DNA of 64,000 nucleotides, taken from positions 1 to 64,000 of the forward strand of contig CAIKHO010000078.1 of assembly GCA_903827245.1 (NCBI GenBank), read 5' to 3'. The position numbers and the translations under genes were made by a program. Source of the DNA: an uncultured Opitutia bacterium. Its GTDB lineage: Bacteria > Verrucomicrobiota > Verrucomicrobiia > Opitutales > Opitutaceae. Positions 1-64,000 of this stretch are shown one piece after another (position 1 is the stretch's first letter; the number at the start of each line of letters is the position of its first letter). A model generated the notes under the pieces. That model was given only the letters and a program-made list of their open reading frames with translations, made no database searches and was not told the origin of the DNA.

Positions 1-73
1 CCACCCGGAATCCGCCGCCCGGAGGTCGGCGGCCACCTTGCGGTTTCGCAGCGATACGGGTCTCACCCTGCAT
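1..73 (-). CDS. Possible 5' end of a small unknown protein (partial, weak)
   Basis: On the minus strand an ATG at 73 opens a frame that stays open to the window edge (24 codons), giving a Gly/Arg/Pro-rich start (MQGETRIAAKPQGGRR). It lies downstream of the rplQ terminator. I see no clear ribosome binding site and the stretch is too short for a family call, so it may be a chance frame. Confidence 0.2.
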   Translation of the reverse strand, partial: MQGETRIAAKPQGGRRPPGGGFRV

Positions 74-143
74 GATTTCGGCTTAAGGTCGCTTGGAAAT
101 TGTCACGGCGGGTCGCGGTTCGGTCGCGGAGACGAACCGGGAC

Positions 144-179
144 AAAAAAAAGCGCGCCGAAGTTTCCTTCGACGCGCCG
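144..179 (-). terminator. Rho-independent terminator after rplQ
   Basis: On the minus strand a GC-rich stem (GGCGCGTCGAAG pairing with CTTCGGCGCGC, one mismatch, GAAA-type loop) is followed by a run of eight T. It starts about 30 bases after the rplQ stop and closes the whole ribosomal protein/alpha run. Confidence 0.9.
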
Positions 180-207
180 GTTTAGAGGGAAATTAGTGAA
201 GACTCAG

Positions 208-693
208 CTACTTCACCTCGGGAGCAGCCGGAACGGCCTCAGGAGCGGCGGCGGCCTTGGCCTTCTTCGCCTTGCCGGCCTTGCGGCCCTTCGACTTCTT
301 GTAGCCGACATCGTCAGCCTTCACCAGCTCGATGAGGGCGAGCTCCGCGGCGTCGCTCTGGCGGGCGCCGAGCTTATAGATGCGGGTGTAGCCTCCGTTG
401 CGGTTGGTGAACTCCTTGTGCTTCTCGTTGAAGAGAAGGGTCACGGCGGTCTCGTCGCGCACATCGCCGAGCGCAAGACGGCGGAGATGCAGGGCGTCCT
501 TCGGGTCGGTCTTCGCCGCGGCCTGCTTGGCCTTGGTGATGACCTTCTCGACGAAGGGCCGGAGCGCCTTGGCCTTGGTGAGGGTGGTCTGGATGCGACC
601 GTGGGTGAGGAGGGACGCGGCGAGGTTGGACAACATCGCGCGGCGATGCTCGACGGTCACACCCAGGGAGGCGTGGTGTTTGTTATGACGCAT
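208..693 (-). CDS. rplQ: 50S ribosomal protein L17
   Basis: Protein of the large subunit near the peptide exit tunnel. The 161-residue product begins MRHNKHHASLGVTVEHRRAM, the diagnostic L17 N-terminus, and the core covers about residues 1-125. Residues from about 130 to the end form a Lys/Ala/Pro tail (KGRKAGKAKKAKAAAAPE) that is absent from the roughly 120-residue E. coli protein. It is the last gene of the block, 180 bases after rpoA, as in the alpha operon of most bacteria, and is followed by a strong terminator. The 180-base spacer before it shows no other gene, only degenerate TTACGA-type words. Confidence 0.97.
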   Translation of the reverse strand: MRHNKHHASLGVTVEHRRAMLSNLAASLLTHGRIQTTLTKAKALRPFVEKVITKAKQAAAKTDPKDALHLRRLALGDVRDETAVTLLFNEKHKEFTNRNGGYTRIYKLGARQSDAAELALIELVKADDVGYKKSKGRKAGKAKKAKAAAAPEAVPAAPEVK

Positions 694-873
694 GGTGTTT
701 TGGTTTCAGGCGGTTCCCGATCGGCAATCCGGTCGCAGCGTGGGGCGGCAGCGGACGGCGCGAGAACCAGTTTAATTTACGATGGATGATTTACGAATCG
801 CGATCTCGGCGGAGGTGCGATGCGCGACTGGCGGAGCCTGTGGCGCATCAAAAACCACCAATCGCAATTGGCC

Positions 874-1875
874 TCAGGCTTCCTTCTTCGTATCGAGGAG
901 GCGCTCGTCGAACTTCATGCCGAGCGAGAGGCCCAAGGCCTCGAGCTTTTCCTTGATCTCGTTGAGCGACTTCTTGCCGAAGTTGCGGTACTTGAGCATC
1001 TCCTGCTCGGTCTTCATCGCCAGTTCGCCCACGGTGGTGATATTGGCGTTGTTGAGGCAGTTCGCGGCACGGACGGAAAGCTCGATCTCGTTGACCGACA
1101 TGTTGAGGAGCTTGCGAAGCTTGTTCTGCTCCTCGCTGACCTCGCTCTGCTGGCTCTCGAACTCGAAGGCCTCCTCGGAGACGCGGTCAAACACGTCAAG
1201 GTGGTGCTTAAGGATGGAGGCGGACTGCTTGAGGGCGTCGTCGGGCGTGATGCGTCCGTCGGTCCAGATCTCGAGAATGAGCTTGTCGTAGTCGGTGATC
1301 TGCCCGACGCGGGTGTTCTCCACGGAGTACTTGACGAGGCGAACGGGCGAGAAGAGCGAGTCGATCGGAATGAAGCCGATGGCCTGTTCCTCCTTCTTGT
1401 TGTCCACGCCGGGGCAGTAACCGCGGCCGGTCTTGATCTCGATCTCGGCCTCGAAGGAGCGCTTGCTGTCGAGGGTGCAGATGAGCTGGTCGGGATTGAC
1501 GACGGTGATGTTGGCGTCGGCCTGGATGTCGGCGGCGGTGACCTTGCCGGTCTTGCTGGCCTTGATCAGGAGGGTGACGGGCTCACGCTTGGTGGAGACG
1601 AGGAGCACCTTCTTCAGGTTGAGGACGATGTCGGTGACATCCTCCACGACATTGTCGATGCTCTGGAACTCATGGTTCACGCCGTCGATCTTGATCGAGG
1701 AGATGGCCGCGCCCTCGATGGAGCTCAGGAGCACGCGGCGGAGGGAGTTGCCGATGGTGTGTCCATAGCCGGCCTCGAAGGGCTCGGCGATGAATTTGGC
1801 GTAGGTAGGGGAAGATGCTTCCTCGACCTTGGTGAGCTTGTTGGGGAGTTCGAATTTTCCGAGACGTTTGGGCAT
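874..1875 (-). CDS. rpoA: DNA-directed RNA polymerase subunit alpha
   Basis: Assembly platform of RNA polymerase. The 333-residue protein has the N-terminal dimerisation/assembly domain (about residues 1-230, including GYGHTIGNSLRRVLLSS) and a C-terminal helix-hairpin-helix domain (about 255-333) that contacts UP elements and activators; the DNA-contact segment ELSVRAANCL is intact. The start at MPKRLGKFEL was chosen because the frame stays open 31 codons further upstream only as a Ser-rich stretch that runs into the rpsD end and has no family counterpart. It lies 55 bases after rpsD and before rplQ, the usual alpha-operon order. Confidence 0.97.
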   Translation of the reverse strand: MPKRLGKFELPNKLTKVEEASSPTYAKFIAEPFEAGYGHTIGNSLRRVLLSSIEGAAISSIKIDGVNHEFQSIDNVVEDVTDIVLNLKKVLLVSTKREPVTLLIKASKTGKVTAADIQADANITVVNPDQLICTLDSKRSFEAEIEIKTGRGYCPGVDNKKEEQAIGFIPIDSLFSPVRLVKYSVENTRVGQITDYDKLILEIWTDGRITPDDALKQSASILKHHLDVFDRVSEEAFEFESQQSEVSEEQNKLRKLLNMSVNEIELSVRAANCLNNANITTVGELAMKTEQEMLKYRNFGKKSLNEIKEKLEALGLSLGMKFDERLLDTKKEA

Positions 1876-1930
1876 GGCGATGAACCCTGGTTGAGCGTTG
1901 ATGATTGAAAACGGAGGAAGCGGCGGAAGC

Positions 1931-2542
1931 TCAGAAGCGCGAGTAGAACTCGACGATGAGCTGTTCATTGATGCCCTGCTCCATCTCGTCGCGCTTGGGC
2001 AGACGGACGACAGTGGCCTTGAAGACCTCGGGATTGAGCGTGAGCCAGCCCGGGACGGTGCGGATGCGGTTTTCCTCGAGCTGGCGGGTGGCCATCTGGC
2101 GGGAGGCGGGCGTGTTCTTGATCTCGATCTCGTCGCCGGGCTGCACGTTGTAGCTCGAGATGTCGACCTTGTGGCCGTTCACGCGGATGTGGCCGTGGTT
2201 GACGAATTGGCGGGCGGCCGCGCGGGTCTTGGCGAAGCCGAGCAGGAAGATGACGCTGTCGAGGCGGGTCTCGAGGAGCTGGAGGAAGCGCTCGCCGGTG
2301 ATGCCGCGCTCGCGCTTGGCGATCTCGAACATGCGGCGGAACTGGCGCTCGAGCAGGCCGTAGATGTAACGGAGCTTCTGCTTTTCGTTCAGGCCGACGG
2401 CGTACTCCGAGAACTTGCGGCGGGACTTGGGCCCGTGCACGCCCGGGGGATAATTGCGGCGTTCAAACGCCTTGCCTGAGCCAAGGATGAGCTGGCCAAA
2501 GCGCCGGCTGATGCGGGTGGTGGGTCCGAGATAGCGAGCCAT
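1931..2542 (-). CDS. rpsD: 30S ribosomal protein S4
   Basis: Primary 16S rRNA binder that nucleates the 30S body; in other bacteria it also represses its own operon. The 203-residue product starts MARYLGPTTRISRRFGQLI and carries the S4 RNA-binding fold around residues 93-155 (RLDSVIFLLGFAKTRAAARQ, then VNGHKVDI). The N-terminal zinc-binding cysteines present in some S4 forms are missing, so this is the cysteine-free type. Length matches E. coli (206). It sits between rpsK and rpoA as in most bacterial alpha operons. Confidence 0.97.
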   Translation of the reverse strand: MARYLGPTTRISRRFGQLILGSGKAFERRNYPPGVHGPKSRRKFSEYAVGLNEKQKLRYIYGLLERQFRRMFEIAKRERGITGERFLQLLETRLDSVIFLLGFAKTRAAARQFVNHGHIRVNGHKVDISSYNVQPGDEIEIKNTPASRQMATRQLEENRIRTVPGWLTLNPEVFKATVVRLPKRDEMEQGINEQLIVEFYSRF

Positions 2543-2590
2543 GGTGGTAGAGAGATAAGTGGTGGGTGACGGGTGACGGGCGCGGGGCGA

Positions 2591-3232
2591 TTACACGCGA
2601 CGGCGCTTGCGCGGACGGCAGCCGTTGTGCGGGATCGGCGTGACGTCGACGATGGAGGTGATCTCCAGGCCGATGGCCTGAAGGGCGCGGATGGCGCTGT
2701 CGCGCCCGAGGCCGGGACCGGACACGCGGATGACGACATCCTTGAGCCCGTGGGACATCGCATTGCGGGCGGCGTCCTGGGCCACGACCTGCGCGGCGTA
2801 GGCGGTGGATTTGCGGGAGCCGCGGAAATTGCACTTGCCGGCGCTCGACCAGGCGATGACGGCACCCTTGCCGTCGGTGATCGAGACGATGGTGTTGTTG
2901 AAGGAGGCGAGGACGTTGACGACACCCGAAGTGACGTTCTTGGAGCCCTTGGCCTTGCGGACCTTGATGGCGCCCAATTCCTCCTTGAGCAGATCCTCGG
3001 CGGTGGGCTGCCGGGCGACACCACCGATCATCTCGACGGGTTTGTCGGAAGCGGGAGCGACTTTCGCCGGAACGGCACCGGTAGCGGCCCCTTCAGCAGC
3101 AGCGGCGGCGGCCTTGAGGCCCCGCGCCTTTTTCTCGGCGGGCGTGGCAGTGGCGGTATCCGCACCACCATCGGCGGGCACAACGGCCTTGGGGGCCTTT
3201 TCTTTTTTCGGTTGGGACATTTCTTCGGCCAT
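2591..3232 (-). CDS. rpsK: 30S ribosomal protein S11 with long N-terminal extension
   Basis: Platform protein of the small subunit that contacts the mRNA path. The conserved S11 core occupies roughly residues 90-213 ([48 protein letters not shown]). Ahead of it lie about 87 extra residues rich in Ala, Lys, Pro and Thr, so the protein is 213 residues long against about 129 in E. coli. An in-frame Met at residue 5 (MSQPKK) could be the true start but would not remove the extension. The frame is clean and the start lies 12 bases after the rpsM stop, so the extension is probably translated. Confidence 0.95.
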
Positions 3233-3244
3233 GACGGTAAGGGA

Positions 3245-3625
3245 TTAAACTTCTTTGGCTTTGGTGACGCCGACGGTCTTGCGCGGGCCCTTGCGGGTAC
3301 GGGCGTTGGTGCTGGTGCGCTGGCCGCGGACAGGGAGGCTGCGGCGGTGGCGGATGCCACGGTAGCAATTGATCGCCTGCAAACGCTTGAGATTGGCGGC
3401 AAGCTCACGACGGAGATCGCCCTCCAGGACCCACTTGTGCTCCGTGATGAGGTGCAGGATCTTGTTGAGCTGCTCCTCCGTGAGGTCCTGGGCCCGCATG
3501 TCGGGGTTGAGACCGGCCTCCTTGACGAGGAGATCGGCCCGGGTGGGACCGATGCCGTTGATGTAACGGAGGGAGTACGCGACTTTCTTTTTCGCGGGAA
3601 TTTCTACACCGAGGAGACGAGGCAT
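3245..3625 (-). CDS. rpsM: 30S ribosomal protein S13
   Basis: Head protein of the small subunit that contacts the P-site tRNA and forms bridges to the large subunit. The 126-residue product starts [20 protein letters not shown] and includes the helix-turn-helix region ([20 protein letters not shown]) and the basic C-terminal tail ([17 protein letters not shown]) that reaches into the decoding site. It begins 56 bases after map. infA and rpmJ, which normally lie between map and rpsM, are not here: the spacer is too small to hold them. Confidence 0.97.
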
Positions 3626-3681
3626 GGTGAGTTAGGTTGAGATGAAAAGATGTTAAGTTGGAGAGAGTGAGTGAGGAAAAA

Positions 3682-4485
3682 TCAGGAGGCGGCCGGCAAG
3701 GCGTGGACCGGAGCCAGGACAGGACGCGGGATCGTGAGGATCTCGGGGCCTTTTTCGGTCGTGAGCACGGTATGTTCGAAATGGGCGGAGGGCGAACCGT
3801 CGGCGGCGACAACCGTCCAGCCATCGGGAAGCGTTTTCGTCCGGTACGCGCCAAGGTTGACCATCGGCTCGATTGCGAGGGTCATTCCGGCCTTGATCCG
3901 GTCGCCCGAATTGCGGCGGCCGAAGTTCGGGATCTGCGGCTCCTCGTGCATCGAGAGGCCGACCCCATGGCCGACCATGTCGCGGACAACCCCGAAACCG
4001 TGGCTTTCGACGTGCCGCTGAATGGCGTTGGAGATGTCGCCGATCCGGTGCCCGACCCGCGCCTCGGCGATGCCGATCCGGAGCGCCTCCTCGGTGACAC
4101 GCAGCAATTGCTGGATGGCGGGAGCGACGACCCCGACGGGGACCGTGGCGGCGTTGTCGCCGATGTAGCCCTCGTGCTCGACCACAACGTCGAGCGAGAC
4201 GATGTCGCCATCCCGCAGGATGCGCCGGAAAGACGGGATGCCGTGAACGACCTCCTCGTTGACCGAGATGCAGGTGTGAGCCGGATAGCGTCGCGAACCG
4301 ATCTGGTAGCCGTAGCAGGCGCTGCGGGCGCCCTGCCGGGCGATGGCGGAGCGACCCGCCTCTTCCAGATCCTGGGTGCTGATGCCGGGCCTGACGAGCG
4401 CCTTCAGTTCCTGAAGGACGTTCGCCGCAATCGCGCACGACTCGCGCATGCGCACGATCTGGCGATCATTCTTGATCGGGATCAT
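3682..4485 (-). CDS. map: Methionine aminopeptidase, type I
   Basis: Removes the initiator Met from nascent proteins. The 267-residue product has the pita-bread fold with all five metal ligands visible: two Asp in SLDVVVEHEGYIGDNAATV, His in MVGHGVGLSMHEEP, Glu in MTLAIEPMVN and Glu in SAHFEHTVLTTEKG. Length agrees with E. coli (264). The start at MIPIKNDRQI overlaps the stop of the preceding adenylate-kinase-like gene as ATGA, which implies coupled translation; the longer frame adds only five residues. It lies in the secY-adk-map order typical of the spc operon. Confidence 0.96.
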   Translation of the reverse strand: MIPIKNDRQIVRMRESCAIAANVLQELKALVRPGISTQDLEEAGRSAIARQGARSACYGYQIGSRRYPAHTCISVNEEVVHGIPSFRRILRDGDIVSLDVVVEHEGYIGDNAATVPVGVVAPAIQQLLRVTEEALRIGIAEARVGHRIGDISNAIQRHVESHGFGVVRDMVGHGVGLSMHEEPQIPNFGRRNSGDRIKAGMTLAIEPMVNLGAYRTKTLPDGWTVVAADGSPSAHFEHTVLTTEKGPEILTIPRPVLAPVHALPAAS

Positions 4486-4925
4486 GCAGCGCGGTCGCAA
4501 TCGGCCGCCTCGAAAAGGAGGCCGAGCGTGCGGTAGTGTTGGGTGACGGGCGCGAGCGCCAGCGTGGCACTGCCGGCGAGGACACCGTGAAGCGCCTCAT
4601 CCCGGGCATCGAGCCATTCGTCAAACACCATGGCCTGGAGCAGCGTAGCCGGGAAGTCCGTGAGGACGAATCCCGCATCAGGTTTGCGCGTGAAGAACCA
4701 CCGGCGCAGGGGCGCAAGGGCTGCTTCATCGGCCGCGCCGGAGGCGCGGCGACGCGAAATCTCCCGCCGCATCAAGCCGGTGGGAGAGACGTGCTCTAAA
4801 TTCAAAGAACGGAGCCGATCCAAGATCGTTTCGGGCAGGGAATCCGCCGAACCGAGGATCAGGAGCTTGGTTTTGGCGGTAAGGCCAAACCGAGAAAAGA
4901 GGTCGTTGATGGCTTCCATTGCCAC
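4482..4925 (-). CDS. Degenerate adenylate kinase-like protein without P-loop
   Basis: The gene occupies the canonical adk slot between secY and map but codes for only 147 residues against about 214 in E. coli Adk. The family outline is still recognisable: a first strand (KLLILGS), an NMP-binding-like helix (LEHVSPTGLMRREIS, compare ISTGDMLR), GFVLTDFPATLLQA (compare GFLLDGFPRT..QA) and an end resembling the Adk C-terminal helix (VTQHYRTLGLLFEA). The Walker A sequence GxPGxGKGT is replaced by GSADSLPETI, the LID domain is missing and the catalytic arginines are not visible. ATP binding and phosphotransfer are therefore unlikely. The start lies 12 bases after secY and the stop overlaps map. The frame is intact, so a non-catalytic role or a stage of decay are both possible; family assignment is moderate. 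Confidence 0.75.
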   Translation of the reverse strand: MAMEAINDLFSRFGLTAKTKLLILGSADSLPETILDRLRSLNLEHVSPTGLMRREISRRRASGAADEAALAPLRRWFFTRKPDAGFVLTDFPATLLQAMVFDEWLDARDEALHGVLAGSATLALAPVTQHYRTLGLLFEAADCDRAA

Positions 4926-4937
4926 CGGAGTAAAGAA

Positions 4938-6449
4938 CTATTTGCCCGAGAACCGGCGGAAGATCGCAATCCCGACCCCCAGCAGCAGCAAGCCGAGCAT
5001 CGGCAGGGCCACCTTCATCACCGCCTCGGAGCTAAGCGCCTCGCCGCTCATGCCGGACGGGTTGCCGCTGCGGGCCCGAATGCGACCCTTCTTCAGGAAA
5101 CCGTCGTAATGCCGCTGGAGGAGGAAAGTCTCAACCTGGCGCATGGTATCGAGAATTACACCCACGGTGATCAGCATGCCCGTGCCGCCAAAGAAGGCCG
5201 CAATGCTGTACTGGATGTTCATGTAGTTGTAGAGCAGATCAGGCATGACCGCGATGATCGTCAGGAAGATCGCGCCCGCGAGGGTCAGGCGGGTCATGAT
5301 GAAGTCCAGGAACTGGGCGGTCGGCTCGCCGGGGCGGACACCAGGGACATACCCGCCGTATTTCTTCAGGTCATCGGCAATCTGAATCGGCTTGAACATG
5401 ACCGATACCCAGAAATAGCTGAAGAACATGATCAGCATGGTGTAGAGCACATAGTAGCTCCAGTGACCGCGGGCGAGGGCCGTGGAAAAATCGATCAGGT
5501 ATTTCTGGTTAAAGTAGGCGCCGATGTACGAGAGGATCTGCTGGGGAAACAGCAGGATGGCCTGGCCGAAGATGACGGGCATGACGCCGGAGTAGTTGAC
5601 CTTGAGCGGGAGGAAGGAGCTCTGGCCGCCCATGACCTTGTTGCCCACAACGCGCTTGGCGTACTGCACCGGAATCTTGCGCTGGCCCTGCACGACCATG
5701 ATGACGCCCATGGTGACGGCGAAAAAGAGCAGGATCATCACCGCCGCCTGCGGAAGGCCCATGTTGGTCCCCGTGCCGACCGGGCGGACAAACATGTGGT
5801 AGGTGTCGCGGGCCGCACTCGGGATGCGGGACAGGATGCCGACGGTGATCAGGAGTGAGACGCCGTTGCCAATGCCGCGCTGCGTGATCTGCTCGCCGAG
5901 CCACATCATCAGCATGGTGCCGGCGGTCATGATGAGCACCGACTGGGCGAAGAACCAGAAGCCCGGGTTCATCACGATGGCGCCGTAGGTGTTGATGTCG
6001 TAATCGTGCAGCGCCGGCAGTTTCGCCGGATTCTCCAGCGCGACGATCGTCAGCGTGCCCTGGATCAGACAGATCAGGACGGTGGCGTAACGGGTGTACT
6101 GGGTGAGCTTCTGGCGGCCGACATCACCCTCCTGCTGCAGGCGGCTGAGCGCAGGCACGACTGCGGTCATGAGCTGGAAGATGATGGAGGCGCTGATGTA
6201 GGGCATGATGCCCAGCGCTCCGATGGCGCCGTTCACGAGCGCGCCGCCGGTGAACATGTTGTACAGGCCGATCACCCCGCCAACCCCGTTGGCCGACTGC
6301 TGGGCGAAAAACTGCTTGAGCGGGAGCGGATTGATGCCCGGCAGCGGGATGGAGGCCGCCACCCGGGCGATGAAGAGCATCGCCAGCGTGTAGAAAATTC
6401 GGGAGCGAAGCTCGGGGATCTTCAGGGAGTTCGTGAAGGCGGAGAACAC
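4938..6449 (-). CDS. secY: Protein translocase subunit SecY
   Basis: Central pore of the Sec translocon in the inner membrane; it partners with SecE, which is encoded in the same block at 31004-31207. The 503-residue product shows about ten hydrophobic segments, the N-terminal plug region (SIPLPGINPLPL), GIMPYISASIIFQLMT, and the SecA/ribosome-contact cytosolic loops (MWLGEQITQRGIGNGVS and QGQRKIPVQYAKRVVG). It is about 60 residues longer than E. coli SecY, mostly in loops and near the end (RARSGNPSGMSGEA). It follows rplO by 103 bases and precedes the adk-like gene by 12. Confidence 0.97.
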   Translation of the reverse strand: MFSAFTNSLKIPELRSRIFYTLAMLFIARVAASIPLPGINPLPLKQFFAQQSANGVGGVIGLYNMFTGGALVNGAIGALGIMPYISASIIFQLMTAVVPALSRLQQEGDVGRQKLTQYTRYATVLICLIQGTLTIVALENPAKLPALHDYDINTYGAIVMNPGFWFFAQSVLIMTAGTMLMMWLGEQITQRGIGNGVSLLITVGILSRIPSAARDTYHMFVRPVGTGTNMGLPQAAVMILLFFAVTMGVIMVVQGQRKIPVQYAKRVVGNKVMGGQSSFLPLKVNYSGVMPVIFGQAILLFPQQILSYIGAYFNQKYLIDFSTALARGHWSYYVLYTMLIMFFSYFWVSVMFKPIQIADDLKKYGGYVPGVRPGEPTAQFLDFIMTRLTLAGAIFLTIIAVMPDLLYNYMNIQYSIAAFFGGTGMLITVGVILDTMRQVETFLLQRHYDGFLKKGRIRARSGNPSGMSGEALSSEAVMKVALPMLGLLLLGVGIAIFRRFSGK

Positions 6450-6552
6450 GGTGGGGGGAAGTACGATTTATGATTTACGGATAACGATGGCGGATAGGAT
6501 GGACGGCGTTCGCCTCAGTCGTAATTCCGAAATCGGAAATCAAAAAAATGGC

Positions 6553-6999
6553 TTAACCAACGATGGCCTGGCCGCCGGCCTTCTCGATCTTGGCCTTGGC
6601 GGATTCCGAAAACTTGGCCGCAGTAACCTTGAGCGCGCGGCCCAGTTCGCCGTCACCGAGGATCTTGACGCTGGTCTCGCCCTTGCGGATCAGGCCGCTG
6701 GTGGCGAGCACGCCGGCATCGACCTCTGTGACCTTGGCGTCGAGCGCCGCGAGGTCGCCGACATTAAGGATGGCAATCTCGGTGCGGAAAGCGGCCTGGT
6801 TGAAGCCGCGGTGCGGGAGCTTGCGGTAAAGGGGCATCTGGCCGCCCTCGAAGCCGGGGCGGATGCTGCTGCCGGAGCGGGCCGACTGGCCCTTGCCACC
6901 TCGGCCGCTGGTCTTGCCATGGCCGCCGCCTTCGCCGCAGCCCACGCGTTTCTTGCGGTGCACGGCACCGGCAACGTTCTTAAGTTCGTGAAGTTTCAT
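6553..6999 (-). CDS. rplO: 50S ribosomal protein L15
   Basis: Late assembly protein of the large subunit. The 148-residue product has the Gly-rich N-terminus (GCGEGGGHGKTSGRGGKGQ) and the FEGGQMPLYRKLPHRGF signature. The start at MKLHELKNVAG was chosen over an upstream ATG 16 codons away because family members begin there and a GAGGAACC-type ribosome binding site stands just before it. rpmD (L30), which usually lies between rpsE and rplO, is absent: only 91 bases separate the two genes. Confidence 0.96.
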   Translation of the reverse strand: MKLHELKNVAGAVHRKKRVGCGEGGGHGKTSGRGGKGQSARSGSSIRPGFEGGQMPLYRKLPHRGFNQAAFRTEIAILNVGDLAALDAKVTEVDAGVLATSGLIRKGETSVKILGDGELGRALKVTAAKFSESAKAKIEKAGGQAIVG

Positions 7000-7090
7000 G
7001 GAGGTTCCTCGGAGGCGCCCCACCCCATCGATTCCGCCCGGGATCAAACCCGGACGGTCGGAAGTGGAACTCGGATGGTTATGGTTTAAA

Positions 7091-7720
7091 TTAGGCCGTG
7101 GCTGCGCGGAGCTTGGTGATGTCCGCGGAAAGGCGGAGCTGCAGGAGGGCGTTGACCGTCGCGTTGACGACGGCGATGTGGTTGTTGGACCCCATCGACT
7201 TGGTCAGGACGTTCTTCACGCCCGCAGCCTCGAGCACGGCGCGCACGCCGCCGCCGGCGATGAGGCCGGTGCCGGGCGAGGCGGGCTTGAGGAGGACCTT
7301 GCCGCCATCGTAAATGCCGAGGACGTCATGGGGAATCGTGTCGCCCTTGAGCTTCACGTGGACCATGTGCTTGTGGGCGTGGGCGGTGCTCTTCTTGATG
7401 GCATCCGGCACCTCGTTGGCCTTGCCGTAGCCCACGCCAATGTTGCCCCTCTGGTCGCCGACGACGGCGAGGGCGGAAAAACTGAAGCGACGGCCGCCCT
7501 TCACCACCTTGGCGCAGCGGTTGATGAAGACGACCTTCTCGACCATGGCCGGCGAACCGTCGGCATTCGGCGGGGCGGGCTTGTTGCGGTCATCACGGCG
7601 GAACTCGCGCCGCGGGGCGCGGTGGGAGCGCTCGGGGGCACGGTCAGGTGCGGCAGCGGGCGCGGCAGCAGGTGTGACCGGGGCGGACTCGGGGGCGGAA
7701 GAAACGGGATCGGTGCTCAT
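7091..7720 (-). CDS. rpsE: 30S ribosomal protein S5 with N-terminal extension
   Basis: Small-subunit protein important for decoding accuracy and mRNA helicase activity at the entry tunnel. The double-stranded-RNA-binding and C-terminal domains (about residues 59-209) are standard: [53 protein letters not shown]. About 58 extra N-terminal residues rich in Ala, Pro and Arg make the protein 209 residues long against 167 in E. coli. An internal ATG at the core start (residue 59) could be an alternative start, but the upstream frame begins with a normal ATG 9 bases after rplR, so I keep the long form. Confidence 0.95.
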
Positions 7721-7729
7721 AGGCGGTGA

Positions 7730-8092
7730 TTAGAATGCGAGTCCGCCCTCGCGGGCGGCGTCGGCGAACGCTTTGACTTTGCCGTGGTAGCGGGCGCCGT
7801 TGCGGTCAAAGACGACCGCGGTGATGCCGGCGGCCTTCGCCTTGGTGGCAAAGGCGACGCCCAGGGCCTTGGCGCCGGCGAGGTTGGCCTGGAGCTTCTG
7901 CTTGCGCAGCGAGGGATCGAGCGTGCCCAGAAACACGATCGTGGCGCCGGCATCGTCGTTGACGGCCTGCGCGTAGATGTGCTTCGTGCTGAACTTCACG
8001 CTCAGGCGGGGGCGAACGGCGGTGCCGTTGACTTTCTTGCGGATGCGCCAGCGGCGCTTCTGAAGGAGACTGGCTTTGCGAATGGTGTTCAT
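7730..8092 (-). CDS. rplR: 50S ribosomal protein L18
   Basis: 5S rRNA-binding protein of the central protuberance, working with L5. The 120-residue product has the basic N-terminus ([20 protein letters not shown]), [16 protein letters not shown] and the C-terminal [20 protein letters not shown] signature. Length agrees with E. coli (117). It lies between rplF and rpsE, with only 9 bases before rpsE. Confidence 0.97.
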
Positions 8093-8143
8093 GGGCGGGC
8101 CCTCGGGAGAAAGATAAAGATAAAGAGGAACGAGAAAGATTCG

Positions 8144-8683
8144 TCAGGCGACGGTCTTGCCTTCCTTGCGGCGGACCCGTTCACCCACGATGCGGACGCC
8201 CTTGCCCTTGTAGGGCTCCGGCGGATAATAACTGCGGATCTCGGCGGTGACGGCACCGACGAGCTGCTTGTCGGCGCCCTCGACCTTGAGCTTGGTCTGG
8301 TCGGTGACTGTGATCTTGATGCCCTCGGGCACATCCATGATGATCGGATGCGAGTAGCCAAGGGCCAGGTCGAGCTGCTTGCCCTTGAGGTTGGCCTTGA
8401 ACCCGACGCCCTGGATCTCGAGCTCCTTGAAGTAGCCCACGGACACGCCCTTGACCATGCCGGCGATGACGGAGCGGACGGTGCCATACATCGCCTTGGC
8501 GAAACGGCTGGTGTCCTCGGTCGGGCTGACGACGACTTTCTTGTCGGCGACGGAAATTTTCACGACGGGAGCAAAGCTCTTGGTGACCTTGCCCTTGGGG
8601 CCCTCGACGTGGACGGTGTGGTCCTTGATGTCGACCTTGACCTTGTCGGGGATGGGAACGGGTTGTTTGCCGATGCGGCTCAT
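8144..8683 (-). CDS. rplF: 50S ribosomal protein L6
   Basis: Large-subunit protein near the factor-binding site, made of two similar domains. The 179-residue product begins MSRIGKQPVPIPDKVKVDI and ends with the conserved segment PPEPYKGKGVRIVGERVRRK. The upstream 14-codon frame extension overlaps the rpsH end and has no family support, so the MSRIGKQ start is used; it sits 13 bases after the rpsH stop. Confidence 0.97.
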   Translation of the reverse strand: MSRIGKQPVPIPDKVKVDIKDHTVHVEGPKGKVTKSFAPVVKISVADKKVVVSPTEDTSRFAKAMYGTVRSVIAGMVKGVSVGYFKELEIQGVGFKANLKGKQLDLALGYSHPIIMDVPEGIKITVTDQTKLKVEGADKQLVGAVTAEIRSYYPPEPYKGKGVRIVGERVRRKEGKTVA

Positions 8684-8696
8684 GGTGGGTGGCGGG

Positions 8697-9089
8697 TTAC
8701 CAGACGTTGCAGACGAGTTCGCCACCGGCCTTGTTGCGGCGGCAATCGGCGTCCTTCATCAGGCCCTTCGAGGTCGAAAGGATGCTGATGCCAAGGCCGT
8801 TGAGCACGCGCGGGATTTCGGTGTAGCGCAGATAGAGGCGGCGGCCCGGCGTGGAAACGCGGGTGAGGCCGGTGATGGCGGGAGCGCCGTCGATGTATTT
8901 CATCTTTACCTCGAGGGTCTTGTGACCCCGGGCATCGGTCCCGTTGGCATGGCCGGCGACATAGCCCTCAACCTTGAGGATGGCGGCGAGGCCCTCCTTG
9001 AGGTTGGAGTGCGGCATGATGCACACGTCGAGACGGGCCTTGCTGGCGTTGCGCAGGCGGGTCAGAAAATCACTGATCGGATCGGTCAT
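8697..9089 (-). CDS. rpsH: 30S ribosomal protein S8
   Basis: 16S rRNA-binding assembly protein; in E. coli it is the repressor of the spc operon. The 130-residue product, the same length as in E. coli, starts MTDPISDFLTRLRNASKARL and contains STPGRRLYLRYTEIPRVLNG and STSKGLMKDADCRRNKAGGE, both typical of S8. It lies between rpsN and rplF. Confidence 0.97.
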   Translation of the reverse strand: MTDPISDFLTRLRNASKARLDVCIMPHSNLKEGLAAILKVEGYVAGHANGTDARGHKTLEVKMKYIDGAPAITGLTRVSTPGRRLYLRYTEIPRVLNGLGISILSTSKGLMKDADCRRNKAGGELVCNVW

Positions 9090-9166
9090 GGTGGATGTCG
9101 TTTAGAAGTGGCCGCGGGTCATATCCGATGCGCCGGAAGCGCATATACCCCCGTGACCGGAAAAAT

Positions 9167-9472
9167 TTACCAGGAGGATTTGATCACGCCGGGAATCTTC
9201 CCATTGAGCGCGAGTTCACGGAACTGGATGCGGGAGACGCCGAACTTGCCGATGAAACCGCGCGGGCGGCCGCTCATCGAGCAACGGTTGCGGATGCGGG
9301 TCGGCGAGGAATTCCGCGGGAGCTTCTGCAGCTTCTTCTGGGCGGAATAGAACTCCTCGTCCGTCGTGGCGGGATTGGCGAGGATAGCCTTCAACTCGGC
9401 GCGCTTCGCCTTGTATTTGTCGCTGAGTTTGATGCGTTTCTTGTTACGCTCGATGGCAGAGGTCTTGGGCAT
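9167..9472 (-). CDS. rpsN: 30S ribosomal protein S14 (zinc-independent form)
   Basis: Head protein of the small subunit. The 101-residue length and absence of the CxxC...CxxC zinc ribbon identify the long cysteine-poor form; the C-terminal signature [20 protein letters not shown] is clear. The position between rplE and rpsH is standard. The 77-base spacer after it contains a small hairpin (ATGCGC-CGGAA-GCGCAT, 9128-9144). Confidence 0.96.
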
Positions 9473-9502
9473 GGTGCGGAAGGGTCGAGGTCGAGGGACG
9501 GG

Positions 9503-10084
9503 TTAGGCGGCGTTGGTCTTGGGCGCGGCGGACGGCTCGGTCCGGCGGAAGGGCATCCCGAGCAGCTTGAGCAGCTCGCGGCCTTCGTCGTCCGTCCCGG
9601 CGGTCGTGACGATGGTGAGGTCGAGGCCCATGGACTTCTTGACGTTTTCCACGGTGATCTCGGGGAAGATGGCGAAGTCGGTGATGCCAAGGTTGTAGTT
9701 GCCCTGACCGTCGAGCTTCGGCGAAACGCCGCGGAAGTCGCGGATGGTAGGAAGCGCCACCGCCAGGAGGCGGTAGAGGAATTCCCACATGGCGTCGCCA
9801 CGGAGTGTGACGTGGCAGCCCACGATCTGGTTGGGCTTGAGCTTGAAGTTCGAGATGGCCTTGCGGGTCTTCGCAAGGACGGGCTTCTGGCCGGCAATGA
9901 TGGCCATGTCGCGCGCGATGTCGGCGATCTGGTTCTTGTCAGCCTCGGCGTCGATGCCAGTATTCAGGTTGATCTTAACCAGCTTCGGCACCTCGTGCTT
10001 GTTCTTGTAGCCGCGGCTCTTCACCAGGGCGGGGACGACCTGCTCGGCGTAGAGTTTCTTGAGGACGGGAGTGTAACTGCTCAT
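9503..10084 (-). CDS. rplE: 50S ribosomal protein L5
   Basis: 5S rRNA-binding protein that contacts the P-site tRNA. The 193-residue product has VPKLVKINLNTGIDAEADKN, FKLKPNQIVGCHVTLRGDAM and the NYNLGITDFAIFPEI signature. It is slightly longer than E. coli L5 (179) through a C-terminal tail (FRRTEPSAAPKTNAA). It follows rplX after a 106-base spacer in which I see no gene. Confidence 0.97.
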   Translation of the reverse strand: MSSYTPVLKKLYAEQVVPALVKSRGYKNKHEVPKLVKINLNTGIDAEADKNQIADIARDMAIIAGQKPVLAKTRKAISNFKLKPNQIVGCHVTLRGDAMWEFLYRLLAVALPTIRDFRGVSPKLDGQGNYNLGITDFAIFPEITVENVKKSMGLDLTIVTTAGTDDEGRELLKLLGMPFRRTEPSAAPKTNAA

Positions 10085-10190
10085 TTTAAAGGCGACCGGG
10101 TTTCCGGCCCGGAGGCGTTGCGAGTGGTTGGAAGAGAGGGAAAAGGTTCAATAACGCAGGCGGGCCGCTGGTTTGGCAAGCGTGCAGTGG

Positions 10191-10466
10191 TCAGGCCGTG
10201 GCCGGAGCCGTCTTCTTGCGCTTGCTCGAGTCGAAGACCGCCTGGAGCATGAGGTTGGAGATGTGCACGGAACCCTCACGCTCGGCGATGGTGCCCTGCG
10301 GGTGCTCCTGCGATTTCTTGAGGTGGCGCTTGATCATCGCCACTCCCTCGACCCGGGCGCGCTGCTTGGCGGCGAGAATCTCGAGGACCTTGCCGGACTT
10401 GCCCTTCTGGGAGCCGGCGATGACAACGACGACGTCGTTGCGTTTGATGTGAAATTTCTGGGCCAT
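10191..10466 (-). CDS. rplX: 50S ribosomal protein L24
   Basis: Early assembly protein of the large subunit. The 91-residue product has the KOW motif (KRNDVVVVIAGSQKGKSGKV) near its N-terminus and HLKKSQEHPQGTIAEREGSV, typical of L24. It begins directly after the rplN stop, with a single base between them. Confidence 0.96.
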   Translation of the reverse strand: MAQKFHIKRNDVVVVIAGSQKGKSGKVLEILAAKQRARVEGVAMIKRHLKKSQEHPQGTIAEREGSVHISNLMLQAVFDSSKRKKTAPATA

Positions 10467-10467
10467 G

Positions 10468-10833
10468 TTAGAGAACCTCCGGAGCGAGCGAGATGATCTT
10501 CATGAAGTTCTTCGCGCGCAGTTCACGGGCGACCGGGCCGAAGATGCGGGTGCCCTTCGGGTTGTTGGTCGCGTCGATGATGACGATGGCATTGCTGTCG
10601 AAACGCAGGTAGCTGCCGTCGTTGCGGCGCACCGCCGCCTTCGTGCGGACGACGACGGCCTTGGCGACCTCGCCCTTCTTCACGGTGGCGTCGGTGGTGC
10701 TCTCCTTGATGTGGACGGTGATGATGTCGCCCACGCCGGCGGTGTCGGTGATCTGGCCCTTACGGCTGATCATGGCGGCACGGCGGGCGCCGGTGTTGTC
10801 GGCGACTTCGAGAATGGAACGCAGTTGAATCAT
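10468..10833 (-). CDS. rplN: 50S ribosomal protein L14
   Basis: Large-subunit protein at the subunit interface, also the docking site of the silencing factor RsfS. The 121-residue product starts [20 protein letters not shown] and ends with [20 protein letters not shown], both hallmark L14 segments. It lies between rpsQ and rplX. Confidence 0.98.
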
Positions 10834-10868
10834 GGCGGGCCTCCTGGGAGGGTTGGATTTTAAAAGGG

Positions 10869-11228
10869 TCAGGCCTGCGGAGCAGGCGTGGGAATGGTGG
10901 TTTTGGTCGGGACCTGGGCGGCCACGTCGGCCTCGCTGATCGCGACGGCATCGGTGGTGACCGCGTGCTCGACGACACTGAGCACGCGCCAGCGCTTCAG
11001 GCGGCTGAGCGGGCGGGTCTCCATGATCTCGACCTTGTCGCCGACCTTGGTCTCGTTCTTCTCGTCGTGCACATGCACGACGGTCTTGCGATTGATGACC
11101 TTGTGGTAGAGCGGATGCGGCGTCTTGTAAGGGATGGTGACCTTGACGGACTTGTCGCCGGAACGGCTGGTGACATTGCCGATGATGGTCTTGCGCGTGT
11201 TACGCGTAGCGGGAGTGGCGGAGGACAT
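10869..11228 (-). CDS. rpsQ: 30S ribosomal protein S17 with C-terminal tail
   Basis: Primary 16S rRNA-binding protein with an OB fold. The core (residues about 9-90) carries [40 protein letters not shown] and [16 protein letters not shown]. About 30 additional C-terminal residues (Ala/Thr/Pro-rich) make it 119 long against 84 in E. coli. It is separated from rpmC by a 104-base spacer that contains imperfect repeats of GTAAGGTTTAAG. Confidence 0.96.
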
Positions 11229-11332
11229 GGCGGTGTAAGTAGCTGTAAGGTTTAAGAGGAGTAAGGTTTAAGTCGGAGGTGCGATGGCGGGCTGGCTTAC
11301 GCTCTTACAACTTAAGGCTTATCGCGCTTAAT

Positions 11333-11539
11333 TCAGGCGGCGGCGGGCGCCTTCTGGTTTTTCTCGCGCAGGAGGGTCTCGAGGCGGGCGATATCCTTGC
11401 GGAGCACGCGCAGTTCGTGGGTCTTCTCGACCTGGCCCGTCTGCTTGCGCAAGCGGAGTTGGAGGAGCTGCTCGCGGGTCTCGCGGAGCTTGGTGGTGAT
11501 CTCGGCAGGGGCGAGTTCGCGAATTTCTTTCGTGGTCAT
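11333..11539 (-). CDS. rpmC: 50S ribosomal protein L29
   Basis: Small helical protein at the exit tunnel, part of the docking site for trigger factor and SRP. The 68-residue product has the two-helix pattern with [20 protein letters not shown] and [16 protein letters not shown]. It lies between rplP and rpsQ as in other S10 operons. Confidence 0.95.
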
Positions 11540-11568
11540 GGCGGACGGTGCGTTAATTGGTTGGCGCC

Positions 11569-11991
11569 TCAGACCACCGCGCCCTCGCGGGCGATAAAAC
11601 GGCAGTGGAAGGGCAGCTTGGCATCGGCCAGGCGGAAGGCCTCCTTGGCGATGGTGGCGGACACGCCGCCCAGCTCGAAGAGGACCGCGCCGGGCTTGAT
11701 CACCGCGACATAGAACTCCACCGGGCCCTTGCCGGAGCCCATGCGGACCTCGGCGGGTTTCTTGGTGACGGGCTTGTGCGGGAAGATACGGATCCAGAGT
11801 TTGCCCTTGCGCTTGAGGTGGCGCGAGATGGTCACGCGCGCAGCCTCGATCTGCTGGCCGGTCATCGGGCCGCGGGTGAGCGACTGGAGGCCGAATTCAC
11901 CGAAGGCGAGCGTGTTGCCGCGCTTGGCATTGCCGGCGCGGGAGCCCTTCTGGGACTTGCGGTATTTGGTACGGGCGGGAGCGAGAGCCAT
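11569..11991 (-). CDS. rplP: 50S ribosomal protein L16
   Basis: Large-subunit protein near the A-site tRNA elbow, needed late in 50S assembly. The 140-residue product starts [20 protein letters not shown] and contains [20 protein letters not shown], the standard L16 signature, and [20 protein letters not shown]. The preceding 95-base spacer to rpsC holds AT-rich TTACGAATTACGA words and no gene. Confidence 0.98.
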
Positions 11992-12086
11992 GGGAATTTA
12001 CGATTTTAAAAATTACGAATTACGATTTGCGGACGGCGTGATCGGTTGCACCAATCGCCTGCCGCCCCTCGTAAGTTGCACTTGGG

Positions 12087-12719
12087 TTAGGCGGCGTCGG
12101 CTTCCTTTTTGCAGATCCAGCATTTGACGCCGATCTTGCCGTAAACGGTCTGGGCCTCGGAGAAGCCGTAATCGATGTTCTCGCGCAGGGTGTGCAGGGG
12201 CACGCGGCCCTTGCGCTGCCACTCGCGGCGGGCGATGTCCGCGCCGCCGAGGCGGCCAGAGCATTGGATCCGGATGCCCTCGGCGCCGAGCGCCATGGCC
12301 ATCTCGACCGCCTTCTTCATGGCGCGGCGGAAAGCGATGCGGCGCTCGAGCTGGAGCGCGACGTTCTCGGCGACCAGCTGGGCCTCGATCTCGGGCTTCT
12401 TGACCTCCTGGATGTCGAGGAGGATCTCCTTGCCGGTCAGTTTCGCGAGCTCGTCCTTGATCTTCTCGATCTCCTGGCCCTTGCGGCCGATGACGATGCC
12501 GGGGCGGGCGGTGTAGATCTTGACGCGGACACGGTTGGACGCGCGCTCGATGAAGATGCGCGGCACGGAGGCCTGCTTCAGCTTCTCCATGAGCTTGGTG
12601 CGGATGACCTGGTCTTCCAGCAGCAGCTTGGGAAAGTCCTTCTTGGTCGCGAACCAGCGGGACTGCCAGTTGCGGCGGACGGCGAGACGGAAACCGATCG
12701 GATTGGTCTTTTGGCCCAT
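12087..12719 (-). CDS. rpsC: 30S ribosomal protein S3
   Basis: mRNA-entry-channel protein with helicase function. The 210-residue product has an N-terminal segment ([20 protein letters not shown]), a type-2 KH domain with [18 protein letters not shown], and a C-terminal domain containing [20 protein letters not shown]. It is a little shorter than E. coli S3 (233) at the C-terminus. It begins 7 bases after rplV. Confidence 0.98.
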
Positions 12720-12726
12720 GGTAAAA

Positions 12727-13068
12727 TTAGTTGGAGTTGCCGTCCGAGAGGATGATGCGGATGTGGGACATTTTCTTGCGGCGGGGCATCGCCGTGCCGC
12801 GGGCGCCGGCCTTGAAGCGCTTGAGCACGGGGCCGTTCTCGACGGTGGCGCTCTTCACGGTGAGGCTGTCGGCCGAGAGATTGTTGTTGTTCTCGGCGTT
12901 CGCGATGGCGCTCTTGAGGGTCTTGGCAATGAGGCGCGCGGACTTGCGCGGGATGAGCGTCAGATAATCGACGGCTTCCGCGGCCTTGCGGCCCTGGATG
13001 GTGCGGACCACTTCGCGCACTTTCTTGGGCGACATGCGCGCGTAGCGGGTGAGGGCTTGAACTTCCAT
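12727..13068 (-). CDS. rplV: 50S ribosomal protein L22
   Basis: Lines the polypeptide exit tunnel. The 113-residue product has the conserved core [20 protein letters not shown] and the tunnel loop region ([20 protein letters not shown]). The beta-hairpin loop linked to macrolide response appears normal in length. It follows rpsS after 74 bases. Confidence 0.97.
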
Positions 13069-13142
13069 GATGGTGTGATTCCGGTTGCGGCGACAGCGGC
13101 GCGCGAGGCGCCCTGCCCTTTTGAGTTTCGGTTCGGTAAGGG

Positions 13143-13418
13143 TTAAATTTCTTTGCGCGTCAGGCCGCCGTGCGACTTGAAGGTGCGGGTCGGGGAGAAC
13201 TCGCCGAGCTTGTGGCCCACCATGTTCTCCGTGACGTAAACAGCGGTGAAAATCTTGCCGTTGTGCACGCTGAACGTATGGCCGATGAAATCGGGCGTGA
13301 TGGTCGAGCGCCGGGACCAGGTCTGGATGGGCTTCTTGGCGCCGGTCTTGACCGCCTTCTCGATTTTCTCGAGCAGGTGGTAATCAACGAAGAAGCCTTT
13401 TTTGATGGAACGTGCCAT
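13143..13418 (-). CDS. rpsS: 30S ribosomal protein S19
   Basis: Head protein forming a complex with S13 near the A-site tRNA. The 91-residue product has the signature [20 protein letters not shown] and [20 protein letters not shown]. Length equals that of the family (about 92). It is 18 bases downstream of rplB. Confidence 0.97.
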
Positions 13419-13436
13419 GGTGCGAAAGTGCCGGGG

Positions 13437-14306
13437 TTATTTCTGACCGCGCGGCTTGCGGCCGTTGTGGTGGACGATGATGACACTGTTCGAGAGCTTC
13501 GAACGGCGCCGCGTCGGGAAGCCCTTGGCGAGCTGGCCCCAAGGGGAAACCAGCTGCTGGCGGCCGCCGCCGCCCTTGGATTTGCCCTGGCCGCCGCCGT
13601 TGGGGTGGTCCACCGGGTTCATCGCCACGCCACGGACGTGCGGACGACGTCCGAGCCAGCGGGCGCGCCCAGCCTTGCCGAGCGACTGCTTGCTATGGTC
13701 GCCGTTGCCGACCAGGCCAATGGTCGCGCGGCAATTCGCGTGGACGAAGCGCAGTTCGCCGGAGGGCATCTTGAGCTGGGCCTGGGTGCCATCGATGCCG
13801 ATGAGCTCGACCGACGAGCCGGCCGTGCGCGCGATCTGGGCGCCGCGGCCCGGGACGAGCTCGACAGCGTGCACCTTCGTGGACGGCGGGATCAGGTGGA
13901 GCGGGAAATTATTGCCGACGAGAAAATCGTTCGTCGTCGCCGTATTTGCGGCCACGATGGAGGTGCCGACCTGCAGGCCCTCGGGAGCGAGGATGTAACG
14001 CTTCTCGCCATTCGTGTAGGCCAGAAGGGCGAGATGAGCGGTGCGGTTCGGGTCGTACTCGATCGCCTGCACCTTCGCGGGCATGTCGAGGATGTTGCGC
14101 TTGAAGTCGATGATGCGATAGCGCTGCTTGTGCCCGCCACCGCGATGGCGGGAGGTGTTGCGGCCGTTGTTATTGCGGCCGCCGGTCCGGTGCTTGGCCT
14201 CGGTGAGGCTGCGCTCGGGCTGCTTGGTGCTGACGAGGCCCACGACCTTGTTCAGGGACGTAAAGCGTCCGGAAGGCGTGAGCGGGCGGAAGGAATGGAT
14301 GGGCAT
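13437..14306 (-). CDS. rplB: 50S ribosomal protein L2
   Basis: One of the most conserved ribosomal proteins, required for subunit joining and peptidyl transfer. The 289-residue product contains the N-terminal OB/SH3-like domains (RHRGGGHKQRYRIIDFKRN) and the C-terminal signature RGVAMNPVDHPNGGGQGKSK, whose His is the catalytically important one in E. coli. Length is close to E. coli (273). It lies between rplW and rpsS. Confidence 0.98.
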   Translation of the reverse strand: MPIHSFRPLTPSGRFTSLNKVVGLVSTKQPERSLTEAKHRTGGRNNNGRNTSRHRGGGHKQRYRIIDFKRNILDMPAKVQAIEYDPNRTAHLALLAYTNGEKRYILAPEGLQVGTSIVAANTATTNDFLVGNNFPLHLIPPSTKVHAVELVPGRGAQIARTAGSSVELIGIDGTQAQLKMPSGELRFVHANCRATIGLVGNGDHSKQSLGKAGRARWLGRRPHVRGVAMNPVDHPNGGGQGKSKGGGGRQQLVSPWGQLAKGFPTRRRSKLSNSVIIVHHNGRKPRGQK

Positions 14307-14337
14307 GGTGGGATTTCTCCGGGTGCGGCGGAATGCG

Positions 14338-14619
14338 TTAGACGAGCTCGATCTTGTCGCCGGCCTTGAGGGTCACGATCGCCTTCTTGAAGTCGGAACC
14401 CACGCTCGGACGACCGGTGCGGCTCTTCTTGTTTTTGCCGCGGTAATTCTGGACGTTCACCCGGCGCACGGTGACCTTGAAGGTCTGCTCCACGGCCTCG
14501 GCGATCGCGTGCTTGTTGGCGTACTTGAACACCTCAAAGGTATACTGGCCGAGCTCGGAGCTGAGCTTGTTGGATTTTTCCGTGAGACGGACGAGTTTCA
14601 AGACCTTGCTGGCGTTCAT
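14338..14619 (-). CDS. rplW: 50S ribosomal protein L23
   Basis: Exit-tunnel protein and main attachment site for trigger factor. The 93-residue product has KLVRLTEKSNKLSSELGQYT, TFEVFKYANKHAIAEAVEQT and VRRVNVQNYRGKNKKSRTGR. Its ATG shares one base with the rplD stop (TGATG), so the two genes are probably translationally coupled. Confidence 0.96.
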   Translation of the reverse strand: MNASKVLKLVRLTEKSNKLSSELGQYTFEVFKYANKHAIAEAVEQTFKVTVRRVNVQNYRGKNKKSRTGRPSVGSDFKKAIVTLKAGDKIELV

Positions 14620-15254
14620 CAGTTTTTACCTCCGTTGATGCGGGCGATGATGGCCTCGAGGGCCTTGGTGCTGACGACGATCTTCTTGTATTGGCAGAGA
14701 TCGTGGGTGTTGAGCTTGGCGGCCTCCTGGAGGGAGACCCGCTCGAGATTGCGCGAGGCCCGGGTGGTCTCGACGGCAAAGGGCGCGTCCACGAGGAGCA
14801 CCCGGCCCTTCGGGGCGATGCGGGTGACGACCAGGTTCATGCCCTTCGTCTTGGCCGCGGGCGCCTCGAACTTTTCGATGACCGCGATTTCGCCGGCCAC
14901 CACGCGGTCAAAGAGGGCGCGGCTGAACGCGAGATTCTTCACCTTGCCGTTGATCTTCTTCGAGTAATCGCGGGGCTTCGGGCCGAACACGACGCCGCCG
15001 CCAACCCAAAGGGGCGAGCGGATGGAGCCGGCGCGGGCGCGACCGGTGCCCTTCTGGCGCCAGGGCTTCTTGCCACCGCCGCGGACTTCGCCGCGAGTCT
15101 TCGTGGAGTGCGTGCCCTGGCGGTTGTTGGCATTGATGGCGACGACGACTTCCTTCACGGCCTGCAGGCCCTTGTCGCCCTCAAAGGTCGGCAGGTCGGC
15201 GAAGTCCTGTTCGCGCGAAGTGGTGCCGTCGGAACTGAATACGGTAAGTTTCAT
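14619..15254 (-). CDS. rplD: 50S ribosomal protein L4
   Basis: Lines the exit tunnel; in E. coli it also represses the S10 operon. The 211-residue product has the conserved tunnel loop (GTHSTKTRGEVRGGGKKPWR, then QKGTGRARAGSIRSPLWVGG) and GPKPRDYSKKINGKVKNLAF. It starts 18 bases after rplC and its stop overlaps the rplW start by one base. Confidence 0.97.
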   Translation of the reverse strand: MKLTVFSSDGTTSREQDFADLPTFEGDKGLQAVKEVVVAINANNRQGTHSTKTRGEVRGGGKKPWRQKGTGRARAGSIRSPLWVGGGVVFGPKPRDYSKKINGKVKNLAFSRALFDRVVAGEIAVIEKFEAPAAKTKGMNLVVTRIAPKGRVLLVDAPFAVETTRASRNLERVSLQEAAKLNTHDLCQYKKIVVSTKALEAIIARINGGKN

Positions 15255-15272
15255 GTCTGCGTTTTCTCCAAG

Positions 15273-15932
15273 TTAGGCTTTGGCGGCCTTGGCCGGGCCC
15301 TGGCCCTTGATGGCCGAGCGGACGAGGATGTCGTCGCCGTTGGCGCCGGGAATCGAGCCCTTCACTAGGATGAGATTCTTGTCGGCGATGATTTTGACCA
15401 CGCGGAGGTTCTGCATGGTGCGGCGCTCGGAGCCCATGTGACCGGGCATCGACTGGTTCTTCCACGTGCGGCCAGGCGTCTGGCGCATGCCGATGGAACC
15501 AATGCGGCGGTGGAACATCGAGCCGTGGGCGGCGGGACCACCCGCGACCCGGAAACGCTTCACGACGCCCTGAAAGCCCTTGCCCTTGGAAACGCCGATC
15601 ACGTCGACAAACTCGCCCTCGGTGAAGGCGGTGACGGTGACGACATCCCCGACCTTGAGCGTGGGGGCCGCGGTGAGGCGCACTTCGCCCAGCACGCGGG
15701 GTGCGTTGTCCAGGCCGGCCTTTTTCGCGTGGGCGAGTTCGGCCTTGCTGGCGTTCTTGGTCTTCTTGGTCGAGAAGCCAATCTGGACGGCGTTGTAGCC
15801 GTCGGTTTCAACAGTCTTCACCTGGACCACAGAGCAGGGTCCGGCTTCAACCACGGTGACGGGGACCAGGACGTTTTGAGCGTCGTAGACCTGCGTCATG
15901 CCGATTTTTTTGCCTAGAAGGGATGAGATCAT
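15273..15932 (-). CDS. rplC: 50S ribosomal protein L3
   Basis: Early assembly protein that reaches toward the peptidyl transferase centre. The 219-residue product starts MISSLLGKKIGMTQVYDAQN and contains VIGVSKGKGFQGVVKRF and HRRIGSIGMRQTPGRTWKNQ, the segment around the methylated residue in E. coli. The 111-base spacer between rpsJ and this gene has a short hairpin (GTGCC...GGCAC) but no gene. Confidence 0.97.
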   Translation of the reverse strand: MISSLLGKKIGMTQVYDAQNVLVPVTVVEAGPCSVVQVKTVETDGYNAVQIGFSTKKTKNASKAELAHAKKAGLDNAPRVLGEVRLTAAPTLKVGDVVTVTAFTEGEFVDVIGVSKGKGFQGVVKRFRVAGGPAAHGSMFHRRIGSIGMRQTPGRTWKNQSMPGHMGSERRTMQNLRVVKIIADKNLILVKGSIPGANGDDILVRSAIKGQGPAKAAKA

Positions 15933-16043
15933 GGGCTAAGCGGTAGGTGGAAAAATTCCGTTTAAGGACCTACATTAGTCGAAACCTGGCGGTGCCACGA
16001 AGGGCACACAGGCAGCTGCTAACGTTGGAAGAAAGGGGGAGTC

Positions 16044-16352
16044 TTAGACGTTGATGGTGATGTCCACGCCGGACGGGAGGTTGAGTTTCTTGAGTTCGTC
16101 CACTGTCTGGGCGGTAGGCTCGATGATGTCGATGAGCCGCTTGTGCGTGCGGGTCTCGAACTGCTCCATGGACTTCTTGTCGACGTGCGGCGAGCGGTTC
16201 ACGGAAAGCTTCTCGATGCGGGTGGGCAGAGGGATGGGGCCCGAGACGCGGGCGCCGGAGCGCTTGGCGGTCTCAACGATCTCCGTGGCGGACTGGTCGA
16301 TGACGCGATAGTCGAAGCCCTGGAGCTTGATGCGGATGCGTTGGCCTTTCAT
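16044..16352 (-). CDS. rpsJ: 30S ribosomal protein S10
   Basis: Small-subunit head protein that also forms the NusE partner of NusB in antitermination. The start at [20 protein letters not shown] gives 102 residues, the family length. A frame open 66 codons further upstream overlaps fusA and reads unlike any S10, so it is discarded. The core contains [20 protein letters not shown] and TRIEKL, as expected. It lies 20 bases after fusA. Confidence 0.97.
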
Positions 16353-16372
16353 GAAGTAAAAAGAACGAGGGT

Positions 16373-18568
16373 TTAGGAACGGGCCGGGCCCTTGGCGGTG
16401 GACTCGACGATTTTCTGCAACAGCGAATTCGGAACCTGCTCGAAGTGTGACGGCGTGATGCCGGCGCTGGCGCGGCCCTTCGAGAGCGAGCGGATGTCGG
16501 TGACGTAGCCGAAGAGGGTCTCGAGTGGCGCCTGCGCATCGATGATGCACGCACCGGCCTTGTTCTCCATGCCGTTGATCCGGCCGCGGCGGCGGTTGAT
16601 GTCGCCGATGAGATCGCCCTGATATTCCTCGGGGGTCGTGACCTCGACGCCCATGATGGGCTCGAGCAGGATCGGGCTGGCCTTCTTCATCGCGTCCTTG
16701 AACGCGAAGATGCCGGCCATCTTGAAAGCCATTTCCGACGAGTCGACCTCGTGGAAGGAACCATCCGTGATCTTGACGATGACATCGACCACGGGATGCC
16801 CGGCGATGACGCCATTGTTCGCGCCTTCCTTGATGCCCTCGATGGAGGGCTTGATGAATTCCTTCGGGATCGAGCCACCGACGGTCTCGTTGAGGATCTC
16901 GATGCCTTTGCCCTTTTCATTCGGCGCAAGCGTGAGGCAGACATGGCCATATTGGCCCTTGCCGCCCGACTGGCGGATGAATTTGCCCTCGCCCTCGGAG
17001 GCGACGGTGACCGTCTCGCGGTAGGCGATCTGCGGCTTGCCCGAGGTGGCCTCGACCTTGAACTCGCGCTTCATGCGATCGAGAATGATTTCGAGGTGGA
17101 GCTCACCCATGCCGGAGAGAATGGTCTGGCCGCTGTCCGGGTCGGTGGAGACACGGAGGGTCGGATCCTCGGCGACGAGGCGCTGGAGCGCGGTGCCCAT
17201 TTTTTCCTGGTCGGCCTTCGAGTTCGGCTCGATCGACATCGAGATGACGGGCTCGGGGAAGGACGGCGGCTCGAGGCGGATATCGAAGTCCTCGTCACAG
17301 AGCGTGTCGCCCGTGATGACGTCCTTCACCCCGACAAGTGCACAGATGTCCCCCGAGTAGGCCATGTCCATTTCCTCGCGGTCCATCGCGCGCATCAGCA
17401 CCAGGCGGGAGACGCGCTCGCTGCGGCGCGTGCGCGGATTATAGAGCGCGGTGCCCTTGTGCACGATGCCGGTGTAGACCCGGAAAAAGACGATTTTGCC
17501 GACGAACGGGTCGGTCCAGAGTTTGAAGGCGAGACCGGCCATCTTGGCCTTGTCGTTCACCACGGCCTCAACCGGCTTGCCGTCGCTGTCCTGGCCCGTC
17601 ATCGGAGGGACGTCGATCGGGCTCGGCAGGTAATTCACGACGCAGTCGAGCAGGCGCTGGATGCCCTTCTTTTTGAAGGCGGAACCAGGGACAACGCCGC
17701 AGAAGCTGAGGGAGATCGTGGCCTTGCGGACCGCAAGCATCAGCTCGTTGACCGTGATTTCGACGCCGCTGAGATATTTCTCGGCAATGACATCATCAAA
17801 ATCGGAAACGGCCTCGATGAGCTTCTCGCGGTATTCCTTCGCGACGGGGAGCAGATTGGCCGGGATGTCGGAAGTGACCGGGCTGAGGCCGAGCGGATCC
17901 TTGGTTTCATCGAAAACATACGCGACCATCTGCACGAGGTCGATCAGGCCGCTAAAGCCCTCTTCCTTGCCGATGGGAAGGAACAGTGCGTGGGCGTTGC
18001 CCTTAAGCTTGACGCGGATGTCATCGATCGCGCGATGGAAGTCGGCACCGACCCGGTCCATCTTGTTGATGAAGGCGATGCGCGGGACCTTGTACTTGTT
18101 GGCCTGGCGCCAGACCGTCTCGGACTGGGGCTGCACGCCTGAGACGGCGTCAAACACGGCGACCGCGCCGTCAAGCACGCGGAGCGAACGCTCCACCTCG
18201 GCCGTGAAATCCACGTGTCCGGGGGTGTCGATGATGTTGATGCGCTGCTTGATCCCCTTCCACGGGCCGCACGAGGCGTTCCAGGCACAGGAGATAGCGG
18301 CGGCAGTGATGGTAATGCCGCGCTCGCGCTCCTGTTCCATCCAGTCGGTCACCGTGGTGCCCTCATGGACCTCACCCATCTTGTGCACCGCGCCGGAATA
18401 AAAGAGGATGCGCTCCGTCGTGGTGGTCTTGCCGGCGTCGATATGCGCAGCAATGCCGATATTCCGGGTCCACTCGAGCGGAAACGGCCGGTCCTTGGAA
18501 TTGACCGGGGAAACCTTAGCCTTGTCGGTGACGACAGTAATGTTCACGGGAGCAGCAACAGCGGACAT
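16373..18568 (-). CDS. fusA: Elongation factor G
   Basis: Ribosomal translocase GTPase. The 731-residue product has the G1 motif [15 protein letters not shown]3 DTPGHVDF, G4 NKMD, and domains II-V including the domain IV region around [19 protein letters not shown]. The start [13 protein letters not shown] was chosen because the longer frame overlaps the rpsG stop; it gives an N-terminus about 25 residues longer than in E. coli EF-G (704). It lies in the str-operon order rpsL-rpsG-fusA. Confidence 0.97.
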
Positions 18569-18587
18569 GAGGAAAGGGCCGGACTGG

Positions 18588-19061
18588 TTACCAGCGGAGG
18601 TGGGCGAAGGCACGATTGGCCTGGGCCATCTTGTGCGTGTCTTCCTTCTTCTTCACGACACTGCCCGTGTTGTTGTAAGCGTCGATGATCTCAGCCGCGA
18701 GGGCGTCCTTCATCGTGGTTCCCTTGCGGCCGGTCGCCGCATCAACGATCCAGCGCAATGCCAGGCTCTCCTGACGCTCAAAGGAAATCTCGATCGGCAC
18801 CTGGTAGGTGGCGCCGCCCACGCGACGGCTCTTCACCTCAAGACGCGGACGGGCATTTTCCAGCGCGCCGAGCAGAAGGTCCACCGGATCGCCCTTTTCG
18901 AGCTTCTCGGAAACTTTTTCAAACGCGCCGTAGACGATGCGCTGGGCAAGGTTCTTCTTGCCGCTTTTCATGATGACATTGACCAGATGCGCAACGAGCG
19001 GGCTGCTGTAGCGGGCATCGGGTTCGACCTGACGTTTATCGGCTCTATGACGGCGTGACAT
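18588..19061 (-). CDS. rpsG: 30S ribosomal protein S7
   Basis: Nucleates assembly of the 30S head and lies at the exit site. With the start [20 protein letters not shown] the product has 157 residues, the family length. It includes [20 protein letters not shown] and [20 protein letters not shown]. The 39 codons upstream of this Met overlap rpsL and have no family support. Confidence 0.97.
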
Positions 19062-19089
19062 GACGTAAAATGGGTTAGGAAGGAGCGGT

Positions 19090-19473
19090 TCAGGCCTTGG
19101 CTGCCTTCGGGCGCTTGACGCCGTACTTGGAACGGCTGCGACGGCGTTTCTCGACACCGGTGGCATCGAGCGTGCCACGGACGATATGGTAACGGACGCC
19201 GGGGAGATCCTTCACGCGGCCACCGCGCACGAGCACGATTGAGTGCTCCTGAAGATTGTGGCCCTCATCAGGAATGTAGGAAATGACTTCGTTGCCATTT
19301 GTGAGGCGGACCTTGGCGACCTTCCGGATGGCGGAGTTCGGCTTCTTGGGGGTGCGGGTCATGACCTGCACGCACACGCCGCGGCGGAAAGGATTGCCTG
19401 CCAAAGCCGGTGACTTCGACTTGATGCGCACCTTGCGGCGGCCTTTGCGCACGAGTTGGTTGATGGTCGGCAT
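19090..19473 (-). CDS. rpsL: 30S ribosomal protein S12
   Basis: Decoding-centre protein. The start [20 protein letters not shown] gives 127 residues. The two streptomycin-relevant regions are wild type: [13 protein letters not shown] and [17 protein letters not shown]. It is the first gene of the str/S10/spc/alpha run. Its leader contains a long hairpin about 50 bases upstream of the start (19524-19551). Confidence 0.97.
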
Positions 19474-19523
19474 ACGAAATTGAGGGATGGGAATACGGGA
19501 AAAGAGGCGAAAAGTGACGAGCA

Positions 19524-19551
19524 GCCAAAAGTTCGGCAAGAACTTTTTGGC
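19524..19551 (-). promoter_or_regulatory. Hairpin in the rpsL leader
   Basis: GCCAAAAGTTC pairs with GAACTTTTTGGC around a short loop, giving an 11-bp stem with one bulged base. It would lie in the rpsL mRNA leader, about 50 bases before the start codon. A regulatory role is inferred from position only. Confidence 0.5.
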
Positions 19552-19924
19552 CAAAAATGAAATGATCGCGAAAACAAGGCGGTAAAACCTGTTTCACGAT
19601 AGGAAAAGCGTCATCGGCAGAAGCCGACAAAGCGTGAAAAGGAAAAACGGAGAGGGTCCAAAGTCGTCGTTCGGATACGGAACTCAAGCAGAATATTCAA
19701 TCCCAACGCCGAAATCTTCAGGCAGGACAGTCGGGAAGGATAGCTCGAGGATTTCCTGAAAGGAAAAGTCCCCGTCAGTAAAGCTTCAGGCAATAGGTCA
19801 AGCGGTGCCAGACACTGCCCTGCGGGCTTGGGCCGGGGAAGGTCCCTGCCCCATCACCCAAGATCCAAGATCCGAAACAGAGGGAAAGTCTCCTCCCGTC
19901 GGAAATCCCCGATCCCAAGCAATG

Positions 19925-19953
19925 AAAAGGCCGCGGATTTTCATCCGCGGCCT
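19925..19953 (-). terminator. Rho-independent terminator after rpoC
   Basis: On the minus strand a perfect 11-bp stem (AGGCCGCGGAT pairing with ATCCGCGGCCT, loop GAAA) is followed by a T tract. It lies about 30 bases after the rpoC stop and separates the rpoBC operon from the rpsL operon. Confidence 0.92.
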
Positions 19954-19984
19954 CGAAAAATCAGGGTGGATAAGTCGCTGGCTT

Positions 19985-24127
<4,143 letters not shown>

Positions 24128-24178
24128 ATGTTAGCTCCCTGATGTTGTTAAAGGGTGAAGGCGGAGGCGGAGGGCGGC

Positions 24179-27958
<3,780 letters not shown>

Positions 27959-28054
27959 GAGATGTCCCGGTTGAGTGAGTGAGAGCGGCGAAAAGAGCGG
28001 GTGCGGAAAAGCGGGCAGACCGCGTCAGCGCACCAAGAAAGAACGGAAACGGAA

Positions 28055-28093
28055 AAAGGCAAAGGACAGGCCGCGCGAAGGCACGGCCTGTCC
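28055..28093 (-). terminator. Terminator-like hairpin in the rplL-rpoB spacer (likely attenuator)
   Basis: GGACAGGCCG pairs perfectly with CGGCCTGTCC around a 10-base loop, and on the minus strand it is followed by TTTGCCTTTTT. It stands between rplL and rpoB, where E. coli also has a partial terminator that lowers rpoBC transcription relative to the ribosomal genes. Here the role is inferred from structure and place. Confidence 0.75.
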
Positions 28094-28135
28094 CGAAATT
28101 TTCGGAGAATCTGCGGGGGGAAACGCCAAGTGGTC

Positions 28136-28516
28136 TTACTTGAGTTCGACCTTGGCGCCCGCGGCCTCGAGCTTCTTCTTGATCTCCTCGGCCTCGGCCT
28201 TGTTGACGCCTTCCTTGACGGGCTTCGGGGCGCCTTCCACGAGGTCCTTGGCCTCCTTCAGACCCAGGCCGGTGATAGCGCGGACTTCCTTGATGGCGCC
28301 GATCTTGTTGGCGCCGGCCTCGAGGAGGACAACGGTGAACTCGGTCTTTTCCTCGGCGGCGGCGGCGGGCGCGGCACCAGCGGCCGGGCCAGCGGCGACG
28401 GCAGCGGCGGCGGACACGCCCCACTTGCCCTCGAGGGTCTTAACTAGCTCGGCGAGCTGGAGAACAGTTTTGCCGTTCAGCCATTCAATGCCTTGATCGT
28501 CTGTGATGTTGCTCAT
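28136..28516 (-). CDS. rplL: 50S ribosomal protein L7/L12
   Basis: Stalk protein that recruits translation GTPases. The 126-residue product has an N-terminal dimerisation helix pair, an Ala/Gly-rich hinge ([20 protein letters not shown]) and the C-terminal factor-binding domain ([40 protein letters not shown]). It lies 141 bases after rplJ and before rpoB. Confidence 0.97.
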
Positions 28517-28539
28517 GTTCGTTTTTCCTTCGGTGGACT

Positions 28540-28623
28540 AGCGGTCTCGGGAAATGAGACGCGTTTAAGAGACGTATCCCCTAGCCTGCCTTCTTGGATG
28601 TTTCCTCCCGGCTCGCGCCGGGA
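28540..28623 (-). promoter_or_regulatory. Two hairpins in the rplJ-rplL spacer
   Basis: TCCCGGC/GCCGGGA (loop TCGC, 28606-28623) and GTCTC/GAGAC (28543-28559) can fold in the 141-base rplJ-rplL spacer. The usual long L10 leader before rplJ is absent (only 13 bases separate rplA and rplJ). These may mark an internal regulation or processing site; this is inferred. Confidence 0.4.
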
Positions 28624-28657
28624 AAAGTGAATGAAATTTAAGTGGTAAGGGTTGAGT

Positions 28658-29155
28658 TCAGGCGGCGGGGGCGGCGGACTGCTCCTTCTTGACGCGGGCG
28701 TCGAGCACGCGGACAAAGGCCGCGGCGTTCTGCGAGAACAGGCCGAGGAGCTGCGAGCGCAGCGCCCCGAACGAGGGCAGGTCGGCGATCTTGGCGAGGT
28801 CGGCGGCGGTGATGAGCTTCTTGTCCATCACGCCCACCTTGACCTCGAGCTTCTGCTTTTCCTCGAAGAATTTCTTCAGGATCTTCGCCACGCCGGCGGA
28901 ATTTTTCCCGCCCACGACGACCGCGGTCGGGCCGGTCAGCGCATTTTCGAAGTCGGGCAGGCCCAAGGCCTTGGCCGCGACCCGCAGCGAGCTGTTCTTG
29001 ACGACGTGAAACTCGGCCTTCTCGGTCGCAAGGCGTGCCCGCAGCTCGGCCACGTCGGCCACGGTGACCTTCGTGAAGTTGGCGAGGATGACGTAGTCGG
29101 ATTTCTTGAGGTGGCTCTCGACCTCGGCGATCAGGTAATTTTTTTCGGCTCTCAT
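28658..29155 (-). CDS. rplJ: 50S ribosomal protein L10
   Basis: Base of the L12 stalk. With start MRAEKNYLIAEVESHLKKSD the product has 165 residues, the same as in E. coli. Typical segments are VTVADVAELRARLATEKAEF, VVKNSSLRVAAKA and GPTAVVVGGKNSAG; the C-terminal helix that binds L12 dimers follows (GALRSQLLGLFSQNAAAFVR). The upstream 17 codons overlap rplA and are not used. Confidence 0.96.
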   Translation of the reverse strand: MRAEKNYLIAEVESHLKKSDYVILANFTKVTVADVAELRARLATEKAEFHVVKNSSLRVAAKALGLPDFENALTGPTAVVVGGKNSAGVAKILKKFFEEKQKLEVKVGVMDKKLITAADLAKIADLPSFGALRSQLLGLFSQNAAAFVRVLDARVKKEQSAAPAA

Positions 29156-29168
29156 GGTCGGGTTCCGG

Positions 29169-29864
29169 TTAGTATTTGCTGAACTCCGCGGACGCGATGC
29201 GCACACCCGGGCTCATGCTCGAGCAGATCGCAACGGCCTTGATGAAGTTGCCGCCCTTGAAGGAGGAGGGCTTGGCCTTGCCCACGGCGTCGAGGACGAC
29301 CTGGACGTTTTCGAGAATCTGCTCGGGGGTGAACGAACGCTTGCCGACGCCGACGCCGATGTTGCAGGCCTTGTCCATCTTGAACTCCACGCGGCCGGCC
29401 TTCACGGCCTTGATCCCGGCTGGAATGTCGTCGGTCACGGTGCCGCTCTTCGGGTTGGGCATGAGCCCCTTCGGGCCAAGGACCCGGGCGATGGTGCGGA
29501 CGGTCTTCATCGCCTCGGTGGTGGCGATGGCGACGTCAAAATCGAGCCAGCCCTCGTTGATCTTGGCCATCATGTCCTGCAGGCCGGCGTGGTCGGCGCC
29601 CGCGGCGAGGGCCTTCGGCACATCGTCGGTGAAGACGAGCACGCGGACCTTCTTGCCCGAGCCGTTCGGCAGGGGGGTGGTGCCGCGCACCATCTGTTCG
29701 CCGGCGGTGGCATCCACGCCGAGGCGGAAGGAAAGCTCGACGGTCTCGTCGAACTTGGCCTTGGGGAACTTGGCGAGGATTTCGACCGCCTCTTTCAGCG
29801 GGTATTCCTTCGTGAGATCAGCGGCCTTGATGGCGCTGCGGTAGCGTTTGCTGTGTTTTTCCAT
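29169..29864 (-). CDS. rplA: 50S ribosomal protein L1
   Basis: Mobile stalk protein near the E site; in E. coli it represses the rplKA operon. The start MEKHSKRYRSAIKAADLTKE gives 231 residues, as in E. coli (234). Key segments are LPNGSGKKVRVLVFTDD, ARVLGPKGLMPNPKSGTVTD and the C-terminal FKGGNFIKAVAICSSMSPGV. A longer frame reaching toward rplK is discarded as non-homologous. Confidence 0.97.
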   Translation of the reverse strand: MEKHSKRYRSAIKAADLTKEYPLKEAVEILAKFPKAKFDETVELSFRLGVDATAGEQMVRGTTPLPNGSGKKVRVLVFTDDVPKALAAGADHAGLQDMMAKINEGWLDFDVAIATTEAMKTVRTIARVLGPKGLMPNPKSGTVTDDIPAGIKAVKAGRVEFKMDKACNIGVGVGKRSFTPEQILENVQVVLDAVGKAKPSSFKGGNFIKAVAICSSMSPGVRIASAEFSKY

Positions 29865-29937
29865 TGATACTCCGTGCGGTGCGAACGTCCCGGGTGGGAC
29901 TCCCGCGTTGAGTTTTTTTAGGTGGTGCGGATAAAAA

Positions 29938-30363
29938 TCAGTCGAGGACTTCGATGCCCATGTTGCGGGCGGTACCGGCGATGATCTTGATGCCAGCGGC
30001 CTCGTCCTTGGCATTGAGATCCTTGATCTTGATGCGGTAGATCTCGGCCAGCTGCTTCTTCGTGACCTTGCCGACCTTGTCTTGGTTGGGCTTGGCCGAG
30101 CCGCTGGCGATGTTGGCCGCCTTCTTCAGGAGGATGGACGCCGGCGGGGACTTCAGGATGAACGTGAAGCTCTTGTCGGAAAACACCGTGATGACGACCG
30201 GCAGGATCATGCCGGACTGGTCCTTGGTCTTCGCGTTGAATTCCTTGCAGAACGCCATGATGTTGACGCCCTGCGCGCCGAGCGCGGGACCGACCGGCGG
30301 CGCGGGATTGGCGGCGCCAGCCGGGAGTTGGAGGCGGATGTAACCTTGGATCTTCTTAGCCAT
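29938..30363 (-). CDS. rplK: 50S ribosomal protein L11
   Basis: Component of the GTPase-associated centre, needed for stringent-response activation of RelA. The 141-residue product contains [40 protein letters not shown] and the C-terminal rRNA-binding domain ([28 protein letters not shown]). It lies between nusG and rplA. Confidence 0.97.
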
Positions 30364-30410
30364 GGGAAAGGATGTTTAGCGGATGGGTGCGGTTGGACAA
30401 TCGGCGGCGG

Positions 30411-30989
30411 TCACTCGGTGACGCGCTGCACCTGCCAGTATTCGAGCTCGACCGGGGTGAACCGGCCGAAAATGGAGACGGAAATCTTGAGTTTGCCGCG
30501 CGCGGGATCGATTTCGTCAATGCGGCCGTTGAGATTGGCGAAGGGGCCGTCGTTGATCTTCACTTCCTCGCCGACGGTGTACTGAACCTTCGGGACTTCC
30601 TTGCCGTTGGCGGCCTCGATGCGGGCCTTGATCTCGTCAATTTCAGCCTGACGAAGCGCCGCGGGGCTGTCGCCGCCGACAAAGCCGATCACGCCCGCGA
30701 CTTCCTTCACGAAATACCACGGCTTGTTGATCACCCGGCTCTCCTCGTCATACAGGCGCATCTGGATGAACACGTAGCCGGGGTAGAGCTTACGGACCTT
30801 CGTCGACTTCTTACCGGCCTTGACCTCGGAAACCACCTCGGTGGGCAGGAGGACCTCCATGATGTAGTCGTCGAGTTCCTCGACCTTCTTGAACTTCTCG
30901 ATGTAGGTTTTCACCTTGCCCTCCTGGCCGGAGAGCGTGTGAAGGGCGAACCACTGGGCGCCGGGGGGCGCGGTGACTTGGGCGGCCAT
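30411..30989 (-). CDS. nusG: Transcription termination/antitermination protein NusG
   Basis: Binds RNA polymerase, suppresses pausing and links to Rho or ribosomes. The 192-residue product has the NGN domain (WFALHTLSGQEGKVKTYIEK; PGYVFIQMRL) and the C-terminal KOW domain (VGEEVKINDGPFANLNGRID). It follows secE by 14 bases in the usual secE-nusG-rplKA order. Confidence 0.97.
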   Translation of the reverse strand: MAAQVTAPPGAQWFALHTLSGQEGKVKTYIEKFKKVEELDDYIMEVLLPTEVVSEVKAGKKSTKVRKLYPGYVFIQMRLYDEESRVINKPWYFVKEVAGVIGFVGGDSPAALRQAEIDEIKARIEAANGKEVPKVQYTVGEEVKINDGPFANLNGRIDEIDPARGKLKISVSIFGRFTPVELEYWQVQRVTE

Positions 30990-31003
30990 GATTATGAAAG
31001 GGG

Positions 31004-31207
31004 TCAGCTGACCAGGGAAGTGAGCAGATCGACGACTTGGTAGAGGGCGTAGTCGCTGATGCTCGTGAAAAGCCCGAGGATAACCGCCGCCACGATGACC
31101 ACGACCGTGGAGTCGCGCAATTCCGTGCGGGTCGGCCAGGTGGCCTTCTGAAGCTCACCGACCATCTCGGTGAAGAAGATGCGCGCGCTGCTGAACGGGT
31201 TTTTCAT
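31004..31207 (-). CDS. secE: Protein translocase subunit SecE
   Basis: Clamp of the SecY channel. The 67-residue short form has one amphipathic helix (FFTEMVGELQKATWPTRTEL) with the conserved TWPTR motif and a single C-terminal membrane helix (VVVIVAAVILGLFTSI), as in most bacteria apart from the three-helix E. coli type. The start MKNPFSSAR is used because the upstream extension lies inside the tRNA-Trp gene. Confidence 0.94.
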   Translation of the reverse strand: MKNPFSSARIFFTEMVGELQKATWPTRTELRDSTVVVIVAAVILGLFTSISDYALYQVVDLLTSLVS

Positions 31208-31216
31208 GAGGGAAAG

Positions 31217-31292
31217 TGGCAGGGGCGGAGGGAATCGAACCCCCAACCAACGGTTTTGGAGACCGCTACTCTACCAATTGAGCTACACCCCT
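31217..31292 (-). tRNA. trnW: tRNA-Trp (anticodon CCA)
   Basis: A full cloverleaf can be folded on the minus strand: acceptor AGGGGTG with a matching 3' side, D arm TAGCTCAATTGG, anticodon stem GCGGT/ACCGT with loop CTCCAAA, and T arm GGTTCGATTCC. The 3' CCA is encoded. It stands between tuf and secE, a common place for tRNA-Trp. Confidence 0.96.
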
Positions 31293-31374
31293 GTGGTTTG
31301 CTTTCTTTAGACGCGAGAGCCGAGGCCCCACTATGAGACCTCGGCACTTCGTGGTTGGAAGGTTAAGTGACCGG

Positions 31375-32565
<1,191 letters not shown>

Positions 32566-32650
32566 GGAGGGGACGTTTGGTTGGTTTTAGGATTGGAAAT
32601 ATGACCTCTGGTTTAACGTCGGAGAAGCCGCCGACGGTGTTTTTTGACCC

Positions 32651-32726
32651 TGGAGCCCAGAACCGGATTTGAACCGGCGACCTCGTCCTTACCAAGGACG
32701 TGCTCTGCCAACTGAGCTATCTGGGC
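32651..32726 (-). tRNA. trnT: tRNA-Thr (anticodon GGT)
   Basis: The minus strand folds into a cloverleaf: acceptor GCCCAGA, D arm TAGCTCAGTTGG, anticodon stem CGTCC/GGACG with loop TTGGTAA, and T arm CCGGTTCAAATCCGG. The CCA end is encoded. It is the first gene of the tuf-secE-nusG run. Confidence 0.96.
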
Positions 32727-32763
32727 AGACCAAGACTGCGTCAAAAAACGAAAAAGAGGGAAG

Positions 32764-32792
32764 AAAGTGCGCCCCGTGAATTCAACCGTCAA
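32764..32792 (-). promoter_or_regulatory. Weak sigma-70-type promoter candidate for tRNA-Thr/tuf
   Basis: On the minus strand TTGACG is followed after 17 bases by CACTTT. The -35 is good and the -10 poor. It lies about 40 bases before the tRNA-Thr gene, in the only non-coding gap on that side. Confidence 0.25.
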
Positions 32793-32819
32793 CAGCAAAT
32801 TCACCTTTTTCGCAAAAAC

Positions 32820-33539
32820 CTAGGGTCCAACCTTGATCCGATAAAATCCGGGCGCCAATGGCTGGCTCAGCCGGAGCACTTTGGCGAGATTAACTTGGAG
32901 GCGCGCGATGATTTCCGCCGCATTGGAGTTGGGAACGGGGGTTGGCAGGCCGACCAGCCCGGCGGGCTCCACGGCCACGAGGAATTCCATGGGCTGCCAG
33001 CCGCCTGACCCCGGAGCCAAGGCACTGTTCAGGGGGAAAACGTGCGTGAAAACCTGCCGGCCATCGCTCGCTGTCATTACCTCCATGAGGGCGTCACGCG
33101 CAGGAAGAGGATCCAGCTTCATATCCGTCTGGCCAATGCCAAGAAAGGGAGCCTCCTGCGTCCAGAAATCCTGGGCCTCGGCCGCCTTCTCCGGCACCTT
33201 GATTTTCCCCGGAAACGCCAGCGCGGCGGCATTCACGTCCGGAGTCGCCTTCGCCTCGTAGCGAAAGTCGTCCCCCGGTTCACGCACGGCATCATTGGGC
33301 AGGACATTTGGCCTCGCATTCCATTTCGTCGGCAGGAAAAGAGGGGTCGGATCATAGAAATCCGCCTCCCCCGCCCCATTTTGCTGTTTGAAGGTCAAGG
33401 CCGGAAGCGGCACCGCCTTGGCCAGCGATGGCGTAGTGCTCGGGGCGCGAAAGAGCAGCAGAGTTGCCAGTATGACGGCAATGGCTCCGGCAACGGCCAT
33501 GGCCCATACCCGCCCTTCGCTTGTCCCAGACGACGTCAT
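32820..33539 (-). CDS. Single-pass membrane protein of an ExbBD-type cluster, unknown
   Basis: The 239-residue product has one N-terminal membrane helix (MAVAGAIAVILATLLLF, about residues 13-30) and a periplasmic domain without a motif I recognise. It is the last gene of a four-gene minus-strand set: TPR protein, ExbB, ExbD and this one, starting 6 bases after the ExbD stop. By topology and position it could play a TonB- or TolA-like linker role, but I see no Pro-rich spacer and no TonB C-terminal signature. The function is unassigned; its membership in the operon is well supported. Confidence 0.8.
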   Translation of the reverse strand: MTSSGTSEGRVWAMAVAGAIAVILATLLLFRAPSTTPSLAKAVPLPALTFKQQNGAGEADFYDPTPLFLPTKWNARPNVLPNDAVREPGDDFRYEAKATPDVNAAALAFPGKIKVPEKAAEAQDFWTQEAPFLGIGQTDMKLDPLPARDALMEVMTASDGRQVFTHVFPLNSALAPGSGGWQPMEFLVAVEPAGLVGLPTPVPNSNAAEIIARLQVNLAKVLRLSQPLAPGFYRIKVGP

Positions 33540-33545
33540 GTCGGG

Positions 33546-33995
33546 TCAATTGGGATCGCCGGGCGCAACGCGCACGGCTTCGGCCGCCTCCAATACCTGA
33601 AAGTTTGCCTCGCGGGCGGCAGTATAAATCTCGGCCAGCACCGACATTTCCACGCCGGCATCCGCATTGATCTGCAGAACGGGATGCTTTGTCACCCGGG
33701 CCTGATCCTTTAACCATTCACGCAGTCGCGGCAGGCTGACCTGCCCCTGATCCGCGACAAAAAGCATGCCCCCGCGTTTTACGCTGACATAGTGGGTGGT
33801 CTGCGCCGCACCCAAGACCGAACCGGGCACCCGCGGCAGCTGGAAATCAATCCCCAGCCCCGGCGCGAACACGAAGCGCGAGCCAAACAATGAGAAAAAG
33901 AGCACAATCAAGGCGCCATTGACGAGGAACAGGAAATCGAAATTCCGCGGTTCGGGGCGCAATTTCGAGGCTAGATCGAGCGGGCGCGTGATCAT
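33546..33995 (-). CDS. ExbD/TolR-type protein with atypical membrane helix
   Basis: Partner of the proton channel ExbB/TolQ. The 149-residue product has a short cytoplasmic N-terminus, one membrane helix (about residues 20-40) and a periplasmic domain of ExbD/TolR type (VSVKRGGMLFVADQGQVSLP, PVLQINADAGVEMSVLAEIY). In ExbD and TolR the helix starts with a proton-carrying Asp (usually PFIDVML or similar); here the aligned position reads FLFLVNGALIVLFF with Asn26, while an Asp occurs six residues earlier (Asp20). Its start overlaps the ExbB stop as ATGA. Confidence 0.85.
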   Translation of the reverse strand: MITRPLDLASKLRPEPRNFDFLFLVNGALIVLFFSLFGSRFVFAPGLGIDFQLPRVPGSVLGAAQTTHYVSVKRGGMLFVADQGQVSLPRLREWLKDQARVTKHPVLQINADAGVEMSVLAEIYTAAREANFQVLEAAEAVRVAPGDPN

Positions 33996-34660
33996 TTGGC
34001 CACAGTCTCCGCCGCTTCCGCGCCACCCGGCTTGATCCCGCGATACTCAGTCAGCAGGTACTTCATGATCTCGTTGCCCGACCATTCCACGTCGCGCACG
34101 ATCGCCCGAACCCGGCCCGCGAGAAAATGGTGCGCCAAGTGCGCGGGGATCGCGAGGATCAGGCTCGCACCCGTGCACAGCAGGGCCTGCCACATGCCGT
34201 GCGACAGCGCGCCGGCCGTTGCATAGTCGCCACCCTTTTCAAAGGCCGCAAACGTCGTGATCATTCCGAGGATGGTCCCAAGCAGGCCGGCCAGCGGGGC
34301 CACCTGCGCAATGGCCGCAATGGAACCCAGCCGGCGCTCGAGCACGGGGAGTTCCACCACGGCCGCCTCCTGCACATGGAAACGCATCACCTCCGCGGTG
34401 TCGTCGGCGTGCAGCAACGCCGCCTTCACCACGGCGGCCACCGGGCCGGGCGTCTCTTCGCACACGGTCAGGGCCTCCACGATGCGCCGCTTCGCCAGGA
34501 TGTTCTTGATTCCGCCGATGAATGCCGTCGAGCGGATCTGGCCGCGGTGCAGGTAAAGGACGCGCTCGATCGTGAGCACGAGGAAGATAAGCCCCATCAA
34601 CAGGAGCACCCACATCATCGGGCCACCCTTCGCGAAAAGGCTGAAATCAAAAGCAGACAT
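33992..34660 (-). CDS. MotA/TolQ/ExbB proton channel family protein
   Basis: Forms the proton-driven inner-membrane motor with ExbD. The 222-residue product has three membrane helices: about residues 14-32 (MMWVLLLMGLIFLVLTI), 118-138 (AQVAPLAGLLGTILGMITTF, the conserved family segment) and 160-180 (LLCTGASLILAIPAHLAHHF). The cytoplasmic loop between the first two is of family length. It follows the TPR gene by 57 bases and overlaps ExbD by four bases. The substrate of the energised system (TonB-type transport or Tol-type envelope work) cannot be told from this. Confidence 0.92.
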   Translation of the reverse strand: MSAFDFSLFAKGGPMMWVLLLMGLIFLVLTIERVLYLHRGQIRSTAFIGGIKNILAKRRIVEALTVCEETPGPVAAVVKAALLHADDTAEVMRFHVQEAAVVELPVLERRLGSIAAIAQVAPLAGLLGTILGMITTFAAFEKGGDYATAGALSHGMWQALLCTGASLILAIPAHLAHHFLAGRVRAIVRDVEWSGNEIMKYLLTEYRGIKPGGAEAAETVAK

Positions 34661-34717
34661 CGGTTTAAAAGTTTAGAGTGGGTGCCTGCACCGGGGTCAA
34701 GCGGGGCCCGGCCTGGA

Positions 34718-37396
34718 TCAGGGAACCGGCGGTGCCACCTTCTCCCCCAGTTTCTCCCGGGCTTCGTTCACCGCGGGGAGTTTTTTATCCAGGATGATGT
34801 TCCACACCCTCCGCGCCTCGTCCAATCGATCCTCTTTTTTCAGGAGGTCTCCCAGCTCCAGCAGCGTGCGCGACATCCAGTAGCGTCCGCTGGGGCCGAG
34901 CTTGTCGGCGACTTCCGGTTTCTCGATCAGGAACTGGTTCACCACATCCCGAAACCAGCAATCCTCCGCCCGCTTGGTGTCGCCGAGTCGGACGAGAATG
35001 GTGCCCAGTTTGAAGCCCGCTTCCACGCGCAAGTCGAGTGGTGCCGTGGGCAGCGCGAGTAACCGTTCGTAGCCCTCCTTCGCCCGGTCGGCATGCTGGA
35101 TATCCCCCGCGGCCTGCGCGGCATGGCAATCGGCCAGCGCCAGCTCCGCCGCCAGGACCCCTGGATGCCGGGGAAATTGATCCCGGATCAGCTGGTAGTT
35201 CTTCTGGGCTTGGGGAAAATCGTTCCGCGCCGCATACAGATCGCCTTCCTTGAGCCGCGCCGCAAACACCCAGTCGCTCTGCGGGTAGTCCTTGATCAGC
35301 TGCTCCAGGCGAATGATCGCGCCGTCCGGACCTGTCCGTCCAAGTTTTTCGTCATAGAGCGCCGCCCGATAGGACGCATAGGGAGCGTACGAACTTGCGG
35401 GGAATTCCCCGACCAGGCTGGTCAGGAGCCGTTGCGCCTCGACGATGTTGTTCCTAGTTTCGTTGTAATCGGCCTGGATGATGTACGAATACACCGCGGC
35501 GTCGCTGCCGGGGAAATTTTTCCGCAAGGCCGCCAGCAGTTCCTTCGCATTGTTTTCGCGCACGGGATCGGCCCCGTTTCCAGCCAGGGCGAAATCGGCC
35601 TGCGCCTTCAACAGTTCGACCTGGCTCGCAATCATGTCGTGCAGCTTCGGGTCCAGCCCGTCCAGCGCGGGCATCACTCCGTTCGCCAATTCAAGCGTCT
35701 GGGCTGGCATCCCCGCATCGAGGGAAAGCCTCACCTGCAGCCACTCCATGCGGGCGCGCAGATCGGCCGGCAGCGCCTGCGCCGAACCCGGCGCCTCGGT
35801 CCGGGGCGGCGCCTTGGCCAGCAGTTGGTTCACCCGGCCCAGGGCTGCGGCCGTTTCCCCGGCCTTAAACAACGCCTGCGCCAGGTTCCACTCGGACTGC
35901 CAGCGATTGACGGCATCAAAACCCGGATCGCGCGCCAGCCCGTCCAGCAACGGTTCGATGGCCCGCAGCCGTACTCCCACGCCCTTGTCGTCACCATTCG
36001 CGGCACGAATTTCGGCCAGCACGCGCTGGAACATCAACCCGCCGGTCGCCATCCCCGTCGGTGGCTCGGCCAGGACCGCGTTGTAGGCGTCCGCCGCATT
36101 GCGAAAATCCTCGGCGCGAAACCAGGCCTCGGCGATCAGCACCCCCAGTTCGGCCCGGGTCTGGCGGTCCGCGGGCCGCAGTTCAGCCCGCGCCTTCGAC
36201 GCGTAGTCGGCGGCAGTGCGGTAACGGCCTTGATCCCACGCCGCACTCGTGAGAAAGCCCAGCGCCTGAGCCTTGAGCTGCGAGCCGGGAAATTTTTCAA
36301 GGAGCGCCTTCGCGTCTTCCTCCGCCTGCGCATAATTTTTCTCGTCCAGCGCCATCTGGGCCCGGATCGCCAGCAGATCCTCGAGGATCCGTGAGGGCTT
36401 CGGAGCGCCGATCAAGTCGCCAAGTTGCCGGCGCAAGTCCGCCTTGGCCGGGCCGTCCCGGGAGGCCCGCGCCAGCAATTGCAGCGCGATGCGCTGCTTT
36501 TCCGGGTCGGTGCCATTGGCCACCAACTGGCCTAGGGCATTGCGTCCCGCCCCGTCCCCGGCACCGGCGATCAGGCCCAGTAGAAGACGGAGATTGTCCG
36601 CCTCGCCGCGTTCGTCCGGCGGCAGTCCGCGCAGCTGGCGAGCAACCACCTCGACCGCCGCGGGTTTCCGTCCAATGACATCCAGCATGATGGCATAATC
36701 CCGGGCAAAGCTGTAACCGATGGGCTTGCCCTGGGTGTTCTCGGCATTTTTGCGCGCGGCCTCGACATCGCTCTCCCGCACGGTCCCGAGGATCAGCCGC
36801 GCCTGGTCGGTCGCCAGCAGAAACCTGGACCGGGGCATCTCGGCCTGCCCGGCCGCGACGGCCTGACCGTAAAAGTCCAGCGCCTTGGGCGCATTGTTCT
36901 CCACGTTGGCCAGCATGCCCTGCAGGAAATACCACCAGCCCTTGTCCGCCGCCGCCAGCTCGTCGAGCTTCACCAGGGCCAGCTCGGCCTTCGCCGGATC
37001 GAGTTTTTTTTCATACGCCGCGATCAGCCCCGCGCGCAGGTGCCAGGCGCTGTCGCGTAGCGGGACCGTCTGCAATTCCAGCGCCTGCGCGGCCCCGGGG
37101 ATGTCGCCGCCGTCAAGCAGCGCGGTCACGAGGGCCAGTGTCATTTGCGCGCGATCCCCGCCGGCGCCCGCCGGCACCGCGAGCAGCTGCCGGTAAAGGC
37201 CGGCCGCCACCAACGGCAGCCCGAGTTCCTGCGCCCGCTGCGCCGCGGCCAGCGTGAGGGCACCTTGGCTCGGAGCCGCACGCATCTCGCCGGCCTGCAG
37301 CAACGGTGCCGCCGGATTGAGCGGTTCCTCCGCTCGCGCCGGCATCGCCTGGAGCAAAAGCGCCGGCAGCAGAAGGACGGAAATTTTTGAAACCAT
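34718..37396 (-). CDS. Large secreted tetratricopeptide-repeat protein
   Basis: The start MVSKISVLLLPALLLQAMPA gives 892 residues with a signal peptide probably cleaved after PARA. The rest is almost wholly helical, Ala/Leu/Asp-rich, with repeated TPR-like units such as KNYAQAEEDAKALLEKFPGS, GRYRTAADYASKARAEL, EDFRNAADAYNAVLAEPPTG and NDFPQAQKNYQLIRDQFPRH. These last two resemble the YbgF/BamD class that works with Tol or Bam. It is the first gene of the ExbB-ExbD set, so a periplasmic scaffold for that motor is a reasonable inference. The 24 codons upstream of the chosen Met have no signal-like character. Confidence 0.85.
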   Translation of the reverse strand: MVSKISVLLLPALLLQAMPARAEEPLNPAAPLLQAGEMRAAPSQGALTLAAAQRAQELGLPLVAAGLYRQLLAVPAGAGGDRAQMTLALVTALLDGGDIPGAAQALELQTVPLRDSAWHLRAGLIAAYEKKLDPAKAELALVKLDELAAADKGWWYFLQGMLANVENNAPKALDFYGQAVAAGQAEMPRSRFLLATDQARLILGTVRESDVEAARKNAENTQGKPIGYSFARDYAIMLDVIGRKPAAVEVVARQLRGLPPDERGEADNLRLLLGLIAGAGDGAGRNALGQLVANGTDPEKQRIALQLLARASRDGPAKADLRRQLGDLIGAPKPSRILEDLLAIRAQMALDEKNYAQAEEDAKALLEKFPGSQLKAQALGFLTSAAWDQGRYRTAADYASKARAELRPADRQTRAELGVLIAEAWFRAEDFRNAADAYNAVLAEPPTGMATGGLMFQRVLAEIRAANGDDKGVGVRLRAIEPLLDGLARDPGFDAVNRWQSEWNLAQALFKAGETAAALGRVNQLLAKAPPRTEAPGSAQALPADLRARMEWLQVRLSLDAGMPAQTLELANGVMPALDGLDPKLHDMIASQVELLKAQADFALAGNGADPVRENNAKELLAALRKNFPGSDAAVYSYIIQADYNETRNNIVEAQRLLTSLVGEFPASSYAPYASYRAALYDEKLGRTGPDGAIIRLEQLIKDYPQSDWVFAARLKEGDLYAARNDFPQAQKNYQLIRDQFPRHPGVLAAELALADCHAAQAAGDIQHADRAKEGYERLLALPTAPLDLRVEAGFKLGTILVRLGDTKRAEDCWFRDVVNQFLIEKPEVADKLGPSGRYWMSRTLLELGDLLKKEDRLDEARRVWNIILDKKLPAVNEAREKLGEKVAPPVP

Positions 37397-37444
37397 ACGC
37401 GACCGGCGAGTTTGTTTCGCGGGGTGGAAACAATCAACCGTGTT

Positions 37445-37456
37445 GTAACTAGTTAC
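37445..37456. promoter_or_regulatory. Perfect 12-bp palindrome in a divergent promoter region
   Basis: GTAACTAGTTAC lies in the 122-base gap between the divergently transcribed TPR gene and lemA. It may be an operator for either side; nothing in the sequence identifies the regulator. Confidence 0.35.
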
Positions 37457-37518
37457 TTCTCGCGCCATTCGGTTCCCGACGCAAACTGGCCCGCGGTTTT
37501 AATCAACCCAATCCCATC

Positions 37519-38121
37519 ATGAAAGTTCTCGTCATTGTCCTCGGAGTCTTGGTCCTGCTCGTCATCGTCCTCGGCGCCTGGATCGCCGGCATTTACAACT
37601 CACTCGTCGCGCTGCGCAACCGTTTCAACAACGCCTTCGCCCAGATCGACGTGCAGCTGAAGCGCCGCTACGACCTCATTCCCAACCTCGTCGAGACCGC
37701 CAAGGGCTACATGAAGCACGAGCACGATACGCTCGAGGATGTCATCAAGGCCCGCAACATCGCCCTCGCCGCCTCGCAGTCCGCCGCGGCCAACCCGGCC
37801 GACGCCGGCGCGATGAAGAGCCTGGTCTCCGCCGAGTCCGGCCTCACCGGCGCGCTCTCGCGCCTCATGGTCGTCTCCGAGCAGTACCCGGACCTCAAGG
37901 CCAACCAGAACATGATGCAGCTCACCGAGGAGCTCACCTCGACCGAGAACAAGATCGCGTTCGCCCGGCAGGCCTACAACGACAGCGTCATGGGCTACAA
38001 CACGACGCGCGAAACCTTTCCCAACGTGATCTTCGCCGGCATGTTCGGCTTCCTCCCCGCCGAGCTTTTCAAGATCGACGACCCGGCGGAACGAAACGCG
38101 CCGAAGGTAAGCTTCAACTGA
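37519..38121 (+). CDS. lemA: LemA family protein
   Basis: The 200-residue product has an N-terminal membrane helix ([20 protein letters not shown]) and the LemA four-helix core with [40 protein letters not shown] and the C-terminal [19 protein letters not shown], which is diagnostic. The biochemical role of LemA is unsettled; genes for it often neighbour M48 peptidases, as here, where ybjQ and an M48 gene follow within 20 bases of each other. First gene of the plus-strand set. Confidence 0.95.
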
Positions 38122-38134
38122 GGGCTGCGCGTCC

Positions 38135-38464
38135 ATGCACCACACCACGGCCTTCTCGCTGGCCGGATTCCGCATCACCCGCGAGCTCGGGACTGTGCGC
38201 GGCATTGTCGTCCGCTCCCGCTCGGTCATCGGCAACATCGGGGCCAGCATCCAGACCCTGTTCGGCGGCAATATCACGCTCTACTCCGAGTTGTGCGAGC
38301 GGGCGCGCCAGGATGCCTTTGAGCGGCTCTGCGGCCACGCAACCACGCTCGGGGCCAACGCCATCATCGGGCTCCGCTACGACGCCACCGAGATCACGCC
38401 CGGCGTCACCGACGTGCTGTGTTACGGCACCGCGGTGGTGGTGATGCCCGACCCCGCGGCCTAG
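38135..38464 (+). CDS. YbjQ/UPF0145 family protein
   Basis: The 109-residue product has the family outline: an N-terminal strand followed by [20 protein letters not shown], an amphipathic helix ([20 protein letters not shown]) and [22 protein letters not shown]. Members form small homo-oligomers of unknown function. It lies 13 bases after lemA and 17 before the M48 gene, so it is likely co-transcribed with both. Confidence 0.9.
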
Positions 38465-38481
38465 GGCCCGGCCGGAACGCG

Positions 38482-40470
38482 ATGGATTTCTTCGAGGCTC
38501 AGGCCCGGGCGAAAAAGCGCACGACCCGCCTGGTCGCGCTCTTCGCGCTCGCCGTCATCGGCACCATCGTCGCCGGCTATTTCGCCGCCATTTTCCTGAT
38601 CGGCCAGGCCTCCGGCCGGGTGCAACGTCATCGCGGATATGCGGCGTACGACGCCCCGGCCGCTCCCGGGCGCCCGCTCTGGCAACCGGCGGTTTTTGCG
38701 GAGGTCTGCCTCGGCACGCTGGCCGTGGTCGGCCTCGCCTCCCTCTACAAGTGGAATGAATTCTCCAGCGGCGGTTCCGCCGTCGCCGAGAGCGTCGGCG
38801 GCCGGCGCGTCGATCCGCATACCACCGATCTCCACGAGCGCCGCCTCCTCAACGTCATCGAGGAAATGGCCATCGCCTCGGGCGTCCCCATGCCCGCGGT
38901 CTACATCCTCGACGACGAACCCGCGATCAACGCCTTCGCCGCCGGACTCACCACCGGTGACGCCGTTGTCACCGTCACCCGCGGCACCCTGGAAAAGCTC
39001 ACCCGCGACGAGCTGCAGGGCGTGATCGGCCATGAGTTCAGCCACATCCTGAACGGCGACATGCGCCTGAATGTCCGGCTGAGCGCCATCCTCTTCGGCA
39101 TCCTCGTCATCGGCATCGCCGGCCGCGGCATCCTCTTCAGCCTGCGCAACGCGCGCGTCAGCTCGCGGGACAGCAAGAACGGCGGCGGCGCCGTGATCGC
39201 CATCGCCGCCGTCGGCGTGGCCCTGCTGGTCATCGGCTACGTCGGCTATTTCTTCGGCCGGCTCATCCAGGCGGCCGTATCGCGCCAGCGCGAGTTCCTG
39301 GCCGACGCCTCCTCGGTGCAGTTCACGCGCAACCCGAGCGGCCTCACCGGCGCGTTGAAGAAAATCGGCGGCTATGCCCTCGGCTCGTCCCTCCAGTCCG
39401 CCAAGGGCACCGCCATCGGCCACTTCTTCTTCGCCCAGGGCTTCACCTCCATGTTCGGCGGTGCCTGGGCCACCCACCCGCCGCTCGACGAGCGCATCCG
39501 GGCCATCGATCCGCAGTTTGACGGCAAGATGTTCGATCCCCCGGAGGTGGTGGACGTCGCGCATGAATCCTTCCGCGACGCCGGCCTGGTCCCTCCCCTC
39601 GCCGGACTCGCACCCCAGCGGCCCCAACCGCCGGTTTCGCCCGCGATGCGTGCCATGACCGCGGTCGGTACACTCACCGCCGAGCAGATCACCGGCGCCC
39701 AGTCGCTCCTCGACACCCTGCCGGCCCGTCTCCGCGCCGCGGCCCGCACCGCCGGCGAGGCTGCGCCCCTGCTCTACGGTGTATTGCTCGACCAGGACGA
39801 CCTCGCCGTCCGCGAACGCCAGCGCCAGCTGGTCGCCACGCGGGCCGGCGCCGATGCCCTCCGCGTGCTCGATGAGCTCGATCCCTCGCTCCGTACCCTG
39901 CGGCCCGAGCACCGTCTGCCCTTGGTCCAGCTCACGCTGCCCGCCCTCCGTCCGGTGGCGCCCGCCGAGCTCGCCCCGATCCTCGATACGCTCGACGAAC
40001 TCGTGCACGCCGACGGACGGGTCAGTCCATTCGAGTTCGCGTTGCAGAAGCTGCTCATCCGCTCCCTCGACCTCGGGCGCGATCCATCGCGGGCCGGCGT
40101 CATCCAGATCTACTCCTTTAACGCGGTCACCGAGGAGATCTCCGTGGTCCTCTCCGCCCTCGCCCATGCGGCCAGTAACGTAGACCTCGACGCCCGCGCC
40201 GCCTTCGCCGCCGGCGCCGCGCAAATCAAGCTCATCGAGGCCCGGCTCACGTTCCTCGACGAATCCGCATCCAGCTTGGAAAAACTCGACGCCGCGCTCG
40301 ACAAGCTCGCCGCCGCCAGCGGACCGATCAAGCAACGGACCCTGGTCGCCGCGGCCCATGTCGTCGGGGCGGATGGCCGGATCCTGATCGACGAGGCCGA
40401 GCTGCTTCGCGCCATCGCGGCCACCCTGGATGTGCCCATGCCTCCCTTGGACGGAACCGCTTCCGTCTAA
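38482..40470 (+). CDS. M48 family membrane metallopeptidase with C-terminal TerB-like region
   Basis: HtpX-like integral membrane zinc protease. The 662-residue product, from MDFFEAQARAKKRTT, has two N-terminal membrane helices, the catalytic HEFSH at residues 184-188, two more helices (about 200-220 and 238-262) and the third zinc ligand Glu271 in REFLADASS. The peptidase part ends near residue 370. The remaining 290 residues contain two acidic ADGR segments (near 510 and 629: HADGRVSPFEF and GADGRILIDEAELL) resembling TerB-type helices. It would face the cytoplasm. Likely partner of LemA and the YbjQ protein. The 21-codon longer frame overlaps ybjQ and is not used. Confidence 0.9.
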   Translation: MDFFEAQARAKKRTTRLVALFALAVIGTIVAGYFAAIFLIGQASGRVQRHRGYAAYDAPAAPGRPLWQPAVFAEVCLGTLAVVGLASLYKWNEFSSGGSAVAESVGGRRVDPHTTDLHERRLLNVIEEMAIASGVPMPAVYILDDEPAINAFAAGLTTGDAVVTVTRGTLEKLTRDELQGVIGHEFSHILNGDMRLNVRLSAILFGILVIGIAGRGILFSLRNARVSSRDSKNGGGAVIAIAAVGVALLVIGYVGYFFGRLIQAAVSRQREFLADASSVQFTRNPSGLTGALKKIGGYALGSSLQSAKGTAIGHFFFAQGFTSMFGGAWATHPPLDERIRAIDPQFDGKMFDPPEVVDVAHESFRDAGLVPPLAGLAPQRPQPPVSPAMRAMTAVGTLTAEQITGAQSLLDTLPARLRAAARTAGEAAPLLYGVLLDQDDLAVRERQRQLVATRAGADALRVLDELDPSLRTLRPEHRLPLVQLTLPALRPVAPAELAPILDTLDELVHADGRVSPFEFALQKLLIRSLDLGRDPSRAGVIQIYSFNAVTEEISVVLSALAHAASNVDLDARAAFAAGAAQIKLIEARLTFLDESASSLEKLDAALDKLAAASGPIKQRTLVAAAHVVGADGRILIDEAELLRAIAATLDVPMPPLDGTASV

Positions 40471-40506
40471 ATTCCTCCTACGCCCCGGAAGGAATCCCGG
40501 TGGTGC

Positions 40507-40612
40507 ATCAGTTTGAAAATGGAGGAGCGGCTTTATGCCGCGAGGGTTGGGTCCGCGGAGCGACACATCGCGGCATAAAGCCGCTCCTACCTCCAATCAT
40601 CGGCAAACTGAT
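40507..40612. repeat. REPIN-like inverted repeat, family A, inside a second inverted repeat
   Basis: The inner element (40521-40594) has arms of the type GGAGCGGCTTTATGCCGCGA around a 24-base loop; the right arm, read on the minus strand, starts GTAGGAGC. Outside it, ATCAGTTTG (40507-40515) and CAAACTGAT (40604-40612) form another inverted pair. A related copy is at 53157-53224. It lies in the 288-base gap between the M48 gene and the methyltransferase gene; I see no gene in the rest of the gap. Confidence 0.9.
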
Positions 40613-40758
40613 CCACTGCCGAATCCCTAGAGACACTGGATTCAAGTCAGTCCCCGAGCGATGTCAGGCCGACGTGAACCCCTGCACGTATCCCGAAGAA
40701 AATTGATGACGCCTCGCCGATTGGGCGGCAGACTCACCTTGAAAATGAAACTACCCCC

Positions 40759-41598
40759 ATGCCGAATCAGGACCGGACGTTTTATGCCCTGAAACTGAAG
40801 CGCTTCTTCCTGAGGCGCATTTGCCCCCGGCGACTTCACGGCCGCCTGCCCCGCTCGATCACGACCAATGCCCTGCCGGGCTCCATTGGCCGGATCCATA
40901 CGTGCGACACGATCCTGACGCGGCCATCGCAGTCGGGGCTCAACGACTATTTGGCGGTGGGTAGGTCCGCGCTGGACAATTGCGCCGCCACGCTGGCAGC
41001 CATGAACCGGAATTTCTCGGACATCCAGACCTGCCTCGACCTGCCGTGCGGACACGGGCGGATTCTCCGCTGGCTGCAAAGCCGGATCAATCCGGCAGGC
41101 ATCACCGCCTGCGACATCGACCGCGCCGGGGTCGATTTTTGCCGCGAGGAATTCGGGGTGAAGGGTGTCTACTCCTCGGACGACCTGGACCAGCTGAAAT
41201 TTCCCGACTCCTACGACCTCATCTGGGTCGGCTCCCTGCTGACCCATCTGGACCCCGCGCGCTGCACCGCCTTGCTGCGAAAATTGAGCCCGGCGCTGCG
41301 CCCGGGCGGAGTGCTGGTGTTTACCACCCATGGCGAGAGCTGTTTCACGCGCCCGGGCCTGCGCGCCTACGGCAAGCCCTTTCGCGCCGCAGCCGATCGC
41401 ATGAAGGCGGATTTTCAGCGCGAGGGATACTGCTACGCGCCCTACGACGACACGGGTTATTACGGCATTACGCTGCACTCCGAGGACTACATTAAAAAAC
41501 ACGTGACCACCGACGTCTCGGACCGCCTGCAACTGGTGCGCTATCAGGCGCGCGGCTGGCACGACCATCAGGACGTGTGGTCGTTCCGCATGACATAG
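40759..41598 (+). CDS. Class I SAM-dependent methyltransferase
   Basis: The 279-residue product has the Rossmann-type motif I (CLDLPCGHGRILRWLQ, about residue 92), motif II acid (ITACDIDRAG) and motif IV (YDLIWVGSLLTHLDPARC), followed by the usual LSPALRPGGVLVFTTHGES. These are typical of small-molecule or protein methyltransferases of the Methyltransf_11/25 type; the substrate is not evident. The N-terminal 60 residues are basic and unlike the core. It stands alone, with a repeat upstream and a 155-base gap downstream that holds nothing I recognise. Confidence 0.88.
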   Translation: MPNQDRTFYALKLKRFFLRRICPRRLHGRLPRSITTNALPGSIGRIHTCDTILTRPSQSGLNDYLAVGRSALDNCAATLAAMNRNFSDIQTCLDLPCGHGRILRWLQSRINPAGITACDIDRAGVDFCREEFGVKGVYSSDDLDQLKFPDSYDLIWVGSLLTHLDPARCTALLRKLSPALRPGGVLVFTTHGESCFTRPGLRAYGKPFRAAADRMKADFQREGYCYAPYDDTGYYGITLHSEDYIKKHVTTDVSDRLQLVRYQARGWHDHQDVWSFRMT

Positions 41599-41753
41599 CC
41601 TGTGCGCTCGAAATTTGCATCCGCCGGGTTCGCAACGCCCAGGGCCCAATGCAGCCAGCCGCACTTGCAACAATCGGAGCCTTGATGAAACTCATATGCA
41701 GGAACCGGCGTCACGTTCTGCAATCTGTTCCTTAACGTTAACCCCCTCCTTCC

Positions 41754-43172
41754 ATGTCGCATGATCATCACCACTGTTGTGGAGTTTCGACCAACATTGA
41801 GGACTATTTTCTGACGCGCCGCCAGTTCCTGAACCGGGTCGGCTTGGGACTCGGGGCCCTCGGTCTGGCCACACTGCTGCCCTCCGATCTGCTCGCCGCA
41901 CCGGCGGCAACCGCCCTGAATCCTCTCGCTCCGCGACTTCCTCCCCTGCCCGGCAAGGCCAAGTCGGTCATCCATATCTTTGCCCAGGGGGCACCTTCCC
42001 ACGTCGACACTTGGGATCCGAAGCCGGCCCTCTCCCGCATGGACGGCAAGACGCTGCCCGACGGCGGCATCGCCATGGGCTCGCCGTTCAAGTTCACCAA
42101 GATGGGCCAGAGCGGGACCGAGGTCTGCGAGCTCTTCCCGAATCTTGGCCAGCACATCGACGACATGGCGGTGATCCGCTCGATGTACACCGACATTCCC
42201 GCGCACGATGTGGCCACGGTCTTCATGAACACCGGCTCGCTGCGCATCCCGAAGCCCAGCATGGGCTCGTGGGTGATCTACGGACTCGGCACCGAAAATC
42301 AAAACCTGCCCGGTTTCATCTCCCTCCGTAGCGGCGGTCTCCCGCCCGGGGGCGCGGCCAACTACCAGGCCGCCTTCCTCCCGGGCGTTTATCAGGGCTC
42401 ATCCGTCAATACCCAGGCGCAATCGGTCCAGCAGATGATCCAGAACATCCGCAACCAATACCTCGCCCCGGCCGAGCAGCGCCGGCAGATCAACTTTGTC
42501 CACCAGCTCGACGAGATCCAGGCCCACAATCTCGCGAACGAGGCCGCGCTCGAGACCCGCCTCAACTCCTACGAGGTCGCCTTCCGCATGCAGGCCGAGT
42601 CAACCGACGTCTTCGATATCTCCAAGGAGCCCGAGTCCGTCCGCGCCGCCTACGGCAACACCCCGCAGGGCAAGCAACTCCTCATCGCCCGCCGCCTCGT
42701 CGAGCGCGGCGTGCGCTTCGTGCAGGCGTGGCACGACGGCTGGGACCACCATGACAAGCTCCAGGAGCGCATCACCGTGAAGGCCGGCGAAATCGACAAG
42801 CCCCTCGCGGCCCTCATGACCGACCTGAAGCAGCGCGGGCTGCTCGACTCCACCCTCGTCATCTGGGGCGGCGAATTCGGCCGTAAACCGACCAAGGATC
42901 GCAACGGCTACGACGAGCCCGGCCGCGACCACAACAACAAGGCCTTCTGCACCTGGATGGCCGGCGGCGGCGTCAAGGGCGGCATTGTCCACGGCGCCAC
43001 CGATGAATTCGGCGCCGAGGCGATCAAGGACAAGGTCCACGTGCACGACCTGCACGCTACCATCCTGCAGTGCCTCGGCTTCGACCACACCAAGCTCACC
43101 TATCGCTTCAACGGCCGCGACTTCCGCCTGACCGACGTGGCCGGCAACGTCGTGCAGCCCCTTCTGGCATGA
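41754..43172 (+). CDS. DUF1501 protein with Tat signal
   Basis: The 472-residue product has a twin-arginine signal (TRRQFLNRVGLGLGALGLAT, about residues 21-40) and the DUF1501 sulfatase-like fold: SVIHIFAQGAPSHVDTWDPK, MSPF..KMGQSGTEVCELFP-like positions, and DSTLVIWGGEFGRKP with TRGRDHN-like GRDHNNKAFCTWMAGGGVKG. Members are abundant in Planctomycetes and Verrucomicrobia, usually beside a cytochrome-c/DUF1549/DUF1553 protein, as here. The stop overlaps the next start as ATGA. The exact reaction is unknown; the partner set is thought to act on polymers such as sulfated polysaccharides. Confidence 0.93.
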   Translation: MSHDHHHCCGVSTNIEDYFLTRRQFLNRVGLGLGALGLATLLPSDLLAAPAATALNPLAPRLPPLPGKAKSVIHIFAQGAPSHVDTWDPKPALSRMDGKTLPDGGIAMGSPFKFTKMGQSGTEVCELFPNLGQHIDDMAVIRSMYTDIPAHDVATVFMNTGSLRIPKPSMGSWVIYGLGTENQNLPGFISLRSGGLPPGGAANYQAAFLPGVYQGSSVNTQAQSVQQMIQNIRNQYLAPAEQRRQINFVHQLDEIQAHNLANEAALETRLNSYEVAFRMQAESTDVFDISKEPESVRAAYGNTPQGKQLLIARRLVERGVRFVQAWHDGWDHHDKLQERITVKAGEIDKPLAALMTDLKQRGLLDSTLVIWGGEFGRKPTKDRNGYDEPGRDHNNKAFCTWMAGGGVKGGIVHGATDEFGAEAIKDKVHVHDLHATILQCLGFDHTKLTYRFNGRDFRLTDVAGNVVQPLLA

Positions 43173-45817
43173 ACCCTTCACATATCGGACATCATTCCGG
43201 TGAGCGTCCGTCTCATGCATTTGATGGAGACGCGACCTCCCGGTCGCGCTCCGACAGCGACCGGGAGGTCGCTGCTCCAGCGATTGCCCTCCGCGCACTT
43301 CTCTCCGTGCTCGCGTTCGGCGCGTTCGCCGCCTCCGCGCATGCCGCCGCCACCCCGGCCGTCATCTCCCCGGCCGACCTCCAGTTTTTCGAAAACAAGA
43401 TCCGCCCGGTACTGGCCGAGCATTGCTACAAGTGCCACGGCCGCGATGCCGACAAGGTCAAGGGCGGCCTCATGCTCGACACCCAGGAGGGCCTGGTCCA
43501 CGGCGGCAACTCGGGCGCGGTGATCGTTGCCGGCAAGCCCGACGACAGCATTCTCATTCAGGCCGTCCGCTACACCGATCCCGACCTGCAGATGCCGCCC
43601 AAGGGGGAAAAGCTCTCCGACCAGCAGGTCGCCGACCTCACCGAGTGGGTCCGGCGCGGCGCGCCCGATCCGCGCACGCTCGAGGCCAAGGGCAGCGCGG
43701 CCACCTACGGCGGCGTCGGACGCCAGCACTGGTCCTTCCTGCCGGTGAAAAAATCCCCCGCGCCGGTCGTGAAGGACGCCGCCTGGTGCCAGACCCCCGT
43801 GGATAATTTCATCCTCGATAAACTCGAGGCCAGCAACATGGCCCCCAACCCGCCCGCGGACAAACGCACGCTGATCCGCCGCGTCACCTTTGACCTCGTC
43901 GGCCTGCCCCCATCCGAGGAGGAAGTGCAGGCCTTCCTCGCGGACAAGTCCCCGGACGCCTTCGCCACCGTCGTCGACCGCCTGCTGGCCTCGCCCCACT
44001 ACGGCGAACGCTGGGGTCGCTACTGGATGGATGTCGCCCGCTACGCCGACACCAAGGGCGAGCCGCCCAAGATCATGGGCCGTCCCGCCGACCCGCGTTA
44101 TCCCGATGCCTGGACCTACCGCGACTACGTCATCAACGCCTTCAACCAGGACAAGCCCTTCAACCAGTTCATCCTCGAACAACTCGCGGCGGACCGCCTG
44201 ATCGAGGAGAATGCGAAGAAGACCAAGACCGACATCGCCAAGATGGACGGCAGCTCGCGCGCCGCGCTCGGCTTTCTCACCCTGGGCAACCGCTTCGACG
44301 GCCGCATGGATGACATCATCAACGACCGCATCGACGTCACGTCGAAGGCCTTCCTGGGCCTGACGGTCTCCTGCGCCCGCTGCCACGACCACAAGTTCGA
44401 TCCCATCCCGCAGAAGGACTATTACTCACTCTACGGCATTTTCGCCAACACGTACGAACCCGAGGAGATCGGCCAGGAACCGTGGATCCGTTCCTCCCTG
44501 CCCAAGACGCCCGAATTGCTCGATTACCTCGCGAAAACGGACGAGCTGAAGAAGAAGGAGGCGGCCGCGCTTCAGGATTTCCGGGCTTTCGTGCAGACTC
44601 GCATTGTCGACAAGCCAAAACGCAATGAGCTGCTGAGGAAAATCCAGGAGGTCGAGCGAGAGGTCAGCGACCTCGAGACCACCCACCCCGGCGCCCCTGC
44701 GCGGGCCAACGCCATTTTCGACGCCCGTATGCCCCACGATTATCCCGTGCTGATCCGCGGCGAGGCCGCCAACAAGGGTGAGGTCGTGCCCCGGCGCTTC
44801 CTCGACATCCTTTCGGCCGATCCGAAAAAACGCCCGGAATACCGCACCGGCAGCGGACGCCTCGAACTCGCCGAGGCCATCGCCAGCACGGCCAATCCCA
44901 TGACGGCCCGCGTCCTCGTGAATCGTCTCTGGCAGCAGCATTTTGGCGAGGGCTTCGTCGCCACGCCCGACGACCTGGGCAACATGTCGTCGCCGCCCAC
45001 CCATCCCGAGCTGCTGGATTATCTGGCCGCGCGTTTCATGGAGGAGGGCTGGTCGATCAAGAAGATGCAGCGCCTCATCGTGCTGAGCAGCGTTTATCAG
45101 GAAAGCGCCGCGGCCAACCCGCTGTACACCGACACCGACCCGGACAACAAGCTGCACTGGCGGTACAACCTGCGCCGGCTCGATTTCGAGCAGCTGCACG
45201 ATTCCCTGCTGGCCATGGCCGGCACCCTGGACCCGACGATGGGCGGCCGCCCCGTGCGCATCGAAAGCGCCGACTTCGCCACGCGCCGCGCCGTCTACGC
45301 CTACATCGATCGCACGAACCCGGCCGAGATCCTGACCCAGTTCGATTTCCCCAATCCCAGCGTCCCCTCCGGCCGGCGTTACCTGACCATCGTGCCGCAG
45401 CAGTCCCTCTTCATGATGAACGGCACCCTCGTCATCGAAACCGCCCGCAAGCTCACCCACCGGCCGGAATTCCTCGAGTCCGGGACTGACGACGAGCGCG
45501 TCACCTCGCTCTACCTCGCGATTTTCCAGCGTCCCCCGACCCGGCAGGAAATCACAATCTCCGAGCGCTACGTGCAGAACAATCCCGGCGGCACGTCCAC
45601 CGAGGCTCCCGCCAGTACGCGCGCCTCCGAGCTTCAGTCCCAGCAGGCCCAGCGCCAGATCCAGCAGGCGCAGCGCGCCGCGCAAAACATCCGCGGCAAA
45701 AATGTCTTCCAGGGCGAGCCCGGCGCCGCCGCCTTCACCAGCCGCGCCCCGCTCGACGCCTGGACCAAGCTCGCCCACGCCCTCTTCCAGACCAACGAGG
45801 CGATGTTCTACGACTGA
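43169..45817 (+). CDS. Cytochrome c/DUF1549/DUF1553 (PSD1-type) secreted protein
   Basis: The 882-residue product begins with an ATG overlapping the DUF1501 stop. Residues 19-38 are coded by a palindromic repeat (43224-43281); the signal helix (ALLSVLAFGAFAASAHA) follows. Then come a planctomycete cytochrome-c domain with heme motif CYKCH near residue 90, DUF1549 (FILDKLEASNMAPNPPADKR; YGERWGRYWMDVARYADTKG; a further CARCHDHKFDPI) and DUF1553 (NPMTARVLVNRLWQQHFGEG; LIVLSSVYQES). The C-terminal part is Gln/Ala-rich. It is translationally coupled to the DUF1501 gene, so both probably act in one periplasmic pathway. An unextended start further in has no good codon. Confidence 0.92.
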   Translation: MNPSHIGHHSGERPSHAFDGDATSRSRSDSDREVAAPAIALRALLSVLAFGAFAASAHAAATPAVISPADLQFFENKIRPVLAEHCYKCHGRDADKVKGGLMLDTQEGLVHGGNSGAVIVAGKPDDSILIQAVRYTDPDLQMPPKGEKLSDQQVADLTEWVRRGAPDPRTLEAKGSAATYGGVGRQHWSFLPVKKSPAPVVKDAAWCQTPVDNFILDKLEASNMAPNPPADKRTLIRRVTFDLVGLPPSEEEVQAFLADKSPDAFATVVDRLLASPHYGERWGRYWMDVARYADTKGEPPKIMGRPADPRYPDAWTYRDYVINAFNQDKPFNQFILEQLAADRLIEENAKKTKTDIAKMDGSSRAALGFLTLGNRFDGRMDDIINDRIDVTSKAFLGLTVSCARCHDHKFDPIPQKDYYSLYGIFANTYEPEEIGQEPWIRSSLPKTPELLDYLAKTDELKKKEAAALQDFRAFVQTRIVDKPKRNELLRKIQEVEREVSDLETTHPGAPARANAIFDARMPHDYPVLIRGEAANKGEVVPRRFLDILSADPKKRPEYRTGSGRLELAEAIASTANPMTARVLVNRLWQQHFGEGFVATPDDLGNMSSPPTHPELLDYLAARFMEEGWSIKKMQRLIVLSSVYQESAAANPLYTDTDPDNKLHWRYNLRRLDFEQLHDSLLAMAGTLDPTMGGRPVRIESADFATRRAVYAYIDRTNPAEILTQFDFPNPSVPSGRRYLTIVPQQSLFMMNGTLVIETARKLTHRPEFLESGTDDERVTSLYLAIFQRPPTRQEITISERYVQNNPGGTSTEAPASTRASELQSQQAQRQIQQAQRAAQNIRGKNVFQGEPGAAAFTSRAPLDAWTKLAHALFQTNEAMFYD
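43224..43281. repeat. Inverted repeat, family D, inside a coding region
   Basis: GCGACCTCCCGGTCGC (43232-43247) and GCGACCGGGAGGTCGC (43257-43272) form a perfect 16-bp stem flanked by GGAG and CTCC. Related sequences occur at 49827-49855 and 58886-58938. This copy is read in frame as residues 19-38 of the PSD1-type protein. Confidence 0.9.
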
Positions 45818-45927
45818 GGGGGATTGATTCGAGTCGAGAGTCCGGGGCTGAGAGTCGAGAGCCGGAAATCGGTCGTGAAAGAATCAGCCTGAAAACAGCG
45901 GGAGTTTTGCTCGCCTTGCTCTCGACT

Positions 45928-47226
<1,299 letters not shown>

Positions 47227-47302
47227 TGCTCGAAGTTGAGAGGGCCGGCCCAGCCACGTCAAAGCGTTTGCATACACGGCCGGGATTACCGCAGCCTGCG
47301 AG

Positions 47303-48193
47303 ATGCTTTCGTCCTGGGTGATTGTCTCGGCCTACATCGTGGTGTTCTTCACTTTTGTGGTTGGAATGTTTCTTTGGATGAAGCACCAGCGGAAAGACCG
47401 CCGGCCGTTCCCGGAAAGCCTGAAGCTTTTGCGCGGTCCGGGCGAAACGCAGCATCGCGTGCTGACCAAGCTCGAGGAGCGCATGATCGACTATCTTCTC
47501 CTCGCCTTTTGCCTGCCTGTCGTCGTGTCCGCGGCACTGCTCCTGATCACCATTCACCTGGCCGGCCCTTGGCAAGACATCGGTCTTGTCGCCACGTTGG
47601 TCGCTCTCATCGCCAGTCTCGTCGCTGTCAGTCGCTTTCTGGCTCAAAAAGGCCGGGAATTGGCCAACCGCTATCTCGGTTATTTCGGCGAGCGCATCGT
47701 CGCCGAGGCCCTCGAGCCGCTGAAGGCGCAGGGCTTCCGCGTGTTTCACGACATTCCCTGCGGCGAGGCCAAGTCCCCGTTCAATATCGACCACATTGCC
47801 GTGGGCCCAAGCGGGGTGTTTGCCATCGAAACCAAGACCCGGCGCAAGGGTCGCGCGCGCGGCGGCTTCGCCGAGCACGAGATCATCTATGACGGCCAGG
47901 TACTCGCCTACCCGTGGGGCGAGGACCGCCATGGCCTGGAACAAGCGCAGCGCCAGGCACGCTGGCTCGCAGACTGGCTCGCGCAGCTCCTCGGCCAGCG
48001 TCCACCCGTCAGCCCCATCCTGACTTTTCCCGGCTGGATGATCATCCGCCGCGGAGCGGGCCCGGTGAATGTGCTGAACCCAAAGGAGATCCTCTTCGCC
48101 GTCCTTCCGCGCGGTACACCCGCACTCACCGCGGAGCAGATCGACCTCATCGCCCGCCAACTCGACGCCCGCTGCCGCGACGTGGAGTATTGA
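47303..48193 (+). CDS. Membrane-anchored NERD-domain protein
   Basis: The 296-residue product has three hydrophobic helices in the first 110 residues ([58 protein letters not shown]), then a nuclease-related domain with [40 protein letters not shown]. Glu/Asp/Lys positions of the restriction-nuclease core (D in NIDHI, E and K in IETKT) are present. Family members are often linked to DNA processing, but the substrate is unknown. It is divergent from dctA (77-base gap) and followed by repeat DNA. Confidence 0.9.
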
Positions 48194-48403
48194 ATGCGTC
48201 TCGCAGGGGCGTTCCTCGTGGACGCCCGGATCGGTTTCATCCTTCTTCTTGTCGGAGACTGCCTGCAGTCGATGAGCGTAGCGAAACGGCTTCTCGTTCC
48301 GCGGTGGAGCCGGAAGCGGCTCCCCTATGAATCGCCTGCAAGCAGGCTCCTGCAAGAAATGAGCCCCATCACCCTTCTTTCCCCAATCCGTCAGGCCTTC
48401 CCC
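48194..48403. repeat. Decayed repeat stretch between the NERD and DUF1080 genes
   Basis: Position 48208 on reads AGGGGCGTTCCTCGTGGACG, a half-copy of family B. From 48251 to 48353, GGAGACTGCCTGCAGTCGAT and ATCGCCTGCAAGCAGGCTCC form an imperfect inverted repeat like that at 60775-60841. Inside it, GGAGCC/GGCTCC (48306-48323) makes a small hairpin. The reading frame is open through this region by chance. Confidence 0.75.
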
Positions 48404-49159
48404 ATGAACATGCTCAAACCCCTGCCCCTTCTCGCCATCCTAGCCACCTCCCTTCTGCTCGGCCGCACCGCCGCCGTCGCCCAGCAAACCCAGCCGGTCC
48501 CGGCGCTCGACGACAACACCGGCTACCAGCTCATCTTCGACGGCAAGACCCTCGCCGGCTGGGACGGCGACCCGAAATACTGGCGCGTCGAGAACGGTTG
48601 CCTCGTCGGCGAAATCACGCCGGAAACCATCGTCAAGCAGAACACCTTCATCATCTGGCGCGGCGGCGTCACCAAGGACTTCGAGCTCAAGGTGGAGTAC
48701 CGCATCACTTCCCACGGCAACAGCGGCATCAACTACCGCAGCGTGGAGCTCCCCGATCAGAAATACGTCATGCGCGGCTACCAGGCCGATATCGACGGCC
48801 AGGACCGCAACGCCAACGGCGTCCGCTACACCGGCCAGAACTACGAGGAACGCGGCCGCACCTTCCTCGCCCTCCGCGGGCAGATGACGCACATCGAGGA
48901 GGGCAAGAAGCCCGGCATCATCGCCACGCTCGGCGACACCAAGGCCATGGAGGCCTTCATCAAGAACGACGACTGGAACGAGTACCATCTCATCGTTCGC
49001 GGCAACGTGCTCATCCACATTCTCAACGGCCACGTGATGGACGTGGTCATCGACGACGACGCCAAGGGTCGTGCCTTCGAGGGACTCCTCGGCGTCCAAG
49101 TCCACGTCGGCCCCCCCATGAAAGTCGAGTACCGGAACTTCCGGCTGAAGAACCTGTAA
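48404..49159 (+). CDS. Secreted DUF1080 (3-keto-disaccharide hydrolase-type) protein
   Basis: The 251-residue product starts with a signal peptide (MNMLKPLPLLAILATSLLLG, cleaved near AVAQQ) and contains a concanavalin-like DUF1080 fold: LIFDGKTLAGWDGDPKYWRV, ENGCLVGEITPE, TKDFELKVEYRITSHGNSGI, MKVEYRNFRLKNL at the end. Family members hydrolyse 3-keto-glycosides or bind sugars. The longer frame runs through repeat DNA and has no signal-like start; the Met at 48404 (or 48410) is the natural start. Expressed alone; downstream is an inverted repeat and the nadR-type gene on the other strand. Confidence 0.88.
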   Translation: MNMLKPLPLLAILATSLLLGRTAAVAQQTQPVPALDDNTGYQLIFDGKTLAGWDGDPKYWRVENGCLVGEITPETIVKQNTFIIWRGGVTKDFELKVEYRITSHGNSGINYRSVELPDQKYVMRGYQADIDGQDRNANGVRYTGQNYEERGRTFLALRGQMTHIEEGKKPGIIATLGDTKAMEAFIKNDDWNEYHLIVRGNVLIHILNGHVMDVVIDDDAKGRAFEGLLGVQVHVGPPMKVEYRNFRLKNL

Positions 49160-49162
49160 GTC

Positions 49163-49256
49163 GGTGGAACGCGTTGACCCCAACGCGTTGAAAGTCGCCG
49201 CCCGCGTCTGACTGCTGACGGAGCCAACCAGCGCGTTGAGGTCAACGCGCTCCACC
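49163..49256. repeat. Inverted repeat, family C (GGTGGAACGCGTTG)
   Basis: GGTGGAACGCGTTGACCCCA at 49163 pairs with the right arm ending GGTCAACGCGCTCCACC at 49256, around a loop of about 38 bases. A better-preserved copy stands at 58852-59024. It fills the gap between the DUF1080 gene and the nadR-type gene, so it may end both transcripts; its 3' end runs into the last codons of the minus-strand gene. Confidence 0.88.
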
Positions 49257-49805
49257 TTCAGCACCCGCAGCCAAAACCGCCTCAACCGCCGCAATCGCCG
49301 CAGCCTCTCTTTGCGCCCAGTCGCCCCGGATCTCCACAAACGGCAGCCCGCGTTTCTCCAGCATCTCGCGCCAGACCCGCCGGGCATTTGCCCGTCCCGT
49401 CTCGACCGGAAAGCAGCGCTGCGGGTCCGGCGCGAAGGGAACGTCCGTGTCGCAGAGTAGGTACAGCGCATAACCACGCGCCCGTTCGTCCGCCTCCGCC
49501 CGAACCCAGGCAGGACACGCGCCGGGAAACAGCAGGTCGTTCCAGATCGTGCAGGTCAGCAGCTCGGTGTCGCAAAACACCGCCCGCCGCGCGCCCGCCA
49601 GGGCCGCGTCCTCGTTCGCGATCTGCCCGAGCGCAATGGTCCCGAGGTCGGCCGCCGTGATCTTGCCATCTCGCAGGTCCCAGAATTCCCGCACGAACTC
49701 CGCCGACCACGGCTCGCTGAAATATGCCGCGAGCCTCTGCGCGAGCGTCGTCTTGCCCGTCGACTCCGTGCCGAAAACGGCGATGCGTTTGATTGCGGCC
49801 GTCAT
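49242..49805 (-). CDS. nadR: NadR-type nicotinamide riboside kinase
   Basis: Phosphorylates nicotinamide riboside to NMN in NAD salvage. The 187-residue product contains only the kinase domain of NadR: P-loop FGTESTGKTTLAQRL (residues about 8-22), FVREFWDLRDGKITAADLGT, VFCDTELLTCTIWNDLLFPG and the end segment VEIRGDWAQRE. The NMN adenylyltransferase and HTH parts of E. coli NadR are absent, so another NadD/NadM is needed. The start MTAAIKRIAVFG was taken because upstream codons lie in repeat DNA. It lies downstream of pnuC, separated by 142 bases that are mostly repeat. Confidence 0.88.
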   Translation of the reverse strand: MTAAIKRIAVFGTESTGKTTLAQRLAAYFSEPWSAEFVREFWDLRDGKITAADLGTIALGQIANEDAALAGARRAVFCDTELLTCTIWNDLLFPGACPAWVRAEADERARGYALYLLCDTDVPFAPDPQRCFPVETGRANARRVWREMLEKRGLPFVEIRGDWAQREAAAIAAVEAVLAAGAEGGAR

Positions 49806-49826
49806 GGTTCGACTGGCCTCATGGAT

Positions 49827-49933
49827 GGGTGGGAGACGCGACGTCCCCGTCGCGTTGCCCGAATGTAGGGGCGTTCCTTGCGGACGCCCGGTTTGATGGC
49901 GGGGAGAAGGGCGTCCGCAAGGAACGCCCCTAC
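49827..49933. repeat. Family D half-element next to a perfect 24-bp inverted repeat (family B)
   Basis: First comes GGAGACGCGACGTCCCCGTC (49828), one arm of family D. Then GTAGGGGCGTTCCTTGCGGA (24-base arm, 49865-49888) pairs without a mismatch with the arm at 49910-49933, around a 21-base loop. Both ends are GTAG/CTAC. The block lies between pnuC and the nadR-type gene and would form a strong hairpin in their mRNA. Confidence 0.93.
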
Positions 49934-49947
49934 GCTCGACCGCCCAG

Positions 49948-50553
49948 TCATGCCGCGCCCTCCATCGCCCGCCGCCATTCCCGCCAGCCGGCCACCGCCA
50001 GCCCGAGGTAGACCAGGTAGAGAAACGCCGTGAACGCCAGCTCTGCGCTCCAGTACGACGCCACCGCGACAAGGTTCACGACCACCCACAGCGGCCAGTT
50101 CTCGATGTTTTTCCTCACCTGCAAAATCTGCGCCGCCACGCTGAATGCCGCGATGAACGCATCCCGCCATGGCATCGCCGCGTTCATCCAGGGTCCGATC
50201 GTCAGGGCCCAGGCCACGGTGGTCACGGATGCCACCAGCAGCGCAATGATGCGGCCACGAGACGAAAGCGCAGTGACCGGCAGTTCCGGCGCCGCCCCGC
50301 GGTCCTTCACCCAATGCCACCAGCCCCAAGCCAGTGTCACAAAATAGAAAATCTGCAGCGTGGCATCCGCCGGAAAGTGCGTCTGATAAAACAGGATCCC
50401 CTGCACCGTCACCGCCGCGAGTCCCACCGGAAACGCCCACAAACTCCGCCGGATCATCAGCCACACACCGGCGATGCCCAGCGCGAGGTTGACCTGGTCA
50501 AGCAGCGAGGCCGTGGTCAGGCCGCTCCAGATGTTCCGCAGGATTTCGTGCAC
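49948..50553 (-). CDS. pnuC: Nicotinamide riboside transporter PnuC
   Basis: Facilitator of nicotinamide riboside uptake, driven by phosphorylation by the adjacent kinase. The 201-residue product starts with GTG and has about 7 hydrophobic segments, with the family signatures LGIAGVWLMIRRSLWAFPVG, LQIFYFVTLAWGWWHWVKDR and the C-terminal NIENWPLWVVVNLVAVASYW and YLVYLGLAVAGWREWRR. It is first of a two-gene minus-strand operon. The upstream region has no riboswitch that I can recognise; instead it contains a copy of the hslO end. Confidence 0.92.
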   Translation of the reverse strand: MHEILRNIWSGLTTASLLDQVNLALGIAGVWLMIRRSLWAFPVGLAAVTVQGILFYQTHFPADATLQIFYFVTLAWGWWHWVKDRGAAPELPVTALSSRGRIIALLVASVTTVAWALTIGPWMNAAMPWRDAFIAAFSVAAQILQVRKNIENWPLWVVVNLVAVASYWSAELAFTAFLYLVYLGLAVAGWREWRRAMEGAA

Positions 50554-50568
50554 GCCCCGTGCTTGGCG

Positions 50569-50613
50569 CTATTTCGCCTCCGCGACAAACGTTTCCATCG
50601 GCTCGCGCGTTAA
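50569..50613 (-). pseudogene. Duplicated 3' end of hslO
   Basis: The minus strand reads LTREPMETFVAEAK followed by a stop; the true hslO end reads ITREAMETFVAENAG. The DNA of 50579-50610 matches 50818-50849 at 28 of 32 bases. The fragment ends 16 bases before the pnuC start and is separated from the real gene by a REPIN-like element. It has no start and is a remnant. Confidence 0.8.
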
Positions 50614-50649
50614 TTGGCCAGGACCTTCGCCGGAATGATGCAGTCGCCA

Positions 50650-50719
50650 GTAGCAGCCGACGTGAGGAGGCTGGTTTGAGGTGAGTCGCCCAACCCAGCC
50701 TCGTTACCTCGGCTGCTAC
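50650..50719. repeat. REPIN-like inverted repeat, family E (GTAGCAGCCGA)
   Basis: Left arm GTAGCAGCCGACGTGAGGAG pairs imperfectly with the right arm ending CCTCGGCTGCTAC. A second copy with the same arms is at 60668-60738. Both ends show GTAG/CTAC. It lies between the hslO gene and the duplicated hslO tail. Confidence 0.9.
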
Positions 50720-50804
50720 ATCGATCGCTGTGGTTCAATTGCATGGCTCAGCCCAATTCGGCATCACCAATTCCAAATTACCCGCACGGTGACGTGCGTC
50801 GCCC

Positions 50805-51611
50805 CTACCCCGCATTCTCCGCCACAAACGTCTCCATCGCCTCCCGCGTGATGATATGCCGCGCACCGCAGCGCGGGCAGCGGATCTCCAGCTTCGGCTC
50901 GTCGCCGAAGAGGCCTTCCGGATCCTGCCGCATCGGTGACGCCAGCACTTCCATCATGCGCGCATCGTTGCACCCGCAGTGCCAGCGGTAGATGCGCCGC
51001 TCCAGCAAGGCGAGTGTCTCGGTGGTGTCCAGGTTGCGCACCTGCTCGACCGTGAGCGCGCGCAGCCAGTCCAGGTCGCAATCGGGATGCTCCGTGACCA
51101 TCGCGAAATCCTCCTCGCCGAGCTGAACGTATCGGGTGAGCCGCTGCTCGCTCTGCGCATAGAACTTCTCCGCCGCCGCGATCGGATCCGCGCCGGTGAA
51201 GTCCACGGTGCTGCGCCGCTTCGGCTGGGTGCCGTTCACGACGTCGGCATAGAAAATGTTCGTTGGCAGCTCCTTCACGTTCTCGTCGAACACCCGCCCG
51301 GTGACGGCACCGGTCTCGTTGTCGCCGGTGAGAAAGAAGTTCACGAGCGGCTGCTGGAAATTGATGGTCCACGCCGTGGTCTCCTTCCACGGCCGGGACG
51401 CGCAATGCAGCGTGAACGCCGCGAGGGCGCGCTTGAACATCGCGTCGTGCTCCGGCGCCACCTTCAGGCCCTGGTCGGCAAGATGCAGGTAGCGGTCGAC
51501 GTAGAGGTCCCCGAAGCCGGCCCGCGCGAGCAGGACGTTCCGGTTACGAACATAATAGGTGCGGACCTCGATGCCGGCATCGGCAAGGTTGGGCGGAACG
51601 GTATTTGGCAT
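50805..51611 (-). CDS. hslO: Hsp33-type redox-regulated chaperone
   Basis: Holdase activated by oxidation, which releases zinc from four cysteines. The 268-residue product has the N-terminal substrate domain (GAVTGRVFDENVKELPTNIF) and the C-terminal switch with CxC (WHCGCNDARMMEVLA) and CxxC (RCPRCGARHIITREAMETF), so all four zinc cysteines are present. The start MPNTVPPNLADAGIEVRTYY was chosen; earlier codons in the frame lie in repeat DNA. Its 3' end has a duplicated fragment 200 bases downstream. It is a sensible partner for MsrA encoded nearby, though the two are not in one operon. Confidence 0.9.
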   Translation of the reverse strand: MPNTVPPNLADAGIEVRTYYVRNRNVLLARAGFGDLYVDRYLHLADQGLKVAPEHDAMFKRALAAFTLHCASRPWKETTAWTINFQQPLVNFFLTGDNETGAVTGRVFDENVKELPTNIFYADVVNGTQPKRRSTVDFTGADPIAAAEKFYAQSEQRLTRYVQLGEEDFAMVTEHPDCDLDWLRALTVEQVRNLDTTETLALLERRIYRWHCGCNDARMMEVLASPMRQDPEGLFGDEPKLEIRCPRCGARHIITREAMETFVAENAG

Positions 51612-52004
51612 GCCATAAGGTTGCCACGTTTGCCCCAAAGTAAAGCGACCCACCGGCATCCCACGTAAGGGCGCCCCTTGCGTGCGCCCTGCCTTTGCCA
51701 CCCGCGAACCCCGGATTTTTAGCCACAAAAAGGCACAAGATGACACTAAACCAATCCCGGCATTCCGACCTCATCAATGCCACCGATCCGTTTTACAAAA
51801 GGTCACAAAGGAAACGAAGGACAAGGCAGACGGGAATATCTTCGTTGCCTCCGTTCCCTTCTGTAAAAATGCCTACGGATCAGGATCCCTTTCGTGTCAT
51901 GTCGCGCCTCTCCTGTCCGCCGTAACTTGGCGAAGGAGGATTGTGGCAAAAAATCCGCAATCGATTTGTTGTCGGATTTCCACCCCCGGCGGCGATGACA
52001 AGGC
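51612..52004. repeat. Nested repeat block between hslO and the truncated sigma gene
   Basis: No gene is present. GTAAGGGCGCCCCTTGCGTG (51665) is a half-copy of family B. Outer arms of family F run from 51714 (GGATTTTTAGCCACAAAAAG) to a right arm at 51890-51956 (TTCGTGTCAT...GTGGCAAAAAATCC). Between them lies another inverted repeat (TTTTACAAAAGG at 51791 to CTTCTGTAAAAA ending 51869). The right outer arm is itself split by a hairpin, TCCTGTCCGCC...GGCGAAGGAGGA (51910-51941). Confidence 0.85.
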
Positions 52005-52379
52005 GTGATGGGCACGAGCGACCCCGAGCTGCTGCAGCGCTATGCCGAAACCGGCTCGCAGGAGGCCTTCGCCGCCCTGGTGAAGCGCCACCTCGACCTG
52101 GTCTACTCGGCCGCCCGGCGTCAGGTCCGTTCGCCCCAACTGGCCGAGGAAGTCGCCCAGTCCGTGTTCCTCCATCTGTCCCGCCAAGCCCGCACCCTCC
52201 AGCCCGGAACGCCCCTGGCAGCGTGGCTCTACCTCGTCACCCGGCGGACCTCCATCGACGTGATCCGCCGCGAATCCCGCCGCCAAGCCCGCGGGCAAAC
52301 CGCCGTCGCCATCGCCGCCATGAACACCTCATCTGAAGCCAAGGCGAAGGCCGAGAGGTGTTGGCCGCACAACAATTAG
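52005..52379 (+). pseudogene. Truncated sigma-70 family sigma factor (ECF type), region 2 only
   Basis: The 124-residue frame matches ECF region 2: LLQRYAETGSQEAFAALVKR, HLDLVYSAARRQV, AEEVAQSVFLHLSRQARTLQ and LAAWLYLVTRRTSIDVIRRE. After RRQARGQTAVAIAAMNTSSE the homology stops and the frame ends 20 residues later; the DNA-binding region 4 is missing. A family-B repeat starts two bases after the stop codon. It is most likely a broken gene; a short peptide that binds RNA polymerase without DNA recognition cannot be excluded. Confidence 0.8.
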
Positions 52380-52380
52380 T

Positions 52381-52448
52381 GTAGATCCGCCGCTTGACGG
52401 CGCCCTCCGGAGGCGAGCGAACCCGGGCGTCGTCAAGCAACGCCCCTA
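52381..52448. repeat. REPIN-like inverted repeat, family B variant, at the sigma break
   Basis: GTAGATCCGCCGCTTGACGG (left) pairs imperfectly with the right arm GGGCGTCGTCAAGCAACGCC, which ends CTAC. The right arm is nearly identical to that at 61621-61645. It begins two bases after the stop of the truncated sigma gene. Confidence 0.85.
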
Positions 52449-52453
52449 CGACA

Positions 52454-53068
52454 TCACTTTTCGCCGGCGAGCTTGTGCTCCAGCTTCTTGATCTTCGGGG
52501 CGATCACGTACGTGCAGTAGCCTTGGTTCGGGTTCTTCGCGAAATAGTCCTGATGGTAGTCTTCGGCGGGCCAGAATTTGGTCAGCGGCACGATCTCGGT
52601 CGTGATCGGGTCGCGGAAGACCTGCGACGCGGCATCGCGCGATTTCTCCGCCGCCGCCTTCTGCGCGTCGTTCGCGTAGAGGATGATCGAGCGGTACTGC
52701 GGCCCCTGGTCATTGCCCTGGCCGCCGACCTGCGTCGGGTTGTGCACCTGCCAGAAGAAATCCAGCAGCGCCGCCAGCGAGACTTTCGCCGGGTCATAGT
52801 CGATCTTGATGACCTCTGCGTGGCCCGTCACATGCGCGCAGACCTCCTCGTACGTCGGGTTGGGCTCCTTCCCCCCGGCATAGCCGCAGGTCACGGCCTT
52901 CACCCCGGGCAGGAGCTTGTAGGCGGCGTCGGTGCACCAGAAGCAGCCGCCGCCCAGGACGAGGGATTCGGTGGCGGACGGGGCCGTTGCCTCCGCCGCG
53001 CGGGATGGAGTGGTCGTCATAGAGAGAAGCGCCGCGGTCGCGGCCAAAGGGGCGAGGAATGATTTCAT
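52454..53068 (-). CDS. msrA: Secreted peptide methionine sulfoxide reductase A
   Basis: Reduces methionine-S-sulfoxide in proteins. The 204-residue product has a signal peptide (MKSFLAPLAATAALLSMTTT, cleaved near SRA) and the catalytic motif GGCFWCTDA, with YAGGKEPNPTYEEVCAHVTG, NDQGPQYRSIILYAND and PAEDYHQDYFAKNPNQGYC; the last Cys could be the resolving one. The start was placed at the signal peptide, as the longer frame runs through repeats. It probably repairs periplasmic or surface proteins. Confidence 0.94.
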   Translation of the reverse strand: MKSFLAPLAATAALLSMTTTPSRAAEATAPSATESLVLGGGCFWCTDAAYKLLPGVKAVTCGYAGGKEPNPTYEEVCAHVTGHAEVIKIDYDPAKVSLAALLDFFWQVHNPTQVGGQGNDQGPQYRSIILYANDAQKAAAEKSRDAASQVFRDPITTEIVPLTKFWPAEDYHQDYFAKNPNQGYCTYVIAPKIKKLEHKLAGEK

Positions 53069-53156
53069 GAGCTCGATAGGAAGAGCCGCCAGCCGGCCCG
53101 CGTATTCCCGGTTGCGTGCGATTCCAAGGGAAGCGAAGAATCGGAGATCTTCAACT

Positions 53157-53224
53157 GTAGGAGCGGCTTTACGCCGCGATGATCGGGCCGGCGTGGCACA
53201 CCATCGCGTCGTAAACCCGCGCTC
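53157..53224. repeat. REPIN-like inverted repeat, family A
   Basis: GTAGGAGCGGCTTTACGCCG starts at 53157 and pairs imperfectly with the right arm ATCGCGTCGTAAACCCGCGC ending near 53224. The left arm differs at one base from the copy at 40521-40594. It lies in the divergent gap between msrA and the S4-domain gene. Confidence 0.88.
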
Positions 53225-53250
53225 AAGGCCGATGAGGCCAAAGGCCACGA

Positions 53251-53347
53251 AATTTTTGCCACGAAAAGGCACCACATGACACAAAAAGAGATGCATTCAG
53301 GAAGGTTTGTTTTCGTGTCATTTCGTGCCTTTTCGTGGCAAAAAATC
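53251..53347. repeat. Inverted repeat, family F (TTTTTGCCACGAAAAGGCAC)
   Basis: AATTTTTGCCACGAAAAGGC (53251) and the right arm TTTCGTGCCTTTTCGTGGCA (from 53321) form a long stem of about 35 bases, with a 30-base centre. The same arms recur at 51714 and 51890. Its right end holds a GTG that could be read as the start of the next gene. Confidence 0.9.
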
Positions 53348-53355
53348 CGATTCCC

Positions 53356-53742
53356 GTGACCGCTCCCTCCACCAACGACTGCCGGCTGGACAAATGGCTC
53401 TGGAGCGTACGCGTGTTCAAGACCCGCCCCGAGGCGACGGACGCCTGCCGGGCCGGCAAGGTCCTGGTCGACACCCTCGAGGCCAAGCCGGGCCGCGACG
53501 TTCACGTGGGCGAGATCGTCAGCGTCAAGGTCGGCCTCGTGCAGCGCACGCTCAAGGTCCTCGGCCTGCCACGCACCCGGGTCGGAGCCAAGCTGCTGTC
53601 CGAATTCCTGGAGGATCTCACACCCGCAGCGGAGTACGAGCGCGCCAAGCAGGCCGGCCTCGAGCACATGCTCGCCCGCGAACGCGGCCGCCCGACGAAA
53701 AAGGACCGCCGGGACATGTCGCAGCTCTTCGGGTTCGAATGA
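53356..53742 (+). CDS. hslR: S4-domain RNA-binding protein, Hsp15 type
   Basis: Hsp15 binds 50S subunits carrying stalled nascent chains. From GTG at 53356 the product has 128 residues with an N-terminal S4 domain (CRLDKWLWSVRVFKTRPEAT, DACRAGKVLVD) and a basic C-terminus (RERGRPTKKDRRDMSQLFGF), both as in E. coli HslR (133). The frame also begins at a GTG at 53335 (MAKNPIPV...), but that codon lies within the family-F repeat, so I prefer the later start. No strong ribosome binding site is visible for either. Confidence 0.85.
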   Translation: MTAPSTNDCRLDKWLWSVRVFKTRPEATDACRAGKVLVDTLEAKPGRDVHVGEIVSVKVGLVQRTLKVLGLPRTRVGAKLLSEFLEDLTPAAEYERAKQAGLEHMLARERGRPTKKDRRDMSQLFGFE

Positions 53743-53754
53743 GGAGCCACCTCT

Positions 53755-53840
53755 ACTCGGATCGACCTCGGCTCCCCTCCTGTGCAACGGATCGGGATCG
53801 GAAGCTTTACAGGAGGCAATCCGAGGGAGAACCAAGGACG
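53755..53840 (+). repeat. Dispersed repeat, family G (copy 1)
   Basis: This block (CTCGGATCGACCTCGGCTCC ... GATCGGAAGCTTTACAGGAG ... AATCCGAGGGAGAACC) recurs in the same orientation at 61473-61570. Pieces of the left part (CTCGGATCG, CCTCGG) appear in inverse form in the right part but in a changed order, so it folds only in part. Confidence 0.82.
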
Positions 53841-53878
53841 GAAAAAGCCCGTATTTTCGCACTCCATCGGAATTTTTG

Positions 53879-53946
53879 GCCACTGATTACACAGATGGGC
53901 ACAAATTAATCCGGTCTTTATCTGTGCCATCTGTGTAATCAGTGGC
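53879..53946. repeat. Inverted repeat (CACTGATTACACAGAT)
   Basis: GCCACTGATTACACAGATGG at 53879 pairs with CATCTGTGTAATCAGTGGC ending at 53946, with a loop of about 20 bases. It lies between the S4-domain gene and the end of ettA, and could act as a two-way terminator. Confidence 0.9.
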
Positions 53947-53995
53947 AAACAAGGATCGGGATCGATCCGGCAGATTAGGGAAAGGTCAACCCGCC

Positions 53996-55681
53996 CTACC
54001 GCGTCAGCTTGCGGTACTTGATCCGGTGTGGCTGGTCCGCCTCCTTGCCCTTGCGGCGGCGGAAGTCCTCTAGGTAGCTCGAATAGTTGCCGTTGAACCA
54101 GTGGACAGTGCTGTCGCCCTCGAACGCCAGGATGTGCGTCGCCACGCGGTCGAGGAACCAGCGGTCGTGCGACACCACCACCGCGCAGCCAGCGAAGTTC
54201 TCCAGCCCCTCCTCCAGCGCGCGGATCGAGTTCACATCGAGGTCGTTGGTCGGCTCGTCGAGCAGGATCAGGTTGGCCCCACTCTTCAGCAGCCGCGCAA
54301 GGTGCACGCGGTTGCGCTCGCCGCCGGAGAGCACGCCGACCTTCTTCTGCTGGTCCGCCCCGGTGAAGCCGAACTGCGCGCAATAGGCGCGGCTATTCAG
54401 CTCCCGCCCGGGCATCCGGATGATCTCCTCGCCGCCGCTGATCGCCTGCCAGATCGTCTCGCCATCGGGCAGCGAGTCGCGCGACTGGTCGACGTGCGCG
54501 ATTTTCACCGTGTCGCCCACCCGCAGCGTGCCGGAGTCCGGCTTCTCCGCCGCCGTGATTAGCCGGAACATCGTGGTCTTGCCTGCGCCGTTCGGGCCGA
54601 TCACGCCGACGATTCCGCCGGGCGGCAGCGAGAAATTCACGTTCTCGAACAGCACGTTGTCGCCGTAACTCTTGGCGAGTGCCTGTGCCTCGACCACCAG
54701 CGTGCCCAGCCGCGGTCCCGGCGGGATAAGCAGCTCAAACTCCCGCTCTTTCTCGGCCACGTTCTGATTCAGCATGCTCTCATACGCGCTGATGCGCGCC
54801 TGCGACTTGGCCACGCGCGCCTTGGCCGACTTCCGGATCCACTCCAGCTCGCGCGCCATCGCCTTCTGGCGGCGGTCCTCCGTGCGCTGCTCGACCGCCG
54901 CGCGGGCCTGTTTCTGCTCCAGCCACTGCGAATAATTACCCTTCCATGGGATGCCGTGGCCGTAGGAGAGCTCCAGGATCCACTGCGCAACATTATCCAG
55001 AAAGTAGCGGTCGTGCGTCACCGCAATGACCGTGCCCTCGTAGCGCGCCAGATGCTGCTCGAGCCAGTGGACGCTCTCGGCGTCGAGGTGATTGGTCGGC
55101 TCGTCGAGCAGCAGGATCGAAGGCTTCTGCAAGAGCAGCCGCGCCAGCGCGACGCGCCGGCGTTCACCGCCGGAAAGCTTGTCCACGGGCTGGTCGGGCG
55201 GCGGGCACCGCAGTGCATCCATCGCCATCTCCACCTGCGGGGCGACATCCCATGCGCCGAGCGCGTCGATCTTCTCCTGCAATTCGCCCTGCTTCGTCAT
55301 GATCGCATCCTTGGCCTTGTCGTCCGCGGCCTCATTGAGTTCGTCCCAGGTGGCATCGTAAGCCGCGGTAAGATCGGTCAGATGCTTCACGCCTTCCTCG
55401 ACGCATGCGCGCACGGTCGCGCCGGGCGTGAGGTGCGGCTCCTGCTCGAGGAGGCCGATGGAATAGCCCGGCTCAAAATGAACGCGGCCGTCGATCTCCT
55501 TGTCGCGCCCCGCGAGGATGCGCAGGAGGGAGGACTTGCCCGAGCCATTCAGGCCGAGGACGCCGATCTTCGCGCCGTAGTAAAACGACAGCGAGATATC
55601 GCGGAGGATTTCCTTGCGCTCGATCTTCTTCGAGACGCCGAGCATCGAGAAAATGATCTTGGGCTCGTCGGGCTTGGCCAT
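53996..55681 (-). CDS. ettA: ABC-F translation factor EttA
   Basis: Energy-dependent translational throttle that binds the E site. The 561-residue product has two ATP-binding cassettes: Walker A GLNGSGKSSLLRILAG (about residue 40), signature LSGGERRRVALARLLLQ, LLLDEPTNHLDAESV; the second has GPNGAGKTTMFRL and LSGGERNRVHLARLLK with LLDEPTNDLDVNS. Between them lies the arm/linker (ELEWIRKSAKARVAKSQARI, basic helices). The C-terminus (RRKGKEADQPHRIKYRKLTR) matches EttA. The start MAKPDEPK at 55681 is favoured; an ATG three codons earlier is also possible. It is transcribed toward the S4-domain gene and ends at the inverted repeat. Confidence 0.95.
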   Translation of the reverse strand: MAKPDEPKIIFSMLGVSKKIERKEILRDISLSFYYGAKIGVLGLNGSGKSSLLRILAGRDKEIDGRVHFEPGYSIGLLEQEPHLTPGATVRACVEEGVKHLTDLTAAYDATWDELNEAADDKAKDAIMTKQGELQEKIDALGAWDVAPQVEMAMDALRCPPPDQPVDKLSGGERRRVALARLLLQKPSILLLDEPTNHLDAESVHWLEQHLARYEGTVIAVTHDRYFLDNVAQWILELSYGHGIPWKGNYSQWLEQKQARAAVEQRTEDRRQKAMARELEWIRKSAKARVAKSQARISAYESMLNQNVAEKEREFELLIPPGPRLGTLVVEAQALAKSYGDNVLFENVNFSLPPGGIVGVIGPNGAGKTTMFRLITAAEKPDSGTLRVGDTVKIAHVDQSRDSLPDGETIWQAISGGEEIIRMPGRELNSRAYCAQFGFTGADQQKKVGVLSGGERNRVHLARLLKSGANLILLDEPTNDLDVNSIRALEEGLENFAGCAVVVSHDRWFLDRVATHILAFEGDSTVHWFNGNYSSYLEDFRRRKGKEADQPHRIKYRKLTR

Positions 55682-56218
55682 GCGAGCCACTCAAGCGGAC
55701 GCCGACCACGCCGCAAGCCCATCGTGCCTCATTTCCAATCAAGTTTCACGCAGAGGCGCCATGGCGCGGAGCGGGATCGGGAAATTGATCCTCCTAAACT
55801 CCGCCGTCCAATTTGAACCACGGAGACGCAAAGCGCACAGAGCAGAAATTTTATGGAGCAGATCGGCCGACGGGGCTTTCATCTGCGTGATGAACACGCT
55901 TTTGTCCCTTTTGCCGGCTTTGCCTCTGTGCTCTCAGTGCCTTTGTGGTTCAACCGCGGATTTTAGGTTGAATTCTTCTTGAGACAAAGAACTCGGCAGC
56001 CCGGAAATATTCGCTCCGCACCCCATTCACCCAGTCTCCCTGGTCTGCTCAGCGCCTCCGCGCCTCTGCGCGAAACCCTTCCCCTTCTTTCAAACCCCCG
56101 CCTTGCCTCCAACCCATCCTCCCCGCAACTTTCCCCTTGGCTTACCTGTCCCCCGCCTGTCCGCCCTAGCTTCAGCGACGGCGGCTCCCCCTGTCTCCCG
56201 TTTACTGTCTACCGTCCC
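55682..56218. repeat. Nested repeat block in the ettA-araF divergent gap
   Basis: The 537-base gap has no gene. Outer arms TTTCACGCAGAGGCGCCATG (55744) and GCGCCTCCGCGCCTCTGCGC (ending about 56075) are inverted to each other. They enclose another pair, TTGAACCACGGAGACGCAAA (55814) and CTCTCAGTGCCTTTGTGGTT (ending 55953). The promoters of both flanking genes must be here, but I find no clear -35/-10 pair. No AraC-type site is recognised. Confidence 0.8.
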
Positions 56219-57232
56219 ATGAAATCCCTCCCCCGCTGCTCCCGCTTCGCCACGCTTGCCGGCCTCGGCCTGATCACGCTGGCCTCGCTCCTCACCCCCG
56301 CCGCCGTCGCGGCCGACCAGCCAGTCAAGATCGGCTTCGTCGTGAAGCAGCCCGAGGAGCCCTGGTTTGTGCTCGAGTGGAAATTCGCCGGCCAGGCCGC
56401 GAAGGATCTCGGTTTCACCCTCATCAAGATCGGCGCGACCGACGGCGACAAGGTCCTCAGCGCGATCGACAACCTCGCCGCCAACGGCGCGCAGGGCTTC
56501 GTCATCTGCACGCCCGACACCCGACTCGGGCCGGGCATCGTCGCCAAGGCCAAGTCGGACAACCTCAAGCTCATCACCGTCGACGACCAGCTCATCGGCG
56601 CCGACGGCAAGCCGATGCTCGCCGTCCACCATCTCGGCATCTCCGCCACCAAGATCGGCCAGAAGGTCGGGGCCACCCTCATCGAGCAGATGAAGCAGCG
56701 CGGCTGGGTCGCCGCCGACACCGCCGTCTGCGCCGTGACGTTCGAGGAACTTGCCACCGCCAAGGAGCGTACCGACGGCGCCATCGACGCCATCCTCGCC
56801 TCCGGTTTCGCCAAGGACCGCATCTACAAGGCGCCGCAGCGCACAAGCGACATTCCCGGCGCCTTCGACGCCGTTACAATCCTGCTCACCCAGAAGCCCA
56901 ACGTGAAGCACTGGCTGATCTGCGGCATGAACGATAGCGCCGTGCTCGGCGCCGTGCGCGCGATCGAGCAGCGTGGCTTCACGGCCGACAGCTGCGTCGG
57001 CGTCGGCATCAACGGCACCGACTGCATCGCCGAACTTGAGCGGACCACGCCGACCTCCTTCTACGGCTCCATGCTCAACTCGGCCAAGGCCCACGGCTAC
57101 CAGACGGCCGAGATGATGTTTCACTGGATCAAGGACGGCAAGGAACCGCCCCTCGACACCCGCACGGTCAGCGTGCTGATCACCCGCGACAACTTCCGCC
57201 AGGTGCTCAAGGAGCAGGGTATTCGGGACTGA
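56219..57232 (+). CDS. araF: L-arabinose-binding periplasmic protein
   Basis: Substrate-binding part of the L-arabinose ABC transporter. The 337-residue product has a signal peptide (FATLAGLGLITLASLLTPAA, cleaved near AVAA) and then aligns closely with E. coli AraF: IGFVVKQPEEPWFVLEWKFA, AANGAQGFVICTPDTRLGPG, DDQLIGADGKPM, QRTSDIPGAFDAV, KHWLICGMNDSAVLGAVRAI. The sugar-contact residues visible in these motifs (K, E, D, N, R) agree. The start at 56219 is the only Met before the signal. It is the first gene of araFGH; araG follows after a 72-base repeat. Confidence 0.95.
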   Translation: MKSLPRCSRFATLAGLGLITLASLLTPAAVAADQPVKIGFVVKQPEEPWFVLEWKFAGQAAKDLGFTLIKIGATDGDKVLSAIDNLAANGAQGFVICTPDTRLGPGIVAKAKSDNLKLITVDDQLIGADGKPMLAVHHLGISATKIGQKVGATLIEQMKQRGWVAADTAVCAVTFEELATAKERTDGAIDAILASGFAKDRIYKAPQRTSDIPGAFDAVTILLTQKPNVKHWLICGMNDSAVLGAVRAIEQRGFTADSCVGVGINGTDCIAELERTTPTSFYGSMLNSAKAHGYQTAEMMFHWIKDGKEPPLDTRTVSVLITRDNFRQVLKEQGIRD

Positions 57233-57233
57233 G

Positions 57234-57291
57234 GTAGAGGCGCACCTTGCGTGCGCCCTCCGATCCGGGCGTCCGCCAGGAACGCCCCTAA
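57234..57291. repeat. REPIN-like inverted repeat, family B, between araF and araG
   Basis: GTAGAGGCGCACCTTGCGTG (left) pairs imperfectly with GTCCGCCAGGAACGCCCCTA (right). It starts two bases after the araF stop and ends 13 bases before the araG start, so it must be part of the operon mRNA. Confidence 0.88.
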
Positions 57292-57304
57292 GATTCGATC
57301 CGCC

Positions 57305-58810
57305 ATGACCGCCCCCTGCCTAGCGTTCCACCGCGTCTCGATGGAATTCCCCGGCGTCAAGGCGCTGGACGACGTCTCCTTCGGCGTGTCCGCGGGCTCG
57401 GTCCACGCCCTGATGGGCGAGAACGGCGCCGGCAAGTCCACCTTGCTCAAGATCCTCAGCGGCGCCTACACCCCGTCCGGCGGCTCACTCCTGATCGACG
57501 GCCAGCCGCGCGTCTTCACCTCCACGGCCGACGCCCTCGCCGCAGGCGTCGCCGTGATCTACCAGGAGCTGCATCTGGTGCCCGAGATGAGCGTCGCAGA
57601 GAACCTTTTCCTTGGACACCTGCCCCAGCGCCTTGGTGTCGTGAACCGGGCCGCCCTCGCCGAGGCCGCGCGCCGGCAGCTCGAACTCATTGGCGAATCG
57701 ATCGACCCATGGACCAAGGTCGGCCGCCTCCCCCTCGCCCAGCGGCAGATGGTCGAGATCGCCAAGGCGCTCACGCGCGGCGCTCGCATCATCGCCTTCG
57801 ATGAGCCCACCAGCAGCCTCTCCGACCGCGAGGTGCGCCGTCTCTTCGGCATCATCCGCGAGCTCAAGGCCCGCGGCTGCGCCATCCTCTACGTCTCGCA
57901 CCGCATGGAGGAAATCTTCGAGCTCTGCGACCACCTCACCATCCTGCGCGACGGCCGGCACGTCGAGTCGGCCGGCCTGGCCTCGTTCACCCGCGACCGC
58001 GTCGTCCAGCGCATGGTCGGCCGCGAACTCGCCAATATTTACAACTACACTCCGCGCCCGCGCGCCGGCTCGGGTCTGGCCGTCAAGGGCCTCGCCGGCC
58101 CCGGCCTCGCCGCGCCCTGCTCGTTCTCAGCGGAGGCCGGCGAGATTTTCGGCTTCTTTGGCCTCGTCGGCGCCGGCCGAAGCGAGCTGTTGCGGCTCAT
58201 CTACGGCGCCGCCTTGAAAACCGCCGGCAGCGTGTCCGTCGCCGGCCGAACCGTCGCCATCACCTCCCCGCGCGAGGCCATCCGCGCCGGCATCGTGCTC
58301 TGTCCCGAGGACCGCAAAAAGGAGGGCATCGTCCCCGTCCGTTCCGTCCTCGAAAACACCAACCTCAGCGCCCGCCGCCGGCACGCGCGCGGCGGCATCC
58401 TCATCGACGAGGCGTGGGAACATGCCAACGCCACCCGTCGTACCGAGCAGCTGCGCGTGAAGACGCCCTCGCTGCGCCAGCTCATCCGCAACCTCTCCGG
58501 CGGCAACCAGCAGAAGGTCATCCTCGGCCGCTGGCTGTCCGAGACCGTGAAGGTCATCCTGCTCGACGAGCCCACCCGCGGCATCGACATCGGCGCCAAG
58601 AGCGAGATCTACGCCATCATGCAGGACCTCGCCCGGCAGGGGGTGTGCGTGATCGTCGTCTCGAGCGAACTGCCCGAGGTGCTCGGCGTGGCCGACCGCA
58701 TCGCCGTCATGCGCCAGGGCTGCATTGCCGCCATCCTTGACCGCGCCGACGCCACCGAGGAAAAGCTCCTCAAGCTCGCCCTCCCCGTCGAAACCGCCCG
58801 CGCGAGCTGA
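57305..58810 (+). CDS. araG: L-arabinose import ATP-binding protein
   Basis: Double-cassette ATPase of the CUT2 class. The 501-residue product has the first cassette with GENGAGKSTLLKILSG, AVIYQELHLVPEMSVAENLF, PLAQRQMVEIAKALTRGARI and DEPTSSLSDREV, and the second with FFGLVGAGRSELLRLIYGAA, NLSGGNQQKVILGRWLSETV and DEPTRGIDIGAKSEIYAIMQ; the second Walker A lacks the Lys (GAGRSE), as is usual in this class. The start MTAPCLAFHRVSMEFPGVKA was chosen since upstream codons are in the repeat. It sits between araF and araH. Confidence 0.95.
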   Translation: MTAPCLAFHRVSMEFPGVKALDDVSFGVSAGSVHALMGENGAGKSTLLKILSGAYTPSGGSLLIDGQPRVFTSTADALAAGVAVIYQELHLVPEMSVAENLFLGHLPQRLGVVNRAALAEAARRQLELIGESIDPWTKVGRLPLAQRQMVEIAKALTRGARIIAFDEPTSSLSDREVRRLFGIIRELKARGCAILYVSHRMEEIFELCDHLTILRDGRHVESAGLASFTRDRVVQRMVGRELANIYNYTPRPRAGSGLAVKGLAGPGLAAPCSFSAEAGEIFGFFGLVGAGRSELLRLIYGAALKTAGSVSVAGRTVAITSPREAIRAGIVLCPEDRKKEGIVPVRSVLENTNLSARRRHARGGILIDEAWEHANATRRTEQLRVKTPSLRQLIRNLSGGNQQKVILGRWLSETVKVILLDEPTRGIDIGAKSEIYAIMQDLARQGVCVIVVSSELPEVLGVADRIAVMRQGCIAAILDRADATEEKLLKLALPVETARAS

Positions 58811-58851
58811 CTGCCATGGCTCATCTCATTTCCCTCTTCGCGTCGGTTCCG

Positions 58852-59024
58852 AGGTGGAACGCGTTGTCCTCAACGCGTTGGTTCGGTAGGAGCCGCGACA
58901 TCCCTGTCGCGCTCGGCGATCGGGAGGCCGCCGCTCCAGCTCGATCCCAGACTGTAGGGCGGATCGAAGACCTGACCTGCTCATACCGCGCCCAACAACG
59001 CGTTGGGGACAACGCGTTCCACCT
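58852..59024. repeat. Inverted repeat of family C with a family-D element inside, between araG and araH
   Basis: AGGTGGAACGCGTTGTCCTC (arm 58852-58880) and the arm at 58996-59024 (ACAACGCGTTCCACCT end) match at 28 of 29 bases. Between them stands a family-D element, GTAGGAGCCGCGACATCCCT to CCGCCGCTCC (58886-58938). The whole lies within the 281-base gap between araG and araH; no gene is seen there. Confidence 0.92.
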
Positions 59025-59091
59025 GGCTCTCGTTCATCCGGCGATAAACCGACGCCTTTGCTAGTTCACCCGCGCTCTCTCGCTCTTCTTC

Positions 59092-60093
59092 ATGGCTTCA
59101 GCCCCCTCCCCTTCCCGCAAGGCTCTCGCCACCTTCCTCGACAAGGCCGGCATGCTGGTCGTGCTCGCGATCCTGTTCGTCGCCTGCTCGTTCTACGTCG
59201 ATAATTTTTTCTCGTGGGCGAACATGCGCGGCCTCGCCCTCGCCGTCTCGATGACCGGCATGGTCGCGTGCACCATGCTGTTCTGCCTGGCCGCCGGCGA
59301 TTTCGATCTCTCCATCGGCTCCGTCGTCGCCTGCGCAGGCGTGCTGGCCGCCGTGGTAATGAACCAGACCGACAGCATCACCCTCGGCGTGCTCGCCGGC
59401 CTCGGCGCCGGCGCGCTCGTCGGCTTCGTCAACGGCTACGTCGTCGCCCGCCTGCGGATCAACGCCCTGATCACCACGCTGGCGACGATGCAGATCGTCC
59501 GCGGCCTCGGCTACCTCGTCTCCAACGGCATCGCGGTCGGCATCCAGCGCGAGGGATTCTTCTCCCTCGGCAACTCCATGTTCCCCGGCCGCGAATTTTC
59601 GATTTTCGGCACGACCTTCCGCGGCGTGCCCACGCCGGTGCTGATCACCGCCGGGTGCTTCATCCTGTTCGGCTTCATCCTGAACCGGACCGTGTTCGGG
59701 CGCGACACCCTCGCGGTCGGCGGCAACCCCGAGGCCGCCCACCTCGCCGGCATCGCCGTCGACCGCATCAAGATCATCATCTTCACCGCCCAGGGCATGA
59801 TGGCCGCGTTCGCCGGCATCGTGCTCGCCTCGCGCGTGACGAGCGGCCAGCCCAAGACCTCCGAGGGCTTCGAGCTGGAGGTCATCTCCGCATGCGTGCT
59901 CGGCGGCGTGTCGCTCACCGGCGGCGTCGGCAGCATGGCCTTCGTGATCGCCGGCGTGCTCATCATGGGCATCGTGCAGAACGCGATGAACCTGCTGAAC
60001 GTACCCACGTTCTACCAGTACGTCGCCCGCGGCGCGATCTTGCTGGCGGCGGTACTTTTCGATCGCTGGAAACGCCGCAAGGGTGCGGGGTGA
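59092..60093 (+). CDS. araH: L-arabinose transport permease
   Basis: CUT2-class permease of the arabinose importer. The 333-residue product has about 9 hydrophobic helices and the family segments LAAGDFDLSIGSVVACAGVL, ALVGFVNGYVVARLRINALI, NALITTLATMQIVRGLGYL, FGRDTLAVGGNPEAAHLAGI and ISACVLGGVSLTGGVGSMAF. Length is close to E. coli AraH (328). It follows araG after a repeat-filled gap, so it may need its own ribosome loading or be expressed at a lower level than araF. No araBAD genes or AraC/AraR regulator are in the window. Confidence 0.94.
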   Translation: MASAPSPSRKALATFLDKAGMLVVLAILFVACSFYVDNFFSWANMRGLALAVSMTGMVACTMLFCLAAGDFDLSIGSVVACAGVLAAVVMNQTDSITLGVLAGLGAGALVGFVNGYVVARLRINALITTLATMQIVRGLGYLVSNGIAVGIQREGFFSLGNSMFPGREFSIFGTTFRGVPTPVLITAGCFILFGFILNRTVFGRDTLAVGGNPEAAHLAGIAVDRIKIIIFTAQGMMAAFAGIVLASRVTSGQPKTSEGFELEVISACVLGGVSLTGGVGSMAFVIAGVLIMGIVQNAMNLLNVPTFYQYVARGAILLAAVLFDRWKRRKGAG

Positions 60094-60104
60094 GGTAGGG
60101 CCAT

Positions 60105-60310
60105 AGTTGGTAGTTCGTAATCGGTAGTTCGTAATCGGTAGTTGGGAATTGGGAATTGGGCCGGGGCTGAATGTTGGGCTTTGCGTTTGTAGTCCCGGCT
60201 TCAGTCGGAATCCGGAACCGGCTAAAGTCGGGACTACAAACGGAAAATCGTAAAAATGTACCCCTGCCCCAATTCCTAATTCCCAACTACCAATTACGAA
60301 CCACCAACTT
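60105..60310. repeat. Nested inverted repeat after araH
   Basis: Outer arms: AGTTGGTAGTTCGTAATCGG (60105; the unit GTAGTTCGTAATCG is doubled) and CTACCAATTACGAACCACCA (ending near 60310). Inside, GTAGTCCCGGCTTCAGTCGG (60189) pairs with the right arm GGCTAAAGTCGGGACTAC ending 60237; both ends are GTAG/CTAC. No gene is seen in this 216-base gap. Confidence 0.9.
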
Positions 60311-60579
60311 CACGCACCCTGCCTTGGCGCCGCCGTCACCCGTTCCAGCTCCGCCAGAAATCCCATCGCCTCCTCCCGGTTCGCACCGCACATGGCGTCG
60401 TTCGGCCGCAGACTCCTGCAGACCGCCGGCCGCTCCAGCCGGCCGAACAGCGCGCACCGGTAATCCGGCAGCAGTTGCACGCACGGGATCCCCGCCGGCT
60501 TGCCGTGGGGCATGCCGGGAATCGGCGACGAGATCGAGGGCGCGATGCAGCACGCGCCACAGCCGGGACGGCATTCCAC
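60310..60579 (-). CDS. YkgJ-type cysteine-cluster protein
   Basis: The 89-residue product, from GTG at 60579, begins MECRPGCGACCIAPSISSPI and contains eight cysteines, including the CxxxCxxCC-like cluster, LPDYRCALFGRLERPAVCRS and the end NDAMCGANREEAMGFLAELE. It matches the short YkgJ/UPF0153 proteins thought to bind zinc or iron. The frame is open far upstream, but that part is repeat DNA with no family match. The function is unproven. The stop lies beside the end of the nested repeat. Confidence 0.85.
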   Translation of the reverse strand: MECRPGCGACCIAPSISSPIPGMPHGKPAGIPCVQLLPDYRCALFGRLERPAVCRSLRPNDAMCGANREEAMGFLAELERVTAAPRQGA

Positions 60580-60991
60580 GCAACGGAATTTAACCACGAA
60601 GGGCACGAAGTACACGAAAGATGAGGCGCCGCCCTCACAGAGCCTGAGCGGACTCACGCACATGCATGTAGCAGCCGAGGTAACGAGGCTGGCTTGGGCC
60701 GAGCACCTCAAGCCAGCCTCGTTACCTCGGCCACTGCAGACCCGAGCCGTTTTAGCGGCGTGATCCCGGCTGGGGTAGGAGCCTGCTTGGAGGCGATTGC
60801 CGCGGATCACGTCGCTCATCGCCTGCAAGCAGGCTCCTGCCAACAAATGACTCCATTTTTCGTGTCCTAGGTGCCTTTCGTGCTGAAGTCCGCCCGCATG
60901 AATCCGATGAATAACCGGTGATTTTTTACAATATGCAGATTGTTGCACAGTTGCTTTACCTGCACCGGGTTTTTCTCCAACTTGCCAAAAC
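60580..60991. repeat. Repeat block upstream of the thioesterase gene
   Basis: No gene is seen. Outer arms TTTAACCACGAAGGGCACGA (60590) and TAGGTGCCTTTCGTGCTGAA (ending 60885) are related to family F. They enclose a family-E element with well-matched arms (GTAGCAGCCGAGGTAACGAG, 60668-60738) and a family-A2 element (GTAGGAGCCTGCTTGGAGGC paired with GCCTGCAAGCAGGCTCCTGC, 60775-60841). Confidence 0.88.
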
Positions 60992-61453
60992 ATGAAGCCG
61001 GTCAAGGTCCCCGCGTTTGAACTCTTTCTGCACGAGATGATACCCCTCGCGAAGGCGATGGGCGTCGGCGTGGAGGTGAGCGACGACCGTTCCCTGACGC
61101 TGACCGCGCCCAAGGAGCAGAACAAAAATTCCCTCAACACCGCCTTTGGCGGCAGCCTCGTGTCGCTCGCCACCCTCGCCGGCTACGGCGTGGTCTGGGA
61201 GCTGATGAAGAACGAGAAGGGCGCCAACAAGCCCGAATGGCACATCGTCGTGAAGGAAAGCCGCGCGGCCTACCGCCGCCCGGTGATCGGCGACCTGCGC
61301 GCCATCTGCGAACGGCCCGCCCAGGCAGCCATCGCGGAATTCAAGGAAGCCCTCGCCCGCTACGGCAAGGCCAAGCTCAAGCTGCGCGCCCGCGTGATCG
61401 AGGGCGGCCACACCGCCGTCGATGTCACGGCGGCGTTTGTGGTCATCAAATAA
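60992..61453 (+). CDS. Hot-dog fold thioesterase of YiiD C-terminal type
   Basis: The 153-residue product contains QNKNSLNTAFGGSLVSLATL, GYGVVWELMKNEKGANKPEW, HIVVKESRAAYRRPVIGDLR and a C-terminal strand (KLRARVIEGGHTAVDVTAAF). This fits the putative-thioesterase domain of YiiD-like proteins; Asn and Thr in the NSLNTAFGG turn lie where the substrate site is expected. The substrate is not known. It stands alone between repeat blocks. Confidence 0.82.
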   Translation: MKPVKVPAFELFLHEMIPLAKAMGVGVEVSDDRSLTLTAPKEQNKNSLNTAFGGSLVSLATLAGYGVVWELMKNEKGANKPEWHIVVKESRAAYRRPVIGDLRAICERPAQAAIAEFKEALARYGKAKLKLRARVIEGGHTAVDVTAAFVVIK

Positions 61454-61472
61454 GACCCTCGGTTCGATCCAC

Positions 61473-61570
61473 GCTCGGATCGACCTCGGTTTGCCTCCAG
61501 TGCAAAACGGATTGGGTCGGTATCGGAACCGGAAATTTTACAGGAGACGATCCGAGGGCAGGCCGAGGAC
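61473..61570 (+). repeat. Dispersed repeat, family G (copy 2)
   Basis: Same order and orientation as the block at 53755-53840: CTCGGATCGACCTCGGTTTG, GGTATCGGAACCGGAAATTT, then TACAGGAGACGATCCGAGGG. It has a few insertions relative to copy 1. It lies in the gap after the thioesterase gene. Confidence 0.82.
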
Positions 61571-61579
61571 GTATTCTTC

Positions 61580-61645
61580 GTAGGGGCACTCGTTGCGGGC
61601 GCTCTCCGAAGACCCAACCCGGGCGTCGTCGAGCAACGCCCCTAC
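61580..61645. repeat. REPIN-like inverted repeat, family B, overlapping a stop codon
   Basis: GTAGGGGCACTCGTTGCGGG (left) pairs with GGGCGTCGTCGAGCAACGCC, ending CTAC. The TAG of the terminal GTAG on the minus strand (61642-61644) is the stop codon of the beta-hydroxylase gene. Confidence 0.9.
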
Positions 61646-62421
61646 CGGCCCCGCAGCTTCTGCGCCTCGGCATAGAACTCCTTCTCCCATTTCGTCTGGT
61701 TGTCCTGCGCCTCGCGGATGAACGACGTGAACACCGCCGCGCGCAGGATGAATTGATTCAGCACGTTGAAGGGAAACCACACCGGACGCACAAAATCCAC
61801 AAAGAGCACGACGCGCCAGCCGTCCGTGTCGTTCCACACCTCGTGGTCGTAGCTGTCGTCGAACAGCAGGCACTTGCCCTCCTCCCACGTGCAGATCTGG
61901 TCGTCGACCCGGATCCGTACCCGCTCGCGCGGCTCCGGCACGATCAGGCCGAGATGCAGGCGTAGGACACCGTTGTAGGGTCCGCGGTGCGCGGGGATGT
62001 GCTTGCGCGGTGCGAGGATCGAGAAAAACCCGGTCTTCATCCCGGGGATTTTCTTCAGCGCGGCGACCGTCGCGGGACACCGGCGGCAGTTCTCCTCGCT
62101 CCATGAGCCGTAACCGCAGAAAATGAAGGTCTTCCAGTTGTTGTCCGTCTGGATGGTCTTCACCTCGCTCGAGATGTCCTGGAAGTTCGGGAGCTCGTCG
62201 CGCCGCTTCATCACCTGGTCCAGTTCCGCTCGGATCGCCGGCCAGTCGGCCTCCACCGCGGCCGTCCAGGGAAAGTCCGCCCGGGAGTAAACCGGCTTGT
62301 CACCGACGCGGGAAAATTTCGCGAGGCACCATTCCGCCGCGTCGAGAAACGTCGCGATGGCGTTGCCGGCAAATCCGGTCGGGGGTTTGAGGGGTTTGCC
62401 TTGGACTTTGCCGCGGGCCAT
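61642..62421 (-). CDS. Aspartyl/asparaginyl beta-hydroxylase family protein
   Basis: Fe(II)/2-oxoglutarate-dependent oxygenase. The 259-residue product has the iron-binding and oxoglutarate-binding segments: KHIPAHRGPYNGVLRLHLGL (first His), WEEGKCLLFDDSYDHEVWND (second His) and TDGWRVVLFVDFVRPVWFP. The family also includes LpxO-type lipid A hydroxylases, which have a similar length, so a lipid substrate is possible. The protein ends KLRGR, its stop supplied by a repeat. A short hydrophobic stretch near FPFNVLNQFILRAAVF may bind the membrane. Confidence 0.9.
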   Translation of the reverse strand: MARGKVQGKPLKPPTGFAGNAIATFLDAAEWCLAKFSRVGDKPVYSRADFPWTAAVEADWPAIRAELDQVMKRRDELPNFQDISSEVKTIQTDNNWKTFIFCGYGSWSEENCRRCPATVAALKKIPGMKTGFFSILAPRKHIPAHRGPYNGVLRLHLGLIVPEPRERVRIRVDDQICTWEEGKCLLFDDSYDHEVWNDTDGWRVVLFVDFVRPVWFPFNVLNQFILRAAVFTSFIREAQDNQTKWEKEFYAEAQKLRGR

Positions 62422-62697
62422 GAGAGTTCCGGCGAACCGCCCGGGGCCCGCCGCAGGAATCAGGGTTGTGGTTTATCCGGCCATTTCGGACAGGGGGTTG
62501 GGCCGGACTTTATCTCTGAAATATCCAAACGCGCGTTAAGCAACCCTGAATCGGAGATCGCCACGAAATACCCCAAAGACACGAAAAGAATACCAACGAC
62601 GCCCTCGCTGCTTCCAACCTGCCATCCACGCCACTTCCGAAATGGATCGAAACTCCGATTTCGTGTGCTTCGTGTTTTTCGTGGTTAAAAATCCGAC
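62422..62697. repeat. Repeat-containing gap before the NTP hydrolase gene
   Basis: No gene is seen. Arms CGCCACGAAATACCCCAAAG (62559) and TCGTGTTTTTCGTGGTTAAA (ending 62694) form an imperfect inverted repeat related to family F. Confidence 0.75.
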
Positions 62698-63069
62698 TCA
62701 GATGTGCTTGGAGTCCGCCTCGTCCTTTTTCACGTAGCCGCTGTCCTGCCGCTGGTGGTTCACCTGGTTTTTCTTGAGATAGGCCTGGTAAACATCATCC
62801 GCGGTCATGCCGAGCGTCTGCGCGAGCGAGACAAGGAAATGGAACAGGTCGACAACCTCGACCTTGGCGTTTTGTTCGTCGAACTTCTGGTACTTGGCCC
62901 ACCATTTCCACGGCACGGAGTCGATGAGCTCGGCCGTCTCCTGCTGCATGGCGCGGGTGTAATTGAGGACCCACTTGGTCTTTTCCTCGTCGGTCGGCGG
63001 CGGGAGTTTGACCCCGATGCGCTGGTTGAGGGCGTCCTGCATGCGGAAGATTTCCTCGAGTTTGTCCAT
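62698..63069 (-). CDS. dUTPase-like all-alpha NTP pyrophosphohydrolase
   Basis: The 123-residue product from MDKLEEIFRMQDALNQRIGV has the all-alpha NTPase signature of the dimeric dUTPase class: metal-binding QQETAELIDSVPWKWWAKYQ followed by KVEVVDLFHFLVSLAQTLGM, with ExxE and ExxxD patterns, and the C-terminal YQAYLKKNQVNHQRQDSGY. It probably removes dUTP or a related nucleotide. An earlier in-frame Met (22 codons upstream) gives a stretch without family likeness. It is divergent from the last gene. Confidence 0.88.
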   Translation of the reverse strand: MDKLEEIFRMQDALNQRIGVKLPPPTDEEKTKWVLNYTRAMQQETAELIDSVPWKWWAKYQKFDEQNAKVEVVDLFHFLVSLAQTLGMTADDVYQAYLKKNQVNHQRQDSGYVKKDEADSKHI

Positions 63070-63177
63070 GGCCGCGAGGCTGGCCGCGCCGGGCGGCGAG
63101 TGGCAAGTGGCAACTGCTGATAGGCATTGGTCCATGGGCTATCGATCTGTTCCGCAGTGATTTGCATTGAGGCCGGA

Positions 63178-63191
63178 GTTGTCGCGACAAC
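63178..63191. promoter_or_regulatory. Perfect 14-bp palindrome in the divergent gap
   Basis: GTTGTCGCGACAAC lies in the 282-base gap between the dUTPase-type gene and the last gene. It has the shape of a dimer-binding operator; the regulator is unknown. The rest of the gap shows no gene. Confidence 0.4.
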
Positions 63192-63351
63192 ACCCTGAAT
63201 GGAATTAGCAGTTGCCCCGCAAGGGGATCCGGGTGACAGTGATTCCTTGATGCATGCGTAGAGCGCGTTTCCCGTGTTCCGCCGGCGTCATTAAACCACC
63301 CGGGCCGCTCCCGCCTCGCGTTGAGCGCCCAGTTATAAACACACACCCAAC

Positions 63352-64000
63352 ATGTCAGATACAGCATTGACCGGCGCGCCTGCCGCGGCTCCCAGCGAGC
63401 CCCTTTCGGCGCCGGTCCCGTCCGCGGCCCAAGTGCCGGCGGGCTTCTCCGCGCCGACCGGTACGTTCGGCTCCACCCGCGGTTCAGGTCTCGCCCGCGG
63501 CAAACGCCCAGCCCAGTCCGCGGCCCCTTCGGCCGCTTCGTCCGTCAGCCAGGATTACAAACCCACGTCGATCGAGGTGATTACTCCGCAGCGGGAATAC
63601 AAGAACCCGTTCGCCCCGGAGCAGCCCGTCGCAGCGCCCGCCGCACCCGAACCGGTCGCGGAACCGGTGGTCGCTTCCACACCCGTCGTCGCTCCCGCGC
63701 CCATCCCGGTGCCGGAACCCGTCGTGTCACGCGCACCCGCCGCCGTCTTCACCCCCACGCCGCGGCCCGCCACGGCTCCCGTGTCCGCCCCGGCGGCCGG
63801 CGAACTGTTTCCCTTCAACGCCCCGGGCACACCGGAGGAGAAGCCGGTCCTCAACATCCTCCCGCCCGCCGAGTCCAAGCGCGTGGCCCAAAGTTGGGAA
63901 AACCGTCCGGAGCCAGGCGCCGCGCCGGCGTTCGAGCCGCGTTCCCGCCGGGACGAGCGCCCGACCTTCCGCCCGGAGCGCCGCGACGGCCGCTCGGAGG
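63352..64000 (+). CDS. Pro/Ala-rich protein, N-terminal part (cut by window end)
   Basis: The frame opens with ATGTCAGATACAGCATTGAC and stays open for 216 codons to the window edge. The visible part is low in complexity: Ala, Pro and Val dominate residues 1-155, with one less biased patch (QDYKPTSIEVITPQREYKNP, about residues 61-80), then FPFNAPGTPEEKPVLNILPP and a basic Arg/Glu-rich stretch at the end (RRDERPTFRPERRDGR). I do not recognise the family. Such disordered basic regions often precede RNA-binding domains, but none is in view. Confidence 0.75.
   Translation, partial: MSDTALTGAPAAAPSEPLSAPVPSAAQVPAGFSAPTGTFGSTRGSGLARGKRPAQSAAPSAASSVSQDYKPTSIEVITPQREYKNPFAPEQPVAAPAAPEPVAEPVVASTPVVAPAPIPVPEPVVSRAPAAVFTPTPRPATAPVSAPAAGELFPFNAPGTPEEKPVLNILPPAESKRVAQSWENRPEPGAAPAFEPRSRRDERPTFRPERRDGRSE

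What the first reader, a model, noticed from the sequence alone, without database searches (positions are those of the whole stretch)
40507..62697. A dense, multi-family set of GTAG-ended REPIN-like palindromes confined to the accessory half
At least seven recurrent inverted-repeat families fill the gaps from 40.5 to 62.7 kb: A (GGAGCGGCTTTATGCC), A2 (GAGCCTGCTT), B (GGGGCGTTCCTTGCGG), C (GGTGGAACGCGTTG), D (GGAGACGCGACNTCCC), E (GTAGCAGCCGA) and F (CCACGAAAAGGCAC). Many start GTAG and end CTAC, the mark of REP elements moved by RAYT-type single-strand transposases in other phyla. No element of this size is seen in the 40 kb before. So many unlike families in 22 kb suggest several mobilising enzymes or rapid drift.
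Basis: partly seen in the sequence, partly recalled or inferred. Interest (0 to 1): 0.8.

Follow-up and report, generated by a model that had tools for sequence, protein, structure and literature searches.

The report
Orphan REP palindromes, one MITE-borne
The palindromes are real small mobile repeats: for most of them the copying enzyme was found only in relatives and not in this genome, and one family has spread inside a different kind of mini-transposon.

Summary
The palindromes are real. 27 monomers matching seven patterns (A, A2, B, C, D, E, G) lie at 40.5-61.7 kb and none in the first 40 kb. Family A has 140 copies genome-wide, against 0 for the reversed pattern. GTAG/GTGG-tagged REPs of this type are already published as abundant in Opitutus terrae (PMC3733652).

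No Y1/RAYT gene was found in this draft genome, even at E<=10. In related genomes, RAYT genes are flanked on both sides by the window's own families: A at 2 loci, A2 at 2, B at 1, C at 1. These look like REPIN populations whose RAYTs were lost here.

Family E differs. It mostly sits in a ~123-bp MITE with terminal repeats CCGGAACGATGCAGTYG and a CTNAG target at both ends; N agrees in 18 of 24 units, 6.8 expected. The same ends bound an IS1380-family element elsewhere and occur in many MAGs titled Verrucomicrobiota. No IS1380 gene was found here.

D and G have no RAYT partner yet. F is an unexplained CAC-nonamer repeat, not a REP. New variant of a known kind.

The parts
40521..40590 (.). Family A REPIN; left tag mutated to GGAG, right tag GTAG
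43226..43278 (.). Family D inverted dimer, overlapping predicted ORFs
48203..48353 (.). Degenerate B monomer (48203-48227), a doubtful A2 monomer (48251-48273, 4 mismatches) and an A2 monomer (48331-48353)
49163..49256 (.). Family C REPIN (GTGG tag)
49832..49854 (+). Family D monomer
49865..49933 (.). Family B REPIN
50625..50751 (+). Family E unit: MITE with left end CTTCG-CCGGAATGATGCA and damaged right end at CTCAG (50747-50751), carrying the E REPIN 50650-50719
52425..52449 (-). Degenerate B monomer
53157..53220 (.). Family A monomer with a degenerate partner
57267..57291 (-). Degenerate B monomer
58853..59023 (.). Family C arms with a D element (58889-58940) between them
60112..60309 (.). 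H arms around a family G REPIN (60189-60237)
60644..60774 (.). Second E REPIN (60668-60737) in a unit with a variant, weaker pair of MITE ends (CTGAG 60644-60648, CTGGG 60770-60774)
   Evidence: read; end matches 2 and 4 mismatches
60775..60840 (.). Family A2 REPIN
61580..61645 (.). B-like inverted dimer

Best explanation
Families A, A2, B and C are REPINs: two GTRG-tagged hairpins in inverted order, spread by single-strand HuH/Y1 RAYT enzymes that recognise tag and hairpin. Relatives still carry RAYT genes flanked by the same arms; here no RAYT is found, so these REPINs are orphans. D and G look alike but their enzyme is not known. E is a REPIN held inside a MITE with IS1380-type ends; in this genome it spread mainly as that MITE, into CTNAG sites, using a transposase supplied in trans and no longer present. 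Shown: tags, dimers, copy numbers, RAYT flanking in relatives, MITE ends with matching targets, an IS1380 element with the same ends. Inferred: the action of the enzymes, their loss from this lineage, and how E entered the MITE.
For: Family A 140 copies, reversed pattern 0. No PF01797 match here at E<=10, against 89 of 100 family genomes with one. Both-sided flanking of RAYTs by A (L153, L164), A2 (L143, L163), B (L051), C (L053) and R1 (L052) among 106 Y1 loci; flank repeats >=13 nt at 28 of 79 family Y1 loci against 23 of 1000 random places. Nine of 11 tested proteins pass the RAYT model NF047646. E: MITE ends 93 matches against 8 for the reversed pattern; N of CTNAG equal in 18 of 24 units, 6.8 expected; 11 of 15 unselected E loci have an arm; same ends on IS1380 L277 and beside an IS1380 remnant in L344.
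Against: The genome is a 91-contig draft with masked stretches. Two of the 11 tested proteins (L053, partner of C, and L164, partner of A) fall below the NF047646 cut-off. Of 15 unselected E loci only 5 have both arms at <=3 mismatches and 4 have none. L277's own flanks disagree (CTAAG/CTTAG). No IS1380 gene here. Only 1 of 73 MITE pairs in named genomes holds the E core.
Confidence: 0.72

Rival explanations
1. A RAYT is present in this organism but was missed: too diverged for PF01797, in a masked or unassembled stretch, or on an unbinned element. The REPINs are then still mobilised in the ordinary way.
For: Draft of 91 contigs, 97.38% complete; some stretches masked; congener RAYTs score near the cut-off.
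Against: 0 first-look candidates at E<=10, while the same search finds genes in both congeners; another genome of the family, G214 (one contig), also has 24 copies of A and 0 Y1 matches.
Confidence: 0.15
2. E was always spread by a RAYT; the MITE arms are only a favoured landing site into which E REPINs inserted many times.
For: REPs inside longer palindromes are on record for Anabaena variabilis (PMC3733652 section 7); bare E REPINs exist (0 of 4 G224 loci have arms); nested palindromes are common in this window.
Against: Units keep one length (131-133 including both CTNAG, 24 of 24) and one junction sequence; targets agree at both ends; no RAYT with E arms among 106 Y1 loci, E-rich G211 and G224 included.
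Confidence: 0.1
3. The palindromes are not mobile but conserved structural or RNA elements (terminators, mRNA ends).
For: They lie mostly between genes and would fold as hairpins; such roles are proposed for REPs in the abstract of PMC3733652.
Against: Few positions are shared with congener G177; RAYTs carry the same arms; E has matching target sequences at its ends.
Confidence: 0.03

Closest known systems
GTAG-tagged REP families, including those of Opitutus terrae (Di Nocera et al. 2013, PMC3733652)
   Same: GTAG or GTGG tag, short hairpin, inverted dimers, several families in one genome; the tag-GA-hairpin layout of A and A2 fits the paper's description of GTAG-1 (passages).
   Different: The paper reports REPtrons in most GTAG hosts; here no RAYT is found. 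I saw abstract, passages and section 7, not Figure 1, so I could not match families to its numbers.
Orphan REPs after RAYT loss (Nunvar et al. 2013, PMC3686654)
   Same: REP classes without a RAYT in the strain but with one in relatives, explained by loss of the gene (passages).
   Different: Here all RAYTs seem gone and at least four families are orphaned at once.
MITEs of the IS1380 family
   Same: E's outer ends equal those of an IS1380 element (L277, NF033539 at 209.5 bits, cut-off 180).
   Different: The interior is a GTAG REPIN, and no IS1380 gene is found in the host.
TIRtrons (PMC3733652)
   Same: Nine of the longer Y1 genes in the family are flanked by GGGGTCA-type inverted repeats, like the paper's GGGGWSAS consensus.
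   Different: None of the window's families A-G is of that type.

Membership tests
REP/REPIN (GTAG superfamily): A, A2, B, C, D, G | GTRG tag next to a short hairpin | tested here: met
   A, A2, B, G read GTAG; C reads GTGG; D mostly GGAG, one copy GTAG (58886-58911). For D this is only partly met.
REP/REPIN (GTAG superfamily): A, A2, B, C, D, G | Inverted dimers, many copies in the genome | tested here: met
   Dimers. Whole-genome copy number was counted for A only (140); the others were counted in an 18-stretch sample.
REP/REPIN mobilised by RAYT | RAYT gene flanked by the same REP | tested here: met
   Met in relatives for A, A2, B, C. Not found for D, E, G among 106 Y1 loci.
REP/REPIN mobilised by RAYT | RAYT gene in the same genome | tested here: not met
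IS1380-type MITE: E | Terminal inverted repeats shared with an autonomous element | tested here: met
   Ends; IS1380 element L277 with the same ends.
IS1380-type MITE: E | Target duplication | tested here: met
   N of CTNAG equal in 18 of 24 units, 6.8 expected; 43 of 50 in named genomes.
IS1380-type MITE: E | Transposase source in the same genome | tested here: not met
   NF033539: 0 matches here at E<=0.001.
Mobility itself | Observed movement | not testable with these tools
   Only indirect: changed positions against G177 and a site without E there.

The most novel reading that the evidence does not exclude
E is a two-mobiliser chimera: a REPIN that escaped dependence on its RAYT by being captured between IS1380 ends, then spread as a MITE through genomes of several genera, and that could seed new bare REPIN populations wherever a fitting RAYT is present.
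Probability: 0.45. Interest if true: 0.65.

Novelty: new variant of a known kind. Interest (0 to 1): 0.48.

Why it matters
It gives a natural comparison for a standing question: how long REPIN populations last once their RAYT is gone, since related genomes carry the same families with and without the matching gene. It also shows that a palindrome running GTAG..CTAC need not have been moved by a RAYT: E was mostly carried by a MITE of the DDE-transposase kind, so counting such palindromes as signs of RAYT activity can mislead. The end CTNAG-CCGGAACGATGCAGT marks a MITE group found in many draft genomes titled Verrucomicrobiota.

Tried and rejected
IS5/IS1031 as source of E's arms (PF13340): 0 matches in this genome; 3 matches in two other genomes, without these ends (the end scan there used the faulty function described below, so this part is weak). 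L354 as a second autonomous element: its ORF is of the IS110 type, probably nested in a MITE. RAYT partner for D, E, G: none at <=4 mismatches (<=3 for G) in 106 Y1 loci; those loci are a part of all Y1 matches. E junction as an exact pattern in genome contigs: 0. MITE end in viral contigs: 0. Text search for F-type motifs: 475 papers, the 10 listed unrelated.

My own error: the first scan function used regex BESTMATCH, which skips matches lying before the best one, so (E part), 76 and 79 undercount. I redid the counts and cite those; the earlier figure (20 of 33) is superseded. From the faulty calls I use only positive sightings, printed sequence, BLAST results and the separate inverted-repeat parts.
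Full report
OBSERVATION. The inverted repeats named in the finding are at the stated coordinates. The corrected scan counts 27 monomers of A, A2, B, C, D, E and G between 40,521 and 61,645 and none in bases 1-40,000. Reversed patterns over window plus 18 sample stretches gave 0 for A, A2, B and C, 1 for D, 2 for E and 1 for G. In the 18 sample stretches (247.9 kb) the same patterns give A 10, A2 2, B 3, C 6, D 4, E 13, G 2. A pattern-free count of inverted repeats (arms >=12, gap <=130) gives 10 in 40-64 kb (Markov control mean 1.0), 0 in 1-40 kb and 36 in the sample, after I removed the two masked stretches from the printed total; 6 of 18 stretches have none. The first 40 kb include rpoB and rpoC. 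The genes after 43.3 kb keep their order in congener G177, so 'accessory' is too strong.

COPIES. Family A occurs 140 times in this genome at <=3 mismatches, reversed pattern 0; 67 times in congener G177; 0 in G178, which is 72% complete. Among 100 genomes of the family it is found in 40 at <=2 mismatches, unevenly: 198 in G198, 128 here, 73 in G201 (one reversed-pattern hit in all). A and A2 have two unpaired bases between tag and hairpin and a short tail after it, as Di Nocera et al. describe for GTAG-1 (passage).

NO RAYT FOUND HERE, RAYTS IN RELATIVES. PF01797 finds nothing in this genome at E<=0.001 or E<=10. It matches 79 of 177 genomes drawn from the order, 89 of 100 drawn from the family and both congeners. 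The sensitivity is limited: the three congener genes score 26.8-33.9 bits against a cut-off of 23, and the RAYT model NF047646 was not run on the genome. All three congener genes are flanked on both sides by GTRG REPs: L051 by B, L053 by C, L052 by R1, a further family with 3 matches in this genome's sample. In other genera A flanks L153 and L164, and A2 flanks L143 and L163; A-like repeats with changed stems flank L175 and L183. Those nine are all that matched on both sides among the 106 Y1 loci I held. Of 79 family Y1 loci held, 28 have an exact inverted repeat >=13 nt across the gene, against 23 of 1000 random places. Of 11 proteins tested with NF047646 (cut-off 80 bits), nine pass; L053 (69.6) and L164 (65) do not. 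Nine longer Y1 genes are instead flanked by GGGGTCA-type repeats, like the TIRtrons of Di Nocera et al.. G214, a one-contig genome, has 24 copies of A and no Y1 match, so A without RAYT is not unique to this draft.

TURNOVER. The window aligns with G177 in blocks of 74-93% identity from 43,327 on. Of the 23 monomers there, one site (E at 60,668) has a same-family monomer in the matching gap of G177 (L240 16815). A second possible one is a B-like monomer at L240 8550 with 4 mismatches to a B variant, in the gap matching the window's degenerate B at 52,425. G177 has a C dimer where the window has F. At the E unit of 50,625, G177 shows the flanks without the element (by eye).

FAMILY E. A search with the region listed 33 further E places in this genome, conserved beyond the GTAG..CTAC palindrome (truncated list). 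The alignment shows one unit: CTNAG, CCGGAACGATGCAGTCGCCG, the REPIN, a 3' stretch ending TGCATCGTTCCGG, CTNAG. The outer 18-mer has 46+47 matches here against 2+6 for the reversed pattern. In 24 distinct units with both ends at <=5 mismatches the length is 131-133 and N agrees in 18, 6.8 expected from 20,000 shuffles; at <=3 mismatches 14 of 19, 5.6 expected. Of 15 unselected E loci, 11 have at least one arm at <=3 mismatches, 5 have both, 4 none; a random single flank has one in 76 of 3000. In loci picked as best matches from relatives, arms occur at 4 of 5 in G211, 3 of 6 in G177, 6 of 11 in a set from six other genomes (all six hits in G231, G197 and G252), and 0 of 4 in G224, where E is a bare REPIN. 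Copy numbers outside this genome are only first-look candidates (201 in G211, 115 in G224, 43 in G177).

SOURCE OF THE ARMS. Viral contigs: 0. 63 of 119 loci hold a short pair of ends, 73 pairs, most often 200 or 173 bp; N agrees in 43 of 50 clean pairs, shuffled mean 13.4 and maximum 27; one pair (L278) holds the E core. L277 (1465-2963) has these ends around a 465-aa ORF matching IS1380 (NF033539 209.5 bits, cut-off 180; PF13701 118.2 bits), though its own flanks differ (CTAAG, CTTAG). Two contig ends (L317, L335) carry the end followed by the last 23-24 residues of the same protein. An Opitutaceae MAG (L344) has an IS1380 3' remnant just inside the same end. NF033539 was sought in 11 handled genomes: none here, matches below the cut-off in six, one of them (G211, L368) beside an E unit. 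So E is an orphan here too.

OTHER FAMILIES. D and G have no RAYT partner among the 106 loci. L214 and L234 of this genome show the IS1380-type left end followed by a G REPIN (printed), so G may also ride on such elements; not tested. F is built of CAC-centred nonamers in inverted order without the tag. Nesting is common in the window: D within C, G within H, E and A2 within F.

MECHANISM. That RAYTs act on single-stranded tagged hairpins is from recall and from abstracts in search listings (PMC8266576, PMC3116915), not shown here. Loss of RAYT with slow decay of its REPs is the model of Nunvar et al. (PMC3686654, passages) and fits A, A2, B and C. For E, transposition by an IS1380-type transposase in trans is inferred from ends and target sequences.

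NOVELTY. Several GTAG families in one Verrucomicrobia genome are published for O. terrae, orphan REPs for pseudomonads and Stenotrophomonas, and REP dimers inside longer palindromes for A. variabilis (section 7), there without target duplications or a named transposase. I saw no description of a REPIN inside an IS1380 MITE in the listings; the library is open-access only.

Noticed in passing
window 51709-51757, 53248-53349, 53873-53952, 55813-55953, 60589-60619 with 60858-60883, 62557-62690; also L241 and L242 (G178): Family F: inverted repeats made of CAC-centred nonamers (CCACGAAnnnCACGAAnnnCACGAA, also CACTGATnn and CACGGAGnn variants), without a GTRG tag. Origin unexplained.
   Followed up: partly
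window 53756-53840 and 61474-61571: Family I, a repeat starting CTCGGATCGACCTCGG, with relatives in several sample stretches.
   Followed up: no
window 58853-59023, 60112-60309, 60589-60883: Nested palindromes: D inside C, G inside H, E and A2 inside F, as if older palindromes are favoured landing sites.
   Followed up: no
L180 (G254), about 1306-1368 and 1920-2019: A RAYT of this family flanked by GTGGGAGCGAGCTTGCTCGCGA, which as I recall resembles Pseudomonas REPs.
   Followed up: no
L214 and L234 (this genome): IS1380-type left end followed by a family G REPIN: possibly a second REPIN-carrying MITE.
   Followed up: no
G214 (family genome, one contig): 24 copies of family A and no Y1 match: a possible second RAYT-less host.
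   Followed up: no

Follow-up and report, generated by a model that had tools for sequence, protein, structure and literature searches.

We wondered how a palindromic repeat comes to hold one palindrome in its loop and another within its arm. Such a locus lies at 51712-51957 of the window, the 64,000-nt stretch analysed here, which belongs to contig C78 of an uncultured Opitutia bacterium (G000, a 97%-complete MAG of 3.55 Mb in 91 contigs). An earlier note had described the arms of a repeat family, F, enclosing an inverted repeat and the right arm split by a separate hairpin, and all three hairpins were found in these places. The outer F palindrome (repeat search and fold; a family of ~33 copies) opens with a left arm of imperfect 10-nt units, CGGATTTTTAGCCACAAAAAGGCACAAGATGACACTAAA, at 51712..51751 on the + strand, as are the other parts of this locus and the palindromes at 53248..53349 and 53873..53952 below. 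Within its loop lies a palindrome of a second family, T (TTTTACAAAAGGTCACAAAGGAAACGAAGG...CTTCGTTGCCTCCGTTCCCTTCTGTAAAA, 51791..51868), which folds alone (z -2.9) and has further copies elsewhere. The F right arm follows in two pieces, TTTCGTGTCATGTCGCGCCTCT (51890..51911; repeat search and empty-site alignment) and TTGTGGCAAAAAATCCG (51941..51957; repeat search). Between them stands CCTGTCCGCCGTAACTTGGCGAAGGAGGA (51912..51940), identified by its empty site and a covariance-model match (51911-51942, 46.5 bits) as a 29-nt copy of a 30-nt family that we call S. The 246-nt strand folds into the outer F stem with the T stem in its loop and S as a side hairpin, at -51.3 kcal/mol (z -6.7); shuffled sequences give -27.9±3.5, and none of 200 does as well. 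The window S folded alone gives a moderate z of -1.9 only; its reality rests on family evidence. The uninterrupted right arm that the note had seen at 53311-53347 is part of an intact short-form F palindrome at 53248..53349 (repeat search; fold z -6.2), which served as reference. The empty site of the window S reads GCGCCTCT^TTGTGGC (^ marks the junction), and over 37 nt its joined flanks align gap-free with an arm of an intact F, matching at 91.9%. A GTAG-type REP, GTAGGAGCGGCTTTACGCCGCGA, lies upstream of this intact copy at 53158-53190 and has many similar copies in the congeneric genome G002.

S is a family of its own with a 30-nt consensus, CTTGTCCGCCGHAGCCTTGGCGAAGGMGGA, made up of a 4-nt 5' tag (CTTG or CCTG; positions 1-4 are mostly C, C/T, T and G), a 6-bp stem, a GHA/GAA internal loop and a GCC-TT-GGC tip. 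The GHA/GAA loop may resemble the sheared G-A motifs of DNA and RNA. Exactly 30 nt were counted in 134 of 162 collected copies, and position A13 is invariant. The fold is conserved: 93.9% of stem cells are paired compared with 83.5% when the 3' arms were shuffled (maximum 86.6%), and compensatory pairs occur, for example, at positions 8-27 (GC/TA/AT) and 5-30 (TA/CG). Covariance-model matches at E<=1, weak ones included, number 96 in G000 and 84 in G002; those above ~29 bits were read together with their flanks. A third genome of the genus, G001 (72% complete), yielded one weak S match and no F match, and this distribution, with S and F in tens in both G000 and G002, was counted in favour of mobility.

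The hairpin is also present at many places in public genomes. Its 22-nt core, CCGHAGCCTTGGCGAAGGMGGA, occurs in at least 115 stretches from many phyla, among the matches listed Verrucomicrobia, Kiritimatiellae, Lentisphaerae, Omnitrophota, Elusimicrobia, Patescibacteria, Alphaproteobacteria, Deltaproteobacteria, Nitrospira, Acidobacteria, Planctomycetes and others; Opitutaceae records are among those sharing S. As an internal control, TGTCC, which lies outside the search pattern, was found within eight bases upstream of the core in 69 of the 117 matches listed. E. coli gave no match at all. Plasmid and phage collections gave no perfect full-length match in either, which rules out S as their common passenger. 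Some copies form inverted pairs ~90 nt apart (G000 C86:115198/115285, C30:73047/73137 and C84:19889/19975; G002 C13), and nested copies are single. S variants also lie near tRNA genes (Ser, Leu, Gln, Thr) in both orientations (loci L126, L130, L148, L151, L153, L168 and L174), often as inverted pairs of the same ~90-nt spacing.

We read the ~33 F copies of G000 in full. The F arm consists of three imperfect 10-nt units, and most copies are plain, in two forms, ~100 and 135 nt long. A foreign palindrome occupies the loop of five copies, and S is present in three. The loop inserts are T in the window, a G-family palindrome at C48:19685 (a kind that also stands in the window at 53873..53952, GCCACTGATTACACAGATGGGCAC...), a CGCAGAGG-type palindrome at C65:94600, another of this type at C7:4400 in a copy that has lost its right arm, and a larger palindrome at C33:25115, within which lie two GC-rich REP-like hairpins. 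These larger elements sit in the F loop in 5 of 5 cases and in the arms in none. T copies were found on C70, C90, C22 and C86, the one at C86:62262 inside the loop of a G palindrome. The F, G, T and CGCAGAGG families have a common plan, with arms of three imperfect 9-10-nt units (window 53248-53349 and 53873-53952; L110). Across G000 and G002, S stands at one common place in the arm in five F copies (G000 C78 and C48; G002 C9, C6 and C52). The G000 C89 copy has only the 3' junction in common with them, because part of its element is missing.

Is S then an insertion? The joined flanks of ~33 S copies match uninterrupted host palindromes gap-free across the junction (40 queries passed the filter, and a few S or self matches were removed), with no base lost and none duplicated. 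S is thus a clean insertion without target duplication or loss. Matches of the joined flanks reached 32/32 (C86) and 34/34 (C48:127331) against an intact palindrome of the R family, 29/30 for a G002 copy against intact F, and 34/34 for a Bradyrhizobium site, CGTCATTGCGAGCGCAGCGA^AGCAATCC. The hosts include F, at least eight other palindrome families, a Bradyrhizobium CGTC-type REP and S itself. Sites read GCCTTT^TTGTGGC in the F arm, GCCTC^TGCGCGAAA in the CGCAGAGGC family, GCGCGGAACGG^AGTCCGCGC in R, CCGCCGCCCGG^AGGTCGGCGG in V, GCGCAGCGA^AGCAATCC in the CGTC-type REP and CCGH^AGCC within S. Further nested copies were found at CATCCCGGCGG^AAGCCGGGATCC in an alphaproteobacterium and twice at CCGTGTCA^TCCGTGGTTAA on a Kiritimatiellia contig, there at the same arm position as in F. 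On a Patescibacteria contig (L259:20-110) S splits a partial tRNA-like duplicate, CCAACTG^AGCTACGCCCCGAT. No conserved tetranucleotide adjoins the junction at L-4 to L-1, unlike the targets of IS200/IS605 elements.

S also enters itself. In an Omnitrophota MAG (contig JAVCCB010000049.1), a stretch at L213:1-150 holds five left half-units, CYTGTCCGCCGA, and at least four right half-units, AGCCTTGGCAAAGGCGGA, where the sequence breaks off; this is S in S, five levels deep. S is likewise nested in S at G000 C9:41171. In some G002 copies (L184, L191) the loop of S is interrupted by a further hairpin of ~36 nt, TCGCCTCCGGCGCCGCCATAGGCGGGTAAACCTTGG, and at G002 C52:78022 an F palindrome holds an S with that hairpin inside.

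We then asked whether these sites are distributed at random. S recurs at a single position in F, at a single position in the CGCAGAGGC family, and in R and V at the tip. Among 103 non-redundant sites (similar flanks removed), 19 have stems centred on the junction with a score of at least 6. Permuting the right flanks inside their source groups gives an expectation of 4.9±2.1, and 0 of 500 permutations gave as many as 19; the exact significance has to be judged knowing that the statistic was designed after a weaker plain-energy test. In that plain test the joined flanks showed a small shift in fold energy (-4.56 vs -3.97±0.13), and enclosing pairs were not in excess. The stronger argument is position dependence, as the excess drops when both cuts slide by at least 3 nt and is gone when the cuts move outward by at least 6 nt. 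About 80% of S sites have no strong centred stem, and many of these adjoin tRNA genes or lie elsewhere. It is barely credible that insertions simply hit palindromes without preference because these fill much intergenic space. The intergenic space is palindrome-rich, with ~9% of intergenic bases in the window by a crude and probably too low estimate, but ~29 of 45 G000 S copies lie in palindromes (counted by eye) and the centred-stem excess over permuted flanks is sharp in position. For S, the earlier note's suggestion of palindromes as landing sites for one another passes the test set in that note and is supported: S stands at many other places, and its sites are non-random, recurrent and tip-enriched. 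For the larger elements it is suggestive, on five cases that are all in the F loop, and part of the recurrence of S reflects copying of composites.

This copying is the core of the most serious rival, in which S entered each palindrome family a single time long ago and all nested copies descend from that composite, with no continuing preference for hairpins. S copies are indeed more alike within than between host families (similarity 0.83 vs 0.78 in G000, 0 of 1000 permutations; 0.92 vs 0.86 in G002, p 0.003), so that many nested copies multiplied with their host and are not independent events; host families, not copies, are the safer event count. Fixed junctions and host-specific stem types (the H, Y and Z families) fit as well. 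Even so, this account needs at least nine separate clean entries into different palindrome families in this genus, the safer count, plus others in other phyla and into S itself, and several substitutions or an indel separate the S copies that lie in F; we regard it as unlikely, if worth serious weight. Less plausible is replication error, in which hairpins stall the fork and template switching or tip cleavage (for example by SbcCD) pastes another hairpin in with no dedicated enzyme. It would account for insertions at tips without target duplication and agrees with the lack of a Y1 transposase gene match in G000, yet random template switching should give varied ends and partners, and what we see is the same 30-nt insert with the same ends in many phyla. 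We consider it distinctly improbable, too, that S is a functional RNA or DNA-binding module (a terminator, or a processing or protein site) selected where hairpins are transcribed. The conserved fold with its compensatory changes and the several copies close to tRNA genes speak for a function; against it, S stands in either orientation beside tRNA genes, is absent from most F copies and is nested in itself, and a search of window 51600-54100 with the Rfam 15 covariance models gave only sub-threshold microRNA matches to generic hairpins.

We think it reasonably probable that S is a mobile but non-autonomous 30-nt hairpin of the REP class, inserted single-stranded, without target duplication, into hairpin-folded DNA. 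The DNA would fold into a hairpin that serves as the target, S would enter it as a single strand, for the most part within the 3' half of the loop or the final unit of an arm built of tandem units, and some lodged composites (R+S, Z+S and others) would multiply as one unit with the host palindrome. Clean junctions, structure-dependent targets and the 4-nt tag at the hairpin foot point to such a single-strand, REP-like process, which may run on the lagging strand with an HUH-type enzyme acting in trans. G002 has a Y1_Tnp (RAYT-like) gene at L198:1361-1880 (G002:C11) with R repeats on both sides in inverted orientation, the classical REP-RAYT layout, and R is a frequent host of S; REP machinery thus exists in the genus. 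This gene is flanked by R, not by S. No match to Y1_Tnp (PF01797) was found in G000, a 97%-complete MAG with ~90 S matches, which counts against the mechanism and leaves a RAYT as the agent in G000 unsupported. Also weighing against it are the lack of a conserved tetranucleotide at the junction, the ~80% of sites that show no strong centred stem, the non-independence of copies within a host and the failure to find orthologues with and without S. More tentatively, and with doubt prevailing, S could be a minimal mobile DNA across many phyla that recognises shape rather than sequence, takes any folded single-stranded hairpin including itself as a target, builds multi-level palindromes and mosaics, and is moved by an unrecognised enzyme.

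How does S relate to known repeats? The closest are REP elements and REPINs, for which Di Nocera et al. (2013; PMC3733652) described the GTAG and CGTC super-families. Like these, S is an imperfect hairpin in the 20-40 nt range with an unpaired 5' tetranucleotide, compensatory stems and many mostly intergenic copies (PMC3733652); its inverted pairs near tRNA genes may correspond to REPIN-like dimers. Its tag is CTTG or CCTG, not GTAG or CGTC at the stem foot; it enters many unrelated palindrome families, including itself and REPs of the GTAG as well as the CGTC super-family; a single core sequence is common to many phyla; and no associated RAYT (Y1_Tnp) gene flanked by S was found in G000 or G002. 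The same study noted in passing that REP dimers lie within palindromes in A. variabilis and H. neapolitanus, and that there are small palindromes of which hundreds of copies are empty, reported GTAG-23 elements inside small palindromes in T. roseum, and listed Opitutus terrae as REP-rich (PMC3733652). IS elements inside REPs (Tobes and Pareja, 2006; PMC1525189) also use palindromic repeats as insertion targets, but S is a gene-less 30-nt hairpin and targets many palindrome families, not one REP. IS200/IS605 elements transpose single-stranded (PMC6006769). They are recognised by their hairpins and leave no target duplication, and S too leaves none; it differs in being gene-less, in showing no fixed target of four or five nucleotides at the left flank and in the lack of a TnpA found in G000. 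MITEs are defined by terminal inverted repeats with target-site duplication, and S junctions show no duplication.

Rickettsia palindromic elements are mostly longer and largely confined to Rickettsiales, a description that sets S apart. They resemble S as palindromic inserts in unexpected places, including genes (cited in PMC3733652). A literature search, with most subscription-journal full text outside it, found neither the S nor the F strings, and as far as the searched literature shows, S is new, as are its breadth and the clean way in which it enters many families, S among them. If a 30-nt hairpin does spread through many phyla by landing on folded DNA, palindromes would be docking sites rather than passive junk, and the mosaic structure of bacterial intergenic repeats would have a simple cause. 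S would then naturally mark the places at which single-stranded hairpins arise in living cells, and it would point to an enzyme or process acting on them, with S-in-S nesting leading to a directly testable prediction.

Comparison of syntenic regions in G000 and G002 shows fast repeat turnover. The window F site is absent from G002, a CGCAGAGG-type palindrome stands in place of the intact F, and at the two S-bearing sites whose syntenic positions were compared G002 has other palindromes. No orthologues were found in which the same host has S in one genome and lacks it in the other. For an F that G002 has and G000 lacks, the one syntenic empty site gave no clear target duplication. The same intergenic sites are occupied by different palindrome families in the two genomes. 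The nested element of the window is adjoined by a short ORF (52009-52377) which by eye resembles the N-terminal part of an RNA polymerase sigma factor, and the syntenic G002 region lacks both this ORF and the nested element.
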